Assembly (NCBI GenBank): GCA_002591745.1
Contig: PDLQ01000004.1
Coordinates: 185,714-249,713 of the forward strand
Direction: 5' to 3'
Length of the DNA: 64,000 nucleotides
Source: Lewinellaceae bacterium SD302
Lineage (GTDB): Bacteria; Bacteroidota; Bacteroidia; Chitinophagales; Saprospiraceae
Shown here: in pieces, positions 1 through 64,000 of the stretch
How the letters are laid out: every line of letters starts with the position of its first letter
How positions within the stretch are numbered: position 1 is the stretch's first letter
Translations under genes and position numbers: made by a program
The notes under the pieces: generated by a model
Told to the model about the DNA's origin: nothing
What the model saw: only the letters and a program-made list of their open reading frames with translations
Databases searched by the model: none

Positions 1-919
1 TGGTCAGGTTAGCACCAATACGCAGTTTTAACTCGTCGGAAACGGCCAGGGTGTAGGCGGGGTTGAGCGAGAAGTTGTTCAGGCTTTGCTTGGAAGTGTC
101 GCGGAAGTTGGTGAAATCAGTGACCAGTTTGATATCCAGGGCATCACGGTCGTTGATCCACTTCGTAGCATTGAGGGTAAGTGCAAAGGAATTTTCCCGG
201 GTCGCATTGATGGCATCGAGGATGTAGAAATCAACTTCGGCACTGTAGTCAAAATCTGCTTGGGTACGCACACCGTTGAAGACCTTGCCCTTGAAATCCA
301 GGATGTTGAAACGCTGGCGGACGTCCTCCTGGTCAAAACTGGGTACCGTATCGGTTTCACCAAGGGGAAAGTTGTAGCCGTAGAAATAACGGGTCTGACC
401 ACTATAGTCCGCCCCCAGATTAATGGCAAATCCTTTATCCGAATAATAGGTGCCCTCAGCCCCTAATTTGGTGTCGGCACTGCGCTGGTTTTCAACGTTG
501 GAGTTGTTATTAAAACTGTGGCGATGAGCCTTGAAGCCGAGGTCAAAATCTTCCAACCCGGTAATGTGGTAGCTCAGGTCACCGTAGAAAGCTCCCGGGA
601 AACCGGCTCCTAGTTTCACGAGGCCGTTTTGGGTGCTCTCGGCCCGGTCCCTGGCAATGCCTTTGGGTCGGATGATCGGAGCAGGGTAATCTACGTTCAG
701 TGGCCGGGCCATTACGTTGTACTGTTGCCGGCGGATGGAAGTATCCGCCGGGGGTAGAACGGGGGTTACCGGAATACGGGAAGCCTCAGCCAGTCGTGCC
801 TCGAAATTACGAACGACATCCACCTGGTCACTCGGCAAGTCATTTCCCGACTGGGCAAGTAGTTGCAGGCTGGTGAGAAAACAGGTGGTGAAAAGAATAT
901 ATTTGAATACGCTGGTCAT
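1..919 (-). CDS. Outer-membrane beta-barrel protein, C-terminus cut by window edge
   Basis: The gene reads leftward from an ATG at 919 and stays open to the window edge (306 codons visible). It starts with a signal peptide (MTSVFKYILF..., cleavage after LLAQ). A segment like NFEARLAEASRIPVTP follows, then a proline/arginine-rich linker and alternating aromatic/polar strands (for example DLGFKAHRH, GFAINLGADYSG), as expected for an outer-membrane barrel. The large TPR gene at 1123-4260 lies upstream on the same strand, separated by a 203-bp repeat region; a functional link between the two is inference. I do not recognise a named family. It could be a porin-like or TonB-receptor-like barrel without a visible plug. 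The coding call is strong because the frame is long and begins with a clean signal peptide. Confidence 0.8.
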   Translation of the reverse strand, partial: MTSVFKYILFTTCFLTSLQLLAQSGNDLPSDQVDVVRNFEARLAEASRIPVTPVLPPADTSIRRQQYNVMARPLNVDYPAPIIRPKGIARDRAESTQNGLVKLGAGFPGAFYGDLSYHITGLEDFDLGFKAHRHSFNNNSNVENQRSADTKLGAEGTYYSDKGFAINLGADYSGQTRYFYGYNFPLGETDTVPSFDQEDVRQRFNILDFKGKVFNGVRTQADFDYSAEVDFYILDAINATRENSFALTLNATKWINDRDALDIKLVTDFTNFRDTSKQSLNNFSLNPAYTLAVSDELKLRIGANLT

Positions 920-976
920 GGCGCTTGTTTTTAGGTTGTTCCGAGTGCATTGAGCCTCCGGTTGGTTTTTAACATT

Positions 977-985
977 GCTACTTTG
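977..985 (+). repeat. GCTACTTTG interspersed motif, copy 1
   Basis: Exact core followed by AAGACA (the AAG flank class). It lies 58 bp upstream of the start of the barrel gene and opens the short-word repeat region 991-1121. Confidence 0.85.
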
Positions 986-990
986 AAGAC

Positions 991-1121
991 ATAATGGTCT
1001 TACGGTCTTACGGTCTCATAGTCTTGCGGTCTTACAGTCTTACGGTCTTGCGGGCGAGCATGATGCGGTGGCCGTTAGACCGTTAGACTGTCAGACCGTT
1101 AGACCGTAAGACTGTCAGACC
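991..1121. repeat. Array of short direct and inverted words (GTCTTACG / CCGTTAGAC)
   Basis: About 130 bp between two leftward genes. The left half holds at least five variants of GTCTTACGG. The right half holds variants of CCGTTAGAC and CTGTCAGAC, which are partly reverse complements of the left half, so the region can fold back on itself. It begins directly after motif copy 1 and ends at the stop codon of the TPR gene. No reading frame is supported here. Confidence 0.7.
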
Positions 1122-1122
1122 A

Positions 1123-4100
1123 CTACCTCCCCCCTCCATTATCCAGTTCCAAAAAGCCGTTCGGATTTGGATTGCTGCCGCTGGGACTCAGGTTGCTTCC
1201 CTGGTTGATCTCATTCTCAATCCGCGTCAACTTCTGCCGGGCTTCCTGGATGATTGCGGGATCGCCGGTGTAGTTTTCCAACAGGGCCTCCAGAGCGGCG
1301 CGAGCGTTGTAGGCATCACCCTTGTCGCGAAGAATATCAGAGAGCAGGATCACGCTCTTAGCTACCCAGTCTGGGTAACCGGAGCTTTCGCGGTTGGCCT
1401 CCATGACCAACTCCTGAGCACGATCCAGGTTACGTTGCAGATAGTAGATGTTGGCGCGGAGATAGCGGGCTTCAGCGGTCTGCTCGTTGTCGCTATTGGC
1501 AATTACCCCGTCGAAAAGGCTGATCGCCCGGGGATACTGCTGGCGATCGTAGGCAATCTTCCCGAGGTAAAAATTGGCGGTTGCCCGCTGGTCGGTGGTA
1601 GCAGACGGGTTGTTAGCCACCTTGGCGGCGAACTGCTCCACGGCGCTGGTATTGCTCAGTCGGTAAGCCGAACGGAGCGCACCGAGCTGGGCCTCGAAAC
1701 GGGTGTCTTCGCTGTCCGCTGCCTGCTCTAACTGAGTATAGAGGCTGTAGGATTTATTGAAATCCTCGGAAACGTTGTAGGCGATCAGGGCCGCATTTTT
1801 CAGGGCCTTGACGTAGTAATTGCTGTTACCACGAGCCGCCACTGCCTCGTAGTCGGCCAGCGCTTCAGGGTAACGTTGTAGTTGGGTATAGCTATCACCC
1901 CGGTGCATGAGGGCCGTTAAAATATTGCGGCCCTGGGGGTACTGGCGGATGTAGTCGGTGAAACTTTCCACGGCCCGTTGGTAGTTGCCGGTGCCGTACT
2001 GGCTTTCGGCGGCTTCGAAACTGATGTTGTCACGGCCGTCGGTATCCACGCTGTAGCCCGGAACGGTTTCCAGGAAGGCGAAGTAGAGATCGGCCCGGCC
2101 CATGTCACGTACGTAAATTTCTTCCAGAGCAGCCAGGGCAGAGTTGGCTTCTCCCTCGTTGGGGTTGTTGCTGAAGACCTGCTTGTAGTAATTCACGGCA
2201 GCTTCCTGGTTGCCCAGATTATAGCTTACCAAGCCAAGTTGGAGCAGGCTGGCGTTGACCAGATTCGAGCGATCTTTATAATCGCTGATTACGGTCCGGA
2301 AAGGCTGTAATGCTTGTTGTAGCTGGCCGATGCGCTGGTAGGTCATACCGAGTTCGAAGAGGGCATTATCGGCGTATTCGCTCTGTGGATAGTTGTTGGC
2401 GATTTGTTCCAGGGCCAATATCTTTTGTGGATTACGGTTTCGTAGTCCTTCGATGATGGCTTTTTGGTAGAGAGCGTAGATGAAACCCTGGTACTGGTTG
2501 TTTACTGCCTCGTCGTAGTAGTTGATCGCCTGGTCGTACTGGTTGCGCTGGAAGTAGGCATCGCCGGAGCGCAGTACGGCATCACCTAAAATACGTTCAC
2601 GTACCGTAGCATCAGTTATGTAGGGTGCGTTACGCTGGATACCTTCCACCGTGGCCTGGAAGTAGTCGAGAGCAGCGGGGTAGTTGTCTTGCTTCAGGTA
2701 GTTGTAGCCCTGTAGGTAGTTGCCCGAATATAGGGAGGACTGGGGCGGTAAACCCTGCATAGTCCGTGCCAGAGTAAGGAACTGGTTGTTGTAATTAATG
2801 GAGGTTAGGTAGTCCTCATCCTGGTGGGCAATGTCGGCCAGCCAGTAGAGGGCCTGAGCACGGTACTGACTATTGATGGGCGACTGCAGGGATTTATTGA
2901 TCAGGGTTTTGGCCCCTACGGCATCGCCATTTTGCAGCAGTTGTAAGCCACGATTAAAGGCCGCTTTCTGGTAGGCTTCCTGCAATTCCGGCGTGCGGTT
3001 AGGCATTTTCTCCAGAATGTCGAGCGCACCCTGATAATCGCGGGCGGTGGCGAAGATGTCGCCCAGTAGTCGTTGGCTCTCAACGTAAAAGCGGCTCTGG
3101 GGGGGTAGTTGCTGGAGGGCGGCGATGGCTTCGCGGGGGTCACGGAGCTCGTAGCTGAGTTTAGCGTAGTTGAAGAGCGCTTCTTCACGCATGGCCGCAT
3201 CGTAGTTCATTCGGCTGGCGGCACCGAAGGCGGTACGGGCATTGGGGCGCTGGCCCAGCCGGAGGTAAGTATCGGCCAGCAGGAAGTTGGCGGATTGCCC
3301 GGTAGGGCTGTCGGCGTTACCGGCATCCTGGAAAGCTTCGGCGGCGTTGGTGTAATCCTGAAGTTGATAGCGGACAAAGCCGAGTTGATAAAGCTCCTCT
3401 TCCCGCATCTTGCGGTTTCCCTGGGCGTAATCCTCCAGGAGGGGACGGGCCAGGGCGTACTGGCCTTGCTCGAAATAGGCCTGCCCCAGTAGTTGCTTAA
3501 TCTCCTTTTCGTTGCGTAGCCGGCGACTGTTCTCCACCAGTGGCTGAGCGTAGGCGATCAGTTCGTTGAACCGGCGCTGGGCAAAGTAGATTTGCGAGAG
3601 ATAGTATGGAATGTCGTTCTTGTAGAGTGGTGAACGCTCGGCAATGCGGAGTTGCCGCACGGCGCCATCGTAATTGCCCTCGAAGAAGTAGATCATCCCC
3701 AGGTAGTAATTGGTAGGGTAGTAGAACTCCCCGTCGATGTCCTTGGAAGTAAGAAAGTACCGTTTGGCTTCATTGAATTTTTTCTGCACGAAATTGGCGT
3801 AGCCCAGGCGGAAGTTTACTTCTGCTTTTTCGGCTCGGCTCAGGCTGGCGGTAGGAATTCGTTCGTAGTATTCTACGGCTTTAGCCAAATCGTTTTCGGC
3901 GAAGTAAAAGTTGGCGATCTCCAGCAAGGCCTCGTTGGCAATGGGGTTGGGCTGGTAGCGGCGTACGAAATCGAGGATCAGCTTTTCACCGTCCGGTTTG
4001 CCCAGCTTTACGGCAAGTTTGGCATAATTCAGTTCTGCGTCGGTACGCAGTAGCTCGGCATCGGGCTCGTGGACGGGCGTCAATAGCTCCACTACCTCGC

Positions 4101-4260
4101 CGTATTCTCGCTGGGCCAGGGCAAACAGGCGTTCGGCCTGATGCTCTTCGGCGAGCTTAAAAATTCGCCAGGACTCGGTATAAATAGTAGTCGCCTGGGC
4201 GCTAAGTTGAGTAGTGGCAAACAGCAAAACCGTCAGAAGGGAAATCGACAGTCTGATCAT
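1123..4260 (-). CDS. Large exported TPR-repeat protein
   Basis: 1045 residues with a signal peptide (MIRLSISLLTVLLF..., cleavage after LSAQ). The rest is almost entirely tetratricopeptide-like helical hairpins, recognisable by repeated patterns such as A(L)xYxxxA/Y, YPQSEYADNALFELG and GNYQRAVESFTDYI. The tail is low complexity and rich in Asn, Pro and Ser (NLSPSGSNPNPNG). It probably sits in the periplasm or on the inner face of the outer membrane as a protein-protein scaffold. TPR/YbgF-like proteins of about 1000 aa are common in Bacteroidota, but their specific role is not known to me. The next gene downstream is an outer-membrane barrel (1-919), a plausible but unproven partner. The ATG at 4260 is chosen because it gives the signal peptide. 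Confidence 0.9.
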   Translation of the reverse strand: MIRLSISLLTVLLFATTQLSAQATTIYTESWRIFKLAEEHQAERLFALAQREYGEVVELLTPVHEPDAELLRTDAELNYAKLAVKLGKPDGEKLILDFVRRYQPNPIANEALLEIANFYFAENDLAKAVEYYERIPTASLSRAEKAEVNFRLGYANFVQKKFNEAKRYFLTSKDIDGEFYYPTNYYLGMIYFFEGNYDGAVRQLRIAERSPLYKNDIPYYLSQIYFAQRRFNELIAYAQPLVENSRRLRNEKEIKQLLGQAYFEQGQYALARPLLEDYAQGNRKMREEELYQLGFVRYQLQDYTNAAEAFQDAGNADSPTGQSANFLLADTYLRLGQRPNARTAFGAASRMNYDAAMREEALFNYAKLSYELRDPREAIAALQQLPPQSRFYVESQRLLGDIFATARDYQGALDILEKMPNRTPELQEAYQKAAFNRGLQLLQNGDAVGAKTLINKSLQSPINSQYRAQALYWLADIAHQDEDYLTSINYNNQFLTLARTMQGLPPQSSLYSGNYLQGYNYLKQDNYPAALDYFQATVEGIQRNAPYITDATVRERILGDAVLRSGDAYFQRNQYDQAINYYDEAVNNQYQGFIYALYQKAIIEGLRNRNPQKILALEQIANNYPQSEYADNALFELGMTYQRIGQLQQALQPFRTVISDYKDRSNLVNASLLQLGLVSYNLGNQEAAVNYYKQVFSNNPNEGEANSALAALEEIYVRDMGRADLYFAFLETVPGYSVDTDGRDNISFEAAESQYGTGNYQRAVESFTDYIRQYPQGRNILTALMHRGDSYTQLQRYPEALADYEAVAARGNSNYYVKALKNAALIAYNVSEDFNKSYSLYTQLEQAADSEDTRFEAQLGALRSAYRLSNTSAVEQFAAKVANNPSATTDQRATANFYLGKIAYDRQQYPRAISLFDGVIANSDNEQTAEARYLRANIYYLQRNLDRAQELVMEANRESSGYPDWVAKSVILLSDILRDKGDAYNARAALEALLENYTGDPAIIQEARQKLTRIENEINQGSNLSPSGSNPNPNGFLELDNGGGR

Positions 4261-4743
4261 CGCAAATATTTTTGTGGGTTTTCACCGGCTCCGGGAAAGA
4301 AGCCTTGTGCGCAAGATAGTGTAATTGCTAATATGTTAGGATAAAAGACAAATCGCGGCTATAACGTAAGGTGACGGGGGAAATGTTGTCTCGTCATAAA
4401 CCAGTAGACCAGATTCAGGCATTCTTATTCCCGGAAGGATTTGTTGGGGCCAAACGCATCTATTTGGAGAATATGCGGTTAAGTCGCTGACAACTCCGAA
4501 AAGCTAATCAGGGGAGTAGCCATTTTGTTGGCTAACAACTCTGAGTACGCAGGACAACTCCGAGGAGCTTGCGACGATCACCGCAGGTCATCAGCGAGCT
4601 TTCTTTATGGCTAACAAAGTAGCAATGGTTTTAAGGTCGAACAATAATTTCGCTTCAAACCTTCCACCTTTAATCCATCGAACTTCAGTCCCTCTAACTT
4701 CAACCCTTCCGTTCTTCTTAATAAGTCCCCAATTATAACCGAC
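4261..4743. other. 483-bp divergent intergenic region
   Basis: It lies between the leftward TPR gene and the rightward SDR gene, so it must hold both promoters; no clear TAnnTTTG box was found. It contains a truncated motif-like word (TTGGCTAACAACTC, about 4528), motif copy 2 at 4615, and at about 4648-4720 a run of degenerate 12-15-bp words of the type TTCAAACCTTCCACC. Read on the minus strand these spell a repetitive EGLK-type peptide, but this is a DNA repeat rather than a gene. Confidence 0.6.
4615..4623 (-). repeat. GCTACTTTG interspersed motif, copy 2
   Basis: Minus-strand copy in its long form GCTACTTTGTTAGCCA (4608-4623), directly upstream of the short-word array at 4648-4720 and 121 bp before the SDR start codon. 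Confidence 0.85.
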
Positions 4744-5502
4744 ATGACCAAGAATATAACTCCCAAAACAGCCCTGATCACTGGTGGTGCAGAAGGCATC
4801 GGTTTCGCCATTGCCCGCGAATTGAAGGCGCGTGGCTCCCGCGTAATGATCAATGATATCAACGCCCAAAAACTAAAAGAAGTAGCTGATGAGTTCGGTT
4901 TCGAATGCGTAGCGGCCGATGCCGGTACCATCGAGGGAGTTGATAAGATGATGCGCGTTGTTAGAGAACACTATGGTACACTGGACATGCTGGTCGCCAA
5001 CGCAGCCATTACCCGTTTCTCTCCTTTTCTGGAAATGACGCCGGAAGCTTTCGATGATGTCGTGAACCTGAATCTAAAGGGCTCTTACTTCCTCACCCAG
5101 AAAGCAGCTCAATTGATGATCGATCATGATGTGACGGGGAGTATTTTATTGATCTCCAGTAACGTCAGTAAGCGGGCTTTTCCTAATCTGTCAGCGTACG
5201 GAGCTACGAAAGCAGCCATTAACCAACTGGCCCGTAGCTTATCCGTAGAATTGAGCCCTTACGGTATCCGCGTCAATGCACTGGCTCCCGGACCTACGCT
5301 CACCGAGCGAACTCAACAGGAACTAGCGAGTTATGCGGATGACTGGGCAAAAGTCCTGCCAACCAATGATGTAGTCCGACCCGAGGATATTGCCGCCACG
5401 GCCAACTTCCTTCTCTCCAGTGGTGCCCGCCAGATAAATGGACAGACCATTATGGTCGACGGAGGTTGGACGGGACTGAGTGTGACACCAGCTTATAATT
5501 AA
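4744..5502 (+). CDS. SDR-family NAD(P)-dependent oxidoreductase
   Basis: 252 residues, the normal length for a classical short-chain dehydrogenase/reductase. The cofactor-binding glycine motif TGGAEGIG is at about residues 14-21. A VANAA element replaces the usual NNAG strand-4 motif. A catalytic serine lies in LLISSNVS, and the YxxxK pair is YGATK. The PGP and DGGW elements near the C-terminus are typical of the family. It is probably a cytoplasmic ketone/alcohol oxidoreductase of 3-oxoacyl-ACP or sugar-dehydrogenase type; the substrate cannot be read from the sequence. It stands alone, with a repeat-rich divergent region upstream and 120 bp before the next gene. Confidence 0.93.
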   Translation: MTKNITPKTALITGGAEGIGFAIARELKARGSRVMINDINAQKLKEVADEFGFECVAADAGTIEGVDKMMRVVREHYGTLDMLVANAAITRFSPFLEMTPEAFDDVVNLNLKGSYFLTQKAAQLMIDHDVTGSILLISSNVSKRAFPNLSAYGATKAAINQLARSLSVELSPYGIRVNALAPGPTLTERTQQELASYADDWAKVLPTNDVVRPEDIAATANFLLSSGARQINGQTIMVDGGWTGLSVTPAYN

Positions 5503-5622
5503 AAAGCAGCATCAGCCCTGCAAAAGACCATAATCGGTAAAAGGCAACGTAAACCTTTCCTTTATCTATTCCAAACCGACCCACGTCTAAAAGCAGGGCC
5601 CACCCATCCATTTCTTATTACC

Positions 5623-6192
5623 TTGGCAGAAATTATCCGACCAATGGCAAAAATGAAAGATGCTTACCAGGCCGATGGGGCCGACGAACGCTTCGTAGAC
5701 GTATTAATGAAAGCCTTAGAAAAGAAAAACCTCGACGGCTTCGACTATCTGGAATTCAAACAATCCCTGGCGGCTTTAAGCAAAGTAGGGATAGAAGGAG
5801 AAACGGCTATTAAGTCTGCTTTTGCTACCGGGACGACAATGGGATTAACAAAAGCAAAACTCACTAAGTCCGCTGCTTACTATCAACAGGTTTTATTAGA
5901 TGAAAAGTCACAATTCGAGGCCAGTATGCAGCGTCACCTCACCCAAAGGGTAGAGGGCAAACGCCGGGAAACTGCCGGATTGAAAAAGAAAATGGCCGAC
6001 TGGCAGACCAAGATCGACCAACTCCAGAAGTCAATTCGTGACGCCCAATCGACCATCGACGACGCCGACGCTCAGATTGCCTCGGCCAAGGAGAAAGCGG
6101 ACGATAACCAACGCCGCTTCGAGGCTACCTTAAAGCTGATCTCCGCCGCCATTAGCCAGGATATTGACGATATCACTAGGGTTATTGACTAA
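5623..6192 (+). CDS. Coiled-coil protein, partner of the next gene
   Basis: 189 residues if the TTG at 5623 is used; an in-frame ATG at 5644 is the alternative. No signal peptide or membrane segment. The N-terminal half is acidic and helical (FVDVLMKALEKKNLDGFDYL). The C-terminal half, from about residue 100, is a long coiled coil with heptad spacing (LKKKMADWQTKIDQLQKSI). It is followed in the same direction, after 128 bp holding an inverted repeat, by a membrane-anchored coiled-coil protein. The two probably form one functional unit. The pattern resembles membrane-remodelling coiled-coil systems such as PspA, but I see no diagnostic motif and do not assign a function. Confidence 0.75.
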   Translation: MAEIIRPMAKMKDAYQADGADERFVDVLMKALEKKNLDGFDYLEFKQSLAALSKVGIEGETAIKSAFATGTTMGLTKAKLTKSAAYYQQVLLDEKSQFEASMQRHLTQRVEGKRRETAGLKKKMADWQTKIDQLQKSIRDAQSTIDDADAQIASAKEKADDNQRRFEATLKLISAAISQDIDDITRVID

Positions 6193-6196
6193 GATC

Positions 6197-6298
6197 CAGG
6201 CCTCTCCCCCTGCCCTCTACGGAGGAGAGGGAGCCGCTTCGCGCTGCTATGTACAAGCAGCGCGCCTTCTCTCTCAGAGAGGGCTATGGAGAGGCCTG
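6197..6298. repeat. Inverted repeat of the CCTCTCC/GGAGAGG family, copy 1
   Basis: The outer arms are CAGGCCTCTCC and GGAGAGGCCTG, a perfect 11-bp inverted match at the two ends of about 100 bp. Inside lies CCCTCTACGGAGGAGAGGG and a further hairpin, CGCGCTGCT with AGCAGCGCG. A second, partial copy of the family is at 40863-40908. The element separates the two coiled-coil genes and may act as a terminator or mRNA-processing hairpin. Confidence 0.75.
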
Positions 6299-6320
6299 AA
6301 CATGAATAAGTACTTTTAAT

Positions 6321-7337
6321 ATGCAAGCACCGCAATTCGAGAAAAAATCTTTTTGGAAACGCCCCGAGGGGGTAACCGGCCTGTTATTTCTGATGGCCAT
6401 CGTTGGCGGCATTGGCTTTTTGGTAGCCACCAGTTTCAGTGCCATCATGGCCGCGCTTTCCAATACCCTGGTACTGGCCGCTACTTTGGCGGCATTGGGG
6501 GTGTTGGTTTACGTAGTGGTCGATCCAAAGACCAGAGCATTAATGAGTTATATGTACAAATCCGTTATGCGGTCCATCACCGGAATGTTCGTCAACCTGG
6601 ACCCCATCGGTATCCTGAAGAGTTACGTGGAAGAGATGGAAAAGAACATCCGTAAACTCCGCGAGCAGATCGGTAAGATCCGTGGCCAGAGCCGCCAACT
6701 ACAAACCCTGATGGAACGCAACGCCGCTGAGATCGATAACCAGCTCAAACTGGCCAAGATCGCCCGGGAGCGCGGTAAAAAGCAACCCATGATCCTCAGC
6801 AGCCGTAAAGCGGCTCGCCTCCAGGAGAGCAACGCCAAGTACGCCGCGCTGCGCAAGAAGATCGATATCCTGTACCGCATCCTCACCCGCATGCACGATA
6901 ATAGCGAAGTGCTGCTGGAAGACACCAAGGACCAGGTACGGCTAAAGGAGGTAGAGCGTAAAGCCATCCGTGCCAGTCACGGAGCCATGAAGTCAGCCAT
7001 GAGCGTCATTAACGGCCAGCCGGACCAACGTGCTATGTTCGACCAGGCCATGGAACACATCGCCGACGACGTGGCCAATAAAGTCGGGGAAATGGAACGC
7101 TTCATGGAAATGAGCAGCAACTTCATGACCAGTATCGACCTGCAAAACGGAGTTTTCGAAGAACAGGGCATGGCCATGCTGGAAGCCTACGAAAAACAGT
7201 CGGATTTGCTTTTAAGTGGTGGTCATATCCAGGCGGACGAGACCTTGGATCTGGAAAGCCCCCGTGCCGAGCCGGAAGCCCAGACGCGTCGGGCCAACGA
7301 TAGTGGGGAGAGTAGCAACTACGACCAGTTTTTTTAG
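6321..7337 (+). CDS. Membrane-anchored coiled-coil protein
   Basis: 338 residues. Two hydrophobic segments lie near residues 19-38 and 44-66 (VTGLLFLMAIVGGIGFLVA and the stretch ending VLVYVVV), with only a short turn between them, so this is a membrane hairpin rather than a signal peptide. From about residue 95 the protein is mostly a long helical coiled coil rich in Lys, Arg and Glu (EEMEKNIRKLREQIGKI; MERNAAEIDNQLKLAKIARE). A Met-rich helix follows (KVGEMERFMEMSSNFM), then an acidic disordered tail. A cytoplasmic coiled coil anchored to the inner membrane is the simplest topology. It is probably transcribed with the coiled-coil gene before it. No named family is recognised. Confidence 0.85.
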   Translation: MQAPQFEKKSFWKRPEGVTGLLFLMAIVGGIGFLVATSFSAIMAALSNTLVLAATLAALGVLVYVVVDPKTRALMSYMYKSVMRSITGMFVNLDPIGILKSYVEEMEKNIRKLREQIGKIRGQSRQLQTLMERNAAEIDNQLKLAKIARERGKKQPMILSSRKAARLQESNAKYAALRKKIDILYRILTRMHDNSEVLLEDTKDQVRLKEVERKAIRASHGAMKSAMSVINGQPDQRAMFDQAMEHIADDVANKVGEMERFMEMSSNFMTSIDLQNGVFEEQGMAMLEAYEKQSDLLLSGGHIQADETLDLESPRAEPEAQTRRANDSGESSNYDQFF

Positions 7338-7370
7338 TTTGAACTAAGCTTCACTTGGCCGACCAATTAG

Positions 7371-7904
7371 TTAGCTCTCCCTGACTACCAAAGATCGTTT
7401 ACCCCGCATAATGCTTATTCTTCGGTCGTCGATGGGGAAGAGGTAGAGTTTACAATCATCATCTCTTTCTGTAGCTGATTGACCTGCAATGATGAGGGTA
7501 GCGGATGCTTGATTGAAAAAAACGTCGTAGGTGACCTCGCTGGTTATGGGCAGTTCCAATAACTGTTGTCCCGAACTGCTGCCACCAATGAAAATGGTTG
7601 AGCTAAGGGTGTCAGTCACCCGTAACTCTCCAGCGGTGAATACGATACTCACGCCTTTACCGGACAAGTCGAAGTGGGATACAGAATTAGCAGTCAGATA
7701 CAGTAGCTCATCCATCTCCGTACTTAGACTCAGGCTACCGATTATTTCCTCTTCCTTAACAGCTTCATCGGCTGACTGACTGATGGTGGTTGTCGTAGTA
7801 ATTACCCGGTCACCGGAGCGCCGGTCTGACGCAGTCGATTTGTTGGAAGTGGAAAGCTGTGGTTCACCACCGAGTAATTTGATCAGCCAGGTTCTGAGAC
7901 TCAT
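7371..7904 (-). CDS. Hypothetical protein
   Basis: 177 residues, with no convincing signal peptide and no transmembrane segment. The first 45 residues are polar and probably disordered (STSNKSTASDRRSG, VITTTTTISQSA). The remainder is beta-rich, with regular alternation (GKGVSIVFTAGELRVTDTLS; EVTYDVFFNQASATLIIAGQ), suggesting one small beta-sandwich or barrel domain. It converges on the coiled-coil gene ending at 7337, with 33 bp between the stop codons. Motif copy 3 lies 53 bp upstream of its start. The frame is long and uninterrupted, but there is no recognised homology. Confidence 0.65.
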   Translation of the reverse strand: MSLRTWLIKLLGGEPQLSTSNKSTASDRRSGDRVITTTTTISQSADEAVKEEEIIGSLSLSTEMDELLYLTANSVSHFDLSGKGVSIVFTAGELRVTDTLSSTIFIGGSSSGQQLLELPITSEVTYDVFFNQASATLIIAGQSATERDDDCKLYLFPIDDRRISIMRGKRSLVVRES

Positions 7905-7956
7905 GAATTCGGTACGTTTGCTAGGCCGAACATACGGAATTGAAATTTAAGGCATT

Positions 7957-7965
7957 GCTACTTTG
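7957..7965 (+). repeat. GCTACTTTG interspersed motif, copy 3
   Basis: Followed by AAGACATAATGG, the same 12 bases that follow copy 1 at 977, so these two copies share at least 21 identical bases. Intergenic, between two leftward genes. Confidence 0.85.
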
Positions 7966-8026
7966 AAGACATAATGGGGCCACAACTACATTCAGTAGTC
8001 GCTGACTCTCAGCTTGGCTCCCATCA

Positions 8027-9427
8027 TTAGTACCCTAAAATCCCCAACATCTCCTCCGCGCTTTGCCGCTCGTGTAGCAACTTGTCCGCCAGGTTCCCCT
8101 TCTCGTCGATGTCGATCAGCACGTGGGGTGGGTTCGGGATCAGGCAGTGTTTGATGCCGCCGTAGCCGCTGATGCTGGCCTGGTAAGCGCCGGTGTGGAA
8201 GAACCCCAGATAGAGCGGCTCCGGATCGTCCTCCTTGAATACGGGTAAGTAAACCTGACTTTCGTGCACCTCGCTGTTGTAGTAGTCGCTGTTGTCGCAA
8301 CTCAGTCCGCCGATATTGACGCGGCGATAATTGTTTTGCCACTTGTTGATGGGCAGTAGGATAAAACGCTCCCCGATTCCCCAGGCATCGGGCAGGGTGG
8401 TCATCAGGCTGTTGTCGATCATATACCACAACTCGCTGTCATTCTGTTGTTTCTGGGCGAGCACGCCAAAGATCATTGCCCCGCTTTCTCCCACGGTGTA
8501 CTTGCCGAATTCAGTGTAAAGGTCCGGCTCGGGCACTTCATTTTCCTCGCAGGTGATCAGGATGTTGTTCACGATCTCCCGCACCATGTACTTATAGTCG
8601 AACTCGAAACCCAGACTGTTACGGATCGGCATGCCGCCGCCGATATTCAGGGCATGGAGGTCCTCACTTTCCTTCTTTAAATTGGCGTAAAGCGCGGCGG
8701 CTTTACGTAGTTCTCCCCAGTAGTAAAGACTATCTTTGATGCCAGTATCCACAAAAAAGTGGAGCATTCGCAGCCGGAATTTGGCGTTGCCCTGAATCCG
8801 TTCTTTGAACAGGGGGATAACCTGCGCCCCCCGCAGCCCCAGCCGGCTGGTGTAGAACTCGAAAGTCGGTTCTTCCTCCGTCGCTACGCGAAAACCAATG
8901 CCTACACCATCGCCCTTCACGTGTTGCTCGTAGTAATCGATCTCGTGAGCATTATCCACGATGGGAATAACGTTTTCAAAACCGTCGTTTATCAGCCTCA
9001 CGATCGCCTCCAGGTAGCTTTCGGGCTTAAAGCCGTTGCAAATGATGGTGGTTTTCTTGTCGATACGACCCTGCTCGTATAGCCGCCGTACCAGGGCCAC
9101 GTCATAAGTCGAACTTAGTTCGAGCTGGGCCTTGTGTTCCAGAACCTTGTCCAGTACGTGGCTGAAATGATTACTTTTCGTACAGTAGCAGTAATTGTAT
9201 TTGCCGGCGTAACCCAGTGAGCGCATCGCCCGGGTAAACAGATTGCGGGCGGTCTTGATCTGCTTACCGATCTTGGGCAAATAGGTCAACTTCAACGGCG
9301 ATCCGTATTTGTCGATCAGGTGCTTAAGCGGAATGCCGTGAAAGGTGAGGTAACCATTTTCTAGATCGAAGCCTTCCTGGGGAAAGTAAAAGGTCTGGTC
9401 GATCAGGTCGGCGTACTTATTGGCCAC
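8027..9427 (-). CDS. speA: Arginine decarboxylase (PLP, fold type III)
   Basis: 466 residues, matching the short SpeA-like arginine decarboxylases of Bacteroidota rather than the ~650-aa enterobacterial enzyme. It would convert arginine to agmatine, the first step towards putrescine/spermidine. The N-terminal TIM barrel carries the PLP lysine K84 (YCTKSNHFSH), the phosphate-binding loop IGGGMP (262-267) and a conserved HFFVDTGI strand. The C-terminal beta domain carries the catalytic cysteine of the partner subunit, C377 (LSCDNSDYY). The start is GTG at 9427 (GTG-GCC-AAT-AAG); no better start is visible. A TAAATTTG box lies 23 bp upstream. It is transcribed alone, with repeat-rich flanks on both sides. 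Confidence 0.9.
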   Translation of the reverse strand: MANKYADLIDQTFYFPQEGFDLENGYLTFHGIPLKHLIDKYGSPLKLTYLPKIGKQIKTARNLFTRAMRSLGYAGKYNYCYCTKSNHFSHVLDKVLEHKAQLELSSTYDVALVRRLYEQGRIDKKTTIICNGFKPESYLEAIVRLINDGFENVIPIVDNAHEIDYYEQHVKGDGVGIGFRVATEEEPTFEFYTSRLGLRGAQVIPLFKERIQGNAKFRLRMLHFFVDTGIKDSLYYWGELRKAAALYANLKKESEDLHALNIGGGMPIRNSLGFEFDYKYMVREIVNNILITCEENEVPEPDLYTEFGKYTVGESGAMIFGVLAQKQQNDSELWYMIDNSLMTTLPDAWGIGERFILLPINKWQNNYRRVNIGGLSCDNSDYYNSEVHESQVYLPVFKEDDPEPLYLGFFHTGAYQASISGYGGIKHCLIPNPPHVLIDIDEKGNLADKLLHERQSAEEMLGILGY

Positions 9428-9449
9428 AGTTGCGGGATATTTGAAGCGG

Positions 9450-9457
9450 CAAATTTA
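9450..9457 (-). promoter_or_regulatory. Putative Bacteroidota -7 box before arginine decarboxylase
   Basis: Minus-strand TAAATTTG fits the Bacteroidota -7 consensus TAnnTTTG and lies 23 bp upstream of the GTG start. A possible -33 TTTG is supplied by motif copy 4 (9482), though the spacing (24 bp) is slightly long. Confidence 0.35.
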
Positions 9458-9481
9458 AGTCACGGAAGTTTATGTGACTAG

Positions 9482-9490
9482 CAAAGTAGC
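9482..9490 (-). repeat. GCTACTTTG interspersed motif, copy 4
   Basis: Minus-strand form GCTACTTTGCTAGTCA. It lies 55 bp upstream of the arginine decarboxylase start and beside the large inverted repeat at 9513-9675. Confidence 0.85.
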
Positions 9491-9512
9491 AAGGTTTTTA
9501 GTAGGCCTTTGG

Positions 9513-9675
9513 CTTAAGGACGGGCGGAGCCTTTTATAACGCTCGTGCCTCGCTTTAGGACGGCCGGTGGCCTTTATAACGCTGCGCTTCAGAGCTGTGC
9601 TAAAGGCGCTTGCGCCGTTCTAAAGCCGCAAGCGTCCTAAAGCGAAGCGTTCTAAAGGGCTTGCCCGTCCTAAAG
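9513..9675. repeat. Large imperfect inverted repeat built from CGTCCTAAAG words
   Basis: The left arm (9513-9562) contains TAAGGACGGGC, AGCCTTTTATAACGCT and CGCTTTAGGACG. The right arm (9633-9675) contains the reverse complements CGTCCTAAAGCG, AGCGTTCTAAAGGGCT and GCCCGTCCTAAAG. Further copies of the same words fill the loop. Together they could form a long hairpin between the TonB-receptor stop codon and the decarboxylase promoter region. Confidence 0.75.
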
Positions 9676-9690
9676 CCCCAGGCGTCCTTA

Positions 9691-12600
9691 TCACTCAAAA
9701 ATATACCGTACACCAACCTGCCCCTGGAAGCGGCTACTCTGAATACCTCTGTCGTCAAAGCCACGGAGCAGCTCACCGTCTTCGTCAATCCGGCTTGGAT
9801 CGAAGCTGAAGTTCGGCTCCAGAGTTCCCGGTGTGAAACTGGTGAAGTTGAGTATCTGCTGGCTACCGCCGATGAACTCCCGCCGTCCCCAGTCTTCGTT
9901 GATCAGGTTGGTGAGGTTAAAGGCATCGAAGGTCAGTTGCAGACGATTCTTGGTATTGCCCAGAGCAATATCCTGTACAAAGCGGAAATCCAGAACGGTA
10001 CTCCACGGGCCAAAGGCACCGTTGCGTACTGCGTAGTCGCCCCGACGGTCTTTGGTTTGTGGGTTGGTACTCAGGAAACGGTCAAGGGCAGCCCACTGCT
10101 GGTCAGCGGTGACCAATCCGTCTTCCGGATCGAATACCCGTTCGACCAAGACGATCTCATCCTGGCTGACCGGGATGTAGATCAGACTGGCCTCACGACT
10201 GTCGGTGCGGCCGTTCAGATTGCCACTGTCATTGTAGATCAGACTATACGGGCCGCTCTGAGCCGTCTCGCTCAGGAAAGTGAAGGTAGTACGCATCGGT
10301 ACGCCCAGTTTATATTGCAGTTCGTAGCTGACCACACCCAATAAGCGGTGGCCGGCGGCGAAGTTGGAACGGTACATTTGTTGGTCAATGTTGCGGCCGT
10401 AGACGTTTTGGAGTCCGCGCCACTGACTACTGTTCTGGCTGCTGGTACCGTCGAAAACACTGTAAGCATCACCCCAGGAGTAACTGGCCTGTACGAAGAA
10501 GCCGTTCTGGAAAGGACGGGCCAGGGTAGCCGTTACGTTGTAGCCGTAACCCCTGCTGGTATTGTAGCCCAGGAGAATGCGGCCGTAGGTCGGGTCAATC
10601 TGGTCACCGCCGTTACCGTAATAGGGGCGATTGTCCGCTCCTTCCAGCAGTTCGGTGGCCGGGAAGACGTTCAGGTTTTGGTAGGCGACGTTTTGCAGCG
10701 TTTTGTTGTACAGTATGTCAATGGTACCGACAAAGCCGAAGGGCAGCTTGCGATCAATGGCCAGGTTCAGTTTCAGGAACTGTGGCAGTTTGAAGTCCTC
10801 GGCGAAAAGGTCGATATCCCCGGAAGGGGTCGGGTTGTCCACGTCGATCATTCCAGGAGGCTGATTGTTGATGTCGGCTACAAAGGGAGTGGATCCGCTG
10901 AAATCAATCACGCTGCCCCGGTTCAGACCGGTGTTGTTGTAAGCACCGCCAATCCAGACGTTTGGTGCCCGGCTGGTGAAAATACCGATACCACCACGCA
11001 CCTGATTGGTTTTATCACCCAGAATGTCCCAGTTAAATCCGAGCCGTGGGCTGAACATCAAGAGGGGCTTAATGAAATCACCGCTACTCGCGCCGCGCAA
11101 GTCATAGTACTGGCGAAGCAACGGAAGGGTACTGTCGTTAAAGGCTTCGTTCGTTGGAATATTATCGTAAAACGGCAGGTCAAGGCGCAAGCCAGCTGTA
11201 ATACTGAAGTTGCTGGCTGCCTGAATCCGATCCTGAAAATACAGTCCCGCCTGACCACTGTTGAAGGAAGCGATCGCAGCACTTTCGTCACCGATCACAT
11301 TATCCCTAAGACTGAAGGAACGGCTAAAAAAGGTGGGATTCTCACCGTTGATAAATGCGTCTATACTGCTGAATTCGTATTCACCGTAGTTGAAAGGAAT
11401 GAAGAGGTTTTCCGCCCGGCTCAGTTCCAAATTGGCACCGATGGTGAAAGTGTGGATTCCTTTGAATATTTCAAAATTGTTGTTGATCGTCAGGATGTCC
11501 TGATTCAGCAGATTAGCCGTGCTGAAAGGTTCGGAACCAAAGCTGATCTCGCCACCGGTACTGTCCTGTACGGCAATGGTGGGGAAAGGATCGCCATTGG
11601 GATCCCGGTCATCGCGTTGGGCAGTGAAACCGATCGTCAGATCATTGCTCATGTTCTTACCGATGATGCTGTTCAGCGTCAATGCCGCGCCGTAGGTTTT
11701 GGCCACGAAGCGCTCGCTGCTGTTCAGGAAGCGGATGTTGAAGATGTTGGACTGCACGCCCTCCAGATTGTCGGCTCCAACGTAGCTGAGGCGCAGGGCC
11801 AGTTTGTTGTTGTCGTTGAGGTTGTAGTCAAATTTGGCGGTCAGCTTGTCCGACTCCAGGAAACGTTCGTTATCCGTAAAGGTGCCGGGCTCGTAGCCGT
11901 ATTCGTCCCTCAGGAATCCGGCGAGGCGGTTAACGTCATCGATGCTGTTGCCACCGGCGTAAGTATCTGCGTTGAAGGGTAGGGGAGTCGTTTCGTCCTG
12001 ACGTTCGTAGTTGACGAAGTAGAACAACTTATCCTTGATCAGGGCACCGCCCAGTCGCGCCCCGGCCGTGTAGGCAGTGAAGGGGCTGATCTCGGCTCCG
12101 CGCAAGGTCTTGCGCACCGTGTTCTCATTGCGGTAAAAGCCGTAGACACTAGCCTCGGTCTTATTGGACCCAGAACGGGTTATGGCATTAATGGCCGCGC
12201 CGCCGAAACCTCCCTGACGCACGTCGAAGGGGGCCAGGTTGATTTGAAAGGACTCGATGGCGTCCACGCTGATGGGCGAAACACCGGTCTGCCCACCGTT
12301 AGTACCCGAACCGGCGAGGCCGAATACGTCGTTATTCACCGCTCCGTCGATGTAAATGGCATTATAACGGTTGTTGATGCCGCCGAAACTCAGCTCGAAA
12401 CCGTCGTTTCCTTCCCGGGTCGTACTCTGGGGTGTCAGGCGGGTAAAATCACCGATGGAACGACTGATGGTAGGCAGCGCCTGTATTTGCTCCTCGGTCA
12501 CCGTGGTTTCCGCTCCGGTTTTTTCACCGTTAAAAATATCGCTGCGGCTGCTAAGCACGATGATGCTCTCCAACTCTACGGCACCTTCACCCAGCTCAGG

Positions 12601-12927
12601 GCTGAATTCGAAAGCCTGGCCGAGCGTCAGGAAAACTTGCTCCTGTACCTGCGGGCCGTAACCCACGTAGGTAGCCGTGATCCGGTATGGACCACCCACG
12701 CGCACACCGGGAATGCGGTAATATCCGTCCACATCCGTCGTGTTACCATAATTGGTGCCGGAGGGCGTATGGACAGCTTGTACGGTGGCGCCAATCAGGG
12801 GGTCGCCGCTCTGGGCATCCACCAGTTTACCGAAAATTGAGGCGGTCGTTACTCCTTGAGCTGCCAGTAGAAGAGGCAAAAGAGCGAGAAGAGTAACCAG
12901 AGAAATATTACGTAGAAAAGTCCGCAT
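9691..12927 (-). CDS. TonB-dependent receptor, Oar-like, paralog A
   Basis: 1078 residues. Signal peptide (MRTFLRNISLVTLLAL..., cleavage after LLAAQ); carboxypeptidase-regulatory-like beta-sandwich at about 26-110 (SIFGKLVDAQSGDPLIGATV, GNTTDVDGYYRIPGVRVGG); plug domain at about 130-250 (TRLTPQSTTREGNDG, GGFGGAAINAITRSGSN); then a 22-strand-type barrel ending in the aromatic signature GVRYIFE. The architecture matches Oar-type receptors, which import unknown ligands across the outer membrane using TonB/ExbBD. Next to it on the same strand is a close paralog (13294-16548). No SusD-like gene is adjacent, so a Sus-type polysaccharide system is not supported. The TonB box is not obvious. Confidence 0.95.
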   Translation of the reverse strand: MRTFLRNISLVTLLALLPLLLAAQGVTTASIFGKLVDAQSGDPLIGATVQAVHTPSGTNYGNTTDVDGYYRIPGVRVGGPYRITATYVGYGPQVQEQVFLTLGQAFEFSPELGEGAVELESIIVLSSRSDIFNGEKTGAETTVTEEQIQALPTISRSIGDFTRLTPQSTTREGNDGFELSFGGINNRYNAIYIDGAVNNDVFGLAGSGTNGGQTGVSPISVDAIESFQINLAPFDVRQGGFGGAAINAITRSGSNKTEASVYGFYRNENTVRKTLRGAEISPFTAYTAGARLGGALIKDKLFYFVNYERQDETTPLPFNADTYAGGNSIDDVNRLAGFLRDEYGYEPGTFTDNERFLESDKLTAKFDYNLNDNNKLALRLSYVGADNLEGVQSNIFNIRFLNSSERFVAKTYGAALTLNSIIGKNMSNDLTIGFTAQRDDRDPNGDPFPTIAVQDSTGGEISFGSEPFSTANLLNQDILTINNNFEIFKGIHTFTIGANLELSRAENLFIPFNYGEYEFSSIDAFINGENPTFFSRSFSLRDNVIGDESAAIASFNSGQAGLYFQDRIQAASNFSITAGLRLDLPFYDNIPTNEAFNDSTLPLLRQYYDLRGASSGDFIKPLLMFSPRLGFNWDILGDKTNQVRGGIGIFTSRAPNVWIGGAYNNTGLNRGSVIDFSGSTPFVADINNQPPGMIDVDNPTPSGDIDLFAEDFKLPQFLKLNLAIDRKLPFGFVGTIDILYNKTLQNVAYQNLNVFPATELLEGADNRPYYGNGGDQIDPTYGRILLGYNTSRGYGYNVTATLARPFQNGFFVQASYSWGDAYSVFDGTSSQNSSQWRGLQNVYGRNIDQQMYRSNFAAGHRLLGVVSYELQYKLGVPMRTTFTFLSETAQSGPYSLIYNDSGNLNGRTDSREASLIYIPVSQDEIVLVERVFDPEDGLVTADQQWAALDRFLSTNPQTKDRRGDYAVRNGAFGPWSTVLDFRFVQDIALGNTKNRLQLTFDAFNLTNLINEDWGRREFIGGSQQILNFTSFTPGTLEPNFSFDPSRIDEDGELLRGFDDRGIQSSRFQGQVGVRYIFE

Positions 12928-12978
12928 AATAAGCGTTCATTTAGTCAGTGGAAAGAAGGCCGCTAGCTGGGCACTTCG

Positions 12979-12995
12979 CTTTCATTGCACGAAAG
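12979..12995. promoter_or_regulatory. Small hairpin in the leader of TonB receptor A
   Basis: CTTTC and GAAAG pair around a short loop (CTTTCATTGCACGAAAG), about 52 bp upstream of the ATG. It resembles, in words only, the stronger hairpin upstream of the paralog at 16578-16610. Weak on its own. Confidence 0.3.
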
Positions 12996-13020
12996 TAATC
13001 ATAAGTGTTGGGGTGGCTAA

Positions 13021-13029
13021 CAAAGTAGC
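13021..13029 (-). repeat. GCTACTTTG interspersed motif, copy 5
   Basis: Long form on the minus strand (GCTACTTTGTTAGCCA). It forms an inverted pair with copy 6, 16 of whose bases match it with two mismatches; the pair spans 13014-13197. Confidence 0.85.
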
Positions 13030-13181
13030 AAAGTTTCCTTTGGGAAACACTGCTTAGATTTTACCAGGGGGCAAGCCCCGGCGAAATATAGGCAGCAAAG
13101 GAGCTTGATGCTAACGGACTGAAGCTGTTCCCCCCGGTGGAGGACCTCCGGTTTTACTAAGGACAGCTCCCCGGAAACTCT

Positions 13182-13190
13182 GCTACTTTG
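13182..13190 (+). repeat. GCTACTTTG interspersed motif, copy 6
   Basis: Followed by ACAGCCA. It immediately abuts the terminator of TonB receptor B. Confidence 0.85.
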
Positions 13191-13196
13191 ACAGCC

Positions 13197-13237
13197 AAAA
13201 AAATCCCCGAACCCGACTGAAAAGCCGAATTCGGGGA
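13197..13237 (-). terminator. Rho-independent terminator of TonB receptor B
   Basis: On the minus strand a stem closes with TCCCCGAA and TTCGGGGA and is followed by seven T residues. It lies 57 bp after the receptor B stop codon. Confidence 0.8.
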
Positions 13238-13293
13238 CAGGTAAGAAATTTTGCCAGAAGGGTTACTTAGATCCTTCCAACTCCAATTTTGAA

Positions 13294-16200
13294 TTATTCG
13301 AAGATGTAACGTACACCAATCTGGCCCTGGAAACGGCTGGAGAAGAGTCCGCTGTCATCGAAGAAGTTGCTGAAGTCGATGTCACCATCTTCATTGAGTT
13401 GGTCGACGTCGAAAGTGTAGGTCGGCAGCAGGTTGTCTTCGCTTTCGAAACCGGCGAATTGTACGATTTCATAGTTGCCGAAGCGAATGTCGGTACGGCG
13501 TCCCCAATCTTCGTTGATCAGGTTGGTCAGGTTCATGACCTCGAAAGTGATTTGAAGACGGTTGCGGCCGGAGATTGGAATGTCCTGAGACAGTTTCATG
13601 TCTACTACAGTGTTCCAAGGGCCGAAACGTTCGTTACGCTCTACGTAGCGGCCTCCTACGGGATTGTCGCCATCGTTGTAAGCATTCAGGAAACGCTGGA
13701 AAGCGGCTTCCTGGGCACCGGCGGAAACGTCACCGTTGTCAACGAAAGTCAGGTCGCTGGCTTGCTCGGGCAGGAAGGCCAGGCTGTACTCACGGCTGTC
13801 GGTACGGCCGTTAAAGGCAGCGTTGCCGACGATCAGGGAATAAGCGGGCGATTGGAAGGTCTCGCTGATCAGGGTAACGGTGGTTGCCCAGTTCTTGGCT
13901 GCTCCGTAGTTCCAACGCTTGCTGATGGTACCGAGGAAGCGACTGCCGGAAGCAAAGCTAGAACGCATTGAACGCTGGTCTACGTTACGACCGTAAACGT
14001 TGTGGAAGTTGCGCCACTGGCTGCTGTTCTGGCTACTGGTACCGTCGAATACGCTGTAAGAATCTCCGTAAGAATAGCTGGCCTGTACGAATAGACCATT
14101 GCTGAATGGGCGTTGCAGGCTGGCGGTCAGGTTGTAGCTGTAACCTTTATTGGTATTGTAACCGAGAATAACGCGGCCGTACTGGCGAAGGTCCGCATCG
14201 GACAAGCCAACCAAGTCGCTTCCACCGTTTCCGTAGTAGGAGCGGTTGTCAGGTCCATCCAGATTATCGGTAGCTGGGTTGATGTTTACGTTCTGGTAAG
14301 CTACGTTTTGCAGTACTTTGTTGTAGAGCACGTCAATGGTACCGATGAAGCCACCGGGCAGCTTACGGTCGATAGCCAAGCTGGCTTTCAGGAATTGTGG
14401 CAGCTTGAAGTCTTCGGCGAAGAGATCGACGTTGCCACCGGTAGGTACATTATTCAGATCAATGTCTCCGGGAGCTTGGCTGTTGAAGTCCGGGTTGAAA
14501 TTGATCACGTCACCGTCATTGGCGGATTGTCCGATAAAGCCAGTATTAACACCGTTGTTGTTGTAAGCACCACCTACCCATACGAGTGGGGCACGGCTGG
14601 TGAAAATACCCAGTCCACCACGCATCTGGGTGCGTTGGTTACCTTCCATATCCCAGTTAAATCCGATCCGTGGGCTGAACATGACTTGCGGGTCAATGAA
14701 ATCGCCGGAGCGGGCTCCGCGCAGGTCGTAAACCTCGGAGATGATTGGCAGTACCTCGTCGTTAAATTCGTCGTTCGTAGGCGTCTCTCCGTACCAGGGC
14801 AGATCTACACGCAGACCAGCAGTGAAGTTGAAGTTGTCGCTGAACTGGATACGATCCTGGAAGTAAAGACCGGCCTGGCCGGCGTCGAAGATGGCAGCGG
14901 CAGCACTACCGTCACCGGTTACATTATCGCGCAGGGAGTAGATTCTCTCAAATTCAGTGGCGGGCAGGCCCTGGGTGAATTGAGAAAGGCTGTCGTAGTT
15001 GTAGAAACCGAAGTTGGAGGCGATGAACAGGTTCTCCGTGCTGTACAGTTCTACGTTAGCACCAATGGTAAAGGTGTGCTTACCCTTGAAGATTTCAAAG
15101 TTGTTCGTGATCGTGATGATGTCCTGGTTAAGTAGGTTGGCCGTTGAGAAACGCTCGGAACCAAACTGGATAAAGCCATCACCATCCTGAATAGCTACGA
15201 AGGGAAAAGGATCACCGTTCGGGTCGCGGTCGTCACGCTGCAGGGTAGCACCGATGACGAGGTTGTTACTCATGTTGTTGCTGATGAAGCTGTTCCACTC
15301 CAACGTTCCCCGGTAAGTTTTGGCGACAAAGCGCTCAGAACTGTTCAGGAAGTTGATGTTTCGGGGGCCAGACTGTACACCTTCCAGGTTGTCTGCACCA
15401 ACGTAGGCCAGACTCAGAGACAATTTGTTGGCCTGGTTGAGGTTGTAGTCGAACTTCAGGTTCACTTTGTCACTCACCAGGAAAGACTCGTTATCGGTGA
15501 AGGTACCGGGGTCGTAGCCAAACTCACGAGTTAACTGATCCGCCAGGTTATTGATTTCCTGAATGCTGCTGTTGCCAGTGTAGTCATTGGCGTCAAAAGG
15601 CTGTGGGGTAGTTTCGTCCTGACGCTCATAGTTGGCGAAAAAGAACAATTTGTCACGGATGATCGGACCACCAACGCGGAAACCGGCAGTATAAGTAGAG
15701 GCATCGTTGTATTGAGCGCCTTCCAAGTCGCCGCGAACGAGGTTCTGATCGCGGTAGAAACCATAAACGGAGGCTTCGAAATTGTTGGAACCGGAGCGAG
15801 TAATCGCGTTGATGCTGGCACCACCGAAACCACCCTGACGTACGTCGAAAGGAGCCAGGTTAACCTGGAAAGACTCGATGGCGTCTACTGAGATCGGAGA
15901 AACACCGGTCTGGCCACCGTTGGTACCTGATCCGGCCAAGCCGAATACATCGTTACTTACGGCACCGTCAATGAAAATGGCGTTGTAGCGGTTGTTAATA
16001 CCACCGAAACTCAGGGACAGTCCATCGCTGCCTTCACGGGTAGTAGACTGTGGGGTCAGACGAGTGAAGTCACCGATAGAGCGGCTAACGGCCGGTAGGG
16101 CGTTGATCGTTTCTTCGGTTACCGTAGTTTCCTGGCCGGTCTTCTGGCCGTTAAAAAGATCAGAGCGGCTGCTGGTTACCGTTACGCCAGTCAGTTCAAT

Positions 16201-16548
16201 GGCCGCCGCGCCCATGGTCGGACTGAATTCGTAGGCCTGACCGAGCTGGAGAGAAACGTTCTCCTGAACGCTCGGCTCGAATCCGACGTAGGAAGCAGTC
16301 AGCGTGTAAGGACCGCCGACGCGCATACCGGGCAGGCGGAAGAATCCGTCGACGTCGGTAACGTTGCCGTAAGTGGTACCGGACGGCGTGTGTACGGCCT
16401 GAACCGTAGCGCCGATGAGTGGCTCGCCGGTTTGTCCGTCGATCAGCTTACCGAAAACGGAAGCCGTGGTTACACCCTGGGCACTGACCAGTGCTGGTAA
16501 TAATGTAAGTGCTAAAGCAAATAAACTAGTTCGTAGAAGTATCCTCAT
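13294..16548 (-). CDS. TonB-dependent receptor, Oar-like, paralog B
   Basis: 1084 residues with the same layout as paralog A: signal peptide (cleavage after LVSAQ), regulatory-like domain (SVFGKLIDGQTGEPLIGATV), plug and barrel ending GVRYIFE. The plug region is nearly identical to paralog A (GSGTNGGQTGVSPISVDAIE; FDVRQGGFGGASINAITRSG). Barrel loops differ (for example VNTGFIGQSANDGDVIN is unique here), so the two probably import different ligands after a tandem duplication. It has its own terminator at 13197 and a 332-bp leader with a hairpin. Confidence 0.95.
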   Translation of the reverse strand: MRILLRTSLFALALTLLPALVSAQGVTTASVFGKLIDGQTGEPLIGATVQAVHTPSGTTYGNVTDVDGFFRLPGMRVGGPYTLTASYVGFEPSVQENVSLQLGQAYEFSPTMGAAAIELTGVTVTSSRSDLFNGQKTGQETTVTEETINALPAVSRSIGDFTRLTPQSTTREGSDGLSLSFGGINNRYNAIFIDGAVSNDVFGLAGSGTNGGQTGVSPISVDAIESFQVNLAPFDVRQGGFGGASINAITRSGSNNFEASVYGFYRDQNLVRGDLEGAQYNDASTYTAGFRVGGPIIRDKLFFFANYERQDETTPQPFDANDYTGNSSIQEINNLADQLTREFGYDPGTFTDNESFLVSDKVNLKFDYNLNQANKLSLSLAYVGADNLEGVQSGPRNINFLNSSERFVAKTYRGTLEWNSFISNNMSNNLVIGATLQRDDRDPNGDPFPFVAIQDGDGFIQFGSERFSTANLLNQDIITITNNFEIFKGKHTFTIGANVELYSTENLFIASNFGFYNYDSLSQFTQGLPATEFERIYSLRDNVTGDGSAAAAIFDAGQAGLYFQDRIQFSDNFNFTAGLRVDLPWYGETPTNDEFNDEVLPIISEVYDLRGARSGDFIDPQVMFSPRIGFNWDMEGNQRTQMRGGLGIFTSRAPLVWVGGAYNNNGVNTGFIGQSANDGDVINFNPDFNSQAPGDIDLNNVPTGGNVDLFAEDFKLPQFLKASLAIDRKLPGGFIGTIDVLYNKVLQNVAYQNVNINPATDNLDGPDNRSYYGNGGSDLVGLSDADLRQYGRVILGYNTNKGYSYNLTASLQRPFSNGLFVQASYSYGDSYSVFDGTSSQNSSQWRNFHNVYGRNVDQRSMRSSFASGSRFLGTISKRWNYGAAKNWATTVTLISETFQSPAYSLIVGNAAFNGRTDSREYSLAFLPEQASDLTFVDNGDVSAGAQEAAFQRFLNAYNDGDNPVGGRYVERNERFGPWNTVVDMKLSQDIPISGRNRLQITFEVMNLTNLINEDWGRRTDIRFGNYEIVQFAGFESEDNLLPTYTFDVDQLNEDGDIDFSNFFDDSGLFSSRFQGQIGVRYIFE

Positions 16549-16577
16549 GATGAGTTTATTCAGTTAAATAAAAGTGA

Positions 16578-16610
16578 CGAAAGCAATACCCCATAAGGGT
16601 GGTGCTTTCG
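16578..16610 (-). promoter_or_regulatory. Leader hairpin of TonB receptor B
   Basis: CGAAAGCA pairs with TGCTTTCG (8 bp), followed inward by a 2x2 internal loop and ACCC/GGGT around a CATAA loop. It sits 30-62 nt upstream of the ATG. There is no T-run after it, so it looks more like an mRNA structure than a terminator. Confidence 0.5.
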
Positions 16611-16767
16611 GACGCAAAGGTGCATCAGGCGTATTAACTGAATGTAAAGTCGAAAACAAGAAAGCGTGCAGATCGACGAGGATGTCTGTTCAGAAAGAAT
16701 TATGCGGAATCTATGTCGGTAGTCACAAAGTTACCCAAGTTGTTCACGAGAAAAGTGAGTGATTTGC

Positions 16768-16775
16768 CAAATATA
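16768..16775 (-). promoter_or_regulatory. Putative -7 box for TonB receptor B
   Basis: TATATTTG on the minus strand in an AT-rich stretch fits TAnnTTTG. A competing box, TAACTTTG, lies at 16726-16733. No convincing -33 TTTG is seen for either. Confidence 0.3.
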
Positions 16776-16880
16776 AAAATTATCGTTTAATCGCAGCTAA
16801 GTAAGCCTTGATTGATTCCCTTTTGTGATTGTAAACGCAGTCCTCAGAAGCTTGGATTAAGCTGGTCGGGAGTAAATGAC

Positions 16881-18170
16881 TTAAAAGTATTGCCCGAAGC
16901 CAATCACCAGCCCCCGTTCCCTGGAATTCCTTACGTCAATGCCGTAATCCAGCCGTAGCACTGCATCTTTTGCACTGCTGCTAACGAGTCTCAGGCCGCC
17001 GCCCATAAATTGCCGAACGGTATTGCCGTTCAACAGATCCTCCAGGCTGCCACCGGGAGACCGCCAGGTACCAAAATCGGAGAAGCCGACCAGTTGGGCG
17101 GAGTAGCGCTCTTTACGTTCCTGCCAGATAGTGTGGCGGTATTCCAGGTTCAGTACGAACTGAGCTGTTCCCCGGTCGATGCGGTTTCCGGATCCTCGGA
17201 TATTTAGCTGGCTGTCGATCGTAAAGGGCGCGAACGGACTGGCCTGGTTAGAGGAGAGGCCCGCCCGGGCACGAATGGCCAGATTTCCCCTGCCACCAAG
17301 TAATTTGTAAGCTTTGATCTCCGAAAGGATGATCAGGAAATCAGAATTATCCGCCAGGTTATGCACAATTTGCCCGTTGTTACTGAAGGCCCAACCCGCC
17401 CGCCTTTCACCGTGGTAATCCACCCGATAGTAGTCATACCGAGCTTTCAGGGAAAATTTGAAGAGCTCCAACTCATCGGGCCCCAAACCGGGAGATGTTG
17501 CTGGTGCTTGTTTCTCGTAGCGTTCCCGGAAAAAGTTTATGCCTAAGGCAAAGGTCCGGTGGGGACGGGGAGAATAGGAAATACCGCCTTCCAGGCCCAG
17601 GTTGGCGTAGCGATAATCAGCGGTGCCTTCGGCGAAATAAACCGGCTCCACAGCTGCGTATAGCTGACTGCCGACCGCATAACCCCAGCGTCCGCCACCC
17701 AGGGAGCGATTTCTAAGTTGAATGGAATAGTTGTGCTGCCCGTCGATATTTCGGTAAAAACCGCTCAGTTCCTGGCCCCGCCCGCGCCAATGAATATCGT
17801 TGAAACCTAATTGATAGTTGAAGTTTCCCTCGATTCCCCCGAAATTGACCACTGGAAAGAGCGTCCTGCTCTCTTTAATCGTCCAGTGAAGCGTGGAATC
17901 TCCGCTTTCGTTAATCTGCCATTCATAATCCGCCCGCGTTACGGCCGGAAGATTAACGAGTTCCTGGCGCAACCGCTCAATTTCAGGACGATTGTTGCGG
18001 TCATCAGTCAATAAGAGGCTTTCTCGCTTGTCGGACCCACTGCGTTCCAATCCAGCTACCCTGGCAGCAAAGTAGGCAAGCTGGCTGCGCTTCAGGCCGG
18101 AAAAGGTCAGTGGCGTTTGGGCATTCAGCGAATTGAAAAGCAGGAATAGAAGAATTAATGGGGCGCGCAT
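16881..18170 (-). CDS. Omp85-superfamily outer-membrane protein (BamA/TamA-like barrel)
   Basis: 429 residues. Signal peptide (MRAPLILLFLLFNSLNAQ), then one POTRA-like segment (about 20-120; RLRQELVNLPAVTRADYEWQ) and a 16-strand-type barrel. The barrel contains the Omp85 loop-6 motif as IRGSGNRIDRG (family consensus (V/I)RG(F/Y)) and ends in an aromatic C-terminus (VIGFGQYF). It is half the size of BamA (~800 aa, five POTRAs), so it is a short accessory member, perhaps inserting or translocating a particular substrate. The start codon lies 4 bp after the stop of the DUF547/barrel gene at 18175-19761, so the two form an operon. Confidence 0.82.
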   Translation of the reverse strand: MRAPLILLFLLFNSLNAQTPLTFSGLKRSQLAYFAARVAGLERSGSDKRESLLLTDDRNNRPEIERLRQELVNLPAVTRADYEWQINESGDSTLHWTIKESRTLFPVVNFGGIEGNFNYQLGFNDIHWRGRGQELSGFYRNIDGQHNYSIQLRNRSLGGGRWGYAVGSQLYAAVEPVYFAEGTADYRYANLGLEGGISYSPRPHRTFALGINFFRERYEKQAPATSPGLGPDELELFKFSLKARYDYYRVDYHGERRAGWAFSNNGQIVHNLADNSDFLIILSEIKAYKLLGGRGNLAIRARAGLSSNQASPFAPFTIDSQLNIRGSGNRIDRGTAQFVLNLEYRHTIWQERKERYSAQLVGFSDFGTWRSPGGSLEDLLNGNTVRQFMGGGLRLVSSSAKDAVLRLDYGIDVRNSRERGLVIGFGQYF

Positions 18171-18174
18171 TGAT

Positions 18175-19761
18175 TTATAAGTTAAAGCGCAGACCCAAAT
18201 TTACCGTGCCGGCACTCCCGTTTACGCTGCTGATGAAGTCGTTCTGAAAGGCCGTGGTTAGTAACTCTACCTCAAATTTGGGGGTAAACTGGTACTTGGC
18301 ACCTACCCCCAACTGGTAGAAGTAGTCGTAATTCTCCTGCCAGTAAGGACTGTAACTGGCCAGACCATAAAGGGTAGTCTTCGGGCTGGGGAAGTAGCTG
18401 AAAATACCGGTGACTGGAGTAGAGAAGCGATTTATCCGTCCCTCTTCTTCGGCTCCGATGTCTTCGATGAGGGCATCGACCTCGGCGAAAAAGGAGAAGT
18501 TGTTGCCTATGGAAAAATCATTAAAGAATTGGGTGAACCAACTTGGTCCGCCAAAGTCGGTGAAACGTCCGTCGTTCTCGGCTCCGGTGGGGTCATCGGC
18601 CACGGGAAAGAGGAAGGAACTTTGCACGGAAAAATTAGGTAGTTTTTCAAAGGGGGCGATCCGCACCTTGGGTCCGAAACCTGTGACTGCCGAGCGAAAG
18701 GAATTGGCACCTTCGTTACTGAATACATCGAAATTATTAGCGGTGCCGGCTTCATCGTAACGGACGCGGCGGTAGCGCAGGTCGAAGCCCACGTTAACCC
18801 GATTCGTCAGTCCATACAGTACGCTGGTGGTAGCCGTAAAAAAAGAGGCGCGCTCTCCGGCGGCCTCCTGACTGTAAAGGTTGTTGAATATTTTGATCTC
18901 GAAACTTCCCCGGGGGATGGCCGAAGAGACCACGTAGCGGGCAGCATTATTGCCGCCGGGGGTGGCCGAGCCCCCACCATTGGCGGGAGTCGGTTCGGGC
19001 TTGATGATTTCGTTCAGTTGGGCACGGCCCCGTGTCTGGTTCAGGCTCCAGTCATAGGTGTAGTAGCTCACGCCGGCGGACTCGGGGATTTGCTCACTGC
19101 GGTAGCGATTGATGAAACCCAGTACCCTGGCCTTGCTACCGCCAAAATCTTTAGCATACCATTCAAAGATTTGCGAAAGCTCGGCTTGTTGGCCATTCAC
19201 ACGGATGAAATTACGGTCGTTGAGGGCCAGGCGTGTTTGCTTTTCCAATTGTGCTTCGAGTTGAGCGGGCTGATAAGCGAAACTGGTGATTGGCGGGCAA
19301 CCCAGGGCACCACAAACCAGCACGAAGTGCAGTCTTGCATCGTTGAATTCTCTTAGGATAAGTTCCTTCTCCAGCTGGTTCAGGGTGAGTTGGCGACCAC
19401 CAATGGCTTGTTTGTTACCATCAAAGAAACCCTTTACATCCAGTACGGATTTCAGCGGATAGTGCTGCAATGCCTGATTAATAACCAGCAGATTGTAAGC
19501 ATTGATGAGGTAAGCTTTCTTCGCATTGCCACTCAGAGCCTTCAATTCGACGGAGGCGATTTCTTCCACCAGCGGCTTTAGATCGTTACTGGCTTTCAGG
19601 GTGGCGTAGTCTACCCGGCCGGCTTTAACGTAGCGCATCAAAAAGGCGTCGGTCTCAACAAAAAACTCAGCCGGAGTCATGGCCGGTAACGGATTCAGGT
19701 TGGCTAACAAAGTAGCAATGCCGATGATCAGTGGAAGGAAAATTTTAGTTTGGACGTACAT
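18175..19761 (-). CDS. DUF547 domain protein fused to a C-terminal beta-barrel
   Basis: 528 residues from the ATG at 19761, chosen because it yields a signal peptide (MYVQTKIFLPLIIGIATLLA); upstream in-frame sequence has none. Residues about 30-235 are a DUF547 domain, with the typical KAYLINAYNLLVINQAL, LTLNQLE and HFVLVCGALGCPP elements. After a Pro/Gly-rich linker (TPANGGGSATPGGNN), residues about 280-528 are a transmembrane-barrel-like domain (GLTNRVNVGFDLRYRRVRYD; ending NLGLRFNL). It lies 4 bp upstream of the Omp85-like gene. The catalytic role of DUF547 is uncertain (the fold is related to papain-like enzymes). Motif copy 7 lies in the signal-peptide codons (ATLLAN). Confidence 0.85.
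   Translation of the reverse strand: MYVQTKIFLPLIIGIATLLANLNPLPAMTPAEFFVETDAFLMRYVKAGRVDYATLKASNDLKPLVEEIASVELKALSGNAKKAYLINAYNLLVINQALQHYPLKSVLDVKGFFDGNKQAIGGRQLTLNQLEKELILREFNDARLHFVLVCGALGCPPITSFAYQPAQLEAQLEKQTRLALNDRNFIRVNGQQAELSQIFEWYAKDFGGSKARVLGFINRYRSEQIPESAGVSYYTYDWSLNQTRGRAQLNEIIKPEPTPANGGGSATPGGNNAARYVVSSAIPRGSFEIKIFNNLYSQEAAGERASFFTATTSVLYGLTNRVNVGFDLRYRRVRYDEAGTANNFDVFSNEGANSFRSAVTGFGPKVRIAPFEKLPNFSVQSSFLFPVADDPTGAENDGRFTDFGGPSWFTQFFNDFSIGNNFSFFAEVDALIEDIGAEEEGRINRFSTPVTGIFSYFPSPKTTLYGLASYSPYWQENYDYFYQLGVGAKYQFTPKFEVELLTTAFQNDFISSVNGSAGTVNLGLRFNL
19708..19716 (-). repeat. GCTACTTTG interspersed motif, copy 7 (intragenic)
   Basis: The long form GCTACTTTGTTAGCCA is read in frame as Ala-Thr-Leu-Leu-Ala in the signal peptide of the DUF547 protein. 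Confidence 0.85.
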
Positions 19762-19973
19762 GTCGAAGTGTTTTAGAAGATAATTAATTGATATTCCAAA
19801 GGTGGGGCGGCGGAAAACCGGATGACTTACCGATTCTTCCCGTACTCCGGTGGGTTCTTCCTCAATACATGTAGATACATGAATTAGCTGCCTCAAGAAA
19901 GTGGCGGATGCCTGGATACGACATTTAGAGGCTGGATGAAAAGTCGTTAACTTTATTAAAAATCAACTCGCAC

Positions 19974-20912
19974 ATGAGAATCTGGAAAGTCGGTAACTAT
20001 GTATTCGCCCTTGGGCTGTTACTGCTGTTGTTGAATGATCATTACCTTAAGGAAACTTACAGCAATTGGCTGACGGGTAAATTGTCGGACTTCGCGGGTA
20101 TGCTGATTTTTCCACTCTTCCTCGCATTTTGTACCGGGTGGTCGGCACGGCGGTCAGTATTTTTTACCACACTTGCCTTTGTTGGCTGGAAATCTCCTCT
20201 GTCTCAGCCCATCATCGATTGGGTCAATAATTATCAGCCATGGCATTTCAGCAGGGTAGTGGACTATACGGATCTGATTGCTTTTGCAATATTCCCATTG
20301 GTATGGTGGACCCTACGTAATACTGATAAATTAAAAATATCACCGGATCCATTATTTGCTCGAGTTCTGATACTACCAATCACCTGTTTTGCTTTCGTGG
20401 CTACTTCTACTGATGACGACGATCAATATTTTATTGATTCCGGTATCGAAAATTGCTGTGTTATCAGCCCCGTTGATCAAAATCTGGGAAACGGACGTAT
20501 TTACATCCCAACGGCATTTAGCCCTAACGGTGATGGCCTCAACGACTTTTTTACGGTGCTTGTAGATAGTAATATCGCAGTGATCGATACCTTTTACGTT
20601 TATGACCTGGACAATGGCGATACGCTTTTCTTAGCTGTCGACGTCACCAATCCACAAGATTTTCTGGGTTTCAATGGTGTCGTAAACGATACTGCACGCA
20701 TGAAACGCTATGGATACACAACCTGGATAACCGCCTTGGACGGTACGCAAAGCTCATTCTCGTCATCGGTATGCAGCTTACCTTGCGTCGAACCATTTGA
20801 TGGAGAGACTCCTCCGGGTATTCCTGAATGTGCCTATCCTAATCAGTTCATTCCAAGTATTGGCTACGACCCGATGCTTTCCTCGGGAGAATCACTTCAA
20901 TGCTTTGAATAA
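19974..20912 (+). CDS. Polytopic membrane protein with extracytoplasmic gliding-motility (CHU_C-like) segment
   Basis: 312 residues. The N-terminal ~145 residues hold about four to five hydrophobic segments (YVFALGLLLLLL; FAGMLIFPLFLAFC; DLIAFAIFPLVWW; LILPITCFAFVA) and a conserved-looking LTGKLSDFAG motif. The rest is soluble and begins after an acidic DDDD linker. It contains IPTAFSPNGDGLNDFF, the hallmark opening of the gliding-motility-associated C-terminal (CHU_C) domain, but departs from it afterwards and ends in a Cys-rich tail (CSLPCVEP; CAYPNQF). Joining a polytopic inner-membrane part to a CHU_C-like segment is unusual, because CHU_C normally ends secreted proteins. An intrinsic-terminator-like hairpin follows at 20921. 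The start ATG has the near-box TAACTTTA upstream. Confidence 0.75.
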   Translation: MRIWKVGNYVFALGLLLLLLNDHYLKETYSNWLTGKLSDFAGMLIFPLFLAFCTGWSARRSVFFTTLAFVGWKSPLSQPIIDWVNNYQPWHFSRVVDYTDLIAFAIFPLVWWTLRNTDKLKISPDPLFARVLILPITCFAFVATSTDDDDQYFIDSGIENCCVISPVDQNLGNGRIYIPTAFSPNGDGLNDFFTVLVDSNIAVIDTFYVYDLDNGDTLFLAVDVTNPQDFLGFNGVVNDTARMKRYGYTTWITALDGTQSSFSSSVCSLPCVEPFDGETPPGIPECAYPNQFIPSIGYDPMLSSGESLQCFE

Positions 20913-20920
20913 AATAATTT

Positions 20921-20960
20921 AGAGCTTGTTTTTCAGTTCATAGAAATCCAAACAAGCTCT
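20921..20960. terminator. Hairpin downstream of the CHU_C-like membrane gene
   Basis: AGAGCTTGTTT pairs with AAACAAGCTCT (11 bp) around an 18-nt loop, 8 bp after the stop codon. No long T-run follows, so termination is likely but not certain. Confidence 0.6.
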
Positions 20961-21217
20961 TAGCGTTCGCTATGCTCGCGAACCTAATCCCGCGACTCTG
21001 GTTGTACTCCAGCGCTCTATATCAATAATTTGCGTGCTAAGGTCTTCTTCTTCACTCAGGAGCTCGTTGTCTCTGGCGGCAAAAGAAAGGTTGGCCGGAA
21101 AGTCGATTTATACGATTACCTGCTGGGGGGTGGCGGTCCTGGGAGCACTTCTGGCTGGAATAGACGGATACCGAATCCCCTTTTTCAGTAGCTACAAAAC
21201 CGGAGTTTACGGAGGTT
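20961..21217. other. Intergenic region before the beta-glucosidase gene
   Basis: Contains a small inverted repeat GTTCGCTATGCTCGCGAAC near 20965. I see no clear promoter box and no supportable gene. One frame (21034-21255) is open but has no recognisable features and ends inside motif copy 8. Confidence 0.4.
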
Positions 21218-23428
21218 GTGTGGCTGCCAGAATGTTTACCTTGCTACTTTGTTAGCCAAAATCTTACCCGACCTTTGTCAAGAATAGAAGACCTCCTCCA
21301 ACGCATGACCCTGGCCGAGAAAGCCGGTCAGATGACCCAGGTGACCCTGGATACGATCAGTTACGGTAAACCTTACAAAGTTAAAAATCCGCTACGACTG
21401 AGTCCCCAAAAGCTTAAAAAGGTAATTGAGAAGAAGCTGGTTGGCTCCGTTCTCAACGTGGGTACTCACGCACATACACCTGCACGCTGGCGGGAATTGA
21501 TTGACGAAATTCAGGCGGCAGCGGCCAGGACCAGATTGGGGATTCCGGTGCTCTACGGGCTGGATACTATTCACGGAGCAAACTACGTGATGGGCAGTAC
21601 GCTGTTTCCTCAGCAGCTTGGTCTGGCCGCTACCGGAAATACGGAATTGGTAGAACAGGTCTTTTCCCTGGCTGCCCGTGATACGCTGCGAGCCGGGGTT
21701 CCTTGGTTGTTTGCGCCGGTGGCTGATCTTGGTCGCGACCCCCGCTGGCCCAGGCTATGGGAAGCCTTTGGCGAAGATGTTCAGATCACCAAAGATATGA
21801 CGGTAGCAGCCACCAAAGGCATTGAAAAGGTGGAGGGAGCTGCCTCTTGCCTTAAACATTTCCTGGGCTATGGCTATCCTCAAAGCGGAATGGACCGTAC
21901 CCCCGCCTGGATTCCCGAGCGACAATTGCGGGAGTACTATTTGCCACCTTTCGTGAGTGGACTGGCTGCCGGTAGTCCTTCGGTGATGGTAAATAGCGGA
22001 GAAATCAACGGAGAGCCGGTACACGCCAGTAAATTCTTGCTGACCGACCTGCTGCGTGGCGAATTAGGATTTGACGGGGTAGTAGTGACCGATTGGGAAG
22101 ACGTCATTTATCTGCATACTCGCCACCGGGTGGCCGATTCCTATCGCAGTGCTGTGAAAATCTCCATCGAAGCCGGCATCGATATGAGTATGACGGCTAT
22201 GGATACCGATTTCGCCGATCATATTGTCGACCTGGTGGAGAGCGGTGAATTACCCGAAGCCCGCATCGACGAAAGTGTAAGACGCATCTTACGGATGAAG
22301 GAAAAGCTGGGCTTATTCGAAATACCCAATCCCGGCCATGATTTTCCAGCGGCCAAACCAAAAAAAGACCTGGCGTTGGCTACCAAGGCGGCGGAGCAAT
22401 CGATCGTTTTACTAAAAAATAAACGGGGCGCTCTACCACTGAAAAAGCAGCAGCGTATTCTGGTCGTAGGGCCTACGGCCAATAGTAAGCGAAGCCTGCA
22501 CGGCGGTTGGACTTACACCTGGCAAGGAGAGAAGACTGACGAGCTGGACCCGTCTGAGCACCCCACTTTCCTGGCAGCATTTCGTAGTGAATACGGCAAG
22601 AAAAATGTCCGCTACGTCCAGGGCTGTAATCATCAGGATGAACTGAAGATGAAAAAACTGAAAGACAAACTGAAGTGGGCAGATCGGGTAATCCTGTGCC
22701 TCGGTGAAAGCAGCTACACTGAGTTTTTTGGCAGTCTCGATGATCTCTATTTATCCCCTGGCCAGGAAGAACTTTCGGTCCAGGTCGCAAAGGCCAAAAA
22801 GCCGACGACCTTACTGCTGCTGCAGGGGCGGCCGCGCTGTATCAGCCGGCTGAAGGGAAAATACGATTCTATTCTTACCGCTTTTTATCCCGGCCACGGA
22901 GGGGCTACTGCGCTTAGCGGTGTCCTGACGGGTAGGGTAAATCCATCGGGGCGTCTTCCGCTTACTTACCCCCGCTCACCCAATAGTTTGATTCCTTACG
23001 ACCATAAATCGACGGAAAACCAGGAACTGCAGGGGGCAAAGTCTGCTTTTGATCCCGAATTTGAATTCGGTTACGGTCTTAGTTATACTGATTTCAGCTA
23101 CCGAAAGTTAAAGTTGAAGAAGGATGTCGTCGGGCAAAATGATAAACTGAAGGTCAGTGTAAAGGTCAAAAACACCGGCCGGCGATCTGGCGGTCACGTT
23201 GTTCAGTTATATACGCGGACGCATTTTGCTGCGATAACACCCAGTGTGCGCCGCCTGCGGGCATTTCAACGCATTGAATTACAAGCAGGGGAGGAGCGAA
23301 CGGTAACATTCAGCATTGACGTTGCGGACCTGGCTTACATCGGACTGGATCAGCAGCCAAGGCTGGAGGACGGGAAATACAGCCTGATGATCGGGGACCT
23401 GGAAAAGGATTTCATGATTGCGGGGTGA
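21218..23428 (+). CDS. bglX: Glycoside hydrolase family 3 beta-glucosidase
   Basis: 736 residues from the GTG at 21218. GH3 layout: (beta/alpha)8 barrel with the family motifs LTLAEKAGQMTQ-like, GLDTIHGANYVMG, FAPVADLGRDPRW and CLKHFLGYG; the nucleophile is probably D292 in VVVTDWEDV. An alpha/beta sandwich follows (VVGPTANSKRSLHGGWTYTW), then a C-terminal fibronectin-III-like domain (GRRSGGHVVQLYTR). It hydrolyses terminal beta-glucosyl or similar residues. Periplasmic BglX enzymes carry a signal peptide; none is visible here, so the enzyme may be cytoplasmic. The start is uncertain: the first 18 codons overlap motif copy 8, and TTG 21275 or ATG 21305 are alternatives. It ends at a perfect bidirectional hairpin. 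Confidence 0.92.
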   Translation: MWLPECLPCYFVSQNLTRPLSRIEDLLQRMTLAEKAGQMTQVTLDTISYGKPYKVKNPLRLSPQKLKKVIEKKLVGSVLNVGTHAHTPARWRELIDEIQAAAARTRLGIPVLYGLDTIHGANYVMGSTLFPQQLGLAATGNTELVEQVFSLAARDTLRAGVPWLFAPVADLGRDPRWPRLWEAFGEDVQITKDMTVAATKGIEKVEGAASCLKHFLGYGYPQSGMDRTPAWIPERQLREYYLPPFVSGLAAGSPSVMVNSGEINGEPVHASKFLLTDLLRGELGFDGVVVTDWEDVIYLHTRHRVADSYRSAVKISIEAGIDMSMTAMDTDFADHIVDLVESGELPEARIDESVRRILRMKEKLGLFEIPNPGHDFPAAKPKKDLALATKAAEQSIVLLKNKRGALPLKKQQRILVVGPTANSKRSLHGGWTYTWQGEKTDELDPSEHPTFLAAFRSEYGKKNVRYVQGCNHQDELKMKKLKDKLKWADRVILCLGESSYTEFFGSLDDLYLSPGQEELSVQVAKAKKPTTLLLLQGRPRCISRLKGKYDSILTAFYPGHGGATALSGVLTGRVNPSGRLPLTYPRSPNSLIPYDHKSTENQELQGAKSAFDPEFEFGYGLSYTDFSYRKLKLKKDVVGQNDKLKVSVKVKNTGRRSGGHVVQLYTRTHFAAITPSVRRLRAFQRIELQAGEERTVTFSIDVADLAYIGLDQQPRLEDGKYSLMIGDLEKDFMIAG
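21243..21251 (+). repeat. GCTACTTTG interspersed motif, copy 8
   Basis: Long form GCTACTTTGTTAGCCA at the extreme 5' end of the bglX reading frame. If the true start is downstream, this copy is intergenic. Confidence 0.85.
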
Positions 23429-23434
23429 AAGAAT

Positions 23435-23470
23435 CTGACGTAAAAACGTATAAATACGTTTTTACGTCAG
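23435..23470. terminator. Perfect bidirectional terminator hairpin
   Basis: A 16-bp perfect stem (CTGACGTAAAAACGTA / TACGTTTTTACGTCAG) with a TAAA loop sits 6 bp after the bglX stop and 39 bp after the stop of the convergent hlyD-like gene. It is symmetrical and has A/T tracts within the stem, so it can act on both strands. Confidence 0.85.
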
Positions 23471-23509
23471 CACAATCATAAGCCGGCCTGAAAATTCGAA
23501 TGTATATCC

Positions 23510-24856
23510 TTATTTCTCGAACTCAGAGTAGAAATCGTCTTCATCTACGACGTTCACCTGATCGCCTTCTTCCAAATCACGGCTGAGTGCAGAGTAAGGG
23601 CCTTTGATCACCTGAGCATCTTTATCGAGCGCAGAGGTGATCTGAATGTAGGTGTCATCCTGAATACCGGTGGTGACGGCTACCTGGCGAACCGTATCGC
23701 CGCTGACTACGAAAATAACTTCCAGCAAGTCATCAAGACTAGGATCATCTTCGGCTGCTTCGTTTTCCCGGGTAGCGACACACTGAATCGGTACGGCGGT
23801 CACATCTTCCACCCGGAGGGTCATGATCTCGGTACTGGCCGACATGCCCGGCCGGAAGGGGAAGGGGTTCTTCTCACTCAGGAGATCGGCGTAGGAGGCC
23901 GGGTCAATGCTGATCCGAACTTCAAAATTGGTGACCTGGTCGCTGTTCAGTACGTTTTCAGCCAAAGCGGCGTTGGTACTGGAATTTGCGATCTGAGTGA
24001 CGGTACCAATGAACTTGCGGTCCAGGTAAGCGTCAACTTCAATTTCGGTTTTGTCACCCAGTTTTACACTGGGAACATCATTTTCACTCACTTCCACCCG
24101 CACTTCCATAGCATTCAGGTTGGCGATGCGCATCATTTCCGTACCCGTCATCTGGATAGTACCAACTACCCGCTCACCCTGTTCTACGTTGAGCAGAGAG
24201 ACTACGCCACCGATGGGTGCGTAGATGGTCGTGCGGCGTAAGCTCGTGCGCAATTCGCTCAGGCTTGCCTCACTGCTTTGTACTTGGTATTTGGCCGCTT
24301 TGGCGTTTTCCCGGGCGGCATCAATATTGCTCTGTGCACTACGCAGGTTAGCTTCCAGCGCGCGTACATTGGCTTGGCTTGCCTCGAGGTCTTGCTGAGA
24401 GATCACACCTTCCTGCCGTAGCTTCTGGTTGCGGTTCAGAATATCGTTAGCGTTATCCAACTGGGCCTGGATTTGTTCTTTCTGGGCATCCAGCGTACTG
24501 ATTTGGGCGCGGGCGTTGGCTTGCTGGGCTTTAGCGCTGTTTACGCCGGCTACGCCCCGGGCTACTTGTGATTGATAAACATCCGGGTCGATCTTAGCCA
24601 ATAACTGACCGACGACCACAGAATCGCCTTCTTCAACGTAGAGTTCAACGATCTCACCCGAAACATCGGAACTGATCTTGACTTCCGTCTGCGGGAAAAC
24701 CTTACCACTGGCAGCCACCGTCTCCTGAATGGTTCTGGTTTTGACCGGTGTGGCAAAAACCCGGGTGCCCTCTTCCTGCCGTTGCCCGAAAGCCAAAGCA
24801 CTAATAACGGCCAGCGCAATCAGCGCAACTATAATGATGATCCATTTACGACTCAT
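23510..24856 (-). CDS. HlyD/MacA-family periplasmic adaptor subunit
   Basis: 448 residues. An N-terminal membrane anchor (IIIIVALIALAVISALAFG) is followed by a lipoyl/biotinyl-like half (SGEIVELYVEEGDSVVVGQLLAKID), a long alpha-helical hairpin (about 95-205, repeated Ala/Gln heptads), the second lipoyl half (TTIYAPIGGVVSLLNVEQGE), and beta-barrel and membrane-proximal domains. It would bridge an inner-membrane transporter and a TolC channel. A TolC-family gene lies immediately upstream (25003-26442), but the MacB-type ABC permease/ATPase usually found with it is absent: a terminator and a convergent bglX follow. The C-terminus is acidic (EEGDQVNVVDEDDFYSEFEK). Confidence 0.92.
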   Translation of the reverse strand: MSRKWIIIIVALIALAVISALAFGQRQEEGTRVFATPVKTRTIQETVAASGKVFPQTEVKISSDVSGEIVELYVEEGDSVVVGQLLAKIDPDVYQSQVARGVAGVNSAKAQQANARAQISTLDAQKEQIQAQLDNANDILNRNQKLRQEGVISQQDLEASQANVRALEANLRSAQSNIDAARENAKAAKYQVQSSEASLSELRTSLRRTTIYAPIGGVVSLLNVEQGERVVGTIQMTGTEMMRIANLNAMEVRVEVSENDVPSVKLGDKTEIEVDAYLDRKFIGTVTQIANSSTNAALAENVLNSDQVTNFEVRISIDPASYADLLSEKNPFPFRPGMSASTEIMTLRVEDVTAVPIQCVATRENEAAEDDPSLDDLLEVIFVVSGDTVRQVAVTTGIQDDTYIQITSALDKDAQVIKGPYSALSRDLEEGDQVNVVDEDDFYSEFEK

Positions 24857-24890
24857 GGGGTGGGTATTAAAAGTTAGTGGTTGTATTCGA

Positions 24891-24959
24891 TGATCTAATG
24901 AAGCAATGATCTAATGAAGCAATGATCTAATGAAGCGATGATTTAATGAACTAATGAAG
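24891..24959. repeat. Tandem 16-bp repeat TGATCTAATGAAGCAA
   Basis: Three full units start at 24891, 24907 and 24923, the last with one change. Degenerate part-units (TGATTTAATGAA, CTAATGAAG) follow. An inverted related word, ATCAGATCATTAGATCA, lies at about 24966. It sits between the hlyD-like and tolC-like genes. Related ATCATTAGATCATT words occur at 34901, 35611 and 54807. Confidence 0.85.
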
Positions 24960-25002
24960 TGTGGCTATCAGATCATTAGATCACTTAAACATTTTATCAT
25001 TC

Positions 25003-26442
25003 CTAATTAAGGGAAAGTGGTCTCCCCAAATAGAACTCGATCACCTGTTGGTTGAAGATGAGCTGATATTTGGCACGGGTCATTTCGATGCGGGCCTGGT
25101 CCAGTCGGTTTGTGGCTGTGATCAGGTCCAGGTTATTGGCTGCACCGAGGTCGAAACGCCGCTTGGTTACTTCGTATGACCGGGTGGAAGCATCCAGGCT
25201 GGTTTCAGCGGCCTCGTAAGCCTGGCGGGCACCACGCAAATCGGTGAGTGCAATGATGACTTCGTTTTTCAGGTTATTTACGGCTTGTTCCTTCTGTAGG
25301 TCAGCTCCCAGTTTTTGTAGTTTAGCTTGCTGTACCGCCAGGTTATTCCGGCCCTGAGAATAAATGGGAACGTTCAGGTTCAGACTTACGGACTGGCCAA
25401 AGTTTTCATTGATCTGGTCGAAGTAAGATTTGTCGCGAAACTCCAGACCGGTAAGTTGAAATTCACTGATCGTGGTTGGCACGCCGTTAATCAGTACTGG
25501 TACCTCCGGGCCGGGTATGATGCTCACGTTCGAAGTATCCGCCTCACGGCCGAGACTGGAATAGTTGCTGTTCAAGCTGGCACCAATAGATAGAGTAGGG
25601 AGGTATCCACTTCGGGCGATTTTTTCCGAGTATGCAGAACTCTGACTTCGTAGTTCGGCGGCCTTGATGTCCGGCTGCGTCTGGGTAGCGGAAAGATATA
25701 CTTCCTCGTAGCTGTAATCTTCTACCAGGTCACGATCAGTGATCTCCAGATTAGGGGTAATGATGTTGAAGTCATCGCTGGGGTCCAGCTGCATGTTGAT
25801 CTGAAGATTGACCAGTGCTATTCTAACCTGGTTCTCCAGGTCGATGATCGTGCGCTGGTTGGCCGCTTGCTGGGCCACCAGATCAAAACGCTGGCTTTCC
25901 GGTAACGACCCAGCCTGAATGCCTGCGTCGGTCTGTTCTAATTGGTCTGCGGTGAGTTGTAGCTGTGCCCGGGCGTTGGACAGTTGTTCCCTGGCCAACA
26001 AGACAGTCAGATAAGCGTTGGCAACAGAGAGAGCTACGTCGTTGGCCGTAGCATCGGCTTCCAAACCTGCGGCCTGAGCGTCCAGCTTTGCTTGTTTGAT
26101 GGAATTGTTGATTCGACCACCATTATATATAGTCGCCTGAGCCGAAACCGAAACGTTGCTGAAAGTGATGTTCTGCTGCTCAAAAGAGTTGGTGGTCGGG
26201 TCGATCGTTCGCCCCAGCTGGATACCATAACCCAGATTGGCCCCGACGTTGGGTAGTCGGCTGAGGCGGTTTGCGGTAAGCTGGGCCTCGGCTTGTTCGC
26301 GCTGAATATCGAGCTGGCGGACCTGCAGGTTATTTTGTAGCGCGTAGGCCACGCTTTTCTCCAGCGTCCATTGATTATTCTGGGCTTGAGCCACGTTAGA
26401 AGCCAGCACAAAGGCCAGTGTTAGCAAGTATATATTTCGCAT
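25003..26442 (-). CDS. TolC-family outer-membrane efflux protein
   Basis: 479 residues. Signal peptide (MRNIYLLTLAFVLASNVAQAQ), then two copies of the OEP helical/strand repeat: the first from NNQWTLEKSVAYALQNNLQVRQLDIQ, the second from about residue 240 (SYEEVYLSATQTQPDIKAAE). Long Gln/Ala-rich helices (DAQAAGLEADATANDVALSV; LRGARQAYEAAETSLDAST) form the periplasmic tunnel. It is the trimeric outer-membrane exit duct for a tripartite efflux or secretion machine, with the HlyD-like adaptor encoded downstream on the same strand after a 146-bp repeat region. A TACATTTG -7-like box lies 56 bp upstream. Confidence 0.93.
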   Translation of the reverse strand: MRNIYLLTLAFVLASNVAQAQNNQWTLEKSVAYALQNNLQVRQLDIQREQAEAQLTANRLSRLPNVGANLGYGIQLGRTIDPTTNSFEQQNITFSNVSVSAQATIYNGGRINNSIKQAKLDAQAAGLEADATANDVALSVANAYLTVLLAREQLSNARAQLQLTADQLEQTDAGIQAGSLPESQRFDLVAQQAANQRTIIDLENQVRIALVNLQINMQLDPSDDFNIITPNLEITDRDLVEDYSYEEVYLSATQTQPDIKAAELRSQSSAYSEKIARSGYLPTLSIGASLNSNYSSLGREADTSNVSIIPGPEVPVLINGVPTTISEFQLTGLEFRDKSYFDQINENFGQSVSLNLNVPIYSQGRNNLAVQQAKLQKLGADLQKEQAVNNLKNEVIIALTDLRGARQAYEAAETSLDASTRSYEVTKRRFDLGAANNLDLITATNRLDQARIEMTRAKYQLIFNQQVIEFYLGRPLSLN

Positions 26443-26497
26443 CTTGATTCCTGGTTCTCACCGGTCACGACAATTGTAACTGATGATGATCTGAAAG

Positions 26498-26505
26498 CAA
26501 ATGTA
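26498..26505 (-). promoter_or_regulatory. Putative -7 box before the TolC-like gene
   Basis: Minus-strand TACATTTG fits TAnnTTTG and lies 56 bp upstream of the ATG in an AT-rich stretch. No exact -33 TTTG is seen at the usual distance. Confidence 0.4.
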
Positions 26506-26567
26506 AATAATCTTAAAACCTGCTCTGGGTAAATTCTATCAACGGCCTCCTTTGAGCGATGAATGAA

Positions 26568-27911
26568 TTAATCAACGTTAGAATTTAGCAACGTACTGCC
26601 CACTAACTGGTCGTAACGGCCGCCGATGGGACGGTAGTAAAGCAAGGTGATGTAATCATTCTCCGTTTCATCGAAATTGCCTTCCGTCTTGGACAGCGCC
26701 ACTTCGCTCCCGTTATTGTCTACACCGCCGATACGGTCGCGATCAGTAACGTACCAGTAGTTATAAAATCCCTGCTTAAGCAGAGCCTGGGCAACGTAGG
26801 CATTGATCGTCGGGTTCCAGGTCATCATAAATTTATCCTTCTTCTGGAATTCTGTGAAGCCACCGAAAAGGTAGACATCATCGTTTTCCAGTTCCTGGTT
26901 CATTTTCAAGACGAAAGTGGTCATGATGTAATCGCCGGTAAAATCGAGGTTGAGCCGGTCGAAGTTCCCATCGGAGAACTCGGCTGCAACGTTGATGACG
27001 GGTCGGTCATCCCGAAAATTGACGAAATCGCCATTCAGATCGGCGTAATTCAGGAAGATCGACTGGTCACGTGGTCGGTCAGAGGCCAACAGCATAGCGT
27101 AACGATCGCCTTCGTTACTGATGTCGAGTACTTCGGAACGGGGAGCGGCAATGGAACGCAGGTCCAGATTACGGAACTCATTCCCTCCGGCAAAACTCAC
27201 TTTACCCTGGTAGTTGAATTGTACGATGTCACCGCGTACCAGATTAGGGATGATATCGGTGACCATATTATCCAGGCGTCCGTTTTGCAAAACCGCGACG
27301 GACAGTTCTTGTAGCGGTGCTCGCAAGTCCAATTGCTTTACATTAGCGACCAAATCCACTTCCTGGTGGGTGTGGATCTTCTTCACCGTAGTAGCCCGTA
27401 CTACTTCTCCATTCAGGCTGGCCCGGTTATCCACGACGTAAAAACGGCGGGTAATCACGGTTTTTTCTTCCCGCTCGTCCTCATAAACGACCAGCAGATA
27501 GTTTCCGCTTTTGGTCACGTCCATATCGCGGTTGGGAAAGAAGAGGTCGTAATGAACGTACTCGGCCAGCGTACGGAAGCTGAAATCGTATTCCTGCACA
27601 TTATCTTCGGCGTAGCCATCCAGGTATTCCAGTTCTCCCAGGCGGGATGGTTCCCAGTTACGGTCGCAGTGAATCACCCGATAAGTGTAGCGTTTCACGT
27701 CTTCGCTCAGGTCGTCGAAGGATAGCCGGAGCTGGGCGCTACCATTCAGGTCGATCAACGGATATGAATTGACGAAGCCCGCCACGTGAAAACGTACAGT
27801 CTGAATATTATCGACGTAAGTTTTATTGATCGGCTGATAAGCAGATTGTCCGCTTCCGGTAAGGGGAAGTGAGGAGATAAAAGCGATCAGGAGTAGGAGT
27901 CTATAGAACAA
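26568..27911 (-). CDS. Type IX secretion system plug protein (DUF5103)
   Basis: 447 residues with a signal peptide (MFYRLLLLIAFISSLPLTGSGQ). The sequence matches the DUF5103/T9SS-plug family: FHVAGFVNSYPLIDLNGSAQLRLSFDDL, YTYRVIHCDRNWEPS, LEYLDGYAEDNVQEYDFS, YVHYDLFFPN, SGNYLLVVYED. In the solved SprA translocon a protein of this family closes the periplasmic side of the giant SprA barrel. This gene therefore links the window's large T9SS cargo proteins to their export route. It begins with TTG two bases after the stop codon of the DNA glycosylase gene, so translation is probably coupled. Confidence 0.88.
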   Translation of the reverse strand: MFYRLLLLIAFISSLPLTGSGQSAYQPINKTYVDNIQTVRFHVAGFVNSYPLIDLNGSAQLRLSFDDLSEDVKRYTYRVIHCDRNWEPSRLGELEYLDGYAEDNVQEYDFSFRTLAEYVHYDLFFPNRDMDVTKSGNYLLVVYEDEREEKTVITRRFYVVDNRASLNGEVVRATTVKKIHTHQEVDLVANVKQLDLRAPLQELSVAVLQNGRLDNMVTDIIPNLVRGDIVQFNYQGKVSFAGGNEFRNLDLRSIAAPRSEVLDISNEGDRYAMLLASDRPRDQSIFLNYADLNGDFVNFRDDRPVINVAAEFSDGNFDRLNLDFTGDYIMTTFVLKMNQELENDDVYLFGGFTEFQKKDKFMMTWNPTINAYVAQALLKQGFYNYWYVTDRDRIGGVDNNGSEVALSKTEGNFDETENDYITLLYYRPIGGRYDQLVGSTLLNSNVD

Positions 27912-27913
27912 GT

Positions 27914-28519
27914 TCAGCGAGATTTACTAACAAATGGCGTGTTGCGCCGGTAAAAGCGCCAGGGTTTTTCCACCCAGGGAGCACCGGCGTAATTGATCCC
28001 GATCCGGGGAGTCGCCACGATTTCTGACGAATTCACCGGCGGACCGGTCATTTCCAGCCTAAGCTCTGCGTCGGATTCAAGTAAATTGATCCCGTTATGA
28101 GCGCGGCTGATACCCAGTGCCTTACTAAGAACGCCAGGACCGGCCGTTAAGTGCGGTTTTAAGATTTTCATATTACGGCGCTCCAGCATTTTTTCGGTAC
28201 CGGTTATTGGCTCTACGGCCCTGATTAACACAGCATGGGGCGTTCCTGCGGGGCCCGTTACCACGTTGAATAGTTCGTGGATACCGTAACATAGATACAC
28301 GTATGCCGTACCGGGAGCGGCATAGAAAACTTCTGTCCGGGCCGTTCGCCGGTTGTTTTTCGCGTGGCTGGCCTGATCTTCCGGTGCCCAGTAGGCTTCC
28401 GTCTCCGTGATGGCAGACCGGCAGAAATCGCCACCAATTTCGCTAACTATCTCTACACCAATCAGAGCTTTGGCGATTTTTACGGGGTCATCTCCGTTGA
28501 GTAAGGAAATTAGGTTCAT
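27914..28519 (-). CDS. 3-methyladenine DNA glycosylase (AAG/MPG family)
   Basis: 201 residues, the normal size for bacterial AAG-type alkyl-purine glycosylases. Family elements: ITETEAY with the catalytic glutamate, DQASHAKNNRRTART, VYLCYGIHELFNVVT (base-intercalating Tyr region), VLIRAVEP, and the TAGPGVLSKALGI nucleotide-flipping loop. It removes alkylated bases (3-methyladenine, hypoxanthine-type) to start base-excision repair in the cytoplasm. It is followed two bases later by the T9SS plug gene, a functionally unrelated neighbour. An inverted repeat (28560-28679) lies 40 bp upstream of its start. Confidence 0.93.
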   Translation of the reverse strand: MNLISLLNGDDPVKIAKALIGVEIVSEIGGDFCRSAITETEAYWAPEDQASHAKNNRRTARTEVFYAAPGTAYVYLCYGIHELFNVVTGPAGTPHAVLIRAVEPITGTEKMLERRNMKILKPHLTAGPGVLSKALGISRAHNGINLLESDAELRLEMTGPPVNSSEIVATPRIGINYAGAPWVEKPWRFYRRNTPFVSKSR

Positions 28520-28559
28520 TGCTGGAAGGAGAAGTATAAATTTCAGGCATCATTAATGC

Positions 28560-28679
28560 AATGGGTCGAGGACTTCCGGTCCGAGGTACTCGTTAGAGCG
28601 GCCTAACAAAAAGAGTCGTCAAGCTAAGCCCGTAATTCATAGTCAACGTAACACTCGGACCGGAGGTCCTCGACCCATT
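28560..28679. repeat. Long inverted repeat with GGTCGAGGACCTCCGG core, copy 1
   Basis: 26-bp arms (28560-28585 and 28654-28679) are reverse complements with one mismatch, around a 68-nt loop. The same arms recur at 42737-42814. Both copies lie 30-40 bp upstream of a leftward gene's start codon. Confidence 0.85.
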
Positions 28680-28759
28680 ATTCTTACCAAAGTTTAGATG
28701 GTTAAGAATACAGGCTGCTTGGTCAAGTATGCGTGCAAATACAGGCCTGCATAGACCTT

Positions 28760-28768
28760 GCTACTTTG
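28760..28768 (+). repeat. GCTACTTTG interspersed motif, copy 9
   Basis: Long form GCTACTTTGTTAGCCA; left end of the ~130-bp element. Confidence 0.85.
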
Positions 28769-28879
28769 TTAGCCAAGAAAACCAGACACCAGATATCCGG
28801 CGATGGAAATCTAGAGCAGCAGTCTATCAGCGCAGCGACCTAGCGTCTAACATCTAACAGCGAAGCTGTCTTTGATTAA

Positions 28880-28888
28880 CAAAGTAGC
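28880..28888 (-). repeat. GCTACTTTG interspersed motif, copy 10
   Basis: Minus-strand GCTACTTTGTTAATCA; right end of the ~130-bp element, 28 bp after the stop-side end of the adhesin gene. Confidence 0.85.
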
Positions 28889-28916
28889 AATGCTAAAATC
28901 AAGCCAAATCCTATGG

Positions 28917-31900
28917 CTAGCGAACGAGACTAAACTGCCCGTCTCTTTCTTGTGCCACGCCGTTCTGGTTGAACTTGGTGCGGTAGAGGTAGACGTCCAT
29001 AGCTTGCGGCTCGCCGTCAGTTTCACCATCCCAACCCTGTTCCGGGTCGTTGGTCTCAAAGACAACTTGCCCCCAACGGTTGAAGACCAGCATCTGATAG
29101 TCCGTAACCACACCATTGTAGAAGAGGCGGAAGATATCATTAACGCCGTCGTTGTTCGGGGTGATCAATTCGGGAATGGCGAAAGTAGCCTGTTGGGTTA
29201 CCAGGGAAACACCGATAGTGCCGGAACAGCCTCCTTCACGACTCGTATAGGTCAGCGTGTAAGTAAGCAGACCGGTTTCCCCATCCGGGGCCGGTACGGT
29301 GGCTGTAATTGCGGGGCCGGTACCGGAAGCGGGGTCTCCGTTGCCGGACCATGCAAAACTGTAGTCGAAACCGCTTTGGTTATCCGCCGTGAAAGTGATC
29401 ACTTCACCATTAAAGACTGCACTGCCGGGCTCCAGCAGGTTGCCGTTCGCGTCGGTAATGATGATCTGGGGTGCTTCGAGATCTTCCAGTACTTCGATTG
29501 TGGCAGTCTGTGTTTGCGGATCGAAGCAACTGTTGGCGTCCGAGAAGGTAACTGAGTAATTAAAGATCCCGGTAACGTCGAAAGTGACATCGTTCACCTC
29601 TGGTCCGGTAGCGGTAGCGGGGTCACCATTTTCAATTATCCAGTTATAGCCACCCAAAACATCCGCCGGAGTGGTGGACGCGGCCAGAAAAGCAGATTCT
29701 CCAAAGCAGACGAGCAGATCATCGATGGGGTTGAGTACGTAATCCTGAATGACTTCGATCGTCACTTCTCCACTTTGCTCACAATCGCCAATGACGGCCG
29801 TGAAACTATAGGTGCTCGTTTCGGTGGGACTCACGGAAGGAGCCGCTTCTGAACTGCTGAAACCGTTTGGTCCAGTCCAGCTGTAGGTTGAAGTAGCATC
29901 CGGATTCAAGTTCAGGGTGATATTGTCGCCCAGACAAATGGTCGTATTCGTTGGTAGTTCAACCGAAGGCTCGGGCAGAGCTTCCGTAGTTTGGGTCAGC
30001 ACCAGGGTATCACAACCATTATCAATGGTTACGGTAAGCACGTTGGTGCCAGGCGAAAGGCCAATTGAAAGTGTAGTCTCGTCGACTGGTACGGAAACGG
30101 CGATGCCGTTTAGGTCCCAATTGACGGTGTTGTTTTCGCCATCGATAGTCAACTCGTATTGGGCTTCTTCGGAAATACAGATTTCGTCTGGTCCATCGAG
30201 GCTGGCCATGATTACGCCTTCCCGGAGGATGATCGTTGCTGTTGCCATAACTGTATCACAAAGACCAAAGGCCGTGTAAACGTACTCCCCTCCTTCACTG
30301 ACAATTTCTACCAATGGATCCTCGCTGTCAATACCCGGGCCCACTACGGTATAGGTAGTATTAGGATCGGGAGTACCAACGAAGGGCACGGCGGGGTCTC
30401 CCGGACAGACGAATACCTCATCTACAACGTCCAGTTCCAGCGGGGGAACAATACTGGCCGTCGCCGAGAATGGGAAGGTACAGTCTGACCCCTCGGAACG
30501 GAGGACAACCATGTAATTAGTTGATTGAGTTGGCGTGGCAATAGGGTCTTCACAGTCGGTGCAGGAAAGACTCTCCGCCGGCGACCAGCCGATGGAATCT
30601 ACCGCACCTTCCAGGATTTCCAGGTCGAGCAAATAGGATGTGCCGGGGCAGACCGTCGTGTCCTGAGGCATTATGGTCACTACGGGTGGAGTGATCACGT
30701 TCACCTGGACTGTATCCAGCTGGCTACAGGCACCGTTTTCGGTAAATCGCATGAATAGCGAGGTGTCTTGTGCAACTACAAAGCCATTGTATAGGGAGTC
30801 ACCGGTTTGCAGGCCGGGAGCATCCATCCACATGTGGGTGATGTCAGAGAAGTCACCTACGTCGAAGATCGGCGATAGCAGGAAGAAAGTATCTCCCTGA
30901 CAATAAGGATCTTCGAAAGGTTGTAAGGTGATCGACATATCCTGAGGCAGGGAATCCACTTTAACCACCACGGTGTCACTGCGTACACAGCCCGGGGTGA
31001 TAAGACTGGCGGTGTAAAGCACCGTAATATCAGGGCGTACACTGATGGAGTCACCCCAGTTGGTCAGGATGCCCGCGTTGGGCGACCAACTGATGTCAGA
31101 GCCGAAGGGACTAACGTTGGCTCTCAATACCACGGAATCAAAACCGGCACAGACTTCAATTGTATCCGGATTAAGAATCTGAATACTGCCGGGAATCAGC
31201 GTGATGGTCACTGATTGCGTATCCGCACAACTACCGTTAGCAGAGGTGGAGATGAGGGTGTAGGTTTCCTCCAGTTCGGTGGGGATCAGGATAGAGTTGG
31301 GGTCGGTGGGGTCAACGAAGTCGTCGCCTGGCGTCCATTCGTACTGGGTGTCTCCGGTAAAGCCGATTGAACCGGGCTGGATGGTTTCTCCCTGGCAAAT
31401 GGTAATGTCTTCGATGACTTCGGGAATATTGAGATTTCCGAAGTTGATCTGAACATCGTCCGTAGCGACACAACCGGCCAGTTCAACCGATACACTGATA
31501 TTTCCGCTGAAATTAGGGATGACAATCAGGCTGTCCTCGTCTAAACCGTTCAGCACCTGGAAGAAAGTGTTCCATTGCAGGTTGCTGCCTTCCACGTTGT
31601 TGGTCTGGAAAAGGGTCAGGGTATCTCCATTACAGACCGCCAGTTCATCGCCGCCCATAATTTCGATCATCGGATCAACGCCGATCAACTGAACGGTGTC
31701 CATAGCAGTACAGCTTCCGAGCGTGCCGGTTACGATAACCTCCACGTCACCAACCGGCATTGCGGTTACGCTGGCACCAGTAGGCTCTACGAAAATGTCA
31801 GCAGGTGTCCAGACGAAGGTTTCAGCTCCGGTGGCGGACAGGGGAATTTCGTTACCGGCACAGTAGATCACGGTATCGGCTCCGAGGTTGACTTCTATCT

Positions 31901-33893
31901 CCAGATCGTCGCGAATTTCTACGATGAGTGAGCTTACGTTATTCAACCCACAACCAAAATCGATGGCAAAGGAAATTTCAATGGTTTCCACGCCCTCGTC
32001 CAGTAAATCGCTGAGCACAGTAATCGGGAAAAGCAACTGGCTGCTGCCGGGGGGGAAAGTCAGGGTGGGAGGGAGACCCAGAATGTAATCCAGGCCCAGA
32101 GTAGCCGTACCGCCGATGTTGACGACGTAGGTTACCGAATCGGGTAGAATATTATCCAGGGATATGATCAGGGTGTCGGGAGTGTCGGCAATACAGTCTT
32201 CCACCAAATAGTCTACGCCGGTTACGAAATCGACGGAAGCCTGGGGGGCGCCCCCACGGACATCACTGATAAAGACACCGGAGTCGTAGGAGGAGTCACC
32301 CCGGTCGGCTACCGCTAGCTTGATGCGGTAATTTTTACAAGGGGTTACGGATCTGCGGGCGGTCAGACTTTTCTTTACACCGAGACTGTCGCTGGTCAGT
32401 CCGTCGTACTGAATAGACTGGCCCTCACTATTGTTGCGGTAGTATTGCCAGTTCAATCCCTCGTTTACACGATTGATTTCAACCGTTGTGCCGTCGGGCA
32501 GGACAGCGATGTTTTCTTGCCCACCCAGCGCTGGTTCCCCGACGATGCCGGGACCACTGATGAAAAAGGCAAAAATGTCATTGAAGCCGAAGCTGGAACC
32601 AGGAAGTTCAACAAATTCAGGGTACTCCTCGGATCCGAAAACGTACTCGAATACCAGTTCCTGCGTATTGGCGAAAACGTCAAACTCAACAATACAGGCA
32701 TCCTCGGTGGTGTTAAACGGGTCACCGCCGGTAAGAATATTCAGGGAGTCGAGATCATCGTCACCGGGGGCGAATAAAGCGGTACCGATACCAAATTGGT
32801 CATTGGGGCCGATTGCATTCGTAATCTCACCACTACTGAGGATAAGACCCTGGCCTAAGCCCAGCTCATCATCGGTAGCTTCAAAAATACCGTAATGGCC
32901 GTCGGGGCAGTTGATGTTCGTAATTTCAAGTTGGGTCTGGGCACCGGCAATGGCATCAGCTACGTCTTCGGCCGTTACATCGCTATTAACGGAAAGTGGA
33001 ACTGCAACGTCACAGGGTTCTTCAGAACATTCCCAGAAAGCGGAGAATCCCTCAAAGGTCACGCCTGCGTTCGACTGGAACTGCAAGGTCATACAGCCAC
33101 TGGAAGCGCTGGCCTGAAAACACACCCCGCCGGCGTTGGCGCTGGGGGAGTCGAAACTATTGAGATCAGCGATCGGTACCCCAGTGGCGGCATCTCCATC
33201 GTAAATGGTCAGACCGTCGGTACCGGTTTCAAAATTGAAGTATTCGAGGGACAGATTGATACAGGCAGGCTCTCCGGTCGGGCAGATCGTAAATGTATGA
33301 TCTTCATTACTACCGTAATTACCATTCGGTCCACCAGTGTCAAAGAGGAAGCCTGAACAATCCACGGCACCAGTTTCGTCAATGGTATAAGTAGGCGGAC
33401 GTTCTTCTACGCAAAGACGGAAAGAGCCGGGAGAGCCGTTATCGTTGACTCGTATGTAATAGGTCAGTCCGTTATCGGCACCGAGGAAATCGACGAATAC
33501 GTCGTTACTTCCGGTTACGGATTCGCCACAGGCCGTGGTCGGAGCCAGCATATCGATGCCACAACTGCCCCGGTATATCTGGACCTGTGGTTGAAAAATT
33601 GCGGGATCGCCGTTGGCGGCCTCTCCGATGACGGAGATGCGGTAGTCCTCAATGGTGTCTGAATCCGTAAACGCAAACCAGACATCGCCATCGGTATCAC
33701 CCGCCCAGCAATCCGGGAGGTTGAAGGTGCCGATGTTGGAGTTCGTGGCGTCAACGTTGGTGAAGACGGTCTCATCACAGGCGGGAGCTATGCCAAAGTC
33801 GACTGCGTTTACGCATTCGTCATTGGCGGGGGCTTGTCCGAAGAGAGAGACGTTGAATAAGAGGCTAACAAATAGTGTAATGCCGTACTTCAT
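28917..33893 (-). CDS. Giant secreted adhesin with choice-of-anchor L and gliding-motility C-terminal domain
   Basis: 1658 residues from the ATG at 33893 (MKYGITLFVSLLFNVSLFGQ signal peptide); an upstream TTG at 33905 is less likely. Domains in order: a PPC-like N-terminal domain (NDECVNAVDFG, about 25-165); a CUB-like domain (CSGFLFDTGGPNGNYG, about 175-295); a choice-of-anchor L domain (SGEITNAIGPNDQ, VFGSEEYPEF, FGFNDIFAFFISGPG); a Calx-beta-like stretch; about eight PKD/Ig-like repeats, each with paired Cys (for example VCAGFDSVVLRANVSP); and the CHU_C domain (ITPNNDGVNDIFRLFYNG, FNRWGQVVFETND, GDGQFSLVR-like end). CHU_C directs T9SS export and surface retention in gliding Bacteroidota. 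Likely a surface adhesin. Confidence 0.92.
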   Translation of the reverse strand: MKYGITLFVSLLFNVSLFGQAPANDECVNAVDFGIAPACDETVFTNVDATNSNIGTFNLPDCWAGDTDGDVWFAFTDSDTIEDYRISVIGEAANGDPAIFQPQVQIYRGSCGIDMLAPTTACGESVTGSNDVFVDFLGADNGLTYYIRVNDNGSPGSFRLCVEERPPTYTIDETGAVDCSGFLFDTGGPNGNYGSNEDHTFTICPTGEPACINLSLEYFNFETGTDGLTIYDGDAATGVPIADLNSFDSPSANAGGVCFQASASSGCMTLQFQSNAGVTFEGFSAFWECSEEPCDVAVPLSVNSDVTAEDVADAIAGAQTQLEITNINCPDGHYGIFEATDDELGLGQGLILSSGEITNAIGPNDQFGIGTALFAPGDDDLDSLNILTGGDPFNTTEDACIVEFDVFANTQELVFEYVFGSEEYPEFVELPGSSFGFNDIFAFFISGPGIVGEPALGGQENIAVLPDGTTVEINRVNEGLNWQYYRNNSEGQSIQYDGLTSDSLGVKKSLTARRSVTPCKNYRIKLAVADRGDSSYDSGVFISDVRGGAPQASVDFVTGVDYLVEDCIADTPDTLIISLDNILPDSVTYVVNIGGTATLGLDYILGLPPTLTFPPGSSQLLFPITVLSDLLDEGVETIEISFAIDFGCGLNNVSSLIVEIRDDLEIEVNLGADTVIYCAGNEIPLSATGAETFVWTPADIFVEPTGASVTAMPVGDVEVIVTGTLGSCTAMDTVQLIGVDPMIEIMGGDELAVCNGDTLTLFQTNNVEGSNLQWNTFFQVLNGLDEDSLIVIPNFSGNISVSVELAGCVATDDVQINFGNLNIPEVIEDITICQGETIQPGSIGFTGDTQYEWTPGDDFVDPTDPNSILIPTELEETYTLISTSANGSCADTQSVTITLIPGSIQILNPDTIEVCAGFDSVVLRANVSPFGSDISWSPNAGILTNWGDSISVRPDITVLYTASLITPGCVRSDTVVVKVDSLPQDMSITLQPFEDPYCQGDTFFLLSPIFDVGDFSDITHMWMDAPGLQTGDSLYNGFVVAQDTSLFMRFTENGACSQLDTVQVNVITPPVVTIMPQDTTVCPGTSYLLDLEILEGAVDSIGWSPAESLSCTDCEDPIATPTQSTNYMVVLRSEGSDCTFPFSATASIVPPLELDVVDEVFVCPGDPAVPFVGTPDPNTTYTVVGPGIDSEDPLVEIVSEGGEYVYTAFGLCDTVMATATIILREGVIMASLDGPDEICISEEAQYELTIDGENNTVNWDLNGIAVSVPVDETTLSIGLSPGTNVLTVTIDNGCDTLVLTQTTEALPEPSVELPTNTTICLGDNITLNLNPDATSTYSWTGPNGFSSSEAAPSVSPTETSTYSFTAVIGDCEQSGEVTIEVIQDYVLNPIDDLLVCFGESAFLAASTTPADVLGGYNWIIENGDPATATGPEVNDVTFDVTGIFNYSVTFSDANSCFDPQTQTATIEVLEDLEAPQIIITDANGNLLEPGSAVFNGEVITFTADNQSGFDYSFAWSGNGDPASGTGPAITATVPAPDGETGLLTYTLTYTSREGGCSGTIGVSLVTQQATFAIPELITPNNDGVNDIFRLFYNGVVTDYQMLVFNRWGQVVFETNDPEQGWDGETDGEPQAMDVYLYRTKFNQNGVAQERDGQFSLVR

Positions 33894-34012
33894 ATTACCG
33901 GGCAAAGTATTGGTGGAAAATCAATCGACAAAGTACGCAATTTGCCCACGTTTCACACCCTAGTCTGTCCTTTATTCACCCAGGCGACCACCAGCGGACA
34001 TATTAAATCCCC

Positions 34013-34408
34013 TTAACGGCAGCTTTCAAACTGCTCGCGGATGTCCTCCAACTTGGCTACGCCATAATCATTTCCCCAGGCGTGGTTGATGTAGTTAGTC
34101 AGGTTAGTGATCTGGAAATCAGTAAGTTCTATGTTGGCCGGCATGACTTGATTGTAGGTAGTGTCATTAACCACCACGGGGCCTTCCATACCATTACGGA
34201 TTACGCAGGTAATTTGGTCCTGGTTATTTTTCAGCCAGTCTGAATTGGCTAGCGGCGGAATCAGGATACCCAGCCCTTTCCCGTGTTCCAGATGACAATT
34301 GGCACAATGCTGAGTGTAGAGTGCTTTGCCCTGGCGATAATCGGTCTTGCCACAATTTTGCGCCCCGATCAGGAGGCAGAGGAGGGTGATCAGTGTAAGT
34401 GTTCTCAT
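34013..34408 (-). CDS. Small class I cytochrome c
   Basis: 131 residues with an N-terminal export signal; C19 (AQNCGK) could be a lipid anchor, but the lipobox is not canonical. The haem-binding CANCH motif is C35-C38-H39, and M90 in QVMPAN is the probable axial ligand, followed by a C-terminal helix (ITNLTNYINHAW). This is a single-domain cytochrome of about 10 kDa, typical of electron shuttles to oxidases or of c-domains split off from larger oxidoreductases. It is flanked by the adhesin and by arfB on the same strand, with motif copy 11 upstream; no functional link is apparent. Confidence 0.9.
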   Translation of the reverse strand: MRTLTLITLLCLLIGAQNCGKTDYRQGKALYTQHCANCHLEHGKGLGILIPPLANSDWLKNNQDQITCVIRNGMEGPVVVNDTTYNQVMPANIELTDFQITNLTNYINHAWGNDYGVAKLEDIREQFESCR

Positions 34409-34453
34409 TGGTAAGGAGTAAAGGATTAAATAGCGGGGCGGTTCAGCAGCATT

Positions 34454-34462
34454 GCTACTTTG
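34454..34462 (+). repeat. GCTACTTTG interspersed motif, copy 11
   Basis: Followed by AAGTCAAAATGATCTAAT. With copy 12 (inverted, at 34975) it brackets the arfB gene. Confidence 0.85.
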
Positions 34463-34475
34463 AAGTCAAAATGAT

Positions 34476-34877
34476 CTAATAATCGATCTTCCCCCTGAAT
34501 TTTTTCTTCTCGCTTTGGATCTCCTTGCCCTTGCGGCGTTTTTTACGGTTGGCGACAAAGGCACCCGCCCGGCGCTTTTTGGGAATGGGGCGCAGGTTCT
34601 TGCGAATTAGTTTTTCCATTCTGGACAGGGCGACCTTGCGGTTTTTGTGCTGGCTGCGACTGCCTTGCTCCACTACGCTGAGGTTGCCATTGCCATCAAT
34701 TTTTTTGCGTAGGTGGTGAGTGAGTCTTCTTTTTTCTTCCCGGCTCAGTCCGGCACTTTCGCTCGGCGACCAGACCAACTCCACCTTGCTCTCTACCTTG
34801 TTAACGTGCTGCCCCCCGGCACCCCCGGAGCGGGCCGTGCGTAATTCGAGTTCGTTTTGGATGGTAGGGAAGTGCAT
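34476..34877 (-). CDS. arfB: Alternative ribosome-rescue factor ArfB (peptidyl-tRNA hydrolase)
   Basis: 133 residues from the ATG at 34877 (a TTG two codons upstream is possible). The GGQ loop is at residues 21-23 in TARSGGAGGQHVNKVESKVEL, the release-factor catalytic signature. The C-terminus is a Lys/Arg-rich tail (KKRRAGAFVANRKKRRKGK) of the kind that enters the empty mRNA channel of stalled ribosomes. There is no stop-codon recognition domain. This separates ArfB/YaeJ from RF1 and RF2. It hydrolyses peptidyl-tRNA on non-stop complexes. Transcribed leftward, it is bounded on both sides by inverted motif copies. Confidence 0.93.
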   Translation of the reverse strand: MHFPTIQNELELRTARSGGAGGQHVNKVESKVELVWSPSESAGLSREEKRRLTHHLRKKIDGNGNLSVVEQGSRSQHKNRKVALSRMEKLIRKNLRPIPKKRRAGAFVANRKKRRKGKEIQSEKKKFRGKIDY

Positions 34878-34900
34878 GGTCAATGATAAAATTAACGTGA

Positions 34901-34965
34901 GGATCTAATGATCTAATGATTGAGCTTGACTATTCTATCACCGGATCATGGACTCATTAAATCAT
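34901..34965. repeat. GATCTAATG word repeat, copy 2
   Basis: GGATCTAATGATCTAATGATT followed by GGACTCATTAAATCATT. Same words as the tandem array at 24891, here leading directly into motif copy 12. Confidence 0.65.
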
Positions 34966-34974
34966 TGTGACTAA

Positions 34975-34983
34975 CAAAGTAGC
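34975..34983 (-). repeat. GCTACTTTG interspersed motif, copy 12
   Basis: Minus-strand GCTACTTTGTTAGTCA, upstream of arfB and just past the DinB stop codon. Confidence 0.85.
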
Positions 34984-35028
34984 AAAGCTGGTTAATCAAC
35001 GTTAACGCGATGCTAACGGTCGAAGTTC

Positions 35029-35556
35029 CTACTTTCCGTTCCAGTACCGTTCCCGCAACACCTTTAAATGATGCCGATCGTGGCCGGCGATCATGAACGC
35101 ATAAGCACGTGCCGACATTTTGAGGTTACTGCCGGTGCCGGTCCTGGTGGCCGTATCGCCCATGTTACGGAATAAGCGTTCGGTCCCCTGGCGGACGATG
35201 CGGTACTCGGCGAGCAACTCCTCCAGCGGTAGATCATTGGCGTTGTAATTCCAGACGTAGTCGTCCTGCTCGAAGCCCGGGAGTGGCGTTTTATCGTTGC
35301 GGCTGAAGCGCAGGGCACGGTAGGCCATAATCCGCTCGGTGTCGCTGAGGTGCTGTAAGACCTGTTTGGGCGTCCATTTGCCCGCCTCGTAGGCTACGGA
35401 AAGCATTTTTGCGGGAATGGTGCCGTAATAATCAAGAATGTCGTCACGGCTGGTGGCCAGCGCCCCGAGCAGATTTTCTTCGCCTTTGATCAGGTTAACG
35501 TAGCGGCTGAAGTAACCAGCGTATTCATCGGGGGAAAGTTCGGAGAGTAGGATCAT
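35029..35556 (-). CDS. DinB-family metal-binding protein
   Basis: 175 residues from the ATG at 35556 (MILLSELSPDEYAGYF); 25 upstream in-frame codons look non-coding. It is a four-helix-bundle DinB/YfiT-like protein: an N-terminal helix YAGYFSRYVNLI, the first metal-ligand His in VLQHLSDTERIMAYRALRF, and the paired ligands in MIAGHDRHHLKVL near the C-terminus. DinB-like proteins bind a divalent metal with three His residues. Many are thiol-dependent transferases or stress proteins, so the reaction here is unknown. Divergent from purH, which starts 141 bp away. Confidence 0.88.
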   Translation of the reverse strand: MILLSELSPDEYAGYFSRYVNLIKGEENLLGALATSRDDILDYYGTIPAKMLSVAYEAGKWTPKQVLQHLSDTERIMAYRALRFSRNDKTPLPGFEQDDYVWNYNANDLPLEELLAEYRIVRQGTERLFRNMGDTATRTGTGSNLKMSARAYAFMIAGHDRHHLKVLRERYWNGK

Positions 35557-35610
35557 GATGATTGATTGCTTTAGTGTGAAAATGATTTGATGGGGGGCAT
35601 TGTTGAATTG

Positions 35611-35664
35611 AATCATCACACATTTTATCATTAGATCATTGACTCATTAGATCATTACCTAATG
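35611..35664. repeat. ATCATTAGATCATTGACTC word repeat, copy 3
   Basis: Two copies of CATTAGATCATT separated by GACT, in the divergent region between DinB and purH. The purH promoter begins right after it. Confidence 0.65.
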
Positions 35665-35669
35665 TTTCC

Positions 35670-35677
35670 TATTTTTG
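35670..35677 (+). promoter_or_regulatory. Putative purH -7 box
   Basis: TATTTTTG fits TAnnTTTG and lies 20 bp upstream of the purH ATG, predicting a leader of only about 13 nt. No -33 TTTG at ideal spacing. Confidence 0.4.
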
Positions 35678-35696
35678 CGGCCTCAAATTCCAGCTT

Positions 35697-37220
35697 ATGT
35701 CCGCCAAACCGATCAAATCGGCCCTGATTTCAGTCTATCACAAGGAAGGTCTTGGACCCATCCTGGATCAGCTCAAGGCGATGGGCGTGACCATCTACAG
35801 CACCGGAGGTACCGAAACGTTTATTCGTAACCATGGTCTGGACGTCGTTCCGGTAGAAGACCTGACCACTTATCCATCAATTTTGGATGGTCGGGTGAAG
35901 ACGCTGCACCCCAAGGTTCACGGGGGCATTCTGGCCCGCCGTACACCGGATCACCTGGCCCAGCTGGAAAAATACGATATCCCCGAGATCGACCTGATCA
36001 TCGTTGATCTCTATCCTTTCGAGGAAACCGTGGCAAGCACTGAGGACGAGGCTCAGATCATCGAGAAAATCGACATCGGCGGCATCGCCCTGATCCGGGC
36101 GGCGGCCAAGAATTACAACGACGTGGTCATCGTACCGAGTCGGGAAGACTACGGCTTTTTATTGGACACCCTGAAAGAGAAGCAGGGTACTGAACTTGAA
36201 GATCGCCGGGCCCTCGCCCGCCGTGCTTTCGCGGTGAGCAGCCATTATGATACCGCTATTTTCAGCTACTTCAACGAAGACGGGCAATTACCGGCCTTCA
36301 AGAAGTCGGAAATGCAGGCCAAGTCGCTGCGGTACGGGGAGAATCCTCATCAATCAGCGGCTTTTTTCGGTGATCTGGACCAGATGTTCACCAAACTCGG
36401 CGGTAAAGACCTGAGCTACAACAACCTGGTGGATATCGATGCGGCCGTAGCCATCATGGCCGAATTCGCCGATGGTGATCCCTGTTTCTGTATCCTCAAG
36501 CATACCAATGCCTGTGGGGTTGCGGTCCGTAGCACTCAGCTAGAAGCCTGGAAAGCTGCCTTAGCCTGTGATAATATCTCCGCTTTCGGGGGAATACTGA
36601 TCACGAATAAACCACTGGAACCGGAAGTGGCCGAGGAGATCAATCAACTTTTTTACGAAGTACTTATCGCACCTTCCTTTACCGACGAGGCGAAGGAACT
36701 GCTGCTGAAGAAGAAAAAACGGGTGCTGCTGGAATACGCACACCTGAACCAGCAAACCGTCAGCTTCAAAAGTCTGCTCAACGGCGTGGTGCAGCAGGAT
36801 ACCGACCTGAGTGCAGAAACGGCTGCCGACTTTAAGCAGGTGACCGATAAAGCACCGACCGAACGGGAAGTCAGTGATCTGGTCTTCGCCGCCAAGTGTG
36901 GCAAGCACCTCAAGTCCAATACCATCGCCCTGGTAAAAGATCGCCAACTCATCGGAATGGGTTGTGGGCAGACCAGCCGGGTAGATGCACTCAAACAAGC
37001 CATCATCAAAGCCGGGCAATTCGGTTTCTCACTGGAAGGCGCGGTGATGGCTTCCGATGCTTTCTTTCCTTTCCCGGATTGCGTGGAGATTGCCGACCAG
37101 GCGGGCATTACTGCCGTGGTACAACCCGGTGGCTCCATCAAGGATCAACTCTCCATCGATTACTGTAACGAACACGGTTTGGCAATGGTCATGACCGGCG
37201 TTCGCCACTTTAAGCACTAG
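35697..37220 (+). CDS. purH: Bifunctional AICAR transformylase / IMP cyclohydrolase
   Basis: 507 residues, full length for PurH, which catalyses the last two steps of de novo IMP synthesis. The N-terminal MGS-like IMP cyclohydrolase domain (about 1-145) has SALISVYHKEGL, YSTGGT, VKTLHPKVHGGILARR and VDLYPFEETV. The C-terminal AICAR transformylase domain has LRYGENPHQSAAFFGD and the catalytic Lys-His pair in ILKHTNACGVA. The C-terminus DAFFPFPDCVEIADQAGITA and YCNEHGLAMVMTGVRHFKH is complete. It is followed after 14 bp by coaX in the same direction. The pairing probably reflects co-transcription rather than a shared pathway. Confidence 0.97.
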   Translation: MSAKPIKSALISVYHKEGLGPILDQLKAMGVTIYSTGGTETFIRNHGLDVVPVEDLTTYPSILDGRVKTLHPKVHGGILARRTPDHLAQLEKYDIPEIDLIIVDLYPFEETVASTEDEAQIIEKIDIGGIALIRAAAKNYNDVVIVPSREDYGFLLDTLKEKQGTELEDRRALARRAFAVSSHYDTAIFSYFNEDGQLPAFKKSEMQAKSLRYGENPHQSAAFFGDLDQMFTKLGGKDLSYNNLVDIDAAVAIMAEFADGDPCFCILKHTNACGVAVRSTQLEAWKAALACDNISAFGGILITNKPLEPEVAEEINQLFYEVLIAPSFTDEAKELLLKKKKRVLLEYAHLNQQTVSFKSLLNGVVQQDTDLSAETAADFKQVTDKAPTEREVSDLVFAAKCGKHLKSNTIALVKDRQLIGMGCGQTSRVDALKQAIIKAGQFGFSLEGAVMASDAFFPFPDCVEIADQAGITAVVQPGGSIKDQLSIDYCNEHGLAMVMTGVRHFKH

Positions 37221-37234
37221 ACTCACCGCTGGAT

Positions 37235-37987
37235 TTGCAACAATACGTTATCGACATCGGCAATAGCCGGATCAAGGGTGCCGCCTTTGCGAACGACAAT
37301 CTGGTTGAAGGTTCGGTACGGATTTTCGAACGGAATGACTGGTCGGAAATCTATCGGGAGATAACCAACCACCAGGCAAAAAAGCTGCTCTATTCTACGG
37401 TGGCAAACGTGCCTCCGTCAATTCTGCTGCACAAATTACAGTCCGAAGGTCGCAAGGTTTACAGCCTGGACCATAATTCGCCACTGCCCTTTACCAACGG
37501 TTACGAAAGTCCGGAAACCTTGGGGAAAGATCGTCTGGCCGCCGTGGCCGGAGCGATGAGTCTGAGGAGTGAAGGTAATTTTCTGGTTGTAGACGCCGGT
37601 ACCTGCGTAACGTTGGATTTACTGACCATGGCGGACGAAACCTACCGGGGCGGTATCATTAGCCCTGGTGTGCATATGCGTTTAAAGGCGATGCACGAAG
37701 GTACGGCCCGCTTACCTCTGGTAACACCCGACCAGAGCAAAGGAGCGTTGAAACTGGGTAAGAATACAACTGATGCCGTCCGGTTGGGAGGGCAATTGGG
37801 GGTGGCTAACGAAGTAGCAGGGTTTTACGCAAAACTGAATGCTGAATTTGCTCCGCTAACCCTCATCTTAACGGGAGGAGATGCAGATATGATTGATCTA
37901 CACCTAGACCGAAACTCATTTTCTGATTACGCTTTGGAACCCCATTTAGTCCTTTTGGGACTGAATAAAATTCTTAGAGCATGTTAA
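37235..37987 (+). CDS. coaX: Type III pantothenate kinase
   Basis: 250 residues, starting at TTG 37235, which places the family's N-terminal phosphate-binding motif at the very start (YVIDIGNSRIKG). Other ASKHA-type motifs: GKDRLAAVAGAM, VVDAGTCVTLDLL, GGIISPGVHMRLKAMHEGTARLP and LTGGDA. It phosphorylates pantothenate, the committed step of coenzyme A synthesis. It lies 14 bp after purH and is followed by an outer-membrane protein gene at 38026, continuing the same transcription unit. A one-mismatch version of the interspersed motif (37810-37818) lies antisense inside it and encodes ANEVA. Confidence 0.95.
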   Translation: MQQYVIDIGNSRIKGAAFANDNLVEGSVRIFERNDWSEIYREITNHQAKKLLYSTVANVPPSILLHKLQSEGRKVYSLDHNSPLPFTNGYESPETLGKDRLAAVAGAMSLRSEGNFLVVDAGTCVTLDLLTMADETYRGGIISPGVHMRLKAMHEGTARLPLVTPDQSKGALKLGKNTTDAVRLGGQLGVANEVAGFYAKLNAEFAPLTLILTGGDADMIDLHLDRNSFSDYALEPHLVLLGLNKILRAC

Positions 37988-38025
37988 GATTTCCATTTAC
38001 AATACCGACTTTTAAATACCACAAC

Positions 38026-39378
38026 ATGCGGTTCTTTCTTTTGCTTATCATGAGCACTGCTACTTTGCTAGTCAATGCCCAACAAACCAGTTTTACGGAT
38101 ATCCGTCCGAAGCAGAACAGCCCGCTGTCCCGTTTTGGCTTGGGTGATCCGCTGGACCAGCATTTCGCCGCTCAGGCTGGTATGGGGGGCTTACAGGCCG
38201 TCTACCAGGACCGTTACCAGTTGAATGTACTCAACCCCGCATCCCTGGCTGTACTGCAGACCACCAGCTTCGACGTTGGTCTTTACGGTCGGGTAGGCAC
38301 ATTGTCCGATGCCAACGAATCGGCCGGTACGGAGAGTGGAAACCTGTCCTATCTGGCGCTTGGCTTTCCGCTGCGTAACCCCATCAACCTCAATCTGGAT
38401 CGCCAGAGCAACAGTTGGAACGCCGGCATGGCCTTCAGCCTTGCTCCTACTACGCTGGTGGGCTACGATCTCGAATTGGAGGACGATGACCCCGATCTGG
38501 GCACAACCAGTAATCTCTTACGTGGTAACGGAGGCACCTACCGCGTTACCTGGTCCACGGCCTACCGCCGCAAAGCATTGAGCGTGGGACTGAACGTGAA
38601 CTATAACTTTGGTCAGTTACTGAATAGTAGGGTGGTTGTTTTCGACAGTATCGGCAACGCCCTGGCGACCGAATTGGAAGAAAAAACATCCATTAGTGGA
38701 TTTAGTATTGGTTATGGCGTGCAGTATTCCTACTTCTTCAAAAGTCGAAACGATAAGGGGGAGATGACGTCAAACGGCAAACGATTGATCGTAGGTGTTA
38801 ATGGAAAGTTACAATCGAACGTCTCGGCCACTTCGGATATACTGCGCCGTCGTTTCTCTCCCAGCGGCGTGATCTTCGTCTCCGATACCCTGCGTAACGA
38901 CGTGGATGTGGAAGGCGAACTAACGCTACCGAGCGAAATCAATTTTGGTCTCGCTTACGAAGAAGTGGACCGCTTGTTCGTCGGCCTGGAGTACGGAGTC
39001 GGTAACTGGAGTAATTTTCAGATAAACGGAGACGCCGATCCGGAGCTGGTAAACACCAATCGTTTGGCTTTTGGCATCCAGTATATACCGGATGCGACCT
39101 CCTATAACCGTTTTTTCAAGCGGGTCCGTTACCGGGCCGGTCTGCGGCTGGAAAACGATTCCCGCCAGGTAAATGGAGAACAAGCAAGACGGAATGTGGT
39201 TACTTTAGGCGTCGGTTTACCAATTGTTTTGCCACGACAACAAGTGTCTTTTTTAAATTTTGCCGTCGAAATGGGTAAGTTTGGCGTTCCAAACGTTATT
39301 GACGAGAATTATGTCCAGTTCACTCTGGGTTTCTCACTCAACGACAACACCTGGTTCTATAAACGTAAATTCAACTAA
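38026..39378 (+). CDS. Outer-membrane beta-barrel protein (FadL/PorV-like)
   Basis: 450 residues from the ATG at 38026, which gives a signal peptide (MRFFLLLIMSTATLLVNAQQ); an earlier ATG at 37981 overlaps coaX and adds a non-signal extension. The mature N-terminus, KQNSPLSRFGLGDPLDQHFAAQAGMGGLQAVYQDRYQLNVLNPASLA, matches the N-terminal pattern of FadL-type Bacteroidota barrels (small-residue loop, then NPASLA). Strands alternate to the C-terminus (FTLGFSLNDNTWFYKRKFN). The substrate is unknown. It lies between coaX and a TPR gene (8-bp gap) in a purH-coaX-OMP-TPR unit. Motif copy 13 encodes ATLLV in the signal peptide. Confidence 0.85.
   Translation: MRFFLLLIMSTATLLVNAQQTSFTDIRPKQNSPLSRFGLGDPLDQHFAAQAGMGGLQAVYQDRYQLNVLNPASLAVLQTTSFDVGLYGRVGTLSDANESAGTESGNLSYLALGFPLRNPINLNLDRQSNSWNAGMAFSLAPTTLVGYDLELEDDDPDLGTTSNLLRGNGGTYRVTWSTAYRRKALSVGLNVNYNFGQLLNSRVVVFDSIGNALATELEEKTSISGFSIGYGVQYSYFFKSRNDKGEMTSNGKRLIVGVNGKLQSNVSATSDILRRRFSPSGVIFVSDTLRNDVDVEGELTLPSEINFGLAYEEVDRLFVGLEYGVGNWSNFQINGDADPELVNTNRLAFGIQYIPDATSYNRFFKRVRYRAGLRLENDSRQVNGEQARRNVVTLGVGLPIVLPRQQVSFLNFAVEMGKFGVPNVIDENYVQFTLGFSLNDNTWFYKRKFN
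38059..38067 (+). repeat. GCTACTTTG interspersed motif, copy 13 (intragenic)
   Basis: GCTACTTTGCTAGTCA, read in frame as Ala-Thr-Leu-Leu-Val within the signal peptide of the FadL-like barrel. Confidence 0.85.
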
Positions 39379-39386
39379 TTCAAACC

Positions 39387-40790
39387 ATGAAACTAATCAC
39401 CCGAATTACACTGCTGCTCTTTCTTACCGTTAGCATGGTTAACCTGACCTCCGCTCAGTGTAAGAACTGGATCGGCGACGCTAAAAAAGAAGAAGCGGAG
39501 AACGCACACGTCAACTACCGTCAATTCGTCAAAGGCAAGCAACACGCCGATATGATGGCGATGGCAGAAGAAGACTTTAATACTGCTTTTAATTTCTGGA
39601 AAACAGCCTATGAGCTTGCTCCGGCAGCCGATGGTGGACGCCCGTTTCACTACCGCGATGGCCGTGCATTTTACCGTGTAATGCACGCAAATGAAACCGA
39701 CGCCGCTAAAAAAGCGGAATACGCCAACCGTCTGCTTGAGTTCTACGACGAAGAGCTGGCCTGCTACGCTGAAGGTGCTGAATCTTTCCTCTACGGCCGT
39801 AAAGGCTACGATATGTTCTACCTGGTCGGTTATTCCAAGGATGCTTTGGAAGCACTGGGTATGGCAATCGACAAAGGCGGTAACGACACCGAGTATATAG
39901 TCCTGGCCCCAATGGGTGAACTGATCAAGTATCTGTTCCAGTCTGAAAAGATCAATAAGGCCGAAGCCCGTGAGTACTACGACAAGGCCGTAGCCATGGC
40001 GGACTACAACATCGAGAATAATGAAACTTACAAAACTTACTACGAGAGTGGTAAGGCAAATCTGGTTTCCAGTGTTTCCGAGGTAGAGGATGAAATCTTC
40101 GACTGTGCTTACTTTAAGGAGGAATTACTGCCTGAATTTGAAGAAGATCCGGAGAACATGGACGTTGTACGCTATGTCCTCAACAAACTTAAGACTCAAG
40201 GCTGTGAGGAAACCGACACCGATGTGGTTCGGATCCAGGCCAAGTACGATGCTCTCTACGCCGCCCGCGCCGAGGAGTACGAAGCTGAAAAGCGCCGCCT
40301 GAACCCTGCCTACGATGCCGCCAAGATGATCGAGGAGGAGAACTACAGTGGTGCCGTGGCTCGCTACCAGGAGGCTATTCAGGACGAGGCTGATGACGAG
40401 AAAAAAGCGCAGTACTACTACCAGATGGCTACTATCCAGTCCGGTAAATTAGGACAGAGCGGAACGGCCCGTACTAATGCTAACAAAGCAGCCAGCCTGA
40501 ATAAGGGTTGGGGTAAGCCGTATATCCTGATCGGTGACATTTACGGCCGTATGAGCCGTAATTGTGGCGACAGCTGGCAACAGCGCCTCGCTATCCTGGC
40601 CGCCATCGACAAGTACCGCTACGCCAAGAGCATCGATGCCGAGGTAGCTAGCGATGCCAACAAGCGGATCAGCAACTACAGCTCTTCTCTGCCACTTCGG
40701 GAAGAAGGTTTCCAGCGTAACGTAAGCCCTGGTGACAAGGTGCAGGTTGGCTGTGGAATTGGAGAGACGGTAACCGTGCGGTTCCAGTAA
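39387..40790 (+). CDS. Exported TPR protein
   Basis: 467 residues. Signal peptide (MKLITRITLLLFLTVSMVNLTSAQ), then helical repeats typical of TPR folds: FNTAFNFWKTAYELAPAADG, KAEYANRLLEFYDEELACYA, YSGAVARYQEAIQDEADDEKKAQYYYQMATI. The C-terminal region (RNVSPGDKVQVGCGIGETVTVRF) is beta-rich, possibly a small domain. It is a periplasmic scaffold or assembly factor, 8 bp after the outer-membrane barrel gene, so co-translation and a joint role in envelope assembly are plausible. TPR genes following coaX and an outer-membrane protein are familiar in Bacteroidota, but no reaction is known to me. A 46-bp perfect palindrome follows. Confidence 0.88.
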   Translation: MKLITRITLLLFLTVSMVNLTSAQCKNWIGDAKKEEAENAHVNYRQFVKGKQHADMMAMAEEDFNTAFNFWKTAYELAPAADGGRPFHYRDGRAFYRVMHANETDAAKKAEYANRLLEFYDEELACYAEGAESFLYGRKGYDMFYLVGYSKDALEALGMAIDKGGNDTEYIVLAPMGELIKYLFQSEKINKAEAREYYDKAVAMADYNIENNETYKTYYESGKANLVSSVSEVEDEIFDCAYFKEELLPEFEEDPENMDVVRYVLNKLKTQGCEETDTDVVRIQAKYDALYAARAEEYEAEKRRLNPAYDAAKMIEEENYSGAVARYQEAIQDEADDEKKAQYYYQMATIQSGKLGQSGTARTNANKAASLNKGWGKPYILIGDIYGRMSRNCGDSWQQRLAILAAIDKYRYAKSIDAEVASDANKRISNYSSSLPLREEGFQRNVSPGDKVQVGCGIGETVTVRFQ

Positions 40791-40806
40791 AACTGAACTT
40801 TCTTAC

Positions 40807-40852
40807 AAAGAAGAACGGCCGGTTTCCCGCGGGAAACCGGCCGTTCTTCTTT
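40807..40852. terminator. 46-bp perfect palindrome, bidirectional terminator
   Basis: Two 23-base halves are exact reverse complements with no loop; the centre is CCCGCGGG and the ends are AAAGAAGAAC / GTTCTTCTTT. It lies 17 bp after the TPR stop and 57 bp before the stop of the convergent ABC transporter gene, with A/T-rich ends on both strands. A perfect cruciform-capable terminator of this length is unusual. Confidence 0.85.
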
Positions 40853-40862
40853 GGTGCATAGT

Positions 40863-40908
40863 ACCTCTTCCACCGCCCTCTCCGGAGGAGAGGGGCTAGG
40901 GGAGAAGC
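40863..40908. repeat. CCTCTCC/GGAGAGG repeat, copy 2
   Basis: CCACCGCCCTCTCCGGAGGAG followed by AGGGGCTAGGGGAGAAGCCT. On the minus strand it reproduces the words GCTTCTCCCCTAGCCCCTCT and CCGGAGAGGG of the element at 6197-6298. It abuts the ABC transporter stop codon. Confidence 0.65.
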
Positions 40909-42705
40909 CTAGTCCTCCTCTTCCGCCAACTGCCGTTCTACCATCTCCGCGTAGTAGCCTCCGCTGGCCAGCAGTTCCTCGTGGGTGCCGGCTTCACTGA
41001 TGACGCCATCTTCCAGTACGATGATCTTGTCAAACTTGAGGAGGCTGTAAATACGGTGAGTGATGATGATGGAGGTCTTGTCAGCCAGAGCGGTATTAAA
41101 GTAACCCAGAATCTGTTGCTCGGTGGTGGTGTCTACGGCACTCAGACAATCATCCAGGATTACGATATCCGGATGCTTGATGAGGGCGCGGGCAATGCTG
41201 ACGCGCTGCTTTTGGCCACCGGAGAGCGTAATGCCGCGTTCCCCGACGAGTGTGTCGAAGCCCAGGGTAAGTCCATTGATATCTTCGTAAACGGCAGCAT
41301 GCTTGGCGAATGCTTCTACCTCAGCCCGCTCGGCCATTTCCTTGCGACCGAAGGCGATATTATTATGGATGGTATCTGAGAACAGGAAGACGTCCTGAGG
41401 TACGTAACCGATGCGGTTGCGCAGGTTGTTGAGGTTCATTTCACGAATGTCGCGGCCATCAATGGTAATGGCGCCCGAACTAACGTCGTACATGCGCAGC
41501 ATCAGGTCGGCAATGGTCGTTTTGCCCGAGCCGGTGCGGCCGATAATGGCCAGCCTTTCGCCGGGCTTGAGCTTAAAATCCACGCCTCGTAGCGCTTTAA
41601 TGCCGGTGTCCGGGTAAGTAAAGTGTACATTATCGAAACGAACGGCGCCTTTGAGTGCCTCCACTTTTTCATTTTTAGCTTTCGGCGGAGAAACGATGGT
41701 CGGCTTTTCATCCAGAAACTCGTTGATCCGTTTTTGGCTGGCCGAGGCCTGTTGGATAATACTGGCGATCCAGCCGATGGCGGTTACCGGCCAAGTGAGC
41801 ATACCGACGTAAATGACGAATTCGGCGATGTTGCCCGCCGTAATCTCTCCGGCAATAACCTGCCGGCCACCTATGTAGACAGTCAGAATAGTAGAAGCGC
41901 CGATCATGAAGATCATTAAAGGAAAAAACCAGGCGTTGATCCGGGCAAGGTCCATACTCCGCTCCTTGTAGTCTTCGCTCTGCTCGGCGAAGTAAGCGGT
42001 TTGTTGGGGCTCACGGACGTAGCTCTTCACTACCCGGATACCGCTGAATACCTCCTGGGCGATGCTGGTCAGGCGGGAAAGCTGGGCCTGAATCTCTGCG
42101 CTACGCGTGTGGATAAGATTGCTGACGTAATAAATACTCAGGGCCAGAAATGGTAGGGGAAGCAGGGTGTAAAGCGCCAGCTTGCCACTTACCGCAATCA
42201 TGCTGTAAACTACTAGTCCAATGGTACTGATCAGGTTAGCCAGGTACATCACCGCCGGACCGAGATACATCCGGACTTTATTAACGTCTTCGGTGATGCG
42301 GCTCATCAAATCGCCGGTATTGTTGCGTTTGTAGAACTCCAGCCCTAATTCCTCGTAGTGGGCAAAGATCAGTTTTCTCAGGTCATATTCAATCAGCCGC
42401 GACATCACGATGATGGTCTTACGGGTGAAGTAGAGGAAAAGTCCCATCAGCAAAGCCAGGGCCAGTACGATCAGACCGAAAGTCATCAGGCTACGGTTCA
42501 GTACACTGAAGTACTCGGAACGAAGATCGAAACCGTCCAGCGTGCGGTACATACTTACCTGCTCGATAACCAAGTCCAGTGCCTCCCGGATTACCTGAGG
42601 CTGTAAAACCCGGAATCCATTGGATAGGGTAATGAACAAGATGCCGAGCAGTAAGCGCCAGCGGTACTTCCAGAAAAAACGATTTAAAAACTTGAGGTGC
42701 TTCAC
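40909..42705 (-). CDS. ABC exporter half-transporter with atypical Walker B
   Basis: 598 residues, MsbA/multidrug type. The six-helix transmembrane domain is about residues 15-325. The nucleotide-binding domain is about 355-598, with Walker A GRTGSGKT (389-396), the Q-loop VPQDVFLF, the signature LSGGQ (494-498), Walker B ILDDC (D518) and the H-loop IITHRIYS. The residue after the Walker B aspartate, normally the catalytic glutamate, is D519. Family members with Asp here usually form the degenerate site of heterodimeric exporters. No second half-transporter gene is adjacent. Substrate unknown (lipid, drug or peptide). Transcribed alone, leftward, with a repeat upstream. Confidence 0.93.
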   Translation of the reverse strand: MKHLKFLNRFFWKYRWRLLLGILFITLSNGFRVLQPQVIREALDLVIEQVSMYRTLDGFDLRSEYFSVLNRSLMTFGLIVLALALLMGLFLYFTRKTIIVMSRLIEYDLRKLIFAHYEELGLEFYKRNNTGDLMSRITEDVNKVRMYLGPAVMYLANLISTIGLVVYSMIAVSGKLALYTLLPLPFLALSIYYVSNLIHTRSAEIQAQLSRLTSIAQEVFSGIRVVKSYVREPQQTAYFAEQSEDYKERSMDLARINAWFFPLMIFMIGASTILTVYIGGRQVIAGEITAGNIAEFVIYVGMLTWPVTAIGWIASIIQQASASQKRINEFLDEKPTIVSPPKAKNEKVEALKGAVRFDNVHFTYPDTGIKALRGVDFKLKPGERLAIIGRTGSGKTTIADLMLRMYDVSSGAITIDGRDIREMNLNNLRNRIGYVPQDVFLFSDTIHNNIAFGRKEMAERAEVEAFAKHAAVYEDINGLTLGFDTLVGERGITLSGGQKQRVSIARALIKHPDIVILDDCLSAVDTTTEQQILGYFNTALADKTSIIITHRIYSLLKFDKIIVLEDGVISEAGTHEELLASGGYYAEMVERQLAEEED

Positions 42706-42736
42706 GCAGTTGGGTTATCCAAATAATGTACCGAAG

Positions 42737-42814
42737 AATGGGTCGAGGACCTCCGGTCCGAGTATCGTGGGTTGCCGCTCTGGCAAGTACTTCGGACCGG
42801 AGGTCCTCGACCCC
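42737..42814. repeat. Long inverted repeat with GGTCGAGGACCTCCGG core, copy 2
   Basis: Arms 42737-42762 and 42790-42814 match each other over 24-25 bp and match the arms at 28560-28679. The loop here is 27 nt instead of 68. It lies 31 bp upstream of the ABC exporter start. Confidence 0.85.
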
Positions 42815-42992
42815 GGGTTCAGCGGCCAATACTGATTGATCCATTATTAAATGATGAAGCAGAGCATTGCCTTAAACCGATTAGTCTGACTAACGCATTG
42901 CACGGGTACTTGGTTGTGTCCGTCCGCTCAGCGAGTCACTGAACGAAAAATATTGGTTACCTTTTCCATCCAAGTAAAAACTATCCTGCTCC

Positions 42993-45900
42993 ATGCGCTT
43001 TTTTGCTACCCTATTAATATTGACAAGCTTTACTGTCTACGGCGCTTTGAACGCTCAGCCTGCCTTCACCAACGCTACCAGCCAGCTCTTCTACCAGAAT
43101 ACCTCCAGCGGCGCACCTATCGGCTGTGCGGATATGAATGGCGATGGCCTGGACGATATCGTACATATCTACCGCCCCACGGATATGGTGCGTATCCAGT
43201 ATCAGCAGCCCGGCCAAAATTTTGTTGGCCTGGAAGTGATGGGTAGCACAAGTAATCCCTGGTCTCTGGCCCTGGCGGACGTTAATGCCGATGGCCTGAA
43301 CGATATCTTCTTAGGGCCGGTTGCAAATCCTGAAGTGCTGATCTCTACCGGCGTTCCCGGAGCTTACCTGAAAACTACGCTCAGCCAGTCCGTCTTTTCG
43401 CAAGGGGCCAACTTTTCGGACATTGACGTAGACGGCGATCTGGATCTGTTCGTTTGCCACGACGTAGGTCTTTCTACGCCCTACCGTAACGATGGCAGCG
43501 GCAATTTTACCTACGATCTGAGCCTGATCGCCGCCTACACCAATGGTGATAGTGACAACAGCGGCAACTATGCTACGATCTGGACGGACTACGACAACGA
43601 CGGCGATCAGGATATGTACCTCAGTCGTTGCCGGCAGGGTGCTGGTAATCCGCTGGACCCCCGTCGCATCAACCAGCTCTTTCAAAATGACGGCAATGGT
43701 AACTTCACCGACGTAGCCGAAGCCGCGGGCCTGATGCCCCTGGCCCAAAGCTGGGCGACCGATTTTGCCGATCTGGATAATGATGGCGACCTGGATTGCG
43801 TCATTCTCAACCACGATCAGACGAGTAGAATCTACGAACAAACCAGCCCCGGTCTTTTTACTGACCGTACGATAGAAGTCGGATTGAATGTAAACCCTTT
43901 TACCCCCGGTATTCAGGTCATCATCGAAGATTTTGACAACGATGGCTGGCAAGACCTTGTATTGACGGGTACGAGCGGCGATCTCTTCATGCAGAACCAG
44001 GGTGATTTTACTTTTACATTTCACCACAACGACATCTCCGGGGGGGCTGAACCGATCCACACCGCCGCCGTTGGTGATTTGAACAACGACGGACGCCTGG
44101 ACCTGATCGCCGGGCGAGGCAGCGGGTTCAATGGCACTTCCAGCAGTAATCCTGATGTATTGTTGTTGAATGATAACATTAATGAGAACAATTTCCTCAA
44201 AATCCGTCTGGAAGGGGAGCATAGTAACCGTAATGGGGTCGGTTCCCGACTGGAAGTTTACGGGGATTGGGGTGTACAGGTCCGGGAGGTTCGGGCGGGG
44301 GAGAGTTACGGGATATCCCACTCCCTCACCAAACATTTCGGATTGGGAGAAGCCACGGAAATCGATAGCCTGGCGGTGCGCTGGCCAGACGGTGACCGCT
44401 ACGTTTTTCAGGGTTTGAGCGTTAATACCACTTACCTCATCCCCGAGAGGCCCCAGGAAATTATTTTGACTAGCATAGAAGCAATGATCTGTGAAGGAGA
44501 CACGCTCTTTGCTTTCGGCCAGGTCTTTACTGAAGCCGGGATTTACCAAAATCTGCCCGAATTGATCGAGATAGATACGCTTGCTTTAGTAAGTCTGCAT
44601 CTCGGTTTGTACGAAAGCTCTGCTACTTTGTTAGCCACCCAAATTTGCCAGGGAGAAGACTACCTGGCTCAGGATGGGACCGTTTACTCCTTGGCTATCG
44701 AAGACTTTACTCACCAAAGCGTATTGACCAACCAGAATGGCTGTGATAGTATTATTGAAGAGACGATCACGGTGTTTCCGCTTTTAAATGACACCATGTA
44801 CGTTGACCTGTGCCCGGGCCAGGGGTATCAAACCCAGGATGGAAGTGAAATCTTGAACGTACAAGAAAGCTTTGTATACGAGAGCCTGCTGACCGATCAA
44901 AACGGTTGTGATCGAATCATCACCGAACAAGTGACCGTCTCGCCGGTGTATCAATTCACTTTGGAGAGTAATATTTGTTCGGGTGAGGACTTTATGGCAA
45001 TCGATGGAACCCTGTATGGACAGCTAACGGAATCTTTCGAGCATCTGAATGTTTTGACTACGATGAACGGTTGCGACAGCTTGATCGAAGAGGTAGTGAC
45101 GGTACAACCGACTTTTGTGGACACCCTGGAAGTTTCGATTTGCCAGGGCGAGAACTACGTCGCGCAGGACGGAACCGAATTTCCCAACTCAACCGAAAGC
45201 TTTACCTACCAGAGCGTTCTGACGGGGCAAAACGACTGTGATAGTATCGTTGAAGAGACCGTTACGGTGCTTCCGACATTCTCAAGCGAACTGGAGGCCT
45301 CCATCTGCTCGGCACAAGGTTATGTGGCCCAGGACGGTACTGAGTTTCCGGCACCCGAAGAAAGTTTTGTGTACCAAAGCATATTAACCGCCCAAAACGG
45401 TTGTGACAGTGTCATAACTGAGTCGGTGGAAGTAGTGACTTTTTACGAGTCAACAGAATTTGATACCATATGCTGGAAAAGTGATTACGTAGCCCCGGAC
45501 GGGACGGTTTTCGAAATGGTTCATGCACCCTTTCAGTATATAAGTTACGTAGTTGATACCAACGGCTGTTTCACCGTCATTACGTCGGAAGTGAGCCTGT
45601 ACCCAGGTCCGGTAGTCGGCCACGTACTGGAATTCGCTTGTCCGTTTACTACGCTCGTCTTCAATGACAGCACCTCAGTTTTCGTTGAAGACCGTGACAC
45701 TACTATACACGTAGATGTTCTTGATCAGAACGGTTGCCTGGGGAGTTTGAACTATGATATCATCGTCACCCCCTTTGAATTCATCATTGACGAAACCCCG
45801 ACCTCCCTGCTCTACAGTGGCGTAAACGAGGTTGTACAGTGGGTAGATTGTGACGCCGGTTTCGCGCCCATCGAGGGGGCTACGGACTTCGAATTCTTTC

Positions 45901-46253
45901 CCGCTGCGAACGGCAACTATGCCGTCATCCTTTCCAGGGGAGAATGCATTGATACATCCGATTGCATTAATTTCATTATCACTTCTACCGAAGAACCGAA
46001 CTGGGCCGGGGGACTCAAAATATACCCCAACCCGACCAACGGGCTGCTCTACGTAGAACAACCCGCTTCCGGGCTGGAAACCAATTTTAGTTTAAGGGTT
46101 ACCGATCTGCTCGGTCGCGAAGTTCCGGTAGCGATCACGACCACCGCTAACCAACGCCAAAGGATTGAGTTACCACCCGCCGCCGGTGTTTACCTGCTCA
46201 AAATCACCGATGACCGGGGGCGGAGTACGGTGCGGAGGATAGTGGTCAGGTAA
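42993..46253 (+). CDS. T9SS-secreted FG-GAP/VCBS and ASPIC/UnbV repeat protein
   Basis: 1086 residues with a signal peptide (MRFFATLLILTSFTVYGALNAQ). Residues about 30-400 are FG-GAP/VCBS propeller repeats with calcium-binding-like DxNxDGxxD loops (DMNGDGLDDIV, DVNADGLNDIF, DYDNDGDQDMY, DLDNDGDLDCV, DLNNDGRLDLI). An ASPIC/UnbV domain follows (GVGSRLEVYGDWGVQVREV, LAVRWPDGDRY). Then come about six ~68-aa Cys repeats (CQGENYVAQDGTEFPNSTES, VLTGQNDCDSIVEETVTV) and a type A sorting domain (IYPNPTNGLLYVEQPASG, GVYLLKITDDRG). It is exported through T9SS and cleaved or attached at the surface. Probably binds Ca2+. Motif copy 14 encodes ATLLA. Confidence 0.93.
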   Translation: MRFFATLLILTSFTVYGALNAQPAFTNATSQLFYQNTSSGAPIGCADMNGDGLDDIVHIYRPTDMVRIQYQQPGQNFVGLEVMGSTSNPWSLALADVNADGLNDIFLGPVANPEVLISTGVPGAYLKTTLSQSVFSQGANFSDIDVDGDLDLFVCHDVGLSTPYRNDGSGNFTYDLSLIAAYTNGDSDNSGNYATIWTDYDNDGDQDMYLSRCRQGAGNPLDPRRINQLFQNDGNGNFTDVAEAAGLMPLAQSWATDFADLDNDGDLDCVILNHDQTSRIYEQTSPGLFTDRTIEVGLNVNPFTPGIQVIIEDFDNDGWQDLVLTGTSGDLFMQNQGDFTFTFHHNDISGGAEPIHTAAVGDLNNDGRLDLIAGRGSGFNGTSSSNPDVLLLNDNINENNFLKIRLEGEHSNRNGVGSRLEVYGDWGVQVREVRAGESYGISHSLTKHFGLGEATEIDSLAVRWPDGDRYVFQGLSVNTTYLIPERPQEIILTSIEAMICEGDTLFAFGQVFTEAGIYQNLPELIEIDTLALVSLHLGLYESSATLLATQICQGEDYLAQDGTVYSLAIEDFTHQSVLTNQNGCDSIIEETITVFPLLNDTMYVDLCPGQGYQTQDGSEILNVQESFVYESLLTDQNGCDRIITEQVTVSPVYQFTLESNICSGEDFMAIDGTLYGQLTESFEHLNVLTTMNGCDSLIEEVVTVQPTFVDTLEVSICQGENYVAQDGTEFPNSTESFTYQSVLTGQNDCDSIVEETVTVLPTFSSELEASICSAQGYVAQDGTEFPAPEESFVYQSILTAQNGCDSVITESVEVVTFYESTEFDTICWKSDYVAPDGTVFEMVHAPFQYISYVVDTNGCFTVITSEVSLYPGPVVGHVLEFACPFTTLVFNDSTSVFVEDRDTTIHVDVLDQNGCLGSLNYDIIVTPFEFIIDETPTSLLYSGVNEVVQWVDCDAGFAPIEGATDFEFFPAANGNYAVILSRGECIDTSDCINFIITSTEEPNWAGGLKIYPNPTNGLLYVEQPASGLETNFSLRVTDLLGREVPVAITTTANQRQRIELPPAAGVYLLKITDDRGRSTVRRIVVR
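44622..44630 (+). repeat. GCTACTTTG interspersed motif, copy 14 (intragenic)
   Basis: Long form GCTACTTTGTTAGCCA at the start of the Cys-repeat region, read as Ala-Thr-Leu-Leu-Ala. Confidence 0.85.
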
Positions 46254-46258
46254 AACGA

Positions 46259-46290
46259 CCGGGCCGACCCGAGGATTCGGATCGGCCCGG
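46259..46290. terminator. Bidirectional terminator between convergent T9SS genes
   Basis: A 14-bp stem (CCGGGCCGACCCGA / TCGGATCGGCCCGG, one mismatch) with a 4-nt GGAT loop, 5 bp after the stop at 46253 and 36 bp before the stop at 46327. Confidence 0.8.
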
Positions 46291-46326
46291 CAAAAGCAGA
46301 ATCTCAATGTGGACCGCGGCCAGTGC

Positions 46327-49300
46327 TTACAGCACCACCATTTTACGACTGGCGGAGAACTCACCAATACTCAGTGAGTAGAGTAAAACGCCGGTAGCGC
46401 CCTTTAGCTCGTCTCGCCGTATGTCAAACTGGTTGTATCCAGATCGGGCTTCCAGGGTGCGTTGGAGAAGGAGACGCCCGTCGATGCTTCTCACTTCCAG
46501 CCGGGCCTGGCCGCCGATCGGACTAGTAAAGTTGATCGTCGTCCGCTCGCTCACGGGGTTGGGGCTGTTTTGTGACAGCGAAAAATCACCCGCCATTTCG
46601 TCACCAAAGTCTGCCGTCCATTCCAAACCGAGATCGAGTACCTCACCGGACGCGGAATAGCTTTCCGCCGGCAGTATGCGGTCGCTTACGCTCAGGAAGT
46701 CGCTCAGGCGTCCGTCAGTCCGGGCCTTGAATCGAAGGGTGAAGAGTTCACCGGCCGGCCCGTCGTAGCTGAAGCCGATCAGCCCGGAGGCCAGGTGGTG
46801 GAGGTTGAAGTTACCCGCCTTGGCCAGTTCACCGTTCAACTCGATCATTTGTAGCTCACTACCGGCTTCCAGGCTTCCTTGCCAACCGACCAGGGTTTCG
46901 GTGGAAATGGTCACAGAGTAGTTGTTGCCAGCAACCAGATTTTGGTCGGTCACGAGCAATTTACCCCGGTTGCGTCCGTCGGTATTGCCATTCTGGTAAT
47001 CCCCATCACCTAACGGTACAGCGCCCGTCACGTTACCCATCTCGATGGCCGTAAAGTCGAGTCCGTTCTCGTTGCCTCCAAGATTATTGATAGTGGTGAC
47101 TTCCAGCAGATTTTCTGGGTCGTAGAAACGCCAGCTGTTGGTGTTGGCGAAACTTTGGTCCAGGTCCAGGATCACCCGGCGAATGGCGATGATGTCCAGG
47201 ATATTCACGTTTCCGTCGATGGTGACGTCGGCGGCCAGGTGTTGGAAATCGCTGGTGAACAAGTCCAGCCCCAGGATGTGACGGCTGATCAGGATGATGT
47301 CGGCCGTGGAAACCGTACTCAGGTTGACCTCCGGGTTGTAATCAGGCGTCAGGCTGTAATCTTCACCCAGCGGCAGATCCTGAAACAGGTACTGACCGCC
47401 GGCATTCGTTTGGTCGCTTTCGACCATGGTGCCGGCCAGTTCAATGGTCACGCCGCTCATCGGATCCAGTCCGGGAGTGACGATGCTGCCCGCCAGGGAG
47501 CCGGCGTCCGAACCATTCGTACAGATTCCGGGCTGGTTGGCCTGTACCAATAGCGAGGTTTGGCAAAAACCGGCCAGACCGGTCGCGTCGATGGCGTAAA
47601 TACGGACAACTTGTGGACCTAACAGATCACAGTCGAGCAACAAGCCGGTATCGATCGGGTTGGGAACGAAGCCGGGCTGGCTCGCGTCCTCGTCCAGATA
47701 AATGGCGAATTTAACCGGGCCGGAACAGTCGGATATGCCACTGACTACGAAATCGTTGGCCCAGATGGCGGCCATGCCACCACCGTTTCCATCGGGCATC
47801 AGCGTAGCGGTCAAGCCGTTGATACAGAGCGGAGTGGGGGCTTTGTCGTCAAAAATTTCGATCTCTACGAGTTGGAAAGCCGCGTTGCCGCAACCGTCCG
47901 TTGCCCGCAGTCGTACGGCGTGGCGACCAAAGGGCAGGTCCTCCAGCAATAGTCGGAAATTGCCCGGCGTGGGCTGGGTCAGGCTACTATTGATGCTGCC
48001 GCCGTCGTTGACAAAATCAGACAGGGTGTAAATACCATCCGGTCCGGGATTGATGAATTGGTCCACCTGGAAAGTGGCGCCGATCGCCAGGGAGGTACAA
48101 TCGTCGTCAATACTGAAATCTACGGTGGCATCGGCCAGGCAGTCCCCGTCAATATCACCGCTTTGGACTAACAAAGTAGCAGGGGTAATGGTCGGGGCCA
48201 GATCATCGTAGATCTTGATAAACTGCTGGTAACGGAAAGCACCCCGTTTTCGGTCCTGTCCGTATCCGGCAACGTCGGCCCCCGGAACAACGCCACCGTC
48301 TCCCGTATCCAGATTACCGATCTCGTTGAAGTTCCCCCGGATGAGGTCACGGTCCAGTTGCGCCACGTCGTCGGTTAGGGTATTTCGGTTATTGGGCAAT
48401 ACGTGAACCACCACCACTTCGTTGAGAATACCGTCGTTGTCCGCGTCGCGGGGGACGTTGTAGGGAGAAGACAGCGTACCGTACTCACACCAGTTCAGTA
48501 CTTCGTAGGTGATGCGCAATTTGTAACATTCGTCGGCGGTAGCCACGAAAGTATCGATATCGACGGCAATGGTGAATTCATCGCAGCCATCGGCCTGGGT
48601 GATCACGCCGTTATAATCCGGTTCCACGCAATCGCTGTTCTCTACGTCGGCGGGAAATACAATACTGTAGTCGTGTTCGCCGATAACGTTGATGAATTGA
48701 GCGCAGTTGCCGAGAGATACCAGCCCCTGAGCGTCGGTTACGCTGAAAGTGCGCTGGATGTTGCCCACGCCGCAGCTGTTGCGGTTGTCGAATACGCTCT
48801 GGCTCAAGCTGGTGCCGTCACAGTTGTCCAGAGCCGTCGGCAGGCCGAACCGGGCATTCAACAGAGCGATGGTGCCTTGCGGGTCGGTGGCAAAAGCCAG
48901 GTTCAGGTCCTGGGGGAAATTTTCGTCCAGGTCGGAGCAAGTGAAACTGAGGGGGGCGGGAGGCACGCAGACCGGAGCCGTTTTGTCTTCGATCAGCACG
49001 TCCAGCCAGCAATTGGTGGAGTTTTGACTACCGTCGGTCACTCGCAGGATCACCCGCAGGATGCCCAGGTCGTTGCAGTCCAAATTCAGGGCAGGCACAA
49101 ACTGTCCAATGGGGTTGTCATTGGCATCGGCCCGGGCAATAGCTAGGCTGACCGGTCCGCAATCGTCGGAACTTGCTTGGTTGGCGGTCTGGGCGGTCAG
49201 TATTCCGGTACCCTGGTTATTGAGGCTGATGTTCAGCCCGTTTTCACAAATGGCTACCGGAGCGGTGCGATCACCTATCTCAATTTCTACGTCCACGGAC

Positions 49301-50907
49301 GTAGAATTCCCGCAGGCATCAGTAGCTACGTAGCGCAGTAGGTGAATCCCGCTCGGGATCGGCCCGGCAACGCTATTGACGTTGTAAGGCCCGAAGGGAA
49401 TGGCGAGAGTGTCGCGGTCGGGAAAGACGCGCGCGTTTAAGATTACGTTGGGGTCACAGTTGTCGCTCACGCCGGGGGCGGGAACGGCGAAGAAGCTACT
49501 GCAGTTGCCGCTGTTGGTGGTGAAGAAGAGCGGGCCACTATCCGGAATTCCGTCGAAGTTCAGATCCTGGGTCGGAGCGGTTAGTACCGGGTCGGTGAAG
49601 TCGCCTACTTTGACGAGTTGGGTAAATATTCGCTGGGTATTGCCCTGGCACCAGTCGATGACGGTAAAAGTGCGAACAAATTTATAAGTATTGGCGCAAG
49701 TGGTGATGCGGGGACCGTCCACAAAGATCGCACCGACGTTACACAGTGTCTCGTCCAGGTAAACCGGGCCATTCGGGCCGGGAACGGAAGGGAAGTCGGT
49801 GAGCTGTGGCTGAGGATTCGGGTCACTGAAACTGAATTGGTTACAGCTGTATTCCACGCTCGCCGGTCCGCCCGTCACTTGGTCTAGATCCGGACGGGTC
49901 GTGGTGATCACGTAACTAGCGATCAACGGATCATTTTCGTAGCCGGTGGGGGAGTCGCAGTCGCCGTCGGTAACCGTAAAGTTACGGGTAATGGTCCGGT
50001 TCTGGCAGCTGCCGGAGTTGCTGATAAAATCATTGACGCAAATTTCCACGTCGGAGCAGCCGTCGAAAAACACGGGGAGCCCACCTCCGGCCTGTAGACG
50101 TTGGCCCAGGGCGCTGTTCAGGAAATTGGGCATTAATGGCTGCCCGGTCTGCCCGTCGGCCCGGTAGCAGCGGGAAACGCTGGCCGGAAGTTGATTGACC
50201 GCAATCTCGGCAATGGCATCGCAGTAAAGCAGAGCCGGAGGAGTGGGGAGACTGACCAGGGCAGGGGCGGTCTTATCTTCGGCCTGCACGTAGCCCCAGC
50301 AGCCGGTGAAGTTGGTAATGTCGGGACCGCCGGGCAGGACGACTTCAGTCACCAGGTAGCGGTAAGTGCCGCAGCCATCGACCTGGTTGCCGTTTGATTC
50401 GTCTCCGTCTTCAATCAGAATCTCGAAATTGAAATCGCTCAGGCAATTACCCGCACCGGTAAGGACCATACTGGGCAAAACGGTATCGGTGCAATCTTCT
50501 TCCAGCGTGACGTTGATGGAGGCGATACAAGCCAGATTGCTGACCGTTGACTGGACCGCCAGGTCGAAAGAACAGTCGCTCTCGTTACCGGCCGCGTCAG
50601 TAGCGGTGATGGTAATAACTTCTGTGCCGGGGCTGAGTTGGGTGCCGGGCGCGGGAGTCTGGAGCAAAATAAGATCGGCAGCGGGGGTAGTGTCGTCGGT
50701 GACGGCCACCTGGCCGGTATAATCGGGAACTACGACGGAGCAGGTCGTGGAGCTCGTCGTTAGCGGATTGACGGAAGCCGGGCAATCAGTAAAAACGGGT
50801 GGGGTATTGTCTTGCCCTAAGAGGCCGAATTGACAACAGAATAAGAGGATAAGAGACAGGAGATAGGCTCGGCCCCGTAGGGACCGGCATTGCGGTTGTA
50901 CTAACAT
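46327..50907 (-). CDS. Giant T9SS-secreted HYR-like repeat protein with dockerin-like region
   Basis: 1526 residues from the ATG at 50907 (a TTG two codons upstream is possible). Signal peptide (LLSLILLFCCQFGLLGQ after a short arginine-rich head). Repeated beta-sandwich units with DNTPPVF, DKTAPVC and DRTAPVA starts and CSFDLAV-type cores are HYR/Ig-like (about 25-1130). A CnaB/SdrD-like domain follows (GVTIELAGTMVESDQTNAGG). Next comes a dockerin-type segment (VSTADIILISRHILG; DVTIDGNVNILDIIAIRRVI), then a cohesin-like domain and a type A sorting domain (NSPNPVSERTTINFTSPIGG, ending SASRKMVVL). A surface or matrix protein exported by T9SS. An attenuator-like hairpin precedes it. Confidence 0.92.
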   Translation of the reverse strand: MLVQPQCRSLRGRAYLLSLILLFCCQFGLLGQDNTPPVFTDCPASVNPLTTSSTTCSVVVPDYTGQVAVTDDTTPAADLILLQTPAPGTQLSPGTEVITITATDAAGNESDCSFDLAVQSTVSNLACIASINVTLEEDCTDTVLPSMVLTGAGNCLSDFNFEILIEDGDESNGNQVDGCGTYRYLVTEVVLPGGPDITNFTGCWGYVQAEDKTAPALVSLPTPPALLYCDAIAEIAVNQLPASVSRCYRADGQTGQPLMPNFLNSALGQRLQAGGGLPVFFDGCSDVEICVNDFISNSGSCQNRTITRNFTVTDGDCDSPTGYENDPLIASYVITTTRPDLDQVTGGPASVEYSCNQFSFSDPNPQPQLTDFPSVPGPNGPVYLDETLCNVGAIFVDGPRITTCANTYKFVRTFTVIDWCQGNTQRIFTQLVKVGDFTDPVLTAPTQDLNFDGIPDSGPLFFTTNSGNCSSFFAVPAPGVSDNCDPNVILNARVFPDRDTLAIPFGPYNVNSVAGPIPSGIHLLRYVATDACGNSTSVDVEIEIGDRTAPVAICENGLNISLNNQGTGILTAQTANQASSDDCGPVSLAIARADANDNPIGQFVPALNLDCNDLGILRVILRVTDGSQNSTNCWLDVLIEDKTAPVCVPPAPLSFTCSDLDENFPQDLNLAFATDPQGTIALLNARFGLPTALDNCDGTSLSQSVFDNRNSCGVGNIQRTFSVTDAQGLVSLGNCAQFINVIGEHDYSIVFPADVENSDCVEPDYNGVITQADGCDEFTIAVDIDTFVATADECYKLRITYEVLNWCEYGTLSSPYNVPRDADNDGILNEVVVVHVLPNNRNTLTDDVAQLDRDLIRGNFNEIGNLDTGDGGVVPGADVAGYGQDRKRGAFRYQQFIKIYDDLAPTITPATLLVQSGDIDGDCLADATVDFSIDDDCTSLAIGATFQVDQFINPGPDGIYTLSDFVNDGGSINSSLTQPTPGNFRLLLEDLPFGRHAVRLRATDGCGNAAFQLVEIEIFDDKAPTPLCINGLTATLMPDGNGGGMAAIWANDFVVSGISDCSGPVKFAIYLDEDASQPGFVPNPIDTGLLLDCDLLGPQVVRIYAIDATGLAGFCQTSLLVQANQPGICTNGSDAGSLAGSIVTPGLDPMSGVTIELAGTMVESDQTNAGGQYLFQDLPLGEDYSLTPDYNPEVNLSTVSTADIILISRHILGLDLFTSDFQHLAADVTIDGNVNILDIIAIRRVILDLDQSFANTNSWRFYDPENLLEVTTINNLGGNENGLDFTAIEMGNVTGAVPLGDGDYQNGNTDGRNRGKLLVTDQNLVAGNNYSVTISTETLVGWQGSLEAGSELQMIELNGELAKAGNFNLHHLASGLIGFSYDGPAGELFTLRFKARTDGRLSDFLSVSDRILPAESYSASGEVLDLGLEWTADFGDEMAGDFSLSQNSPNPVSERTTINFTSPIGGQARLEVRSIDGRLLLQRTLEARSGYNQFDIRRDELKGATGVLLYSLSIGEFSASRKMVVL
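48172..48180 (-). repeat. GCTACTTTG interspersed motif, copy 15 (intragenic)
   Basis: Sense-strand copy inside the HYR-like gene (GCTACTTTGTTAGTCC), read as Ala-Thr-Leu-Leu-Val. Confidence 0.85.
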
Positions 50908-51228
50908 GTTCAAATTGGGATTACAAATAAAAAACGCGCGCCTTTATGACCAGGCGCAAGTTCAAGGTTAATGAAATGTGTATGTAAAAGCGTTAGTTGT
51001 AATCAACCGGAATGTTGATGCAAAGCTGCAAATCTTTTTGGAAATGGTGTGTTAAAATTTTTCAGAAAGTTGAAATATTATTCTGGAGTATGGAGCGTTG
51101 GGGGTCGAAGTGGGATAAATACAAGGGAACTGAATGAATTGTCACCCCCTTAATTTTTTCTCGATGGAATCTGGGACGAACAAGCATTTGATCAGTCCGT
51201 TTTAATCGGGTGTTAATAACAAAATATT
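50908..51228. other. 321-bp divergent promoter region
   Basis: AT-rich region between the leftward giant T9SS gene and the rightward GNAT/nitrilase gene. Besides the hairpin at 50929-50957 I see no repeat copy and no exact TAnnTTTG box. The stretch 51021-51070 (CTTTTTGGAAATGG, TTAAAATTTTTCAG) is the most AT-rich part. Confidence 0.4.
50929..50957 (-). promoter_or_regulatory. Intrinsic-terminator-like hairpin in the leader of the giant T9SS gene
   Basis: On the minus strand GCGCCT pairs with AGGCGC around an 8-nt loop and is followed, after CGCG, by six T residues. It lies only about 22 nt before the ATG. The upstream gene is divergent, so there is no transcript for it to terminate except the leader itself; an attenuator is possible. 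Confidence 0.55.
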
Positions 51229-52755
51229 ATGGATAGTGTCGATATCGACAACGTAGAACTTACTTACCTGCTGGCGGAAGACCACGCCGAACTTAAGGCC
51301 GCAATGCTGCGCATTTACGGCCACCTGGAGGATAGTTACTGGAATAAAAAACAGCTCAACAAGCTGATCAAAATTTTTCCTGAGGGGCAAATCGTCATCA
51401 AAGTAAACGGTGTGATGGCCGGGGTAGCACTCTCCATCATCGTTGACTATGATTGTTTCGAAGACCAGCACACCTACCGCGAGATTACCCAGAATTACAC
51501 CTTCGAAACCCACAGTGACGATGGTGATATGCTCTACGGTATCGACGTATTTATCCTGCCGGAATACCGGGGTCTGCGACTGGGCCGGCGTCTGTACGAC
51601 TACCGAAAGGAACTTTGTGAAAAATTGAACCTGAAGGGTATTGCCTTCGGTGGCCGCCTGCCCAATTTCCACAAGTACGCCGGGGAAATGAGCCCCAAAG
51701 CCTACATCGAAAAAGTGAAGCGCAAGGAGATTCACGACCCGGTGCTGAATTTTCAGATCTCCAACGATTTTTTTCCATCCAAAATCATGAAGGGCTATCT
51801 GGAGGGAGACGATGCCTCCAACGAATTCGCCGTGTTGATGGAATGGAAAAACATCTACTACGAACGGCCAAGCAAAAAGGTGGAAAGCCAGAAGACGGTG
51901 GTGCGCCTGGGCCTGATCCAATGGCAGATGCGGCCATACCGGGATTTGGATGAACTAATGGTGCAGGCGGAATATTTCGTTGATGCCGTGTCCGGTTACC
52001 GCTGTGATTTTGCCCTCTTTCCCGAATTTTTCAACGCCCCGCTGATGGCGGAAAACAACCATCTGCCGGAAGCCCGGGCAATTCGTGAATTGGCTAGCCA
52101 TACGCCGGGTATCGTTGAGAAAATGTCGGCCATGTCCATTTCCTACAACATTAACATCATCACGGGGAGTATGCCGGAAATGGTGGAAGACCGCCTGTAC
52201 AACGTCGGGTATATTTGTCACCGCGACGGAAGGGTAGAGCGGTTCGAGAAAATCCACGTCACCCCCGATGAAGCTAAGGTATGGGGGATGCAGGGTGGTC
52301 ACGATCTAAAGACTTTTGAGACGGACTGCGGCAAGATCGGAGTGTTGATCTGTTACGATTCCGAATTTCCTGAACTCAGTCGCTTACTGGCTGATGACGG
52401 AATGGATATTCTTTTTGTGCCTTTTCTGACGGATACCCAGAACGGATACTCCAGAGTCCGCAATTGCGCCCAGGCCCGGGCCATCGAAAACGAATGCTAC
52501 GTAGCCATCGCCGGTAGCGTGGGGAACCTGCCCAACGTACACAATATGGATATTCAGTTCGCCCAGTCCATGGTGTTCACTCCCTGTGATTTCGCCTTTC
52601 CCTCCAACGGGATCAAAGCCGAAGCAACCCCGAACACGGAGATGATCCTGATCGCCGACGTGGACCTCAGCCTCCTGCGGGAACTCCACCAGTTCGGTGC
52701 GGTTACCAATCTGAAAGACCGGCGCACGGACGTTTACGAACTGAGAAAAAAATAA
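51229..52755 (+). CDS. GNAT acetyltransferase fused to a carbon-nitrogen hydrolase
   Basis: 508 residues. Residues about 8-215 are a GNAT fold with the acetyl-CoA pyrophosphate loop in PEYRGLRLGRRLY (111-123). Residues about 225-508 are a nitrilase-superfamily domain with the Glu-Lys-Cys triad at E266 (LFPEFF), K341 (FEKIHV) and C375 (LICYDSEFPE). Such fusions are known in bacteria, and the hydrolase half resembles amidases acting on N-carbamoyl or omega-amide substrates. A plausible but unproven reading is acylation and deacylation steps on one amine-containing metabolite. The gene has its own ATG and ends 120 bp before a small basic protein. Confidence 0.93.
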   Translation: MDSVDIDNVELTYLLAEDHAELKAAMLRIYGHLEDSYWNKKQLNKLIKIFPEGQIVIKVNGVMAGVALSIIVDYDCFEDQHTYREITQNYTFETHSDDGDMLYGIDVFILPEYRGLRLGRRLYDYRKELCEKLNLKGIAFGGRLPNFHKYAGEMSPKAYIEKVKRKEIHDPVLNFQISNDFFPSKIMKGYLEGDDASNEFAVLMEWKNIYYERPSKKVESQKTVVRLGLIQWQMRPYRDLDELMVQAEYFVDAVSGYRCDFALFPEFFNAPLMAENNHLPEARAIRELASHTPGIVEKMSAMSISYNINIITGSMPEMVEDRLYNVGYICHRDGRVERFEKIHVTPDEAKVWGMQGGHDLKTFETDCGKIGVLICYDSEFPELSRLLADDGMDILFVPFLTDTQNGYSRVRNCAQARAIENECYVAIAGSVGNLPNVHNMDIQFAQSMVFTPCDFAFPSNGIKAEATPNTEMILIADVDLSLLRELHQFGAVTNLKDRRTDVYELRKK

Positions 52756-52822
52756 TTTACTTTTTAAGTGACGCTTTTCCGGCGGCGGAGTCTTTAGAGA
52801 AACCAACCACAAAATTTCTGGT

Positions 52823-52851
52823 TTTGCCGGAGCAATCCGGGGTTAATTTTC
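52823..52851 (+). promoter_or_regulatory. Putative promoter of the small basic protein gene
   Basis: TTTG at 52823-52826, 17 bp, then TAATTTTC at 52844-52851. This resembles TTTG-N-TAnnTTTG with the last base changed. It lies 24 bp upstream of the ATG at 52876. Confidence 0.35.
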
Positions 52852-52875
52852 AGTAACTCTTAAATCATTTTCTAA

Positions 52876-53049
52876 ATGTCAGTTACCAAAAAGTCTAAAG
52901 CAGCCCAGGCCCGCAAAAACGCCGAAGCCATGAAAGCCGCCAAAAAACAGCAGCGTGTAACCAAAGGTACTACCGCCGTGGCCACCGCTCCTAAGGGTGG
53001 AAATAAAAAAGGTGCTTCGTTGATTAAGCAGGTTACCAAGAAGAAATAA
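52876..53049 (+). CDS. Small lysine-rich basic protein
   Basis: 57 residues: MSVTKKSKAAQARKNAEAMK at the start and GASLIKQVTKKK at the end, with a TTAVATAPKGG hinge in the middle. Lys/Arg make up about a third of the residues and there is no Cys, Trp or Tyr. It has an ATG, a promoter-like sequence upstream and a strong terminator downstream (53143-53213), so it is a genuine independent transcription unit. The composition suggests a nucleic-acid- or ribosome-binding protein. No named family is recognised. Confidence 0.72.
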   Translation: MSVTKKSKAAQARKNAEAMKAAKKQQRVTKGTTAVATAPKGGNKKGASLIKQVTKKK

Positions 53050-53142
53050 AGCGTTTTTCCCCTCAACCGGAATTTGAGGATCCTAAAAACCAGCATTAGT
53101 ATTTTTCCGGGGACAATGTTTTACCGTGTTTTCCCGGTTTAG

Positions 53143-53213
53143 CCTAACCCTCGCTCGGCCAGAACTGATTTCCTATAGGAGCGGTTCTGACGGAGTGAGG
53201 GTTAGGTTTTTTA
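53143..53213 (+). terminator. Strong rho-independent terminator after the small basic gene
   Basis: CCTAACCCTC pairs with GAGGGTTAGG, with a second paired block (CAGAAC / GTTCTG) inside, and TTTTTT follows. It lies about 95 bp after the stop at 53049 and within what would otherwise be an N-terminal extension of the sigma factor. Confidence 0.85.
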
Positions 53214-53293
53214 TTGGCAATTCAGTGGAGGAACGACGATTAGTGCCAGCTAAAGTACCAAGGTCCTATCTTGCGCCGAAGTTCATCTTTTCT

Positions 53294-53863
53294 ATGACCA
53301 ACGGACCACTACTGACCGACCAGGCTCTGGTTGAATTGCTCCGCACCGGAGAACCGCAGTACCAGACATTACTTTTTTTACGCTACGGCGACTTCGTCCT
53401 ACGGCGATGTAAAAAGATGCTGGGGGATGATAGTCTGGCCCGTGATCTCAGCCAGGATATTTTACTCAAGATTTTTTTGAGAATAAATCAACTAAGGACC
53501 GTTGATTCCCTCCAGGCCTGGGTAGATGCCGTTGCTCGTAATCATTGTCTGAGTTACCTGCGTAAATCCGGCCGCCACCGTACGGAAGACATTAACGCTC
53601 ACGCCGCGGACCTGCTTAGCCCCGATGAGGAGTTGCGCGCCGAACGGCTTCAACTGTCCGCCAGAATCAAGAAACTCCGCTCCACCCTCCGGGAGTTGGG
53701 AGAGGAAGAACGGCAACTACTTAAATGGCGCTACGAAGACAAGCTTTCCATCAAGGAGATCGCCGCAAAAACAGGGCAGGGGGAAAGCGCTGTGAAAATG
53801 CGACTGGCCCGTAGCCGCGAGCGTCTGGCCCGAAAATTGGGCAATCCCCGTGAAGAGGAGTAG
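53294..53863 (+). CDS. RNA polymerase sigma factor, ECF/sigma-70 family
   Basis: 189 residues from the ATG at 53294; longer in-frame starts would run through the terminator at 53143-53213. The sigma-2 region (FLRYGDFVLRRCKKMLGDDSLARDLSQDILLKIF) contacts the core enzyme and -10 region; the sigma-4 helix-turn-helix is LSIKEIAAKTGQGESAVKMRLARSRERL. It would direct RNA polymerase to a regulon. No anti-sigma gene (zinc-binding or FecR-type) is adjacent; the next gene downstream is a degraded exported TPR protein. Targets are unknown. Confidence 0.92.
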   Translation: MTNGPLLTDQALVELLRTGEPQYQTLLFLRYGDFVLRRCKKMLGDDSLARDLSQDILLKIFLRINQLRTVDSLQAWVDAVARNHCLSYLRKSGRHRTEDINAHAADLLSPDEELRAERLQLSARIKKLRSTLRELGEEERQLLKWRYEDKLSIKEIAAKTGQGESAVKMRLARSRERLARKLGNPREEE

Positions 53864-53971
53864 GTGATACTTTCTCAATTAATAACTTAACTTCGGGCAT
53901 GCCTGAGTTGTCTCTGCCGAAATCTTTTTTGCCCTTACTGTCACCGAATATTTTGGGTCTGCTTCGGTTTA

Positions 53972-54472
53972 ATGGCCACTTGCTCTTTGGTGGGACAAGC
54001 GGATTATAATGCCTTTTATCGGTCGATGAATCCGGCGCCAGACAGCCTGGCCGATCACGAAAAAATTGAAATATTAGAGGAATGGTTAACCGAAGTCGAA
54101 CGGCAGGATGATCCCGTGAGAATCATCCACGGTAATATGTATTTGGCCAACTCGTATTATCGGATGTCCGATTTCGAGACAAGCATGCGTTACCTGATTG
54201 CTGCCGAGGGATTGGCCGAGGAGACGGAGAATATTTTGCTTTTGGGCAGGATTTGGCATAAAATCGGAGCGATACAGATTTTTCTAGAGAATCATGACGA
54301 GGCAATCACTTCGTACAGAACAGCCAGCGATTTTCACCTAGCTGCGCGTGACAGTCAGTACATGGGCATCACATATGAGCAGTTGGGGACAGATGGGGGG
54401 ACAATTGCTAAAGAGCTGATAAACAGCTGGCTGGGAAAGGTTTGTTGGGTGGTATGTCAGAAGGGTTTATAG
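53972..54472 (+). pseudogene. Truncated exported TPR protein, probably decayed
   Basis: 166 codons from an ATG at 53972. The reading frame shows a partial signal peptide (CFGLMATCSLVGQA), but the hydrophobic part begins upstream of any ATG/GTG/TTG, so the 5' end appears damaged. TPR-like helices follow (RIIHGNMYLANSYYRMSDFE, LLLGRIWHKIGAIQIFLENH, DEAITSYRTASDF) and then stop abruptly at YMGITYEQLG. The next ~28 codons are unrelated (GGTIAKELINSWLGKVCWV), from a sequence containing GGGGACAGATGGGGGGACAA that looks like a mobile-element end. Similar TPR proteins are often the N-terminal halves of LuxR-type regulators or exported sensors. It lies directly downstream of the sigma factor gene. Confidence 0.6.
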
Positions 54473-54572
54473 ATTGTTGTGACTTCGGTTCCTTGTGATC
54501 GAGGGAAGTATAGTAACTCCGGAACGCCTCAGGTACTCCGGGGATGATCAGTGAGTCTTTAATTTTGACTGG

Positions 54573-54581
54573 CAAAGTAGC
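54573..54581 (-). repeat. GCTACTTTG interspersed motif, copy 16
   Basis: Minus-strand GCTACTTTGCCAGTCA, about 60 bp beyond the tRNA terminator. Confidence 0.85.
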
Positions 54582-54642
54582 AAGGTTGGCAGTATACCAA
54601 AGTAGTTGGGCTATTGGAAAGCTGCATCTTCGAATACGAGCA

Positions 54643-54677
54643 TAAAAAAGCCGTTTTTCTCGCAGAGAAAAACGGCT
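54643..54677 (-). terminator. tRNA-Arg terminator
   Basis: On the minus strand a 12-bp stem (AGCCGTTTTTCT / AGAAAAACGGCT) is followed by TTTTTT, 16 nt after the tRNA 3' end. Confidence 0.85.
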
Positions 54678-54692
54678 ACGGCAAAACCTTTG

Positions 54693-54764
54693 TGCTCCCG
54701 GCGAGAATCGAACTCACATCTAAGGTTTAGGAAACCCTTGTTCTATCCGTTGAACTACGGGAGC
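54693..54764 (-). tRNA. tRNA-Arg (anticodon CCT)
   Basis: The minus strand folds as a complete cloverleaf: acceptor GCTCCCG / CGGGAGC, D arm GTTC / GAAC, anticodon loop TTCCTAA with anticodon CCT, T arm GTGAG-TTCGATT-CTCGC, discriminator A. It decodes AGG. CCA is not encoded. Its own terminator follows at 54643-54677. Confidence 0.93.
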
Positions 54765-54806
54765 CAGACTAAAGCTTGCTCAAGGCTTTTGTAGTCAAGA
54801 ATTAAT

Positions 54807-54885
54807 TGATCCAATGGTGAAATGATTCAAGAGCATAAGTTAAGCAGGCATCATATCATTAGATCATTCAATCATTCAAATGATA
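54807..54885. repeat. ATCATTAGATCATT word repeat, copy 4
   Basis: ATTGATCCAATGGTGAAATGA on the left and ATCATTAGATCATTCAATCATT on the right form an imperfect inverted repeat upstream of the tRNA gene. Confidence 0.6.
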
Positions 54886-55004
54886 TCTGGCCAAGCATTG
54901 AGCAAGCGGCGGGGCGAAGATAAAAACTACGCACGAAACTGAAAGTCCGACCCAGCAGGAGCAAGGCCCACGTTCAAAAGCGAATCGTTTTAAGGCCGGG
55001 CTTA

Positions 55005-55568
55005 CTACAGGTCTTCAACCGGTACGAAATCCAGACTCACCGAATTAATACAATGGCGTAAACCGGTCGGCTCCGGCCCGTCCGGGAAAACGTGCCCCTG
55101 GTGACCGCCGCAGCGGGCGCAGCTTACCTCTACCCGGCGCATGCCGTAGCGATTGTCAACGTCTTCCTTGATGTAGTTGGGGTGGATGGGCTCATAAAAG
55201 CTGGGCCATCCGGTACCGGATTTGAATTTAGTGTCCGAGCTGTACAGTGGCAATCCACAGCCCCGGCAAGTATAGATGCCGGCGCGTTTGTTGTCCCAGA
55301 GATCGCCGGTAAAGGAGCGTTCAGTACCATCTTCACGCAGGACGTTGAATTCCTGATCGTTGAGTTCCGCTTTCCAATAAGCGGAGGTGGTGTCGAAGGG
55401 AATGACTTCACCCTCTACGGCGGGCGGGTCGTATTTGTATTGCGTCAGATCGGCAGTAACGGTAGCGCGCTCATTGGTATCGGTAGAAGCAGCATTTGCT
55501 ACTTTGTTAGTCTGACCACTGCAACTGGCTAAAAAGAGCAGGCAGCTAAGGAAGGATATAAATTTCAT
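55005..55568 (-). CDS. msrB: Peptide-methionine (R)-S-oxide reductase, lipoprotein form
   Basis: 187 residues from the ATG at 55568, chosen because it gives a lipoprotein signal (FLSCLLFLASCSGQ, lipobox LASC). The MsrB domain (about 50-187) has the two zinc Cys pairs CRGCG and CARCG, the substrate motif GTGWPSFYEPI, and the catalytic cysteine in RHCINSVSLDFV. It repairs the R-epimer of methionine sulfoxide in envelope proteins. An anchored periplasmic MsrB fits the exported location. It is encoded between the tRNA and the SulP transporter on the same strand. Motif copy 17 lies antisense just after the lipobox codons (TNKVA). Confidence 0.93.
   Translation of the reverse strand: MKFISFLSCLLFLASCSGQTNKVANAASTDTNERATVTADLTQYKYDPPAVEGEVIPFDTTSAYWKAELNDQEFNVLREDGTERSFTGDLWDNKRAGIYTCRGCGLPLYSSDTKFKSGTGWPSFYEPIHPNYIKEDVDNRYGMRRVEVSCARCGGHQGHVFPDGPEPTGLRHCINSVSLDFVPVEDL
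55498..55506 (+). repeat. GCTACTTTG interspersed motif, copy 17 (intragenic, antisense)
   Basis: GCTACTTTGTTAGTC on the plus strand; on the msrB sense strand it is read as Thr-Asn-Lys-Val-Ala in the linker after the lipid anchor. Confidence 0.85.
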
Positions 55569-55581
55569 GAAGTAGTATTTT

Positions 55582-55626
55582 AAACGAAACCCGTTTGGTG
55601 ATAAGTCGACCAAACGGGTTTCGTTT
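55582..55626. terminator. Perfect 18-bp inverted repeat between sulP and msrB
   Basis: AAACGAAACCCGTTTGGT pairs with its exact reverse complement around a 9-nt loop, and TTTTAAAA follows on the minus strand. It lies about 70 bp after the SulP stop and 14 bp before the msrB start, so it probably ends the SulP transcript and may also occlude or structure the msrB leader. Confidence 0.75.
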
Positions 55627-55697
55627 ACAGAAGGTGGAAGGAGACCGATTTGTTGTATAGCTTATCAAGTGAAATTGACGGCATACAACTCATATCC

Positions 55698-57299
55698 TTA
55701 TACAGTGGTGGGCGCGAGGTCGAAGAATTCCAGGTAACTATCCGGATTTTCTACTGTACCACGTTCAGAAATGATCTTAATATTGATGTCGCGATTCTTG
55801 GCTTTGAGCGAAAAGTTCTCTAGTATTTCTACGATGTCGTAATCCAGGTAACGGGTGTTCCGGACATCCAGTTCCAGCGTAGAACCATTCTCCAATGCAG
55901 CCAATTCCTTGAGGATGGCACCCTTGTTGAAGAATGTTACCTCTTCGGCCAAAGTCATTCTGACGGTATCGCTACCCGTTTCACCACGCTCCTTGTGCAG
56001 GAAGTGACTATTTTGGTAACTCTTGATCAGGATGATGAAGATGCCAACGGCCAAACCCAGTCCGATACCGACGAGAAGGTCGGTAAACACAATACCCAGG
56101 ATGGTGACGATATAGGGCAGGAATTGCTTCCAGCCGAGATCGTACATGGTTTTGAACGTGGAGGGTTTGGCGAGTTTGAAACCAACAATCAGCAGCACGG
56201 CCGCCAATACCGAGAGTGGAATTTTGTTGAGCAGGGTAGGAATGGCTATGACCGAAATGAGCAGTAAAAAGCCGTGGACGATGGCCGATAGCTTGGTGCG
56301 GCCACCGGACTGAATATTGGCGGAACTACGTACAATCACCTGGGTGATGGGAATGCCGCCAACCAGACCGGAAAGTACGTTGCCCGTTCCCTGAGCCAAA
56401 AGTTCGCGATTGGTGGGGGTGATCCTACGGCCCGGATCGAGTTTGTCAGTCGCTTCCACGCAGAGAAGGGTTTCCAGACTGGCCACCAGTGCAATGGTCG
56501 CACCCGTGATCCAGATCGTCGGATTTGTAATGGCTCCGAAGTTGGGGAAGGTGAACTGCCCCAGGAAAGAATCGAAGTCCGTGGGAACCGGTACGTTTAC
56601 CAGGTGTTGCTGGGTGATTCCCAAACTGGCATCATTCTGAGTAACCAGGTAGTATACGATACCAACCACCACGGCCACCAAAGGACCCTGTACAAGCTGG
56701 AAAAATTTGCCTTTGTTGGCTAGAACGGTACTCCAGAGAATCAGGATCGCTAAAGCCACGAAGCCGATCAGGGTCGGCCCCAGGCTCGGGTCACCGATGG
56801 AGTTAATGATTTCCGTAAAGGTGTTTTCTCCGTCAATCTGGAAGAAAGCGAAATCGCCTTCCGGGTCATTGTCGCGCCCCAGGAAGTGAGGGATCTGTTT
56901 CAGGATGATGATGATCCCGATACCGGATAACATTCCTTTAATTACCGAAGAGGGGAAATAGTACCCGATGATTCCGGCCCGGGCGATGCCCAGAATGATC
57001 TGGATGATACCACCCAACACCACAGCTACCAGAAAATCCTCGAAACCCAGATTGCCGATGGCCGTCAAAACGATGGCCGCCAGACCGGCCGCCGGACCAC
57101 TGACCCCAATCTGGGAGCCACTGACCATACCGACCACGATTCCCCCGATGATCCCGGCGATTAGGCCGGAAAACAGAGGAGCTCCACTGGCCAGGGCAAT
57201 ACCAAGGCAGAGGGGGAGTGCAACGAAGAATACGACGACTGCCGCCGGCAGATCCTGTTTCCAGTTGGAAAAAATTGATGTAGAAGTATCCGAACTCAT
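55698..57299 (-). CDS. SulP-family anion transporter with STAS domain
   Basis: 533 residues. About 10-14 membrane segments run from residue 17 to about 420, beginning with the family signature DLPAAVVVFFVALPLCLGIALASGAPLFSGL and SGPAAGLAAIV. A C-terminal STAS domain (about 440-533; ELDVRNTRYLDYDIVEILENF) follows. SulP proteins move sulfate, bicarbonate or other anions across the inner membrane; the substrate is not readable, but short SulP proteins of this type in marine bacteria are often bicarbonate transporters. A TAATTTTG box (57305-57312) lies very close to the ATG. A TetR regulator is divergently encoded 140 bp away and is a candidate controller. Confidence 0.92.
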   Translation of the reverse strand: MSSDTSTSIFSNWKQDLPAAVVVFFVALPLCLGIALASGAPLFSGLIAGIIGGIVVGMVSGSQIGVSGPAAGLAAIVLTAIGNLGFEDFLVAVVLGGIIQIILGIARAGIIGYYFPSSVIKGMLSGIGIIIILKQIPHFLGRDNDPEGDFAFFQIDGENTFTEIINSIGDPSLGPTLIGFVALAILILWSTVLANKGKFFQLVQGPLVAVVVGIVYYLVTQNDASLGITQQHLVNVPVPTDFDSFLGQFTFPNFGAITNPTIWITGATIALVASLETLLCVEATDKLDPGRRITPTNRELLAQGTGNVLSGLVGGIPITQVIVRSSANIQSGGRTKLSAIVHGFLLLISVIAIPTLLNKIPLSVLAAVLLIVGFKLAKPSTFKTMYDLGWKQFLPYIVTILGIVFTDLLVGIGLGLAVGIFIILIKSYQNSHFLHKERGETGSDTVRMTLAEEVTFFNKGAILKELAALENGSTLELDVRNTRYLDYDIVEILENFSLKAKNRDINIKIISERGTVENPDSYLEFFDLAPTTV

Positions 57300-57439
57300 T
57301 TGAACAAAATTAATGCTGCTTCCTTTTGAGGAAGTAAAACTATCACGAGAGGTAGTACAGCCAAAGTCGCAAATGGTTCTATCGTCCGTTAAAAATCTGA
57401 TGAAACCGGTGGTTTTTTCAGAGCAGTTAGCAAAAAAGC

Positions 57440-58114
57440 ATGGTCTCAGAGATTAAATTTCAGCTTAATAGCAGCCTGTTCAATCGGGACCCCCAGGATA
57501 CCGACCTGGGCCGCCGCATCCTGCAACATTCGATCATCCTGATCGACGAGATCGGCATTGAGGCTTTTACTTTTCGCAAACTGGCCAAAAAGATCGGCTC
57601 CACCGAAGCTTCGGTCTACCGCTATTTTGAGAACAAACATTTACTGCTCCTCTTTCTGACCAACTGGTACTGGGAATGGGTGCACTACCTGATTCGGGTT
57701 GATACCAAAAACATCGACGACCCACGCAGGCGACTGTCCATTATCATCCAGGATATCGTCAGCGCTACGGCCGAGAACGTTTCAACTTCCTACATCAACG
57801 AACACTTGCTGCACCGTATCGTGATCCAGGAAGGCTCCAAAGCTTACCACACCAATTCAGTGGATGATGAAAACGAGATTGGTCTTTTCCTGAGTTACAA
57901 GGATCTGGTCGATGAGGTAGCCTGCGTGATCGGCCAGATCAACCCGGATTTTCCCTACCGTTACAGCCTGGCCAGTAATCTTTTCGAGATGGCCAGTAGC
58001 CAAATGTTCTTCGCCCAGCACCTGCCACGCCTGACGGATCTGGAAGGAGAGAAGAATGACTATGGGCAGCTAAAAGAAATGCTGGAGTTTTTCGTGGATC
58101 GTTTATTGGCTTAG
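57440..58114 (+). CDS. TetR-family transcriptional regulator
   Basis: 224 residues. The N-terminal helix-turn-helix lies at about 25-70 (RRILQHSIILIDEIGIEAFTFRKLAKKIG, STEASVYRYFENKHLLL), the canonical TetR pattern. The C-terminal ligand-binding half has no known signature. It diverges from the SulP gene and may regulate it. Its last 12 bp overlap the end of rimM on the opposite strand. The ATG at 57440 follows a purine-poor leader (GCAAAAAAGC) without a clear Shine-Dalgarno sequence, as is common in Bacteroidota. Confidence 0.9.
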   Translation: MVSEIKFQLNSSLFNRDPQDTDLGRRILQHSIILIDEIGIEAFTFRKLAKKIGSTEASVYRYFENKHLLLLFLTNWYWEWVHYLIRVDTKNIDDPRRRLSIIIQDIVSATAENVSTSYINEHLLHRIVIQEGSKAYHTNSVDDENEIGLFLSYKDLVDEVACVIGQINPDFPYRYSLASNLFEMASSQMFFAQHLPRLTDLEGEKNDYGQLKEMLEFFVDRLLA

Positions 58115-58606
58115 CAGTCCTTCCGGAAGCGACATTTCCAGAACTTTTGCATCTACGTACTCCGCTACGATCAAATCTTCGTGGAGTGGAATGAAAAACT
58201 CCTTGCCCTCGTGTTCGATGGAGGCCAGGTAATGCTCCGGCAGATCCACGATCTCCCTGATCGGCCCCAAGCTGGCGTAACCTTCCGCCTGGATAACGTA
58301 GCCGACCAGCTTAGAGAAAGGATTGTCATCTGCCGGTGGCTCGGGATCACTGACGTCTTCGGCTTTCAGAAAGATCGGCTGGTTACTCAGCAAGGTGACT
58401 TGTTCGCGACTGTCCAGGTCTTCAAATTTCAGTAATAGTGCCCCGCCGCCCCGTGCTCCGGACAGGAAATAGGGGATTGACGGCTGGCCGATCAGTACGA
58501 CCGAAGCATTCAGCAAGTCCTCCTCAAAGTGATCTTCTACGTGTACTTTGATCTCACCCTTTAAACCGTGGGCCCGGCCTACGCGGCCAATTTCAATTAG
58601 TTCCAT
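58103..58606 (-). CDS. rimM: 16S rRNA-processing protein RimM
   Basis: 167 residues. The N-terminal beta-barrel (IGRVGRAHGLKGEIKVHVED, about 5-85) and the C-terminal PRC-barrel-like domain (KLVGYVIQAEGYASLGPIREIVDLPEHYLASIEHEGKEFFIPLHEDLI) are both present. RimM helps maturation of the 30S head domain. It is usually next to rpsP or trmD; here it instead overlaps by one base with an upstream lipoprotein gene (58606-59373), so it has been separated from the usual ribosomal operon. It converges on the TetR gene with a 12-bp overlap. Confidence 0.95.
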   Translation of the reverse strand: MELIEIGRVGRAHGLKGEIKVHVEDHFEEDLLNASVVLIGQPSIPYFLSGARGGGALLLKFEDLDSREQVTLLSNQPIFLKAEDVSDPEPPADDNPFSKLVGYVIQAEGYASLGPIREIVDLPEHYLASIEHEGKEFFIPLHEDLIVAEYVDAKVLEMSLPEGLLSQ

Positions 58607-59373
58607 TATTCGATAAGCCTTTGGCGCAAGATAAAGCCCTTCTCGGCTTTTTCATCCCAGGGCAGGTCTATGCAGGGGGCCGTATCACCACCGCAGCAAA
58701 CCTGGCACTGGGTATGGCGGGCGTCCAGGAATTTTTCTACTAGCCCGACGCCAGTCTCGTAAACTTCGTAGGCTTGCCGGAGATCGATCACATTGTCTAC
58801 CTGGGCTTGCTCCACGCGCAGAAAACGGCGGTCATCAGCGGTGCTGTCCACGGTCTGGTAAAAGGTTTCCCAGCCGGCGTAGATGTCCAGAAACTCCCCG
58901 CCCACGGCAAATTGGCGAAATTCGTCGAAATCGCCGTTGCCGTCCCAGCGCTCTCCGGTGCGGGCCGGGAATACCAACTTGGTGAAGCTCAGGTTATTCT
59001 CACTGCGCAGCGCTACTTGGGCATCGGTAGAAACGGTAAAAGTGCGGGTGATGCGGTATTCGCTATCCGGAGCATCCCGATCCTTTTCGTAGCGTTCACC
59101 CCGGTACCAAAGCCGGCCGTCGGCAGCAATAAAGGTGTCTTGTAGAATTTCCTGTACCGTTAACCGGGCCGTATCGTAAACCGTACCGCTTACTTCCTGA
59201 AGCAGCAGGATAGAATCTACTTCGTAGGTCTTCGTCTGGCCTATGGAGAGGGGGAAATATTCTTGCTCGCCGGTATTTGGGGTAGAAGCAATACTTTCCT
59301 CTTCGCAGGCGGAGAAGGTTGCCAGGGTAAAGAAGAGGAGAGTTGCCTTGAGTAAATTCGGGAGCATAATCAT
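58606..59373 (-). CDS. Hypothetical lipoprotein
   Basis: 255 residues. Lipoprotein signal (LLFFTLATFSACEEES; lipidation at C23). The mature part begins YFPLSIGQTKTYEVDSI, a start seen in many Bacteroidota lipoproteins of unknown function, and is mainly beta-strand. A Cys-rich segment (CQVCCGGDTAPC) lies near the C-terminus. Its stop codon overlaps the rimM start by one base (TAATG arrangement), so the two are co-translated, although no functional link is evident. A second in-frame ATG at 59367 is an alternative start. Confidence 0.82.
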   Translation of the reverse strand: MIMLPNLLKATLLFFTLATFSACEEESIASTPNTGEQEYFPLSIGQTKTYEVDSILLLQEVSGTVYDTARLTVQEILQDTFIAADGRLWYRGERYEKDRDAPDSEYRITRTFTVSTDAQVALRSENNLSFTKLVFPARTGERWDGNGDFDEFRQFAVGGEFLDIYAGWETFYQTVDSTADDRRFLRVEQAQVDNVIDLRQAYEVYETGVGLVEKFLDARHTQCQVCCGGDTAPCIDLPWDEKAEKGFILRQRLIE

Positions 59374-59391
59374 TATTTAATTGCGGGCACT

Positions 59392-59400
59392 GCTACTTTG
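59392..59400 (+). repeat. GCTACTTTG interspersed motif, copy 18
   Basis: Left end of the second ~130-bp element, 19 bp upstream of the lipoprotein start. Confidence 0.85.
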
Positions 59401-59512
59401 AAGTCAAACAGACCGCTACGCTGTTAGATGTTAGACGCTAGACCGCTGCGCTTTTAGACTGCCTCGCTGGTGCATTCAAATTAAAATCTAGCATCTAGTG
59501 TCTATCTGTCTT

Positions 59513-59521
59513 CAAAGTAGC
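59513..59521 (-). repeat. GCTACTTTG interspersed motif, copy 19
   Basis: Minus-strand GCTACTTTGAAGACA; right end of the second ~130-bp element. Confidence 0.85.
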
Positions 59522-59623
59522 AATGGTAGTTTAAACATATGACCTAGAAACTTTATGGTGCTGGAATAAAGAAGTTTATAATTTTTATTATTTTATGAGT
59601 ACTGATTCAGCAAAAAAAAACTT

Positions 59624-61303
59624 ATGAAAATTTTTCTCAATTTCTTTTTAGCGTTATCGTTTTTATCAAGTCTAGTCAGTCAAAATAACGATTGTAATTT
59701 TTTAATCCCAGGAGGCACAAAAAGCTGGAACCTCGCCAGAGGATCGTTTATCAATAACGAATGGGGGACACAAGTGATCGACTTCGAGCAAATCAACGAC
59801 CACTATTATTTATCCGGAGACACCACGATCAATGGATCATATGGGCAAAATTTTTATTACACTAATGGAATCGATGTTGATTCGGATACGGTCTTAATTG
59901 GTAGTTATACTTGTGACGGAGATTACGTGCTTTATCACCAGGTCACCAGCCCTCCGGCCAGTTCTTTAGTAAGGCCGCAAAATTGGTTCGATGATAACCA
60001 GGTTCTTAACTTCAATGCTGCCGTGGGAGACACGATCCTGTATACTAATAATGACGTGGGAGGCGATGTTTTTATCGTCGTTGAGAACGTAGATACCGTC
60101 ACTTTATTGGATGGAATCCCCCGTCGAAGACTTGACGTTAGGGATTATCAGCCATTTGGTCAACAGACTATTTCCGAGTTGCCAAGTCCGCTTTATTTGG
60201 TGGAAGGCGTGGGTAACATTAGAAGTGGCCTCCACTTACATTTCAGGAACACTTTCAATGACTGGAACTTCAGGCAATTGATTTGCTATCGGGAAAATGG
60301 AGAATTGGTTTATATTAATGATGATTATGAAGACTTGGGGTGCGATGCAGAACAACTTGTTGTGATTGATACGACTTACGTGCCTTTACTGAATGAGGTA
60401 CAAAAGCGCTGGAATCTGATGCGACTTAATTTTGTGGATGGAGATACCACCTCAGCCGTGCTGTACAATTATCAAGATACTTTAATTGAAAACGTGGAAT
60501 TTACTAAGTTCTACGTAAATAGCTTAGCGTACGATGGAAGTGATGAATGGTACGCCAACGGAGAATACGTAGGTGCATTTCGGGAAGAAGGGAGAGAAGT
60601 TTTTTTCAAGCATCCCGATAATCCTAATCAGCCTCTCAATAGACCGGTACTAGACTTTAATGCTGAGATCGGAGATACGATCTATCGTTATACGGATGAA
60701 AATAATGTTTTCTGGTTCGGTATAGTTTATCACCGTGTTGAACGCTACTTCGACGATAATTTGGCGAGAACCAGGTACTTTCATGTCGTACACTCATTGG
60801 ATCTCGATGACCCGCTCGCCGAACCGCTAGCTCTTTACGCAGAATGGGTATTCGAAGGTGTTTTGTTCGTCCACCCCCGAGGAATTGCCGGCTCGCTTTT
60901 TCAAAAGTTATTCAACCGACCCTCGGTAGAACACGTACAATGCTACTTTGAAGACAACACAAAAATCTTCCACACTGAATACGCGATCAGCGATCATTTA
61001 CCCTGCTTTTATGAGGGAATTACCACTTCAACTGGTGGTCCTGTTGCAATGGAGGGCCTGCCGGCCATTGCATTCCCAAATCCTACCACGGGACAACTTC
61101 AACTAACTACCGATCCGGATCGCCGCTTGCTCTCCGCTGAACTCATCGCCACGGCTACCGGTCGACGTAGTCCGCTGCAAGTCCCCGATGAGGCGATTGT
61201 GCAGACAACTTTGCAGCTTGGCGGGCATCCGGCGGGGCATTATGTTTTGCTGTTGCGCTACCGGGATGGGAGAGTTGAGCGGATTAGCATCGTGAAGGAA
61301 TAG
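59624..61303 (+). CDS. T9SS-secreted protein with internal duplication, AT-rich gene
   Basis: 559 residues with a signal peptide (MKIFLNFFLALSFLSSLVSQ). Two related halves are visible: KSWNLARGSF ... VLNFNAAVGDTILY ... LICYRENG and KRWNLMRLNF ... VLDFNAEIGDTIYRY ... VQCYFEDN, each ending in an acidic/aromatic Cys-containing strand. A type A sorting domain follows (IAFPNPTTGQLQLTTDPDRR, GHYVLLLRYRDGR). The first ~1.3 kb is clearly more AT-rich than its neighbours, whereas the sorting-domain part is GC-rich, so the cargo part may be foreign DNA joined to a native tail. It is exported through T9SS; the cargo function is unknown. Motif copy 20 encodes CYFE. Confidence 0.9.
   Translation: MKIFLNFFLALSFLSSLVSQNNDCNFLIPGGTKSWNLARGSFINNEWGTQVIDFEQINDHYYLSGDTTINGSYGQNFYYTNGIDVDSDTVLIGSYTCDGDYVLYHQVTSPPASSLVRPQNWFDDNQVLNFNAAVGDTILYTNNDVGGDVFIVVENVDTVTLLDGIPRRRLDVRDYQPFGQQTISELPSPLYLVEGVGNIRSGLHLHFRNTFNDWNFRQLICYRENGELVYINDDYEDLGCDAEQLVVIDTTYVPLLNEVQKRWNLMRLNFVDGDTTSAVLYNYQDTLIENVEFTKFYVNSLAYDGSDEWYANGEYVGAFREEGREVFFKHPDNPNQPLNRPVLDFNAEIGDTIYRYTDENNVFWFGIVYHRVERYFDDNLARTRYFHVVHSLDLDDPLAEPLALYAEWVFEGVLFVHPRGIAGSLFQKLFNRPSVEHVQCYFEDNTKIFHTEYAISDHLPCFYEGITTSTGGPVAMEGLPAIAFPNPTTGQLQLTTDPDRRLLSAELIATATGRRSPLQVPDEAIVQTTLQLGGHPAGHYVLLLRYRDGRVERISIVKE
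60952..60960 (+). repeat. GCTACTTTG interspersed motif, copy 20 (intragenic)
   Basis: GCTACTTTGAAGACA, read in a different frame from the other sense copies (Cys-Tyr-Phe-Glu-Asp). Confidence 0.85.
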
Positions 61304-61530
61304 ACACAAGATGGCTCGCTTGCTACGCTCGCTGCGTAGGAATGCAGCAACACGTAACGTACACGCAAGTAGGAATAGTTCTCAGTTTCGCCCTAGGCTC
61401 AACGCTGGCTTTAAATCCGACAACGTTTTGCCGAGGGCAAAACAAAAATCTATTCCTAAGAGCGTACACGAATAATGTGCGTTTCCTTCCTACGAGACGG
61501 CAAGGCCGGCGGGCTGTCTAGCATCTAAAA
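61304..61530. repeat. Intergenic inverted-repeat region after the AT-rich T9SS gene
   Basis: TAGGAATAG (61370-61378) and CTATTCCTA (61450-61458) are exact inverted repeats 89 bp end to end. Inside is a perfect hairpin GTTTTGCCGAGGGCAAAAC (61425-61443). CGTACACG words occur on both sides. It lies between convergent genes and probably contains their terminators. Near 61517 TAGCATCTAA recalls the interior word of the ~130-bp elements. Confidence 0.6.
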
Positions 61531-62694
61531 CTACCGCGAACTGGAATGAATAATTCCCCCGCCGATCAAATCATCCCCGTCGTAGAAAACGGCGGATTGT
61601 CCCGGAGCTACCCCACGTACATTGGCGTAGAACTCGGCAGTGACCTGGCCGGGTACCTCGCTGCTAAGCATGGATAGGGTGCCACGATCCTTGTAACGGA
61701 CTTTGGTAAGTGCCTCCATGCCTTCGGGCGGCAGGCCGGCGTATTTCTGGAAATTGACGCCACCGACGATCATACCGTTGCGCACGAGATCATCCACTTC
61801 GCCGAGAACGACGGTGTTGGTATCCGGCTGGATTTCGGTGACGAACATGGGTTTGCCGAAAGCCATGCCCAGGTTACGGCGCTGGCCGATGGTATAAAAA
61901 GGATATCCGGCGTGGGTACCTATCTGTTTGCCTTGCTGGTCGACGAAAGCGCCGCCGGCCAGTTCGGCTTCCATGCCGGGATTACGGCGTTTGAGGAAGC
62001 CCCGGTAATCGTTGTCCGGCACGAAGCAGATCTCGAAGCTCTCCGCTTTTTTACTCAGTTCCTCGTGGCCGAAATCATAGGCCAGTTGGCGGACTTCCGG
62101 CTTCGTCATGTGGCCGAGGGGGAAGCGGCTACGGGCCATACACTCCTGGCTGAGGCCCCAGAGGACGTAGCTTTGGTCCTTATTGTCATCGGCGGATTTA
62201 CCGACGAAGTAGCGACCGCCGTCGCCGGCCAGCCCGCTGCGGACGTCATTGAGGTTGGTACGGTTCTGGCCCGCATTATCGTGCCAGTATAGTTGTCCGT
62301 AGTGGCCGGTGGCGATGAACTCGCAGTCCATGGCGTCGGCCCTTTTGAGCAGGCTGTTCCACTTGATGTGGGTGTTGCAAAGTACGCAGGGATTGGGGGT
62401 GCGGCCGGCCATGTACTCATCGACGAAATTGTCGATGACGTAATCGCCGAAGTCTTCCCGGATGTCTACGATGAAGTGGTGAAAACCCATTTGTACCGAT
62501 ACGGCTCTGGCGTCGTTGATACTGTCCAGGCTACAACAGCCGGTTTCTTTTTTGGAGCCGCCGGAGTTGGCGTAATCCCAGGTTTTCATAGTGATGCCGA
62601 CCACCTCGTAACCCTGTTCGTGCAGGATCATGGCGGTAACGGTGCTGTCGATCCCGCCGCTCATGGCGACGAGTACGCGTCCTAATTTACTCAT
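61531..62694 (-). CDS. mnmA: tRNA 2-thiouridine synthesizing protein MnmA
   Basis: 387 residues from the ATG at 62694 (MSKLGRVLVAMSGGIDS), which places the PP-loop ATP-binding motif (SGGIDS) at its usual distance; an earlier TTG/ATG region adds MNPCGNTST. Other motifs: RTPNPCVLCNTHIKW with the first catalytic Cys, SYVLWGLSQECMARSRFPLG, FEICFVPDNDYRGFL with the second catalytic Cys, and a C-terminal beta-domain (GQRRNLGMAFGKPMFVT). It thiolates U34 of tRNA-Glu, tRNA-Lys and tRNA-Gln. Transcribed leftward alone, it converges on the T9SS gene ending at 61303. Confidence 0.96.
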   Translation of the reverse strand: MSKLGRVLVAMSGGIDSTVTAMILHEQGYEVVGITMKTWDYANSGGSKKETGCCSLDSINDARAVSVQMGFHHFIVDIREDFGDYVIDNFVDEYMAGRTPNPCVLCNTHIKWNSLLKRADAMDCEFIATGHYGQLYWHDNAGQNRTNLNDVRSGLAGDGGRYFVGKSADDNKDQSYVLWGLSQECMARSRFPLGHMTKPEVRQLAYDFGHEELSKKAESFEICFVPDNDYRGFLKRRNPGMEAELAGGAFVDQQGKQIGTHAGYPFYTIGQRRNLGMAFGKPMFVTEIQPDTNTVVLGEVDDLVRNGMIVGGVNFQKYAGLPPEGMEALTKVRYKDRGTLSMLSSEVPGQVTAEFYANVRGVAPGQSAVFYDGDDLIGGGIIHSSSR

Positions 62695-62901
62695 TGTCGA
62701 TGTGTTTCCGCACGGGTTCATAGCCCGGCCGAAGAAAAAAATATTGCCTTTAAAGCTGGTCGAGATCAGTTCTAAAGGCCGGCTCCCGGAAAAACGGGAT
62801 TATTGCAAAGATAGTTGCTTCTCGCTCAGGAAATGAAAGGAAAGACAACGTATTGGCGGAAATTGACGTTTAGGAGAAGGAAATAAAACCAAAATGAATC
62901 C

Positions 62902-63846
62902 ATGTTAAGAACGCTTTTACTTTGCACCCTGGCCAGCTTCGGCCTGACTCTGCTCTCGGCCCAGACCGTTGGCCACACCCAAACGGGCATTGCCTCTTAC
63001 TATTCCGATGAGTTCGATGGGTCGACCACGGCTTATAAGGAGATTTACAACAAAGAAGATTTGGTAGCGGCTCATTCGCTCTATCCCCACAATAGTCGGG
63101 TAAGGGTGACCAACCTGGCCAATAATCGTGACGTGACGGTCCGCATCATCGACGAAGGCCCCTGGATCGAAGGGCGCATCATCGAGGTTTCCCGCCGGGC
63201 CGCCGAGTTGCTGGGTTTTGGCCGCAGCAGTACCATCCGCGTGAAACTGGAACTGATCTCTACCCCTGATCAGCCCGCCCGAAACGTGAGTCGCACACCC
63301 GCCGCCGCCGATCCCCAACCCAATACCCGCCGTGCCAACGAGGCCCCTGAGCCAAGCCGCAATCAGGCCCCGGCCACTCCCCGTACGAATACAACGACCA
63401 GAACGGCCGACCGCGAGCCGGCTCCCACGACCCAGGACCGGGTAGTCAGTACACCCCAGCCGGCCCCGAGTAATCGTGCAACTACCACCACGACCACTAA
63501 AGAAGTGATTGAAGATCGTGAACCCGTACGCTTCGTACCGGCTCAGGACCAAACGCCCCTACTGACTGGCGGAAAGTTTACGGATGGTGTTTACAAAATC
63601 GAATTGCGCCGTCCCGCCAGTGGTAATTATGGCGTACAGGTAGCTTCCTACAGCGACGTGACCAGTGCTATGCAGGAAATCGCCAAGTTGCAAGCCAAGT
63701 GGTTTGACAATATTCTGGTCCGTAAGATCGGTGGCGTATACAAAGTCATCCTCGGCCCGTTCGACGATCAGGCTTCGGCTGGTAATTACGCCAAGGACCT
63801 AAAAAAGCGGTACAAAATGGCCGGGTTTACGGTAGAGCTGCAGTAG
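62902..63846 (+). CDS. RlpA-like double-psi beta-barrel protein with SPOR domain
   Basis: 314 residues. Signal peptide (MLRTLLLCTLASFGLTLLSAQ), then a double-psi beta-barrel at about 24-115 (GIASYYSDEFDGSTTAYKE, LYPHNSRVRVTNLANNRDVTVRIIDEGP, IIEVSRRAAELLGF). A ~100-residue Pro/Thr/Arg-rich linker follows, then a C-terminal SPOR domain at about 240-314 (GVQVASYSDVTSAMQEI, GVYKVILGPFDDQASAG). RlpA-type proteins act as lytic transglycosylases on denuded glycan, and SPOR binds such glycans at septa. The barrel's catalytic Asp (IDEGPW here) matches the family D-x-GP pattern. Confidence 0.92.
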   Translation: MLRTLLLCTLASFGLTLLSAQTVGHTQTGIASYYSDEFDGSTTAYKEIYNKEDLVAAHSLYPHNSRVRVTNLANNRDVTVRIIDEGPWIEGRIIEVSRRAAELLGFGRSSTIRVKLELISTPDQPARNVSRTPAAADPQPNTRRANEAPEPSRNQAPATPRTNTTTRTADREPAPTTQDRVVSTPQPAPSNRATTTTTTKEVIEDREPVRFVPAQDQTPLLTGGKFTDGVYKIELRRPASGNYGVQVASYSDVTSAMQEIAKLQAKWFDNILVRKIGGVYKVILGPFDDQASAGNYAKDLKKRYKMAGFTVELQ

Positions 63847-63883
63847 TTAGTCTGATAGTAGTGATAGCCTGATAGGATTAGCT

Positions 63884-64000
63884 GGACCTCCTCAAAATAA
63901 CGGACAGTAGGCTAGATCAGATTGCGTGTTATCTTAAACACGATAAATCTACCTGATTATGTCTAAAAGACGCCAAAAATTCAGCCAATCCGAACGGCTG
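63884..64000 (+). mobile_element. Left end of an IS3-like insertion sequence, cut by window edge
   Basis: TGGACCTCCTCAAAATAACGG near 63880-63900 resembles an IS3-family terminal sequence. It is followed 60 bp later by a transposase-like start codon. The full element lies outside the window. Confidence 0.55.
63959..64000 (+). CDS. Start of an IS3-type transposase OrfA, partial
   Basis: 14 codons (MSKRRQKFSQSERL) are visible before the edge. The basic MSKRR...FS..E start is typical of the helix-turn-helix orfA protein of IS3-family elements in Bacteroidota. Everything else is beyond the window. Confidence 0.5.
   Translation, partial: MSKRRQKFSQSERL

Follow-up and report, generated by a model that had tools for sequence, protein, structure and literature searches.

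A two-part DNA site of Neolewinella with separately spaced orientations: a possible direction-dependent self-DNA tag

To our knowledge, established uptake sequences are confined to two families of Proteobacteria, where they work with type IV pili. Chi, whose known sequences have 5-8 bases, is a polar signal with a range of kilobases. Here we compare both kinds of signal with a frequent motif of a Neolewinella species. The motif was noticed in a stretch of 64,000 nucleotides (the window), which is the end of one contig in an assembly of 5,478,864 bases and 147 contigs (G000).

Like the DUS of Neisseriaceae, the Neolewinella site has a 10-base core. According to PMC3630211, DUS occur in about 900-5,900 copies, lie at permissive intergenic places and in inverted pairs as the Neolewinella site does, and form dialects which also have few fixed bases in common, with five members of the family carrying no obvious DUS. 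Unlike DUS, the Neolewinella site belongs to another phylum, in a genus where our search recognised no motor of a type IV pilus; it is less dense, has a variable spacer of 1-2 bases to a second half-site and is spaced per orientation. The USS of Pasteurellaceae are similar in combining a short core with AT-rich tracts, and in PMC1939737 H. influenzae is credited with 1,471 copies, 65% of them in reading frames, and with even spacing, as found here. PMC7811141 describes close -/+ pairs of USS, similar to the inverted pairs in Neolewinella, and a mean spacing of about 1 kb, compared with 3.2 kb here when the strands are combined. However, a single H. influenzae USS is reported to work regardless of its orientation (PMC1939737), unlike the Neolewinella spacing pattern. 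Because of this independence, classical uptake sequences do not predict a strand-specific spacing.

The site and its copies

The 9-mer GCTACTTTG forms the core of a non-palindromic site with two parts, which spans about 20 bases and has some 1,340 copies. In G000 the 9-mer was found 770 times on the forward and 763 times on the reverse strand, compared with 43 forward and 37 reverse copies of the reversed word. The 10-mer TGCTACTTTG has 1,344 copies (675 and 669) and its reversed control 16 (9 and 7). The original prediction, made from the window, had called the motif strongly over-represented and had put this to genome-wide and Markov-normalised counts. Both agree with it: in a sample of 844 kb of G000 (the window and 39 stretches of 20 kb) we observed 227 copies of the 10-mer, while a fourth-order Markov model expects 3.6.

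The full site reads RRCAYTGCTACTTTG, then 1-2 free bases, AGYCA and an A-rich run. The profile of 257 usable copies from the same sample is R-R-C-A-Y-T-GCTACTTTG, 1-2 free bases, A-G-Y-C-A and an A-rich run, with only weak base preferences outside it. The two-part pattern GCTACTTTG-N(1-2)-AGNCA occurs 873 times in G000 (445 forward, 428 reverse) and its control once (1 and 0). The core is close to all-or-none, as most of the 30 one-mismatch versions of the 10-mer lie at background in the 844 kb. The clearest tolerated change is G at base 1 (21 vs 5.6 expected), followed by smaller excesses of C and A at base 7 (9 vs 1.7 and 5 vs 1.3) and of C at base 8 (5 vs 1.3). The spacer to the second half-site varies by one base among the copies. 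This combination of a hardly varying core, softer flanks and a spacer of flexible length looks like a protein recognition site and not like a set of decaying copies. On a single strand of the G000 site, AGY of the 3' half could also pair with GCT of the core to form a hairpin; in the 3' halves of the sister species G005 and G002 no common stem was seen by eye.

Within the window, GCTACTTTG occurs exactly 21 times, 12 times on the plus and 9 times on the minus strand. Dinucleotide shuffles gave a mean of 0.48 and none of the 100 reached 21, which bears out the earlier claim of an excess over about 0.5 expected copies. All 20 copies originally listed exist, but one of them was placed at 60952 instead of 60942, and a copy on the plus strand at 6480..6488 had been overlooked. 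Since this bare 9-mer, which lies within a gene, has no T ahead of the core and no 3' half, it is probably a chance match. The near-even strand balance stands with a corrected total (12 and 9, not 11 and 9), as it does in the genome-wide 9-mer counts. The claim that most copies extend beyond the core was also right, with 13 of the 20 running exactly into TTAGYCA or AAGWCA, and our crude gene calls place 14 of the 21 between genes, the same figure as predicted.

Full sites lie between genes at 977..985 (plus; AACATTGCTACTTTG-A-AGACA), 4615..4623 (minus; ACCATTGCTACTTTG-TT-AGCCA) and 7957..7965 (plus; CATTGCTACTTTG-A-AGACA). Further intergenic cores continue into the 3' halves CT-AGTCA (9482..9490, minus), A-AGTCA (34454..34462, plus), TT-AGTCA (34975..34983, minus) and CC-AGTCA (54573..54581, minus). 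Others are paired in intergenic DNA. The copies at 13021..13029 (minus, TT-AGCCA) and 13182..13190 (plus, AC-AGCCA) point outward, while those at 28760..28768 (plus, TT-AGCCA) and 28880..28888 (minus, TT-AATCA) point inward, as do those at 59392..59400 (plus, A-AGTCA) and 59513..59521 (minus, A-AGACA). Cores followed by TT-AGCCA are positioned close to a DUF547 gene start (19708..19716, minus) and immediately upstream of a gene for a family 3 glycosyl hydrolase (21243..21251, plus). The copy at 38059..38067 (plus, CT-AGTCA), near a gene start, is read in frame as Ala-Thr-Leu, and the one at 55498..55506 (plus, TT-AGTCT) is antisense near a gene start. Copies within genes were found at 44622..44630 (plus, TT-AGCCA), 48172..48180 (minus, TT-AGTCC) and 60942..60950 (plus, A-AGACA). 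The predicted one-mismatch copy, GCTACTTCG at 37810..37818 (minus, TT-AGCCA), was confirmed and is also genic; a further, more degenerate copy lies at 44467-44486. Period-8 arrays (e.g. 988-1129) have no general link to the motif, two of the seven lying near a copy and one being expected at random.

The intergenic preference reported in the original prediction persists over the 844 kb of G000. By crude codon-based gene calls, 137 of the 227 10-mers (60%) fall in the 15% of bases between genes, which gives one 10-mer per 0.9 kb there and one per 8 kb within genes. In G005, whose own word is introduced below, 55 of 94 copies are intergenic, in 22% of the bases. Coding copies of the G000 9-mer prefer one reading frame per orientation (85 of 108; 43 sense and 42 antisense), and in both respects the site behaves like DUS and USS. 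The G-rich strand is not preferred (131 vs 125 copies), and the widest gap between adjacent copies in the G000 stretches read is 12.6 kb. We also considered a promoter element, the core resembling the Bacteroidota -7 box. It was rejected because gene orientation is even (48 co-directional and 44 opposed copies in tandem intergenic regions) and 108 of 256 copies are inside genes. In divergent regions copies point at the nearest gene in a ratio of 37:10, for which the A-rich 3' flank may account.

Spacing of the two orientations

Each strand of G000 is marked separately, roughly every 6-7 kb, and with both strands pooled a copy occurs every 3.2 kb. The gaps within one orientation have a mean of 6.4 kb and a coefficient of variation (CV) of 0.51, compared with 0.98 ± 0.06 under uniform placement. 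Pairs closer than 3.2 kb are strongly depleted when both copies point in the same direction (39 vs 121.9 expected), while opposite-direction pairs number 135 vs 122.2 expected, with the excess under 400 bases. When orientation labels were shuffled on fixed positions, none of 5,000 shuffles had as few same-direction pairs under 3 kb. The depletion is confined to same-direction pairs, whereas for DUS and USS orientation would be expected to make no difference.

By location, same and opposite pairs number 11 and 25 in coding, 5 and 55 in intergenic and 19 and 46 in mixed positions. Copies with a good 3' half form 8 same and 64 opposite pairs under 3 kb, and pairs involving a weak copy number 27 and 62. 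Copies with a good 3' half thus exclude more strictly, so that this half counts, and the two orientations behave as separate series. A tag which is read equally both ways would not need such spacing. The spacing, our one source for polarity, suggests a one-way or single-strand action of each copy with a reach of several kb. A simple model of action in one direction leaves unexplained that, among opposite pairs at 800-1,600 bases, outward pairs are in excess (23 vs 15.5 expected) and inward pairs are scarce (6 vs 15.3 expected).

Two sister species were analysed in the same way. G002 has 4 same and 37 opposite pairs under 3 kb (shuffle mean 19.7; 96 positions) and G005 has 6 and 22 (shuffle mean 15.1), the regularity per strand being weak in G005 (CV 0.83 vs 1.01 ± 0.10). 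Three other words of G000 showed no same-direction depletion (67, 1 and 10 pairs vs shuffle means of 64.3, 1.3 and 6.0), and a fourth control word was left out as it had too few copies. As a polar control we used Chi in 400 kb of E. coli K-12 MG1655, where the CV is 1.37 (null 1.31 ± 0.16) and neighbours are same-direction in 57 and opposite in 20 cases. As Chi in E. coli lacks such a pattern, polarity alone does not yield that of G000.

Dialects and change in place

To see the site in its relatives, we counted words in a sample of the order (248 genomes from 125 genera, 236 of them outside Neolewinella) and in 21 genomes of the genus (G000 and 20 sister species). TGCTACTTTG is high in G000 only, the runner-up among the 248 genomes having 55 copies. 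In the first 12 sisters that were compared, each genome has 25-81 copies of GCTACTTTG and 18-103 of its reversed control. Discovery of k-mers in G005 gave a different word, TGCACCTGCG, mostly followed by GCCGCGCCC and an A-rich run. Its counts in the 20 sisters are 1,193, 1,134, 1,098, 756, 640, 617, 594, 578, 518, 364, 252, 232, 230, 213, 163, 135, 123, 84, 61 and 28, which means more than 500 copies in nine of them, compared with 11 in G000 and with 2-30 for the reversed controls across the 21 genomes. Outside the genus the maximum is 48 among the 236 genomes, many of which are somewhat above their own reversed control. Counting in related genomes, as first proposed, thus finds that 19 of the 20 sisters carry this similar word instead, above the outside maximum; G004 (61) and G023 (84) are just modestly above it, and G001 (28, control 15) falls below. 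As with DUS and USS, the dialects are found within one clade and not outside it.

The cores TGCTACTTTG and TGCACCTGCG have TGC..CT..G in common and both tolerate changes at bases 1 and 7, the G005 word additionally at base 3. In the G002 copies that we printed, the spacing to the second half-site looks variable by one base, as in G000. Going by their letters, the Neolewinella words are a dialect system with a similar two-part build. No strong own dialect word comparable to these emerged from G001 (100 kb) or from G004, G007, G012 and G023 (80 kb each). Weaker words were seen in G012 (GGCACCCGCG, 11 vs 0.8), G023 (GCGAGGCCCA, 14 vs 0.3, in three of four stretches) and G001 (AGCTCCTCCA, 10 vs 0.4, in three of five stretches). 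In relatives from other families (80 kb each of G013, G014, G015 and G019, 29 kb of G016) we saw no word with a direction that compares with these; a palindrome, AACTTAAGTT, is present in G013 (12 vs 0.3, in three of four stretches). A match to an already described motif or repeat family would have counted against the original prediction, and in the open-access papers searched we found no description of these sequences or of the motif.

We compared seven copies in 20 kb of G002 with its close relative G010. Six of them are inside alignments of 82-88% identity, where five have all ten bases kept (for one of these the surrounding stretch is poorly conserved) and small insertions interrupt the other. 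The remaining copy is at an alignment edge, and G010 likewise has the core there. In one G010 copy the core has a one-base difference from G002, located at position 7, where change is tolerated. A site near purH is intact in G003 and G022 and is present as the 9-mer in G006, while G027, G002 and G010 carry slightly altered forms of it; in this alignment the rows for G005 and G008 are non-homologous and were disregarded. In this small sample of seven G002 copies and one purH site, the copies appear to come and go in place. G000 and G005 are too divergent in sequence for judging whether copy positions are conserved between them. The PurH tree served for orientation only, because its G023 row is in a wrong frame and 8 of its 18 inner branches are open. 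The rarity of the site in some species, such as G001, suggests that it is dispensable.

Proposed reading, candidate port and rivals

We put it at not quite an even chance that the site is a direction-dependent, DUS-like self-DNA tag for natural transformation. The comparison with DUS and USS made in the original prediction stands for copy number, strand balance, intergenic bias, the build of core and flanks, dialects and in-place evolution, but not for the orientation-specific spacing, nor for the pilus motor, which was not recognised in the genus. The build of the site, its dialects, its seeming dispensability and its change in place fit a self tag resembling an uptake sequence. We do not claim formal membership in DUS/USS, given that our search recognised no pilus motor, that orientation makes a difference and that uptake is our proposal. 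As such a tag, the site would be read in one orientation by a DNA-binding protein, perhaps on the single strand entering the cell or during one-sided threading of DNA. One copy per strand would suffice for each imported piece of several kb, and a second copy nearby in the same direction would be superfluous.

Searching the 21 genus genomes with the T2SSE profile, we recognised no PilB, PilT or GspE. The matches are partial and score 19-25 bits; 11 genomes are just over the family cut-off, and the one match examined, in G000, is a ClpB-like chaperone. By this motor profile, the type IV pilus uptake machine that goes with DUS and USS was not found. Since the motor was not recognised, we propose that the outer-membrane step would use a port other than the pilus. 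ComEC is present in 21 of 21 genomes and does not track the tag, as genomes with few copies have it just as well. No receptor shared across the genus was found.

The candidate port in G000 is a TonB-receptor-like barrel (CarboxypepD_reg) adjoining a DUF5689 lipoprotein, for which a series of linked OB folds is predicted; P0001 is similar to nucleic-acid binders of the OB-fold type. Riemerella anatipestifer has the same domain pair, and according to PMC8459023 its RA0C_RS04915 and RA0C_RS04920 are needed for transformation. According to PMC8383284, mutants in tonBA and tonBB have lowered transformation, the tonBB effect being ascribed to iron. Riemerella columbina is reported to favour its own DNA (PMC7965970); the k-mers listed there are candidates, with no tag established in Riemerella. 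The pair of barrel and lipoprotein is missing in all 20 sisters, and G000 is the one genome of the 21 which has it. This means that it cannot serve the dialect of the sisters, which would need a different port. Relatives of the lipoprotein occur in other Saprospiraceae, while neither tag is carried by any of the genomes sampled outside Neolewinella, so the pair is probably not sufficient.

In a wider formulation, each strand would carry a directional address code, marked about every 6-7 kb by a species-worded two-part site and read single-stranded or one-way by a pilus-independent machine for import or repair. We advance this tentatively, at somewhat less than an even chance. If true, Bacteroidota would have their first self-DNA tag, and no earlier tag would have its two orientations kept as independent series. 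Dialects in a Bacteroidota genus with no recognisable pilus motor would mean that self tags re-evolved by another route, and they would offer a handle on gene exchange among these marine bacteria. The strand-specific spacing is a new quantitative constraint, for which all models of such tags, and of Chi as well, must account.

The main rival to the self tag is use as a Chi-like hotspot, which we consider unlikely. A helicase-nuclease of the AddAB/RecBCD type would read the site one-sidedly and switch to repair, and each orientation would need its own series; this would account for both the polarity and the kilobase range. As in Chi-bearing systems, a RecB-like enzyme is present in Neolewinella: in 20 of the 21 genomes a frame of 998-1,147 aa matches PDDEXK_1 (the incomplete G010 has just a weaker match, in a 406-aa frame), and the G000 protein resembles RecB/AddA/UvrD helicases, with scores under the cut-offs of those families. 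However, the spacing and strand behaviour differ from those of E. coli Chi, which in our control was neither evenly spaced nor depleted in same-direction neighbours. Moreover, the Neolewinella site is longer than the known Chi sequences, is enriched between genes without a G-rich-strand bias and is rare in species which retain the enzyme.

The even coverage, with no gap above 12.6 kb in the stretches read, and the polar spacing would also suit the binding site of a protein for chromosome organisation or segregation which loads or translocates one way. We find this slightly less likely still, as sister-word counts ranging from 28 to 1,193 are odd for an essential chromosome function and the G-rich strand is not preferred. 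It is improbable that the site is a putative start for directional packaging or transfer, e.g. into a gene-transfer-agent-like particle taking several kb per event, which would share the polarity and reach several kb on each strand. A scattered short repeat of the REP or MITE kind, mobile or in decay, which would explain the high copy number and the many inverted pairs and which the original prediction had offered as a high-copy repeat family, is very improbable in this mobile sense: instead of insertion and gradual decay we found most one-mismatch versions at background despite variable flanks, a spacer that differs by one base between copies, even spacing on each strand, and G002/G010 copies kept in place with small changes.

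A second interspersed repeat and short arrays

Besides the main motif, the proposed self-DNA tag of this genome, we observed a second interspersed repeat, which contains GGTCGAGGACCTCCGGTCCGAG and is found at positions 28560-28585 and 42737-42762 of the window. Ten exact copies were counted in the 844 kb of the genome read, and within several intergenic regions that the main motif borders the repeat forms an inverted pair. Degenerate 8-base units, GGTCTTAC and CCGTTAGA, make up two arrays side by side at 988-1129, and further 8-base arrays with units differing from these are positioned at 24890-24957, 34902-34920, 35627-35657 and 54855-54881.

Words and repeats in sister species

The word GGCACCCGCG is over-represented in the sister species G012 (11 seen, 0.8 expected in the 80 kb of stretches L126-L129), and it is possibly a further dialect of the tag, one that makes use of the seventh base, where change is tolerated. 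G002 carries, at L137:10050-10134, an interspersed repeat only ~35-80 bases long that has numerous matches across the contigs of G010 and G003 and no relation to the tag.

Tandem paralogues and a barrel locus

Two paralogous genes of ~1,080 codons each lie in tandem in the window (9691-12927 and 13294-16548), with a DNA likeness of 69-82% in aligned blocks. The first encodes a TonB-receptor-like barrel of the outer membrane. Another stretch of the same genome (L346:5673-10601) carries a barrel and a triple-DUF5689 protein, present, among the 21 genomes of the genus, in the window's species only. For the triple-DUF5689 protein an OB-fold chain is predicted.
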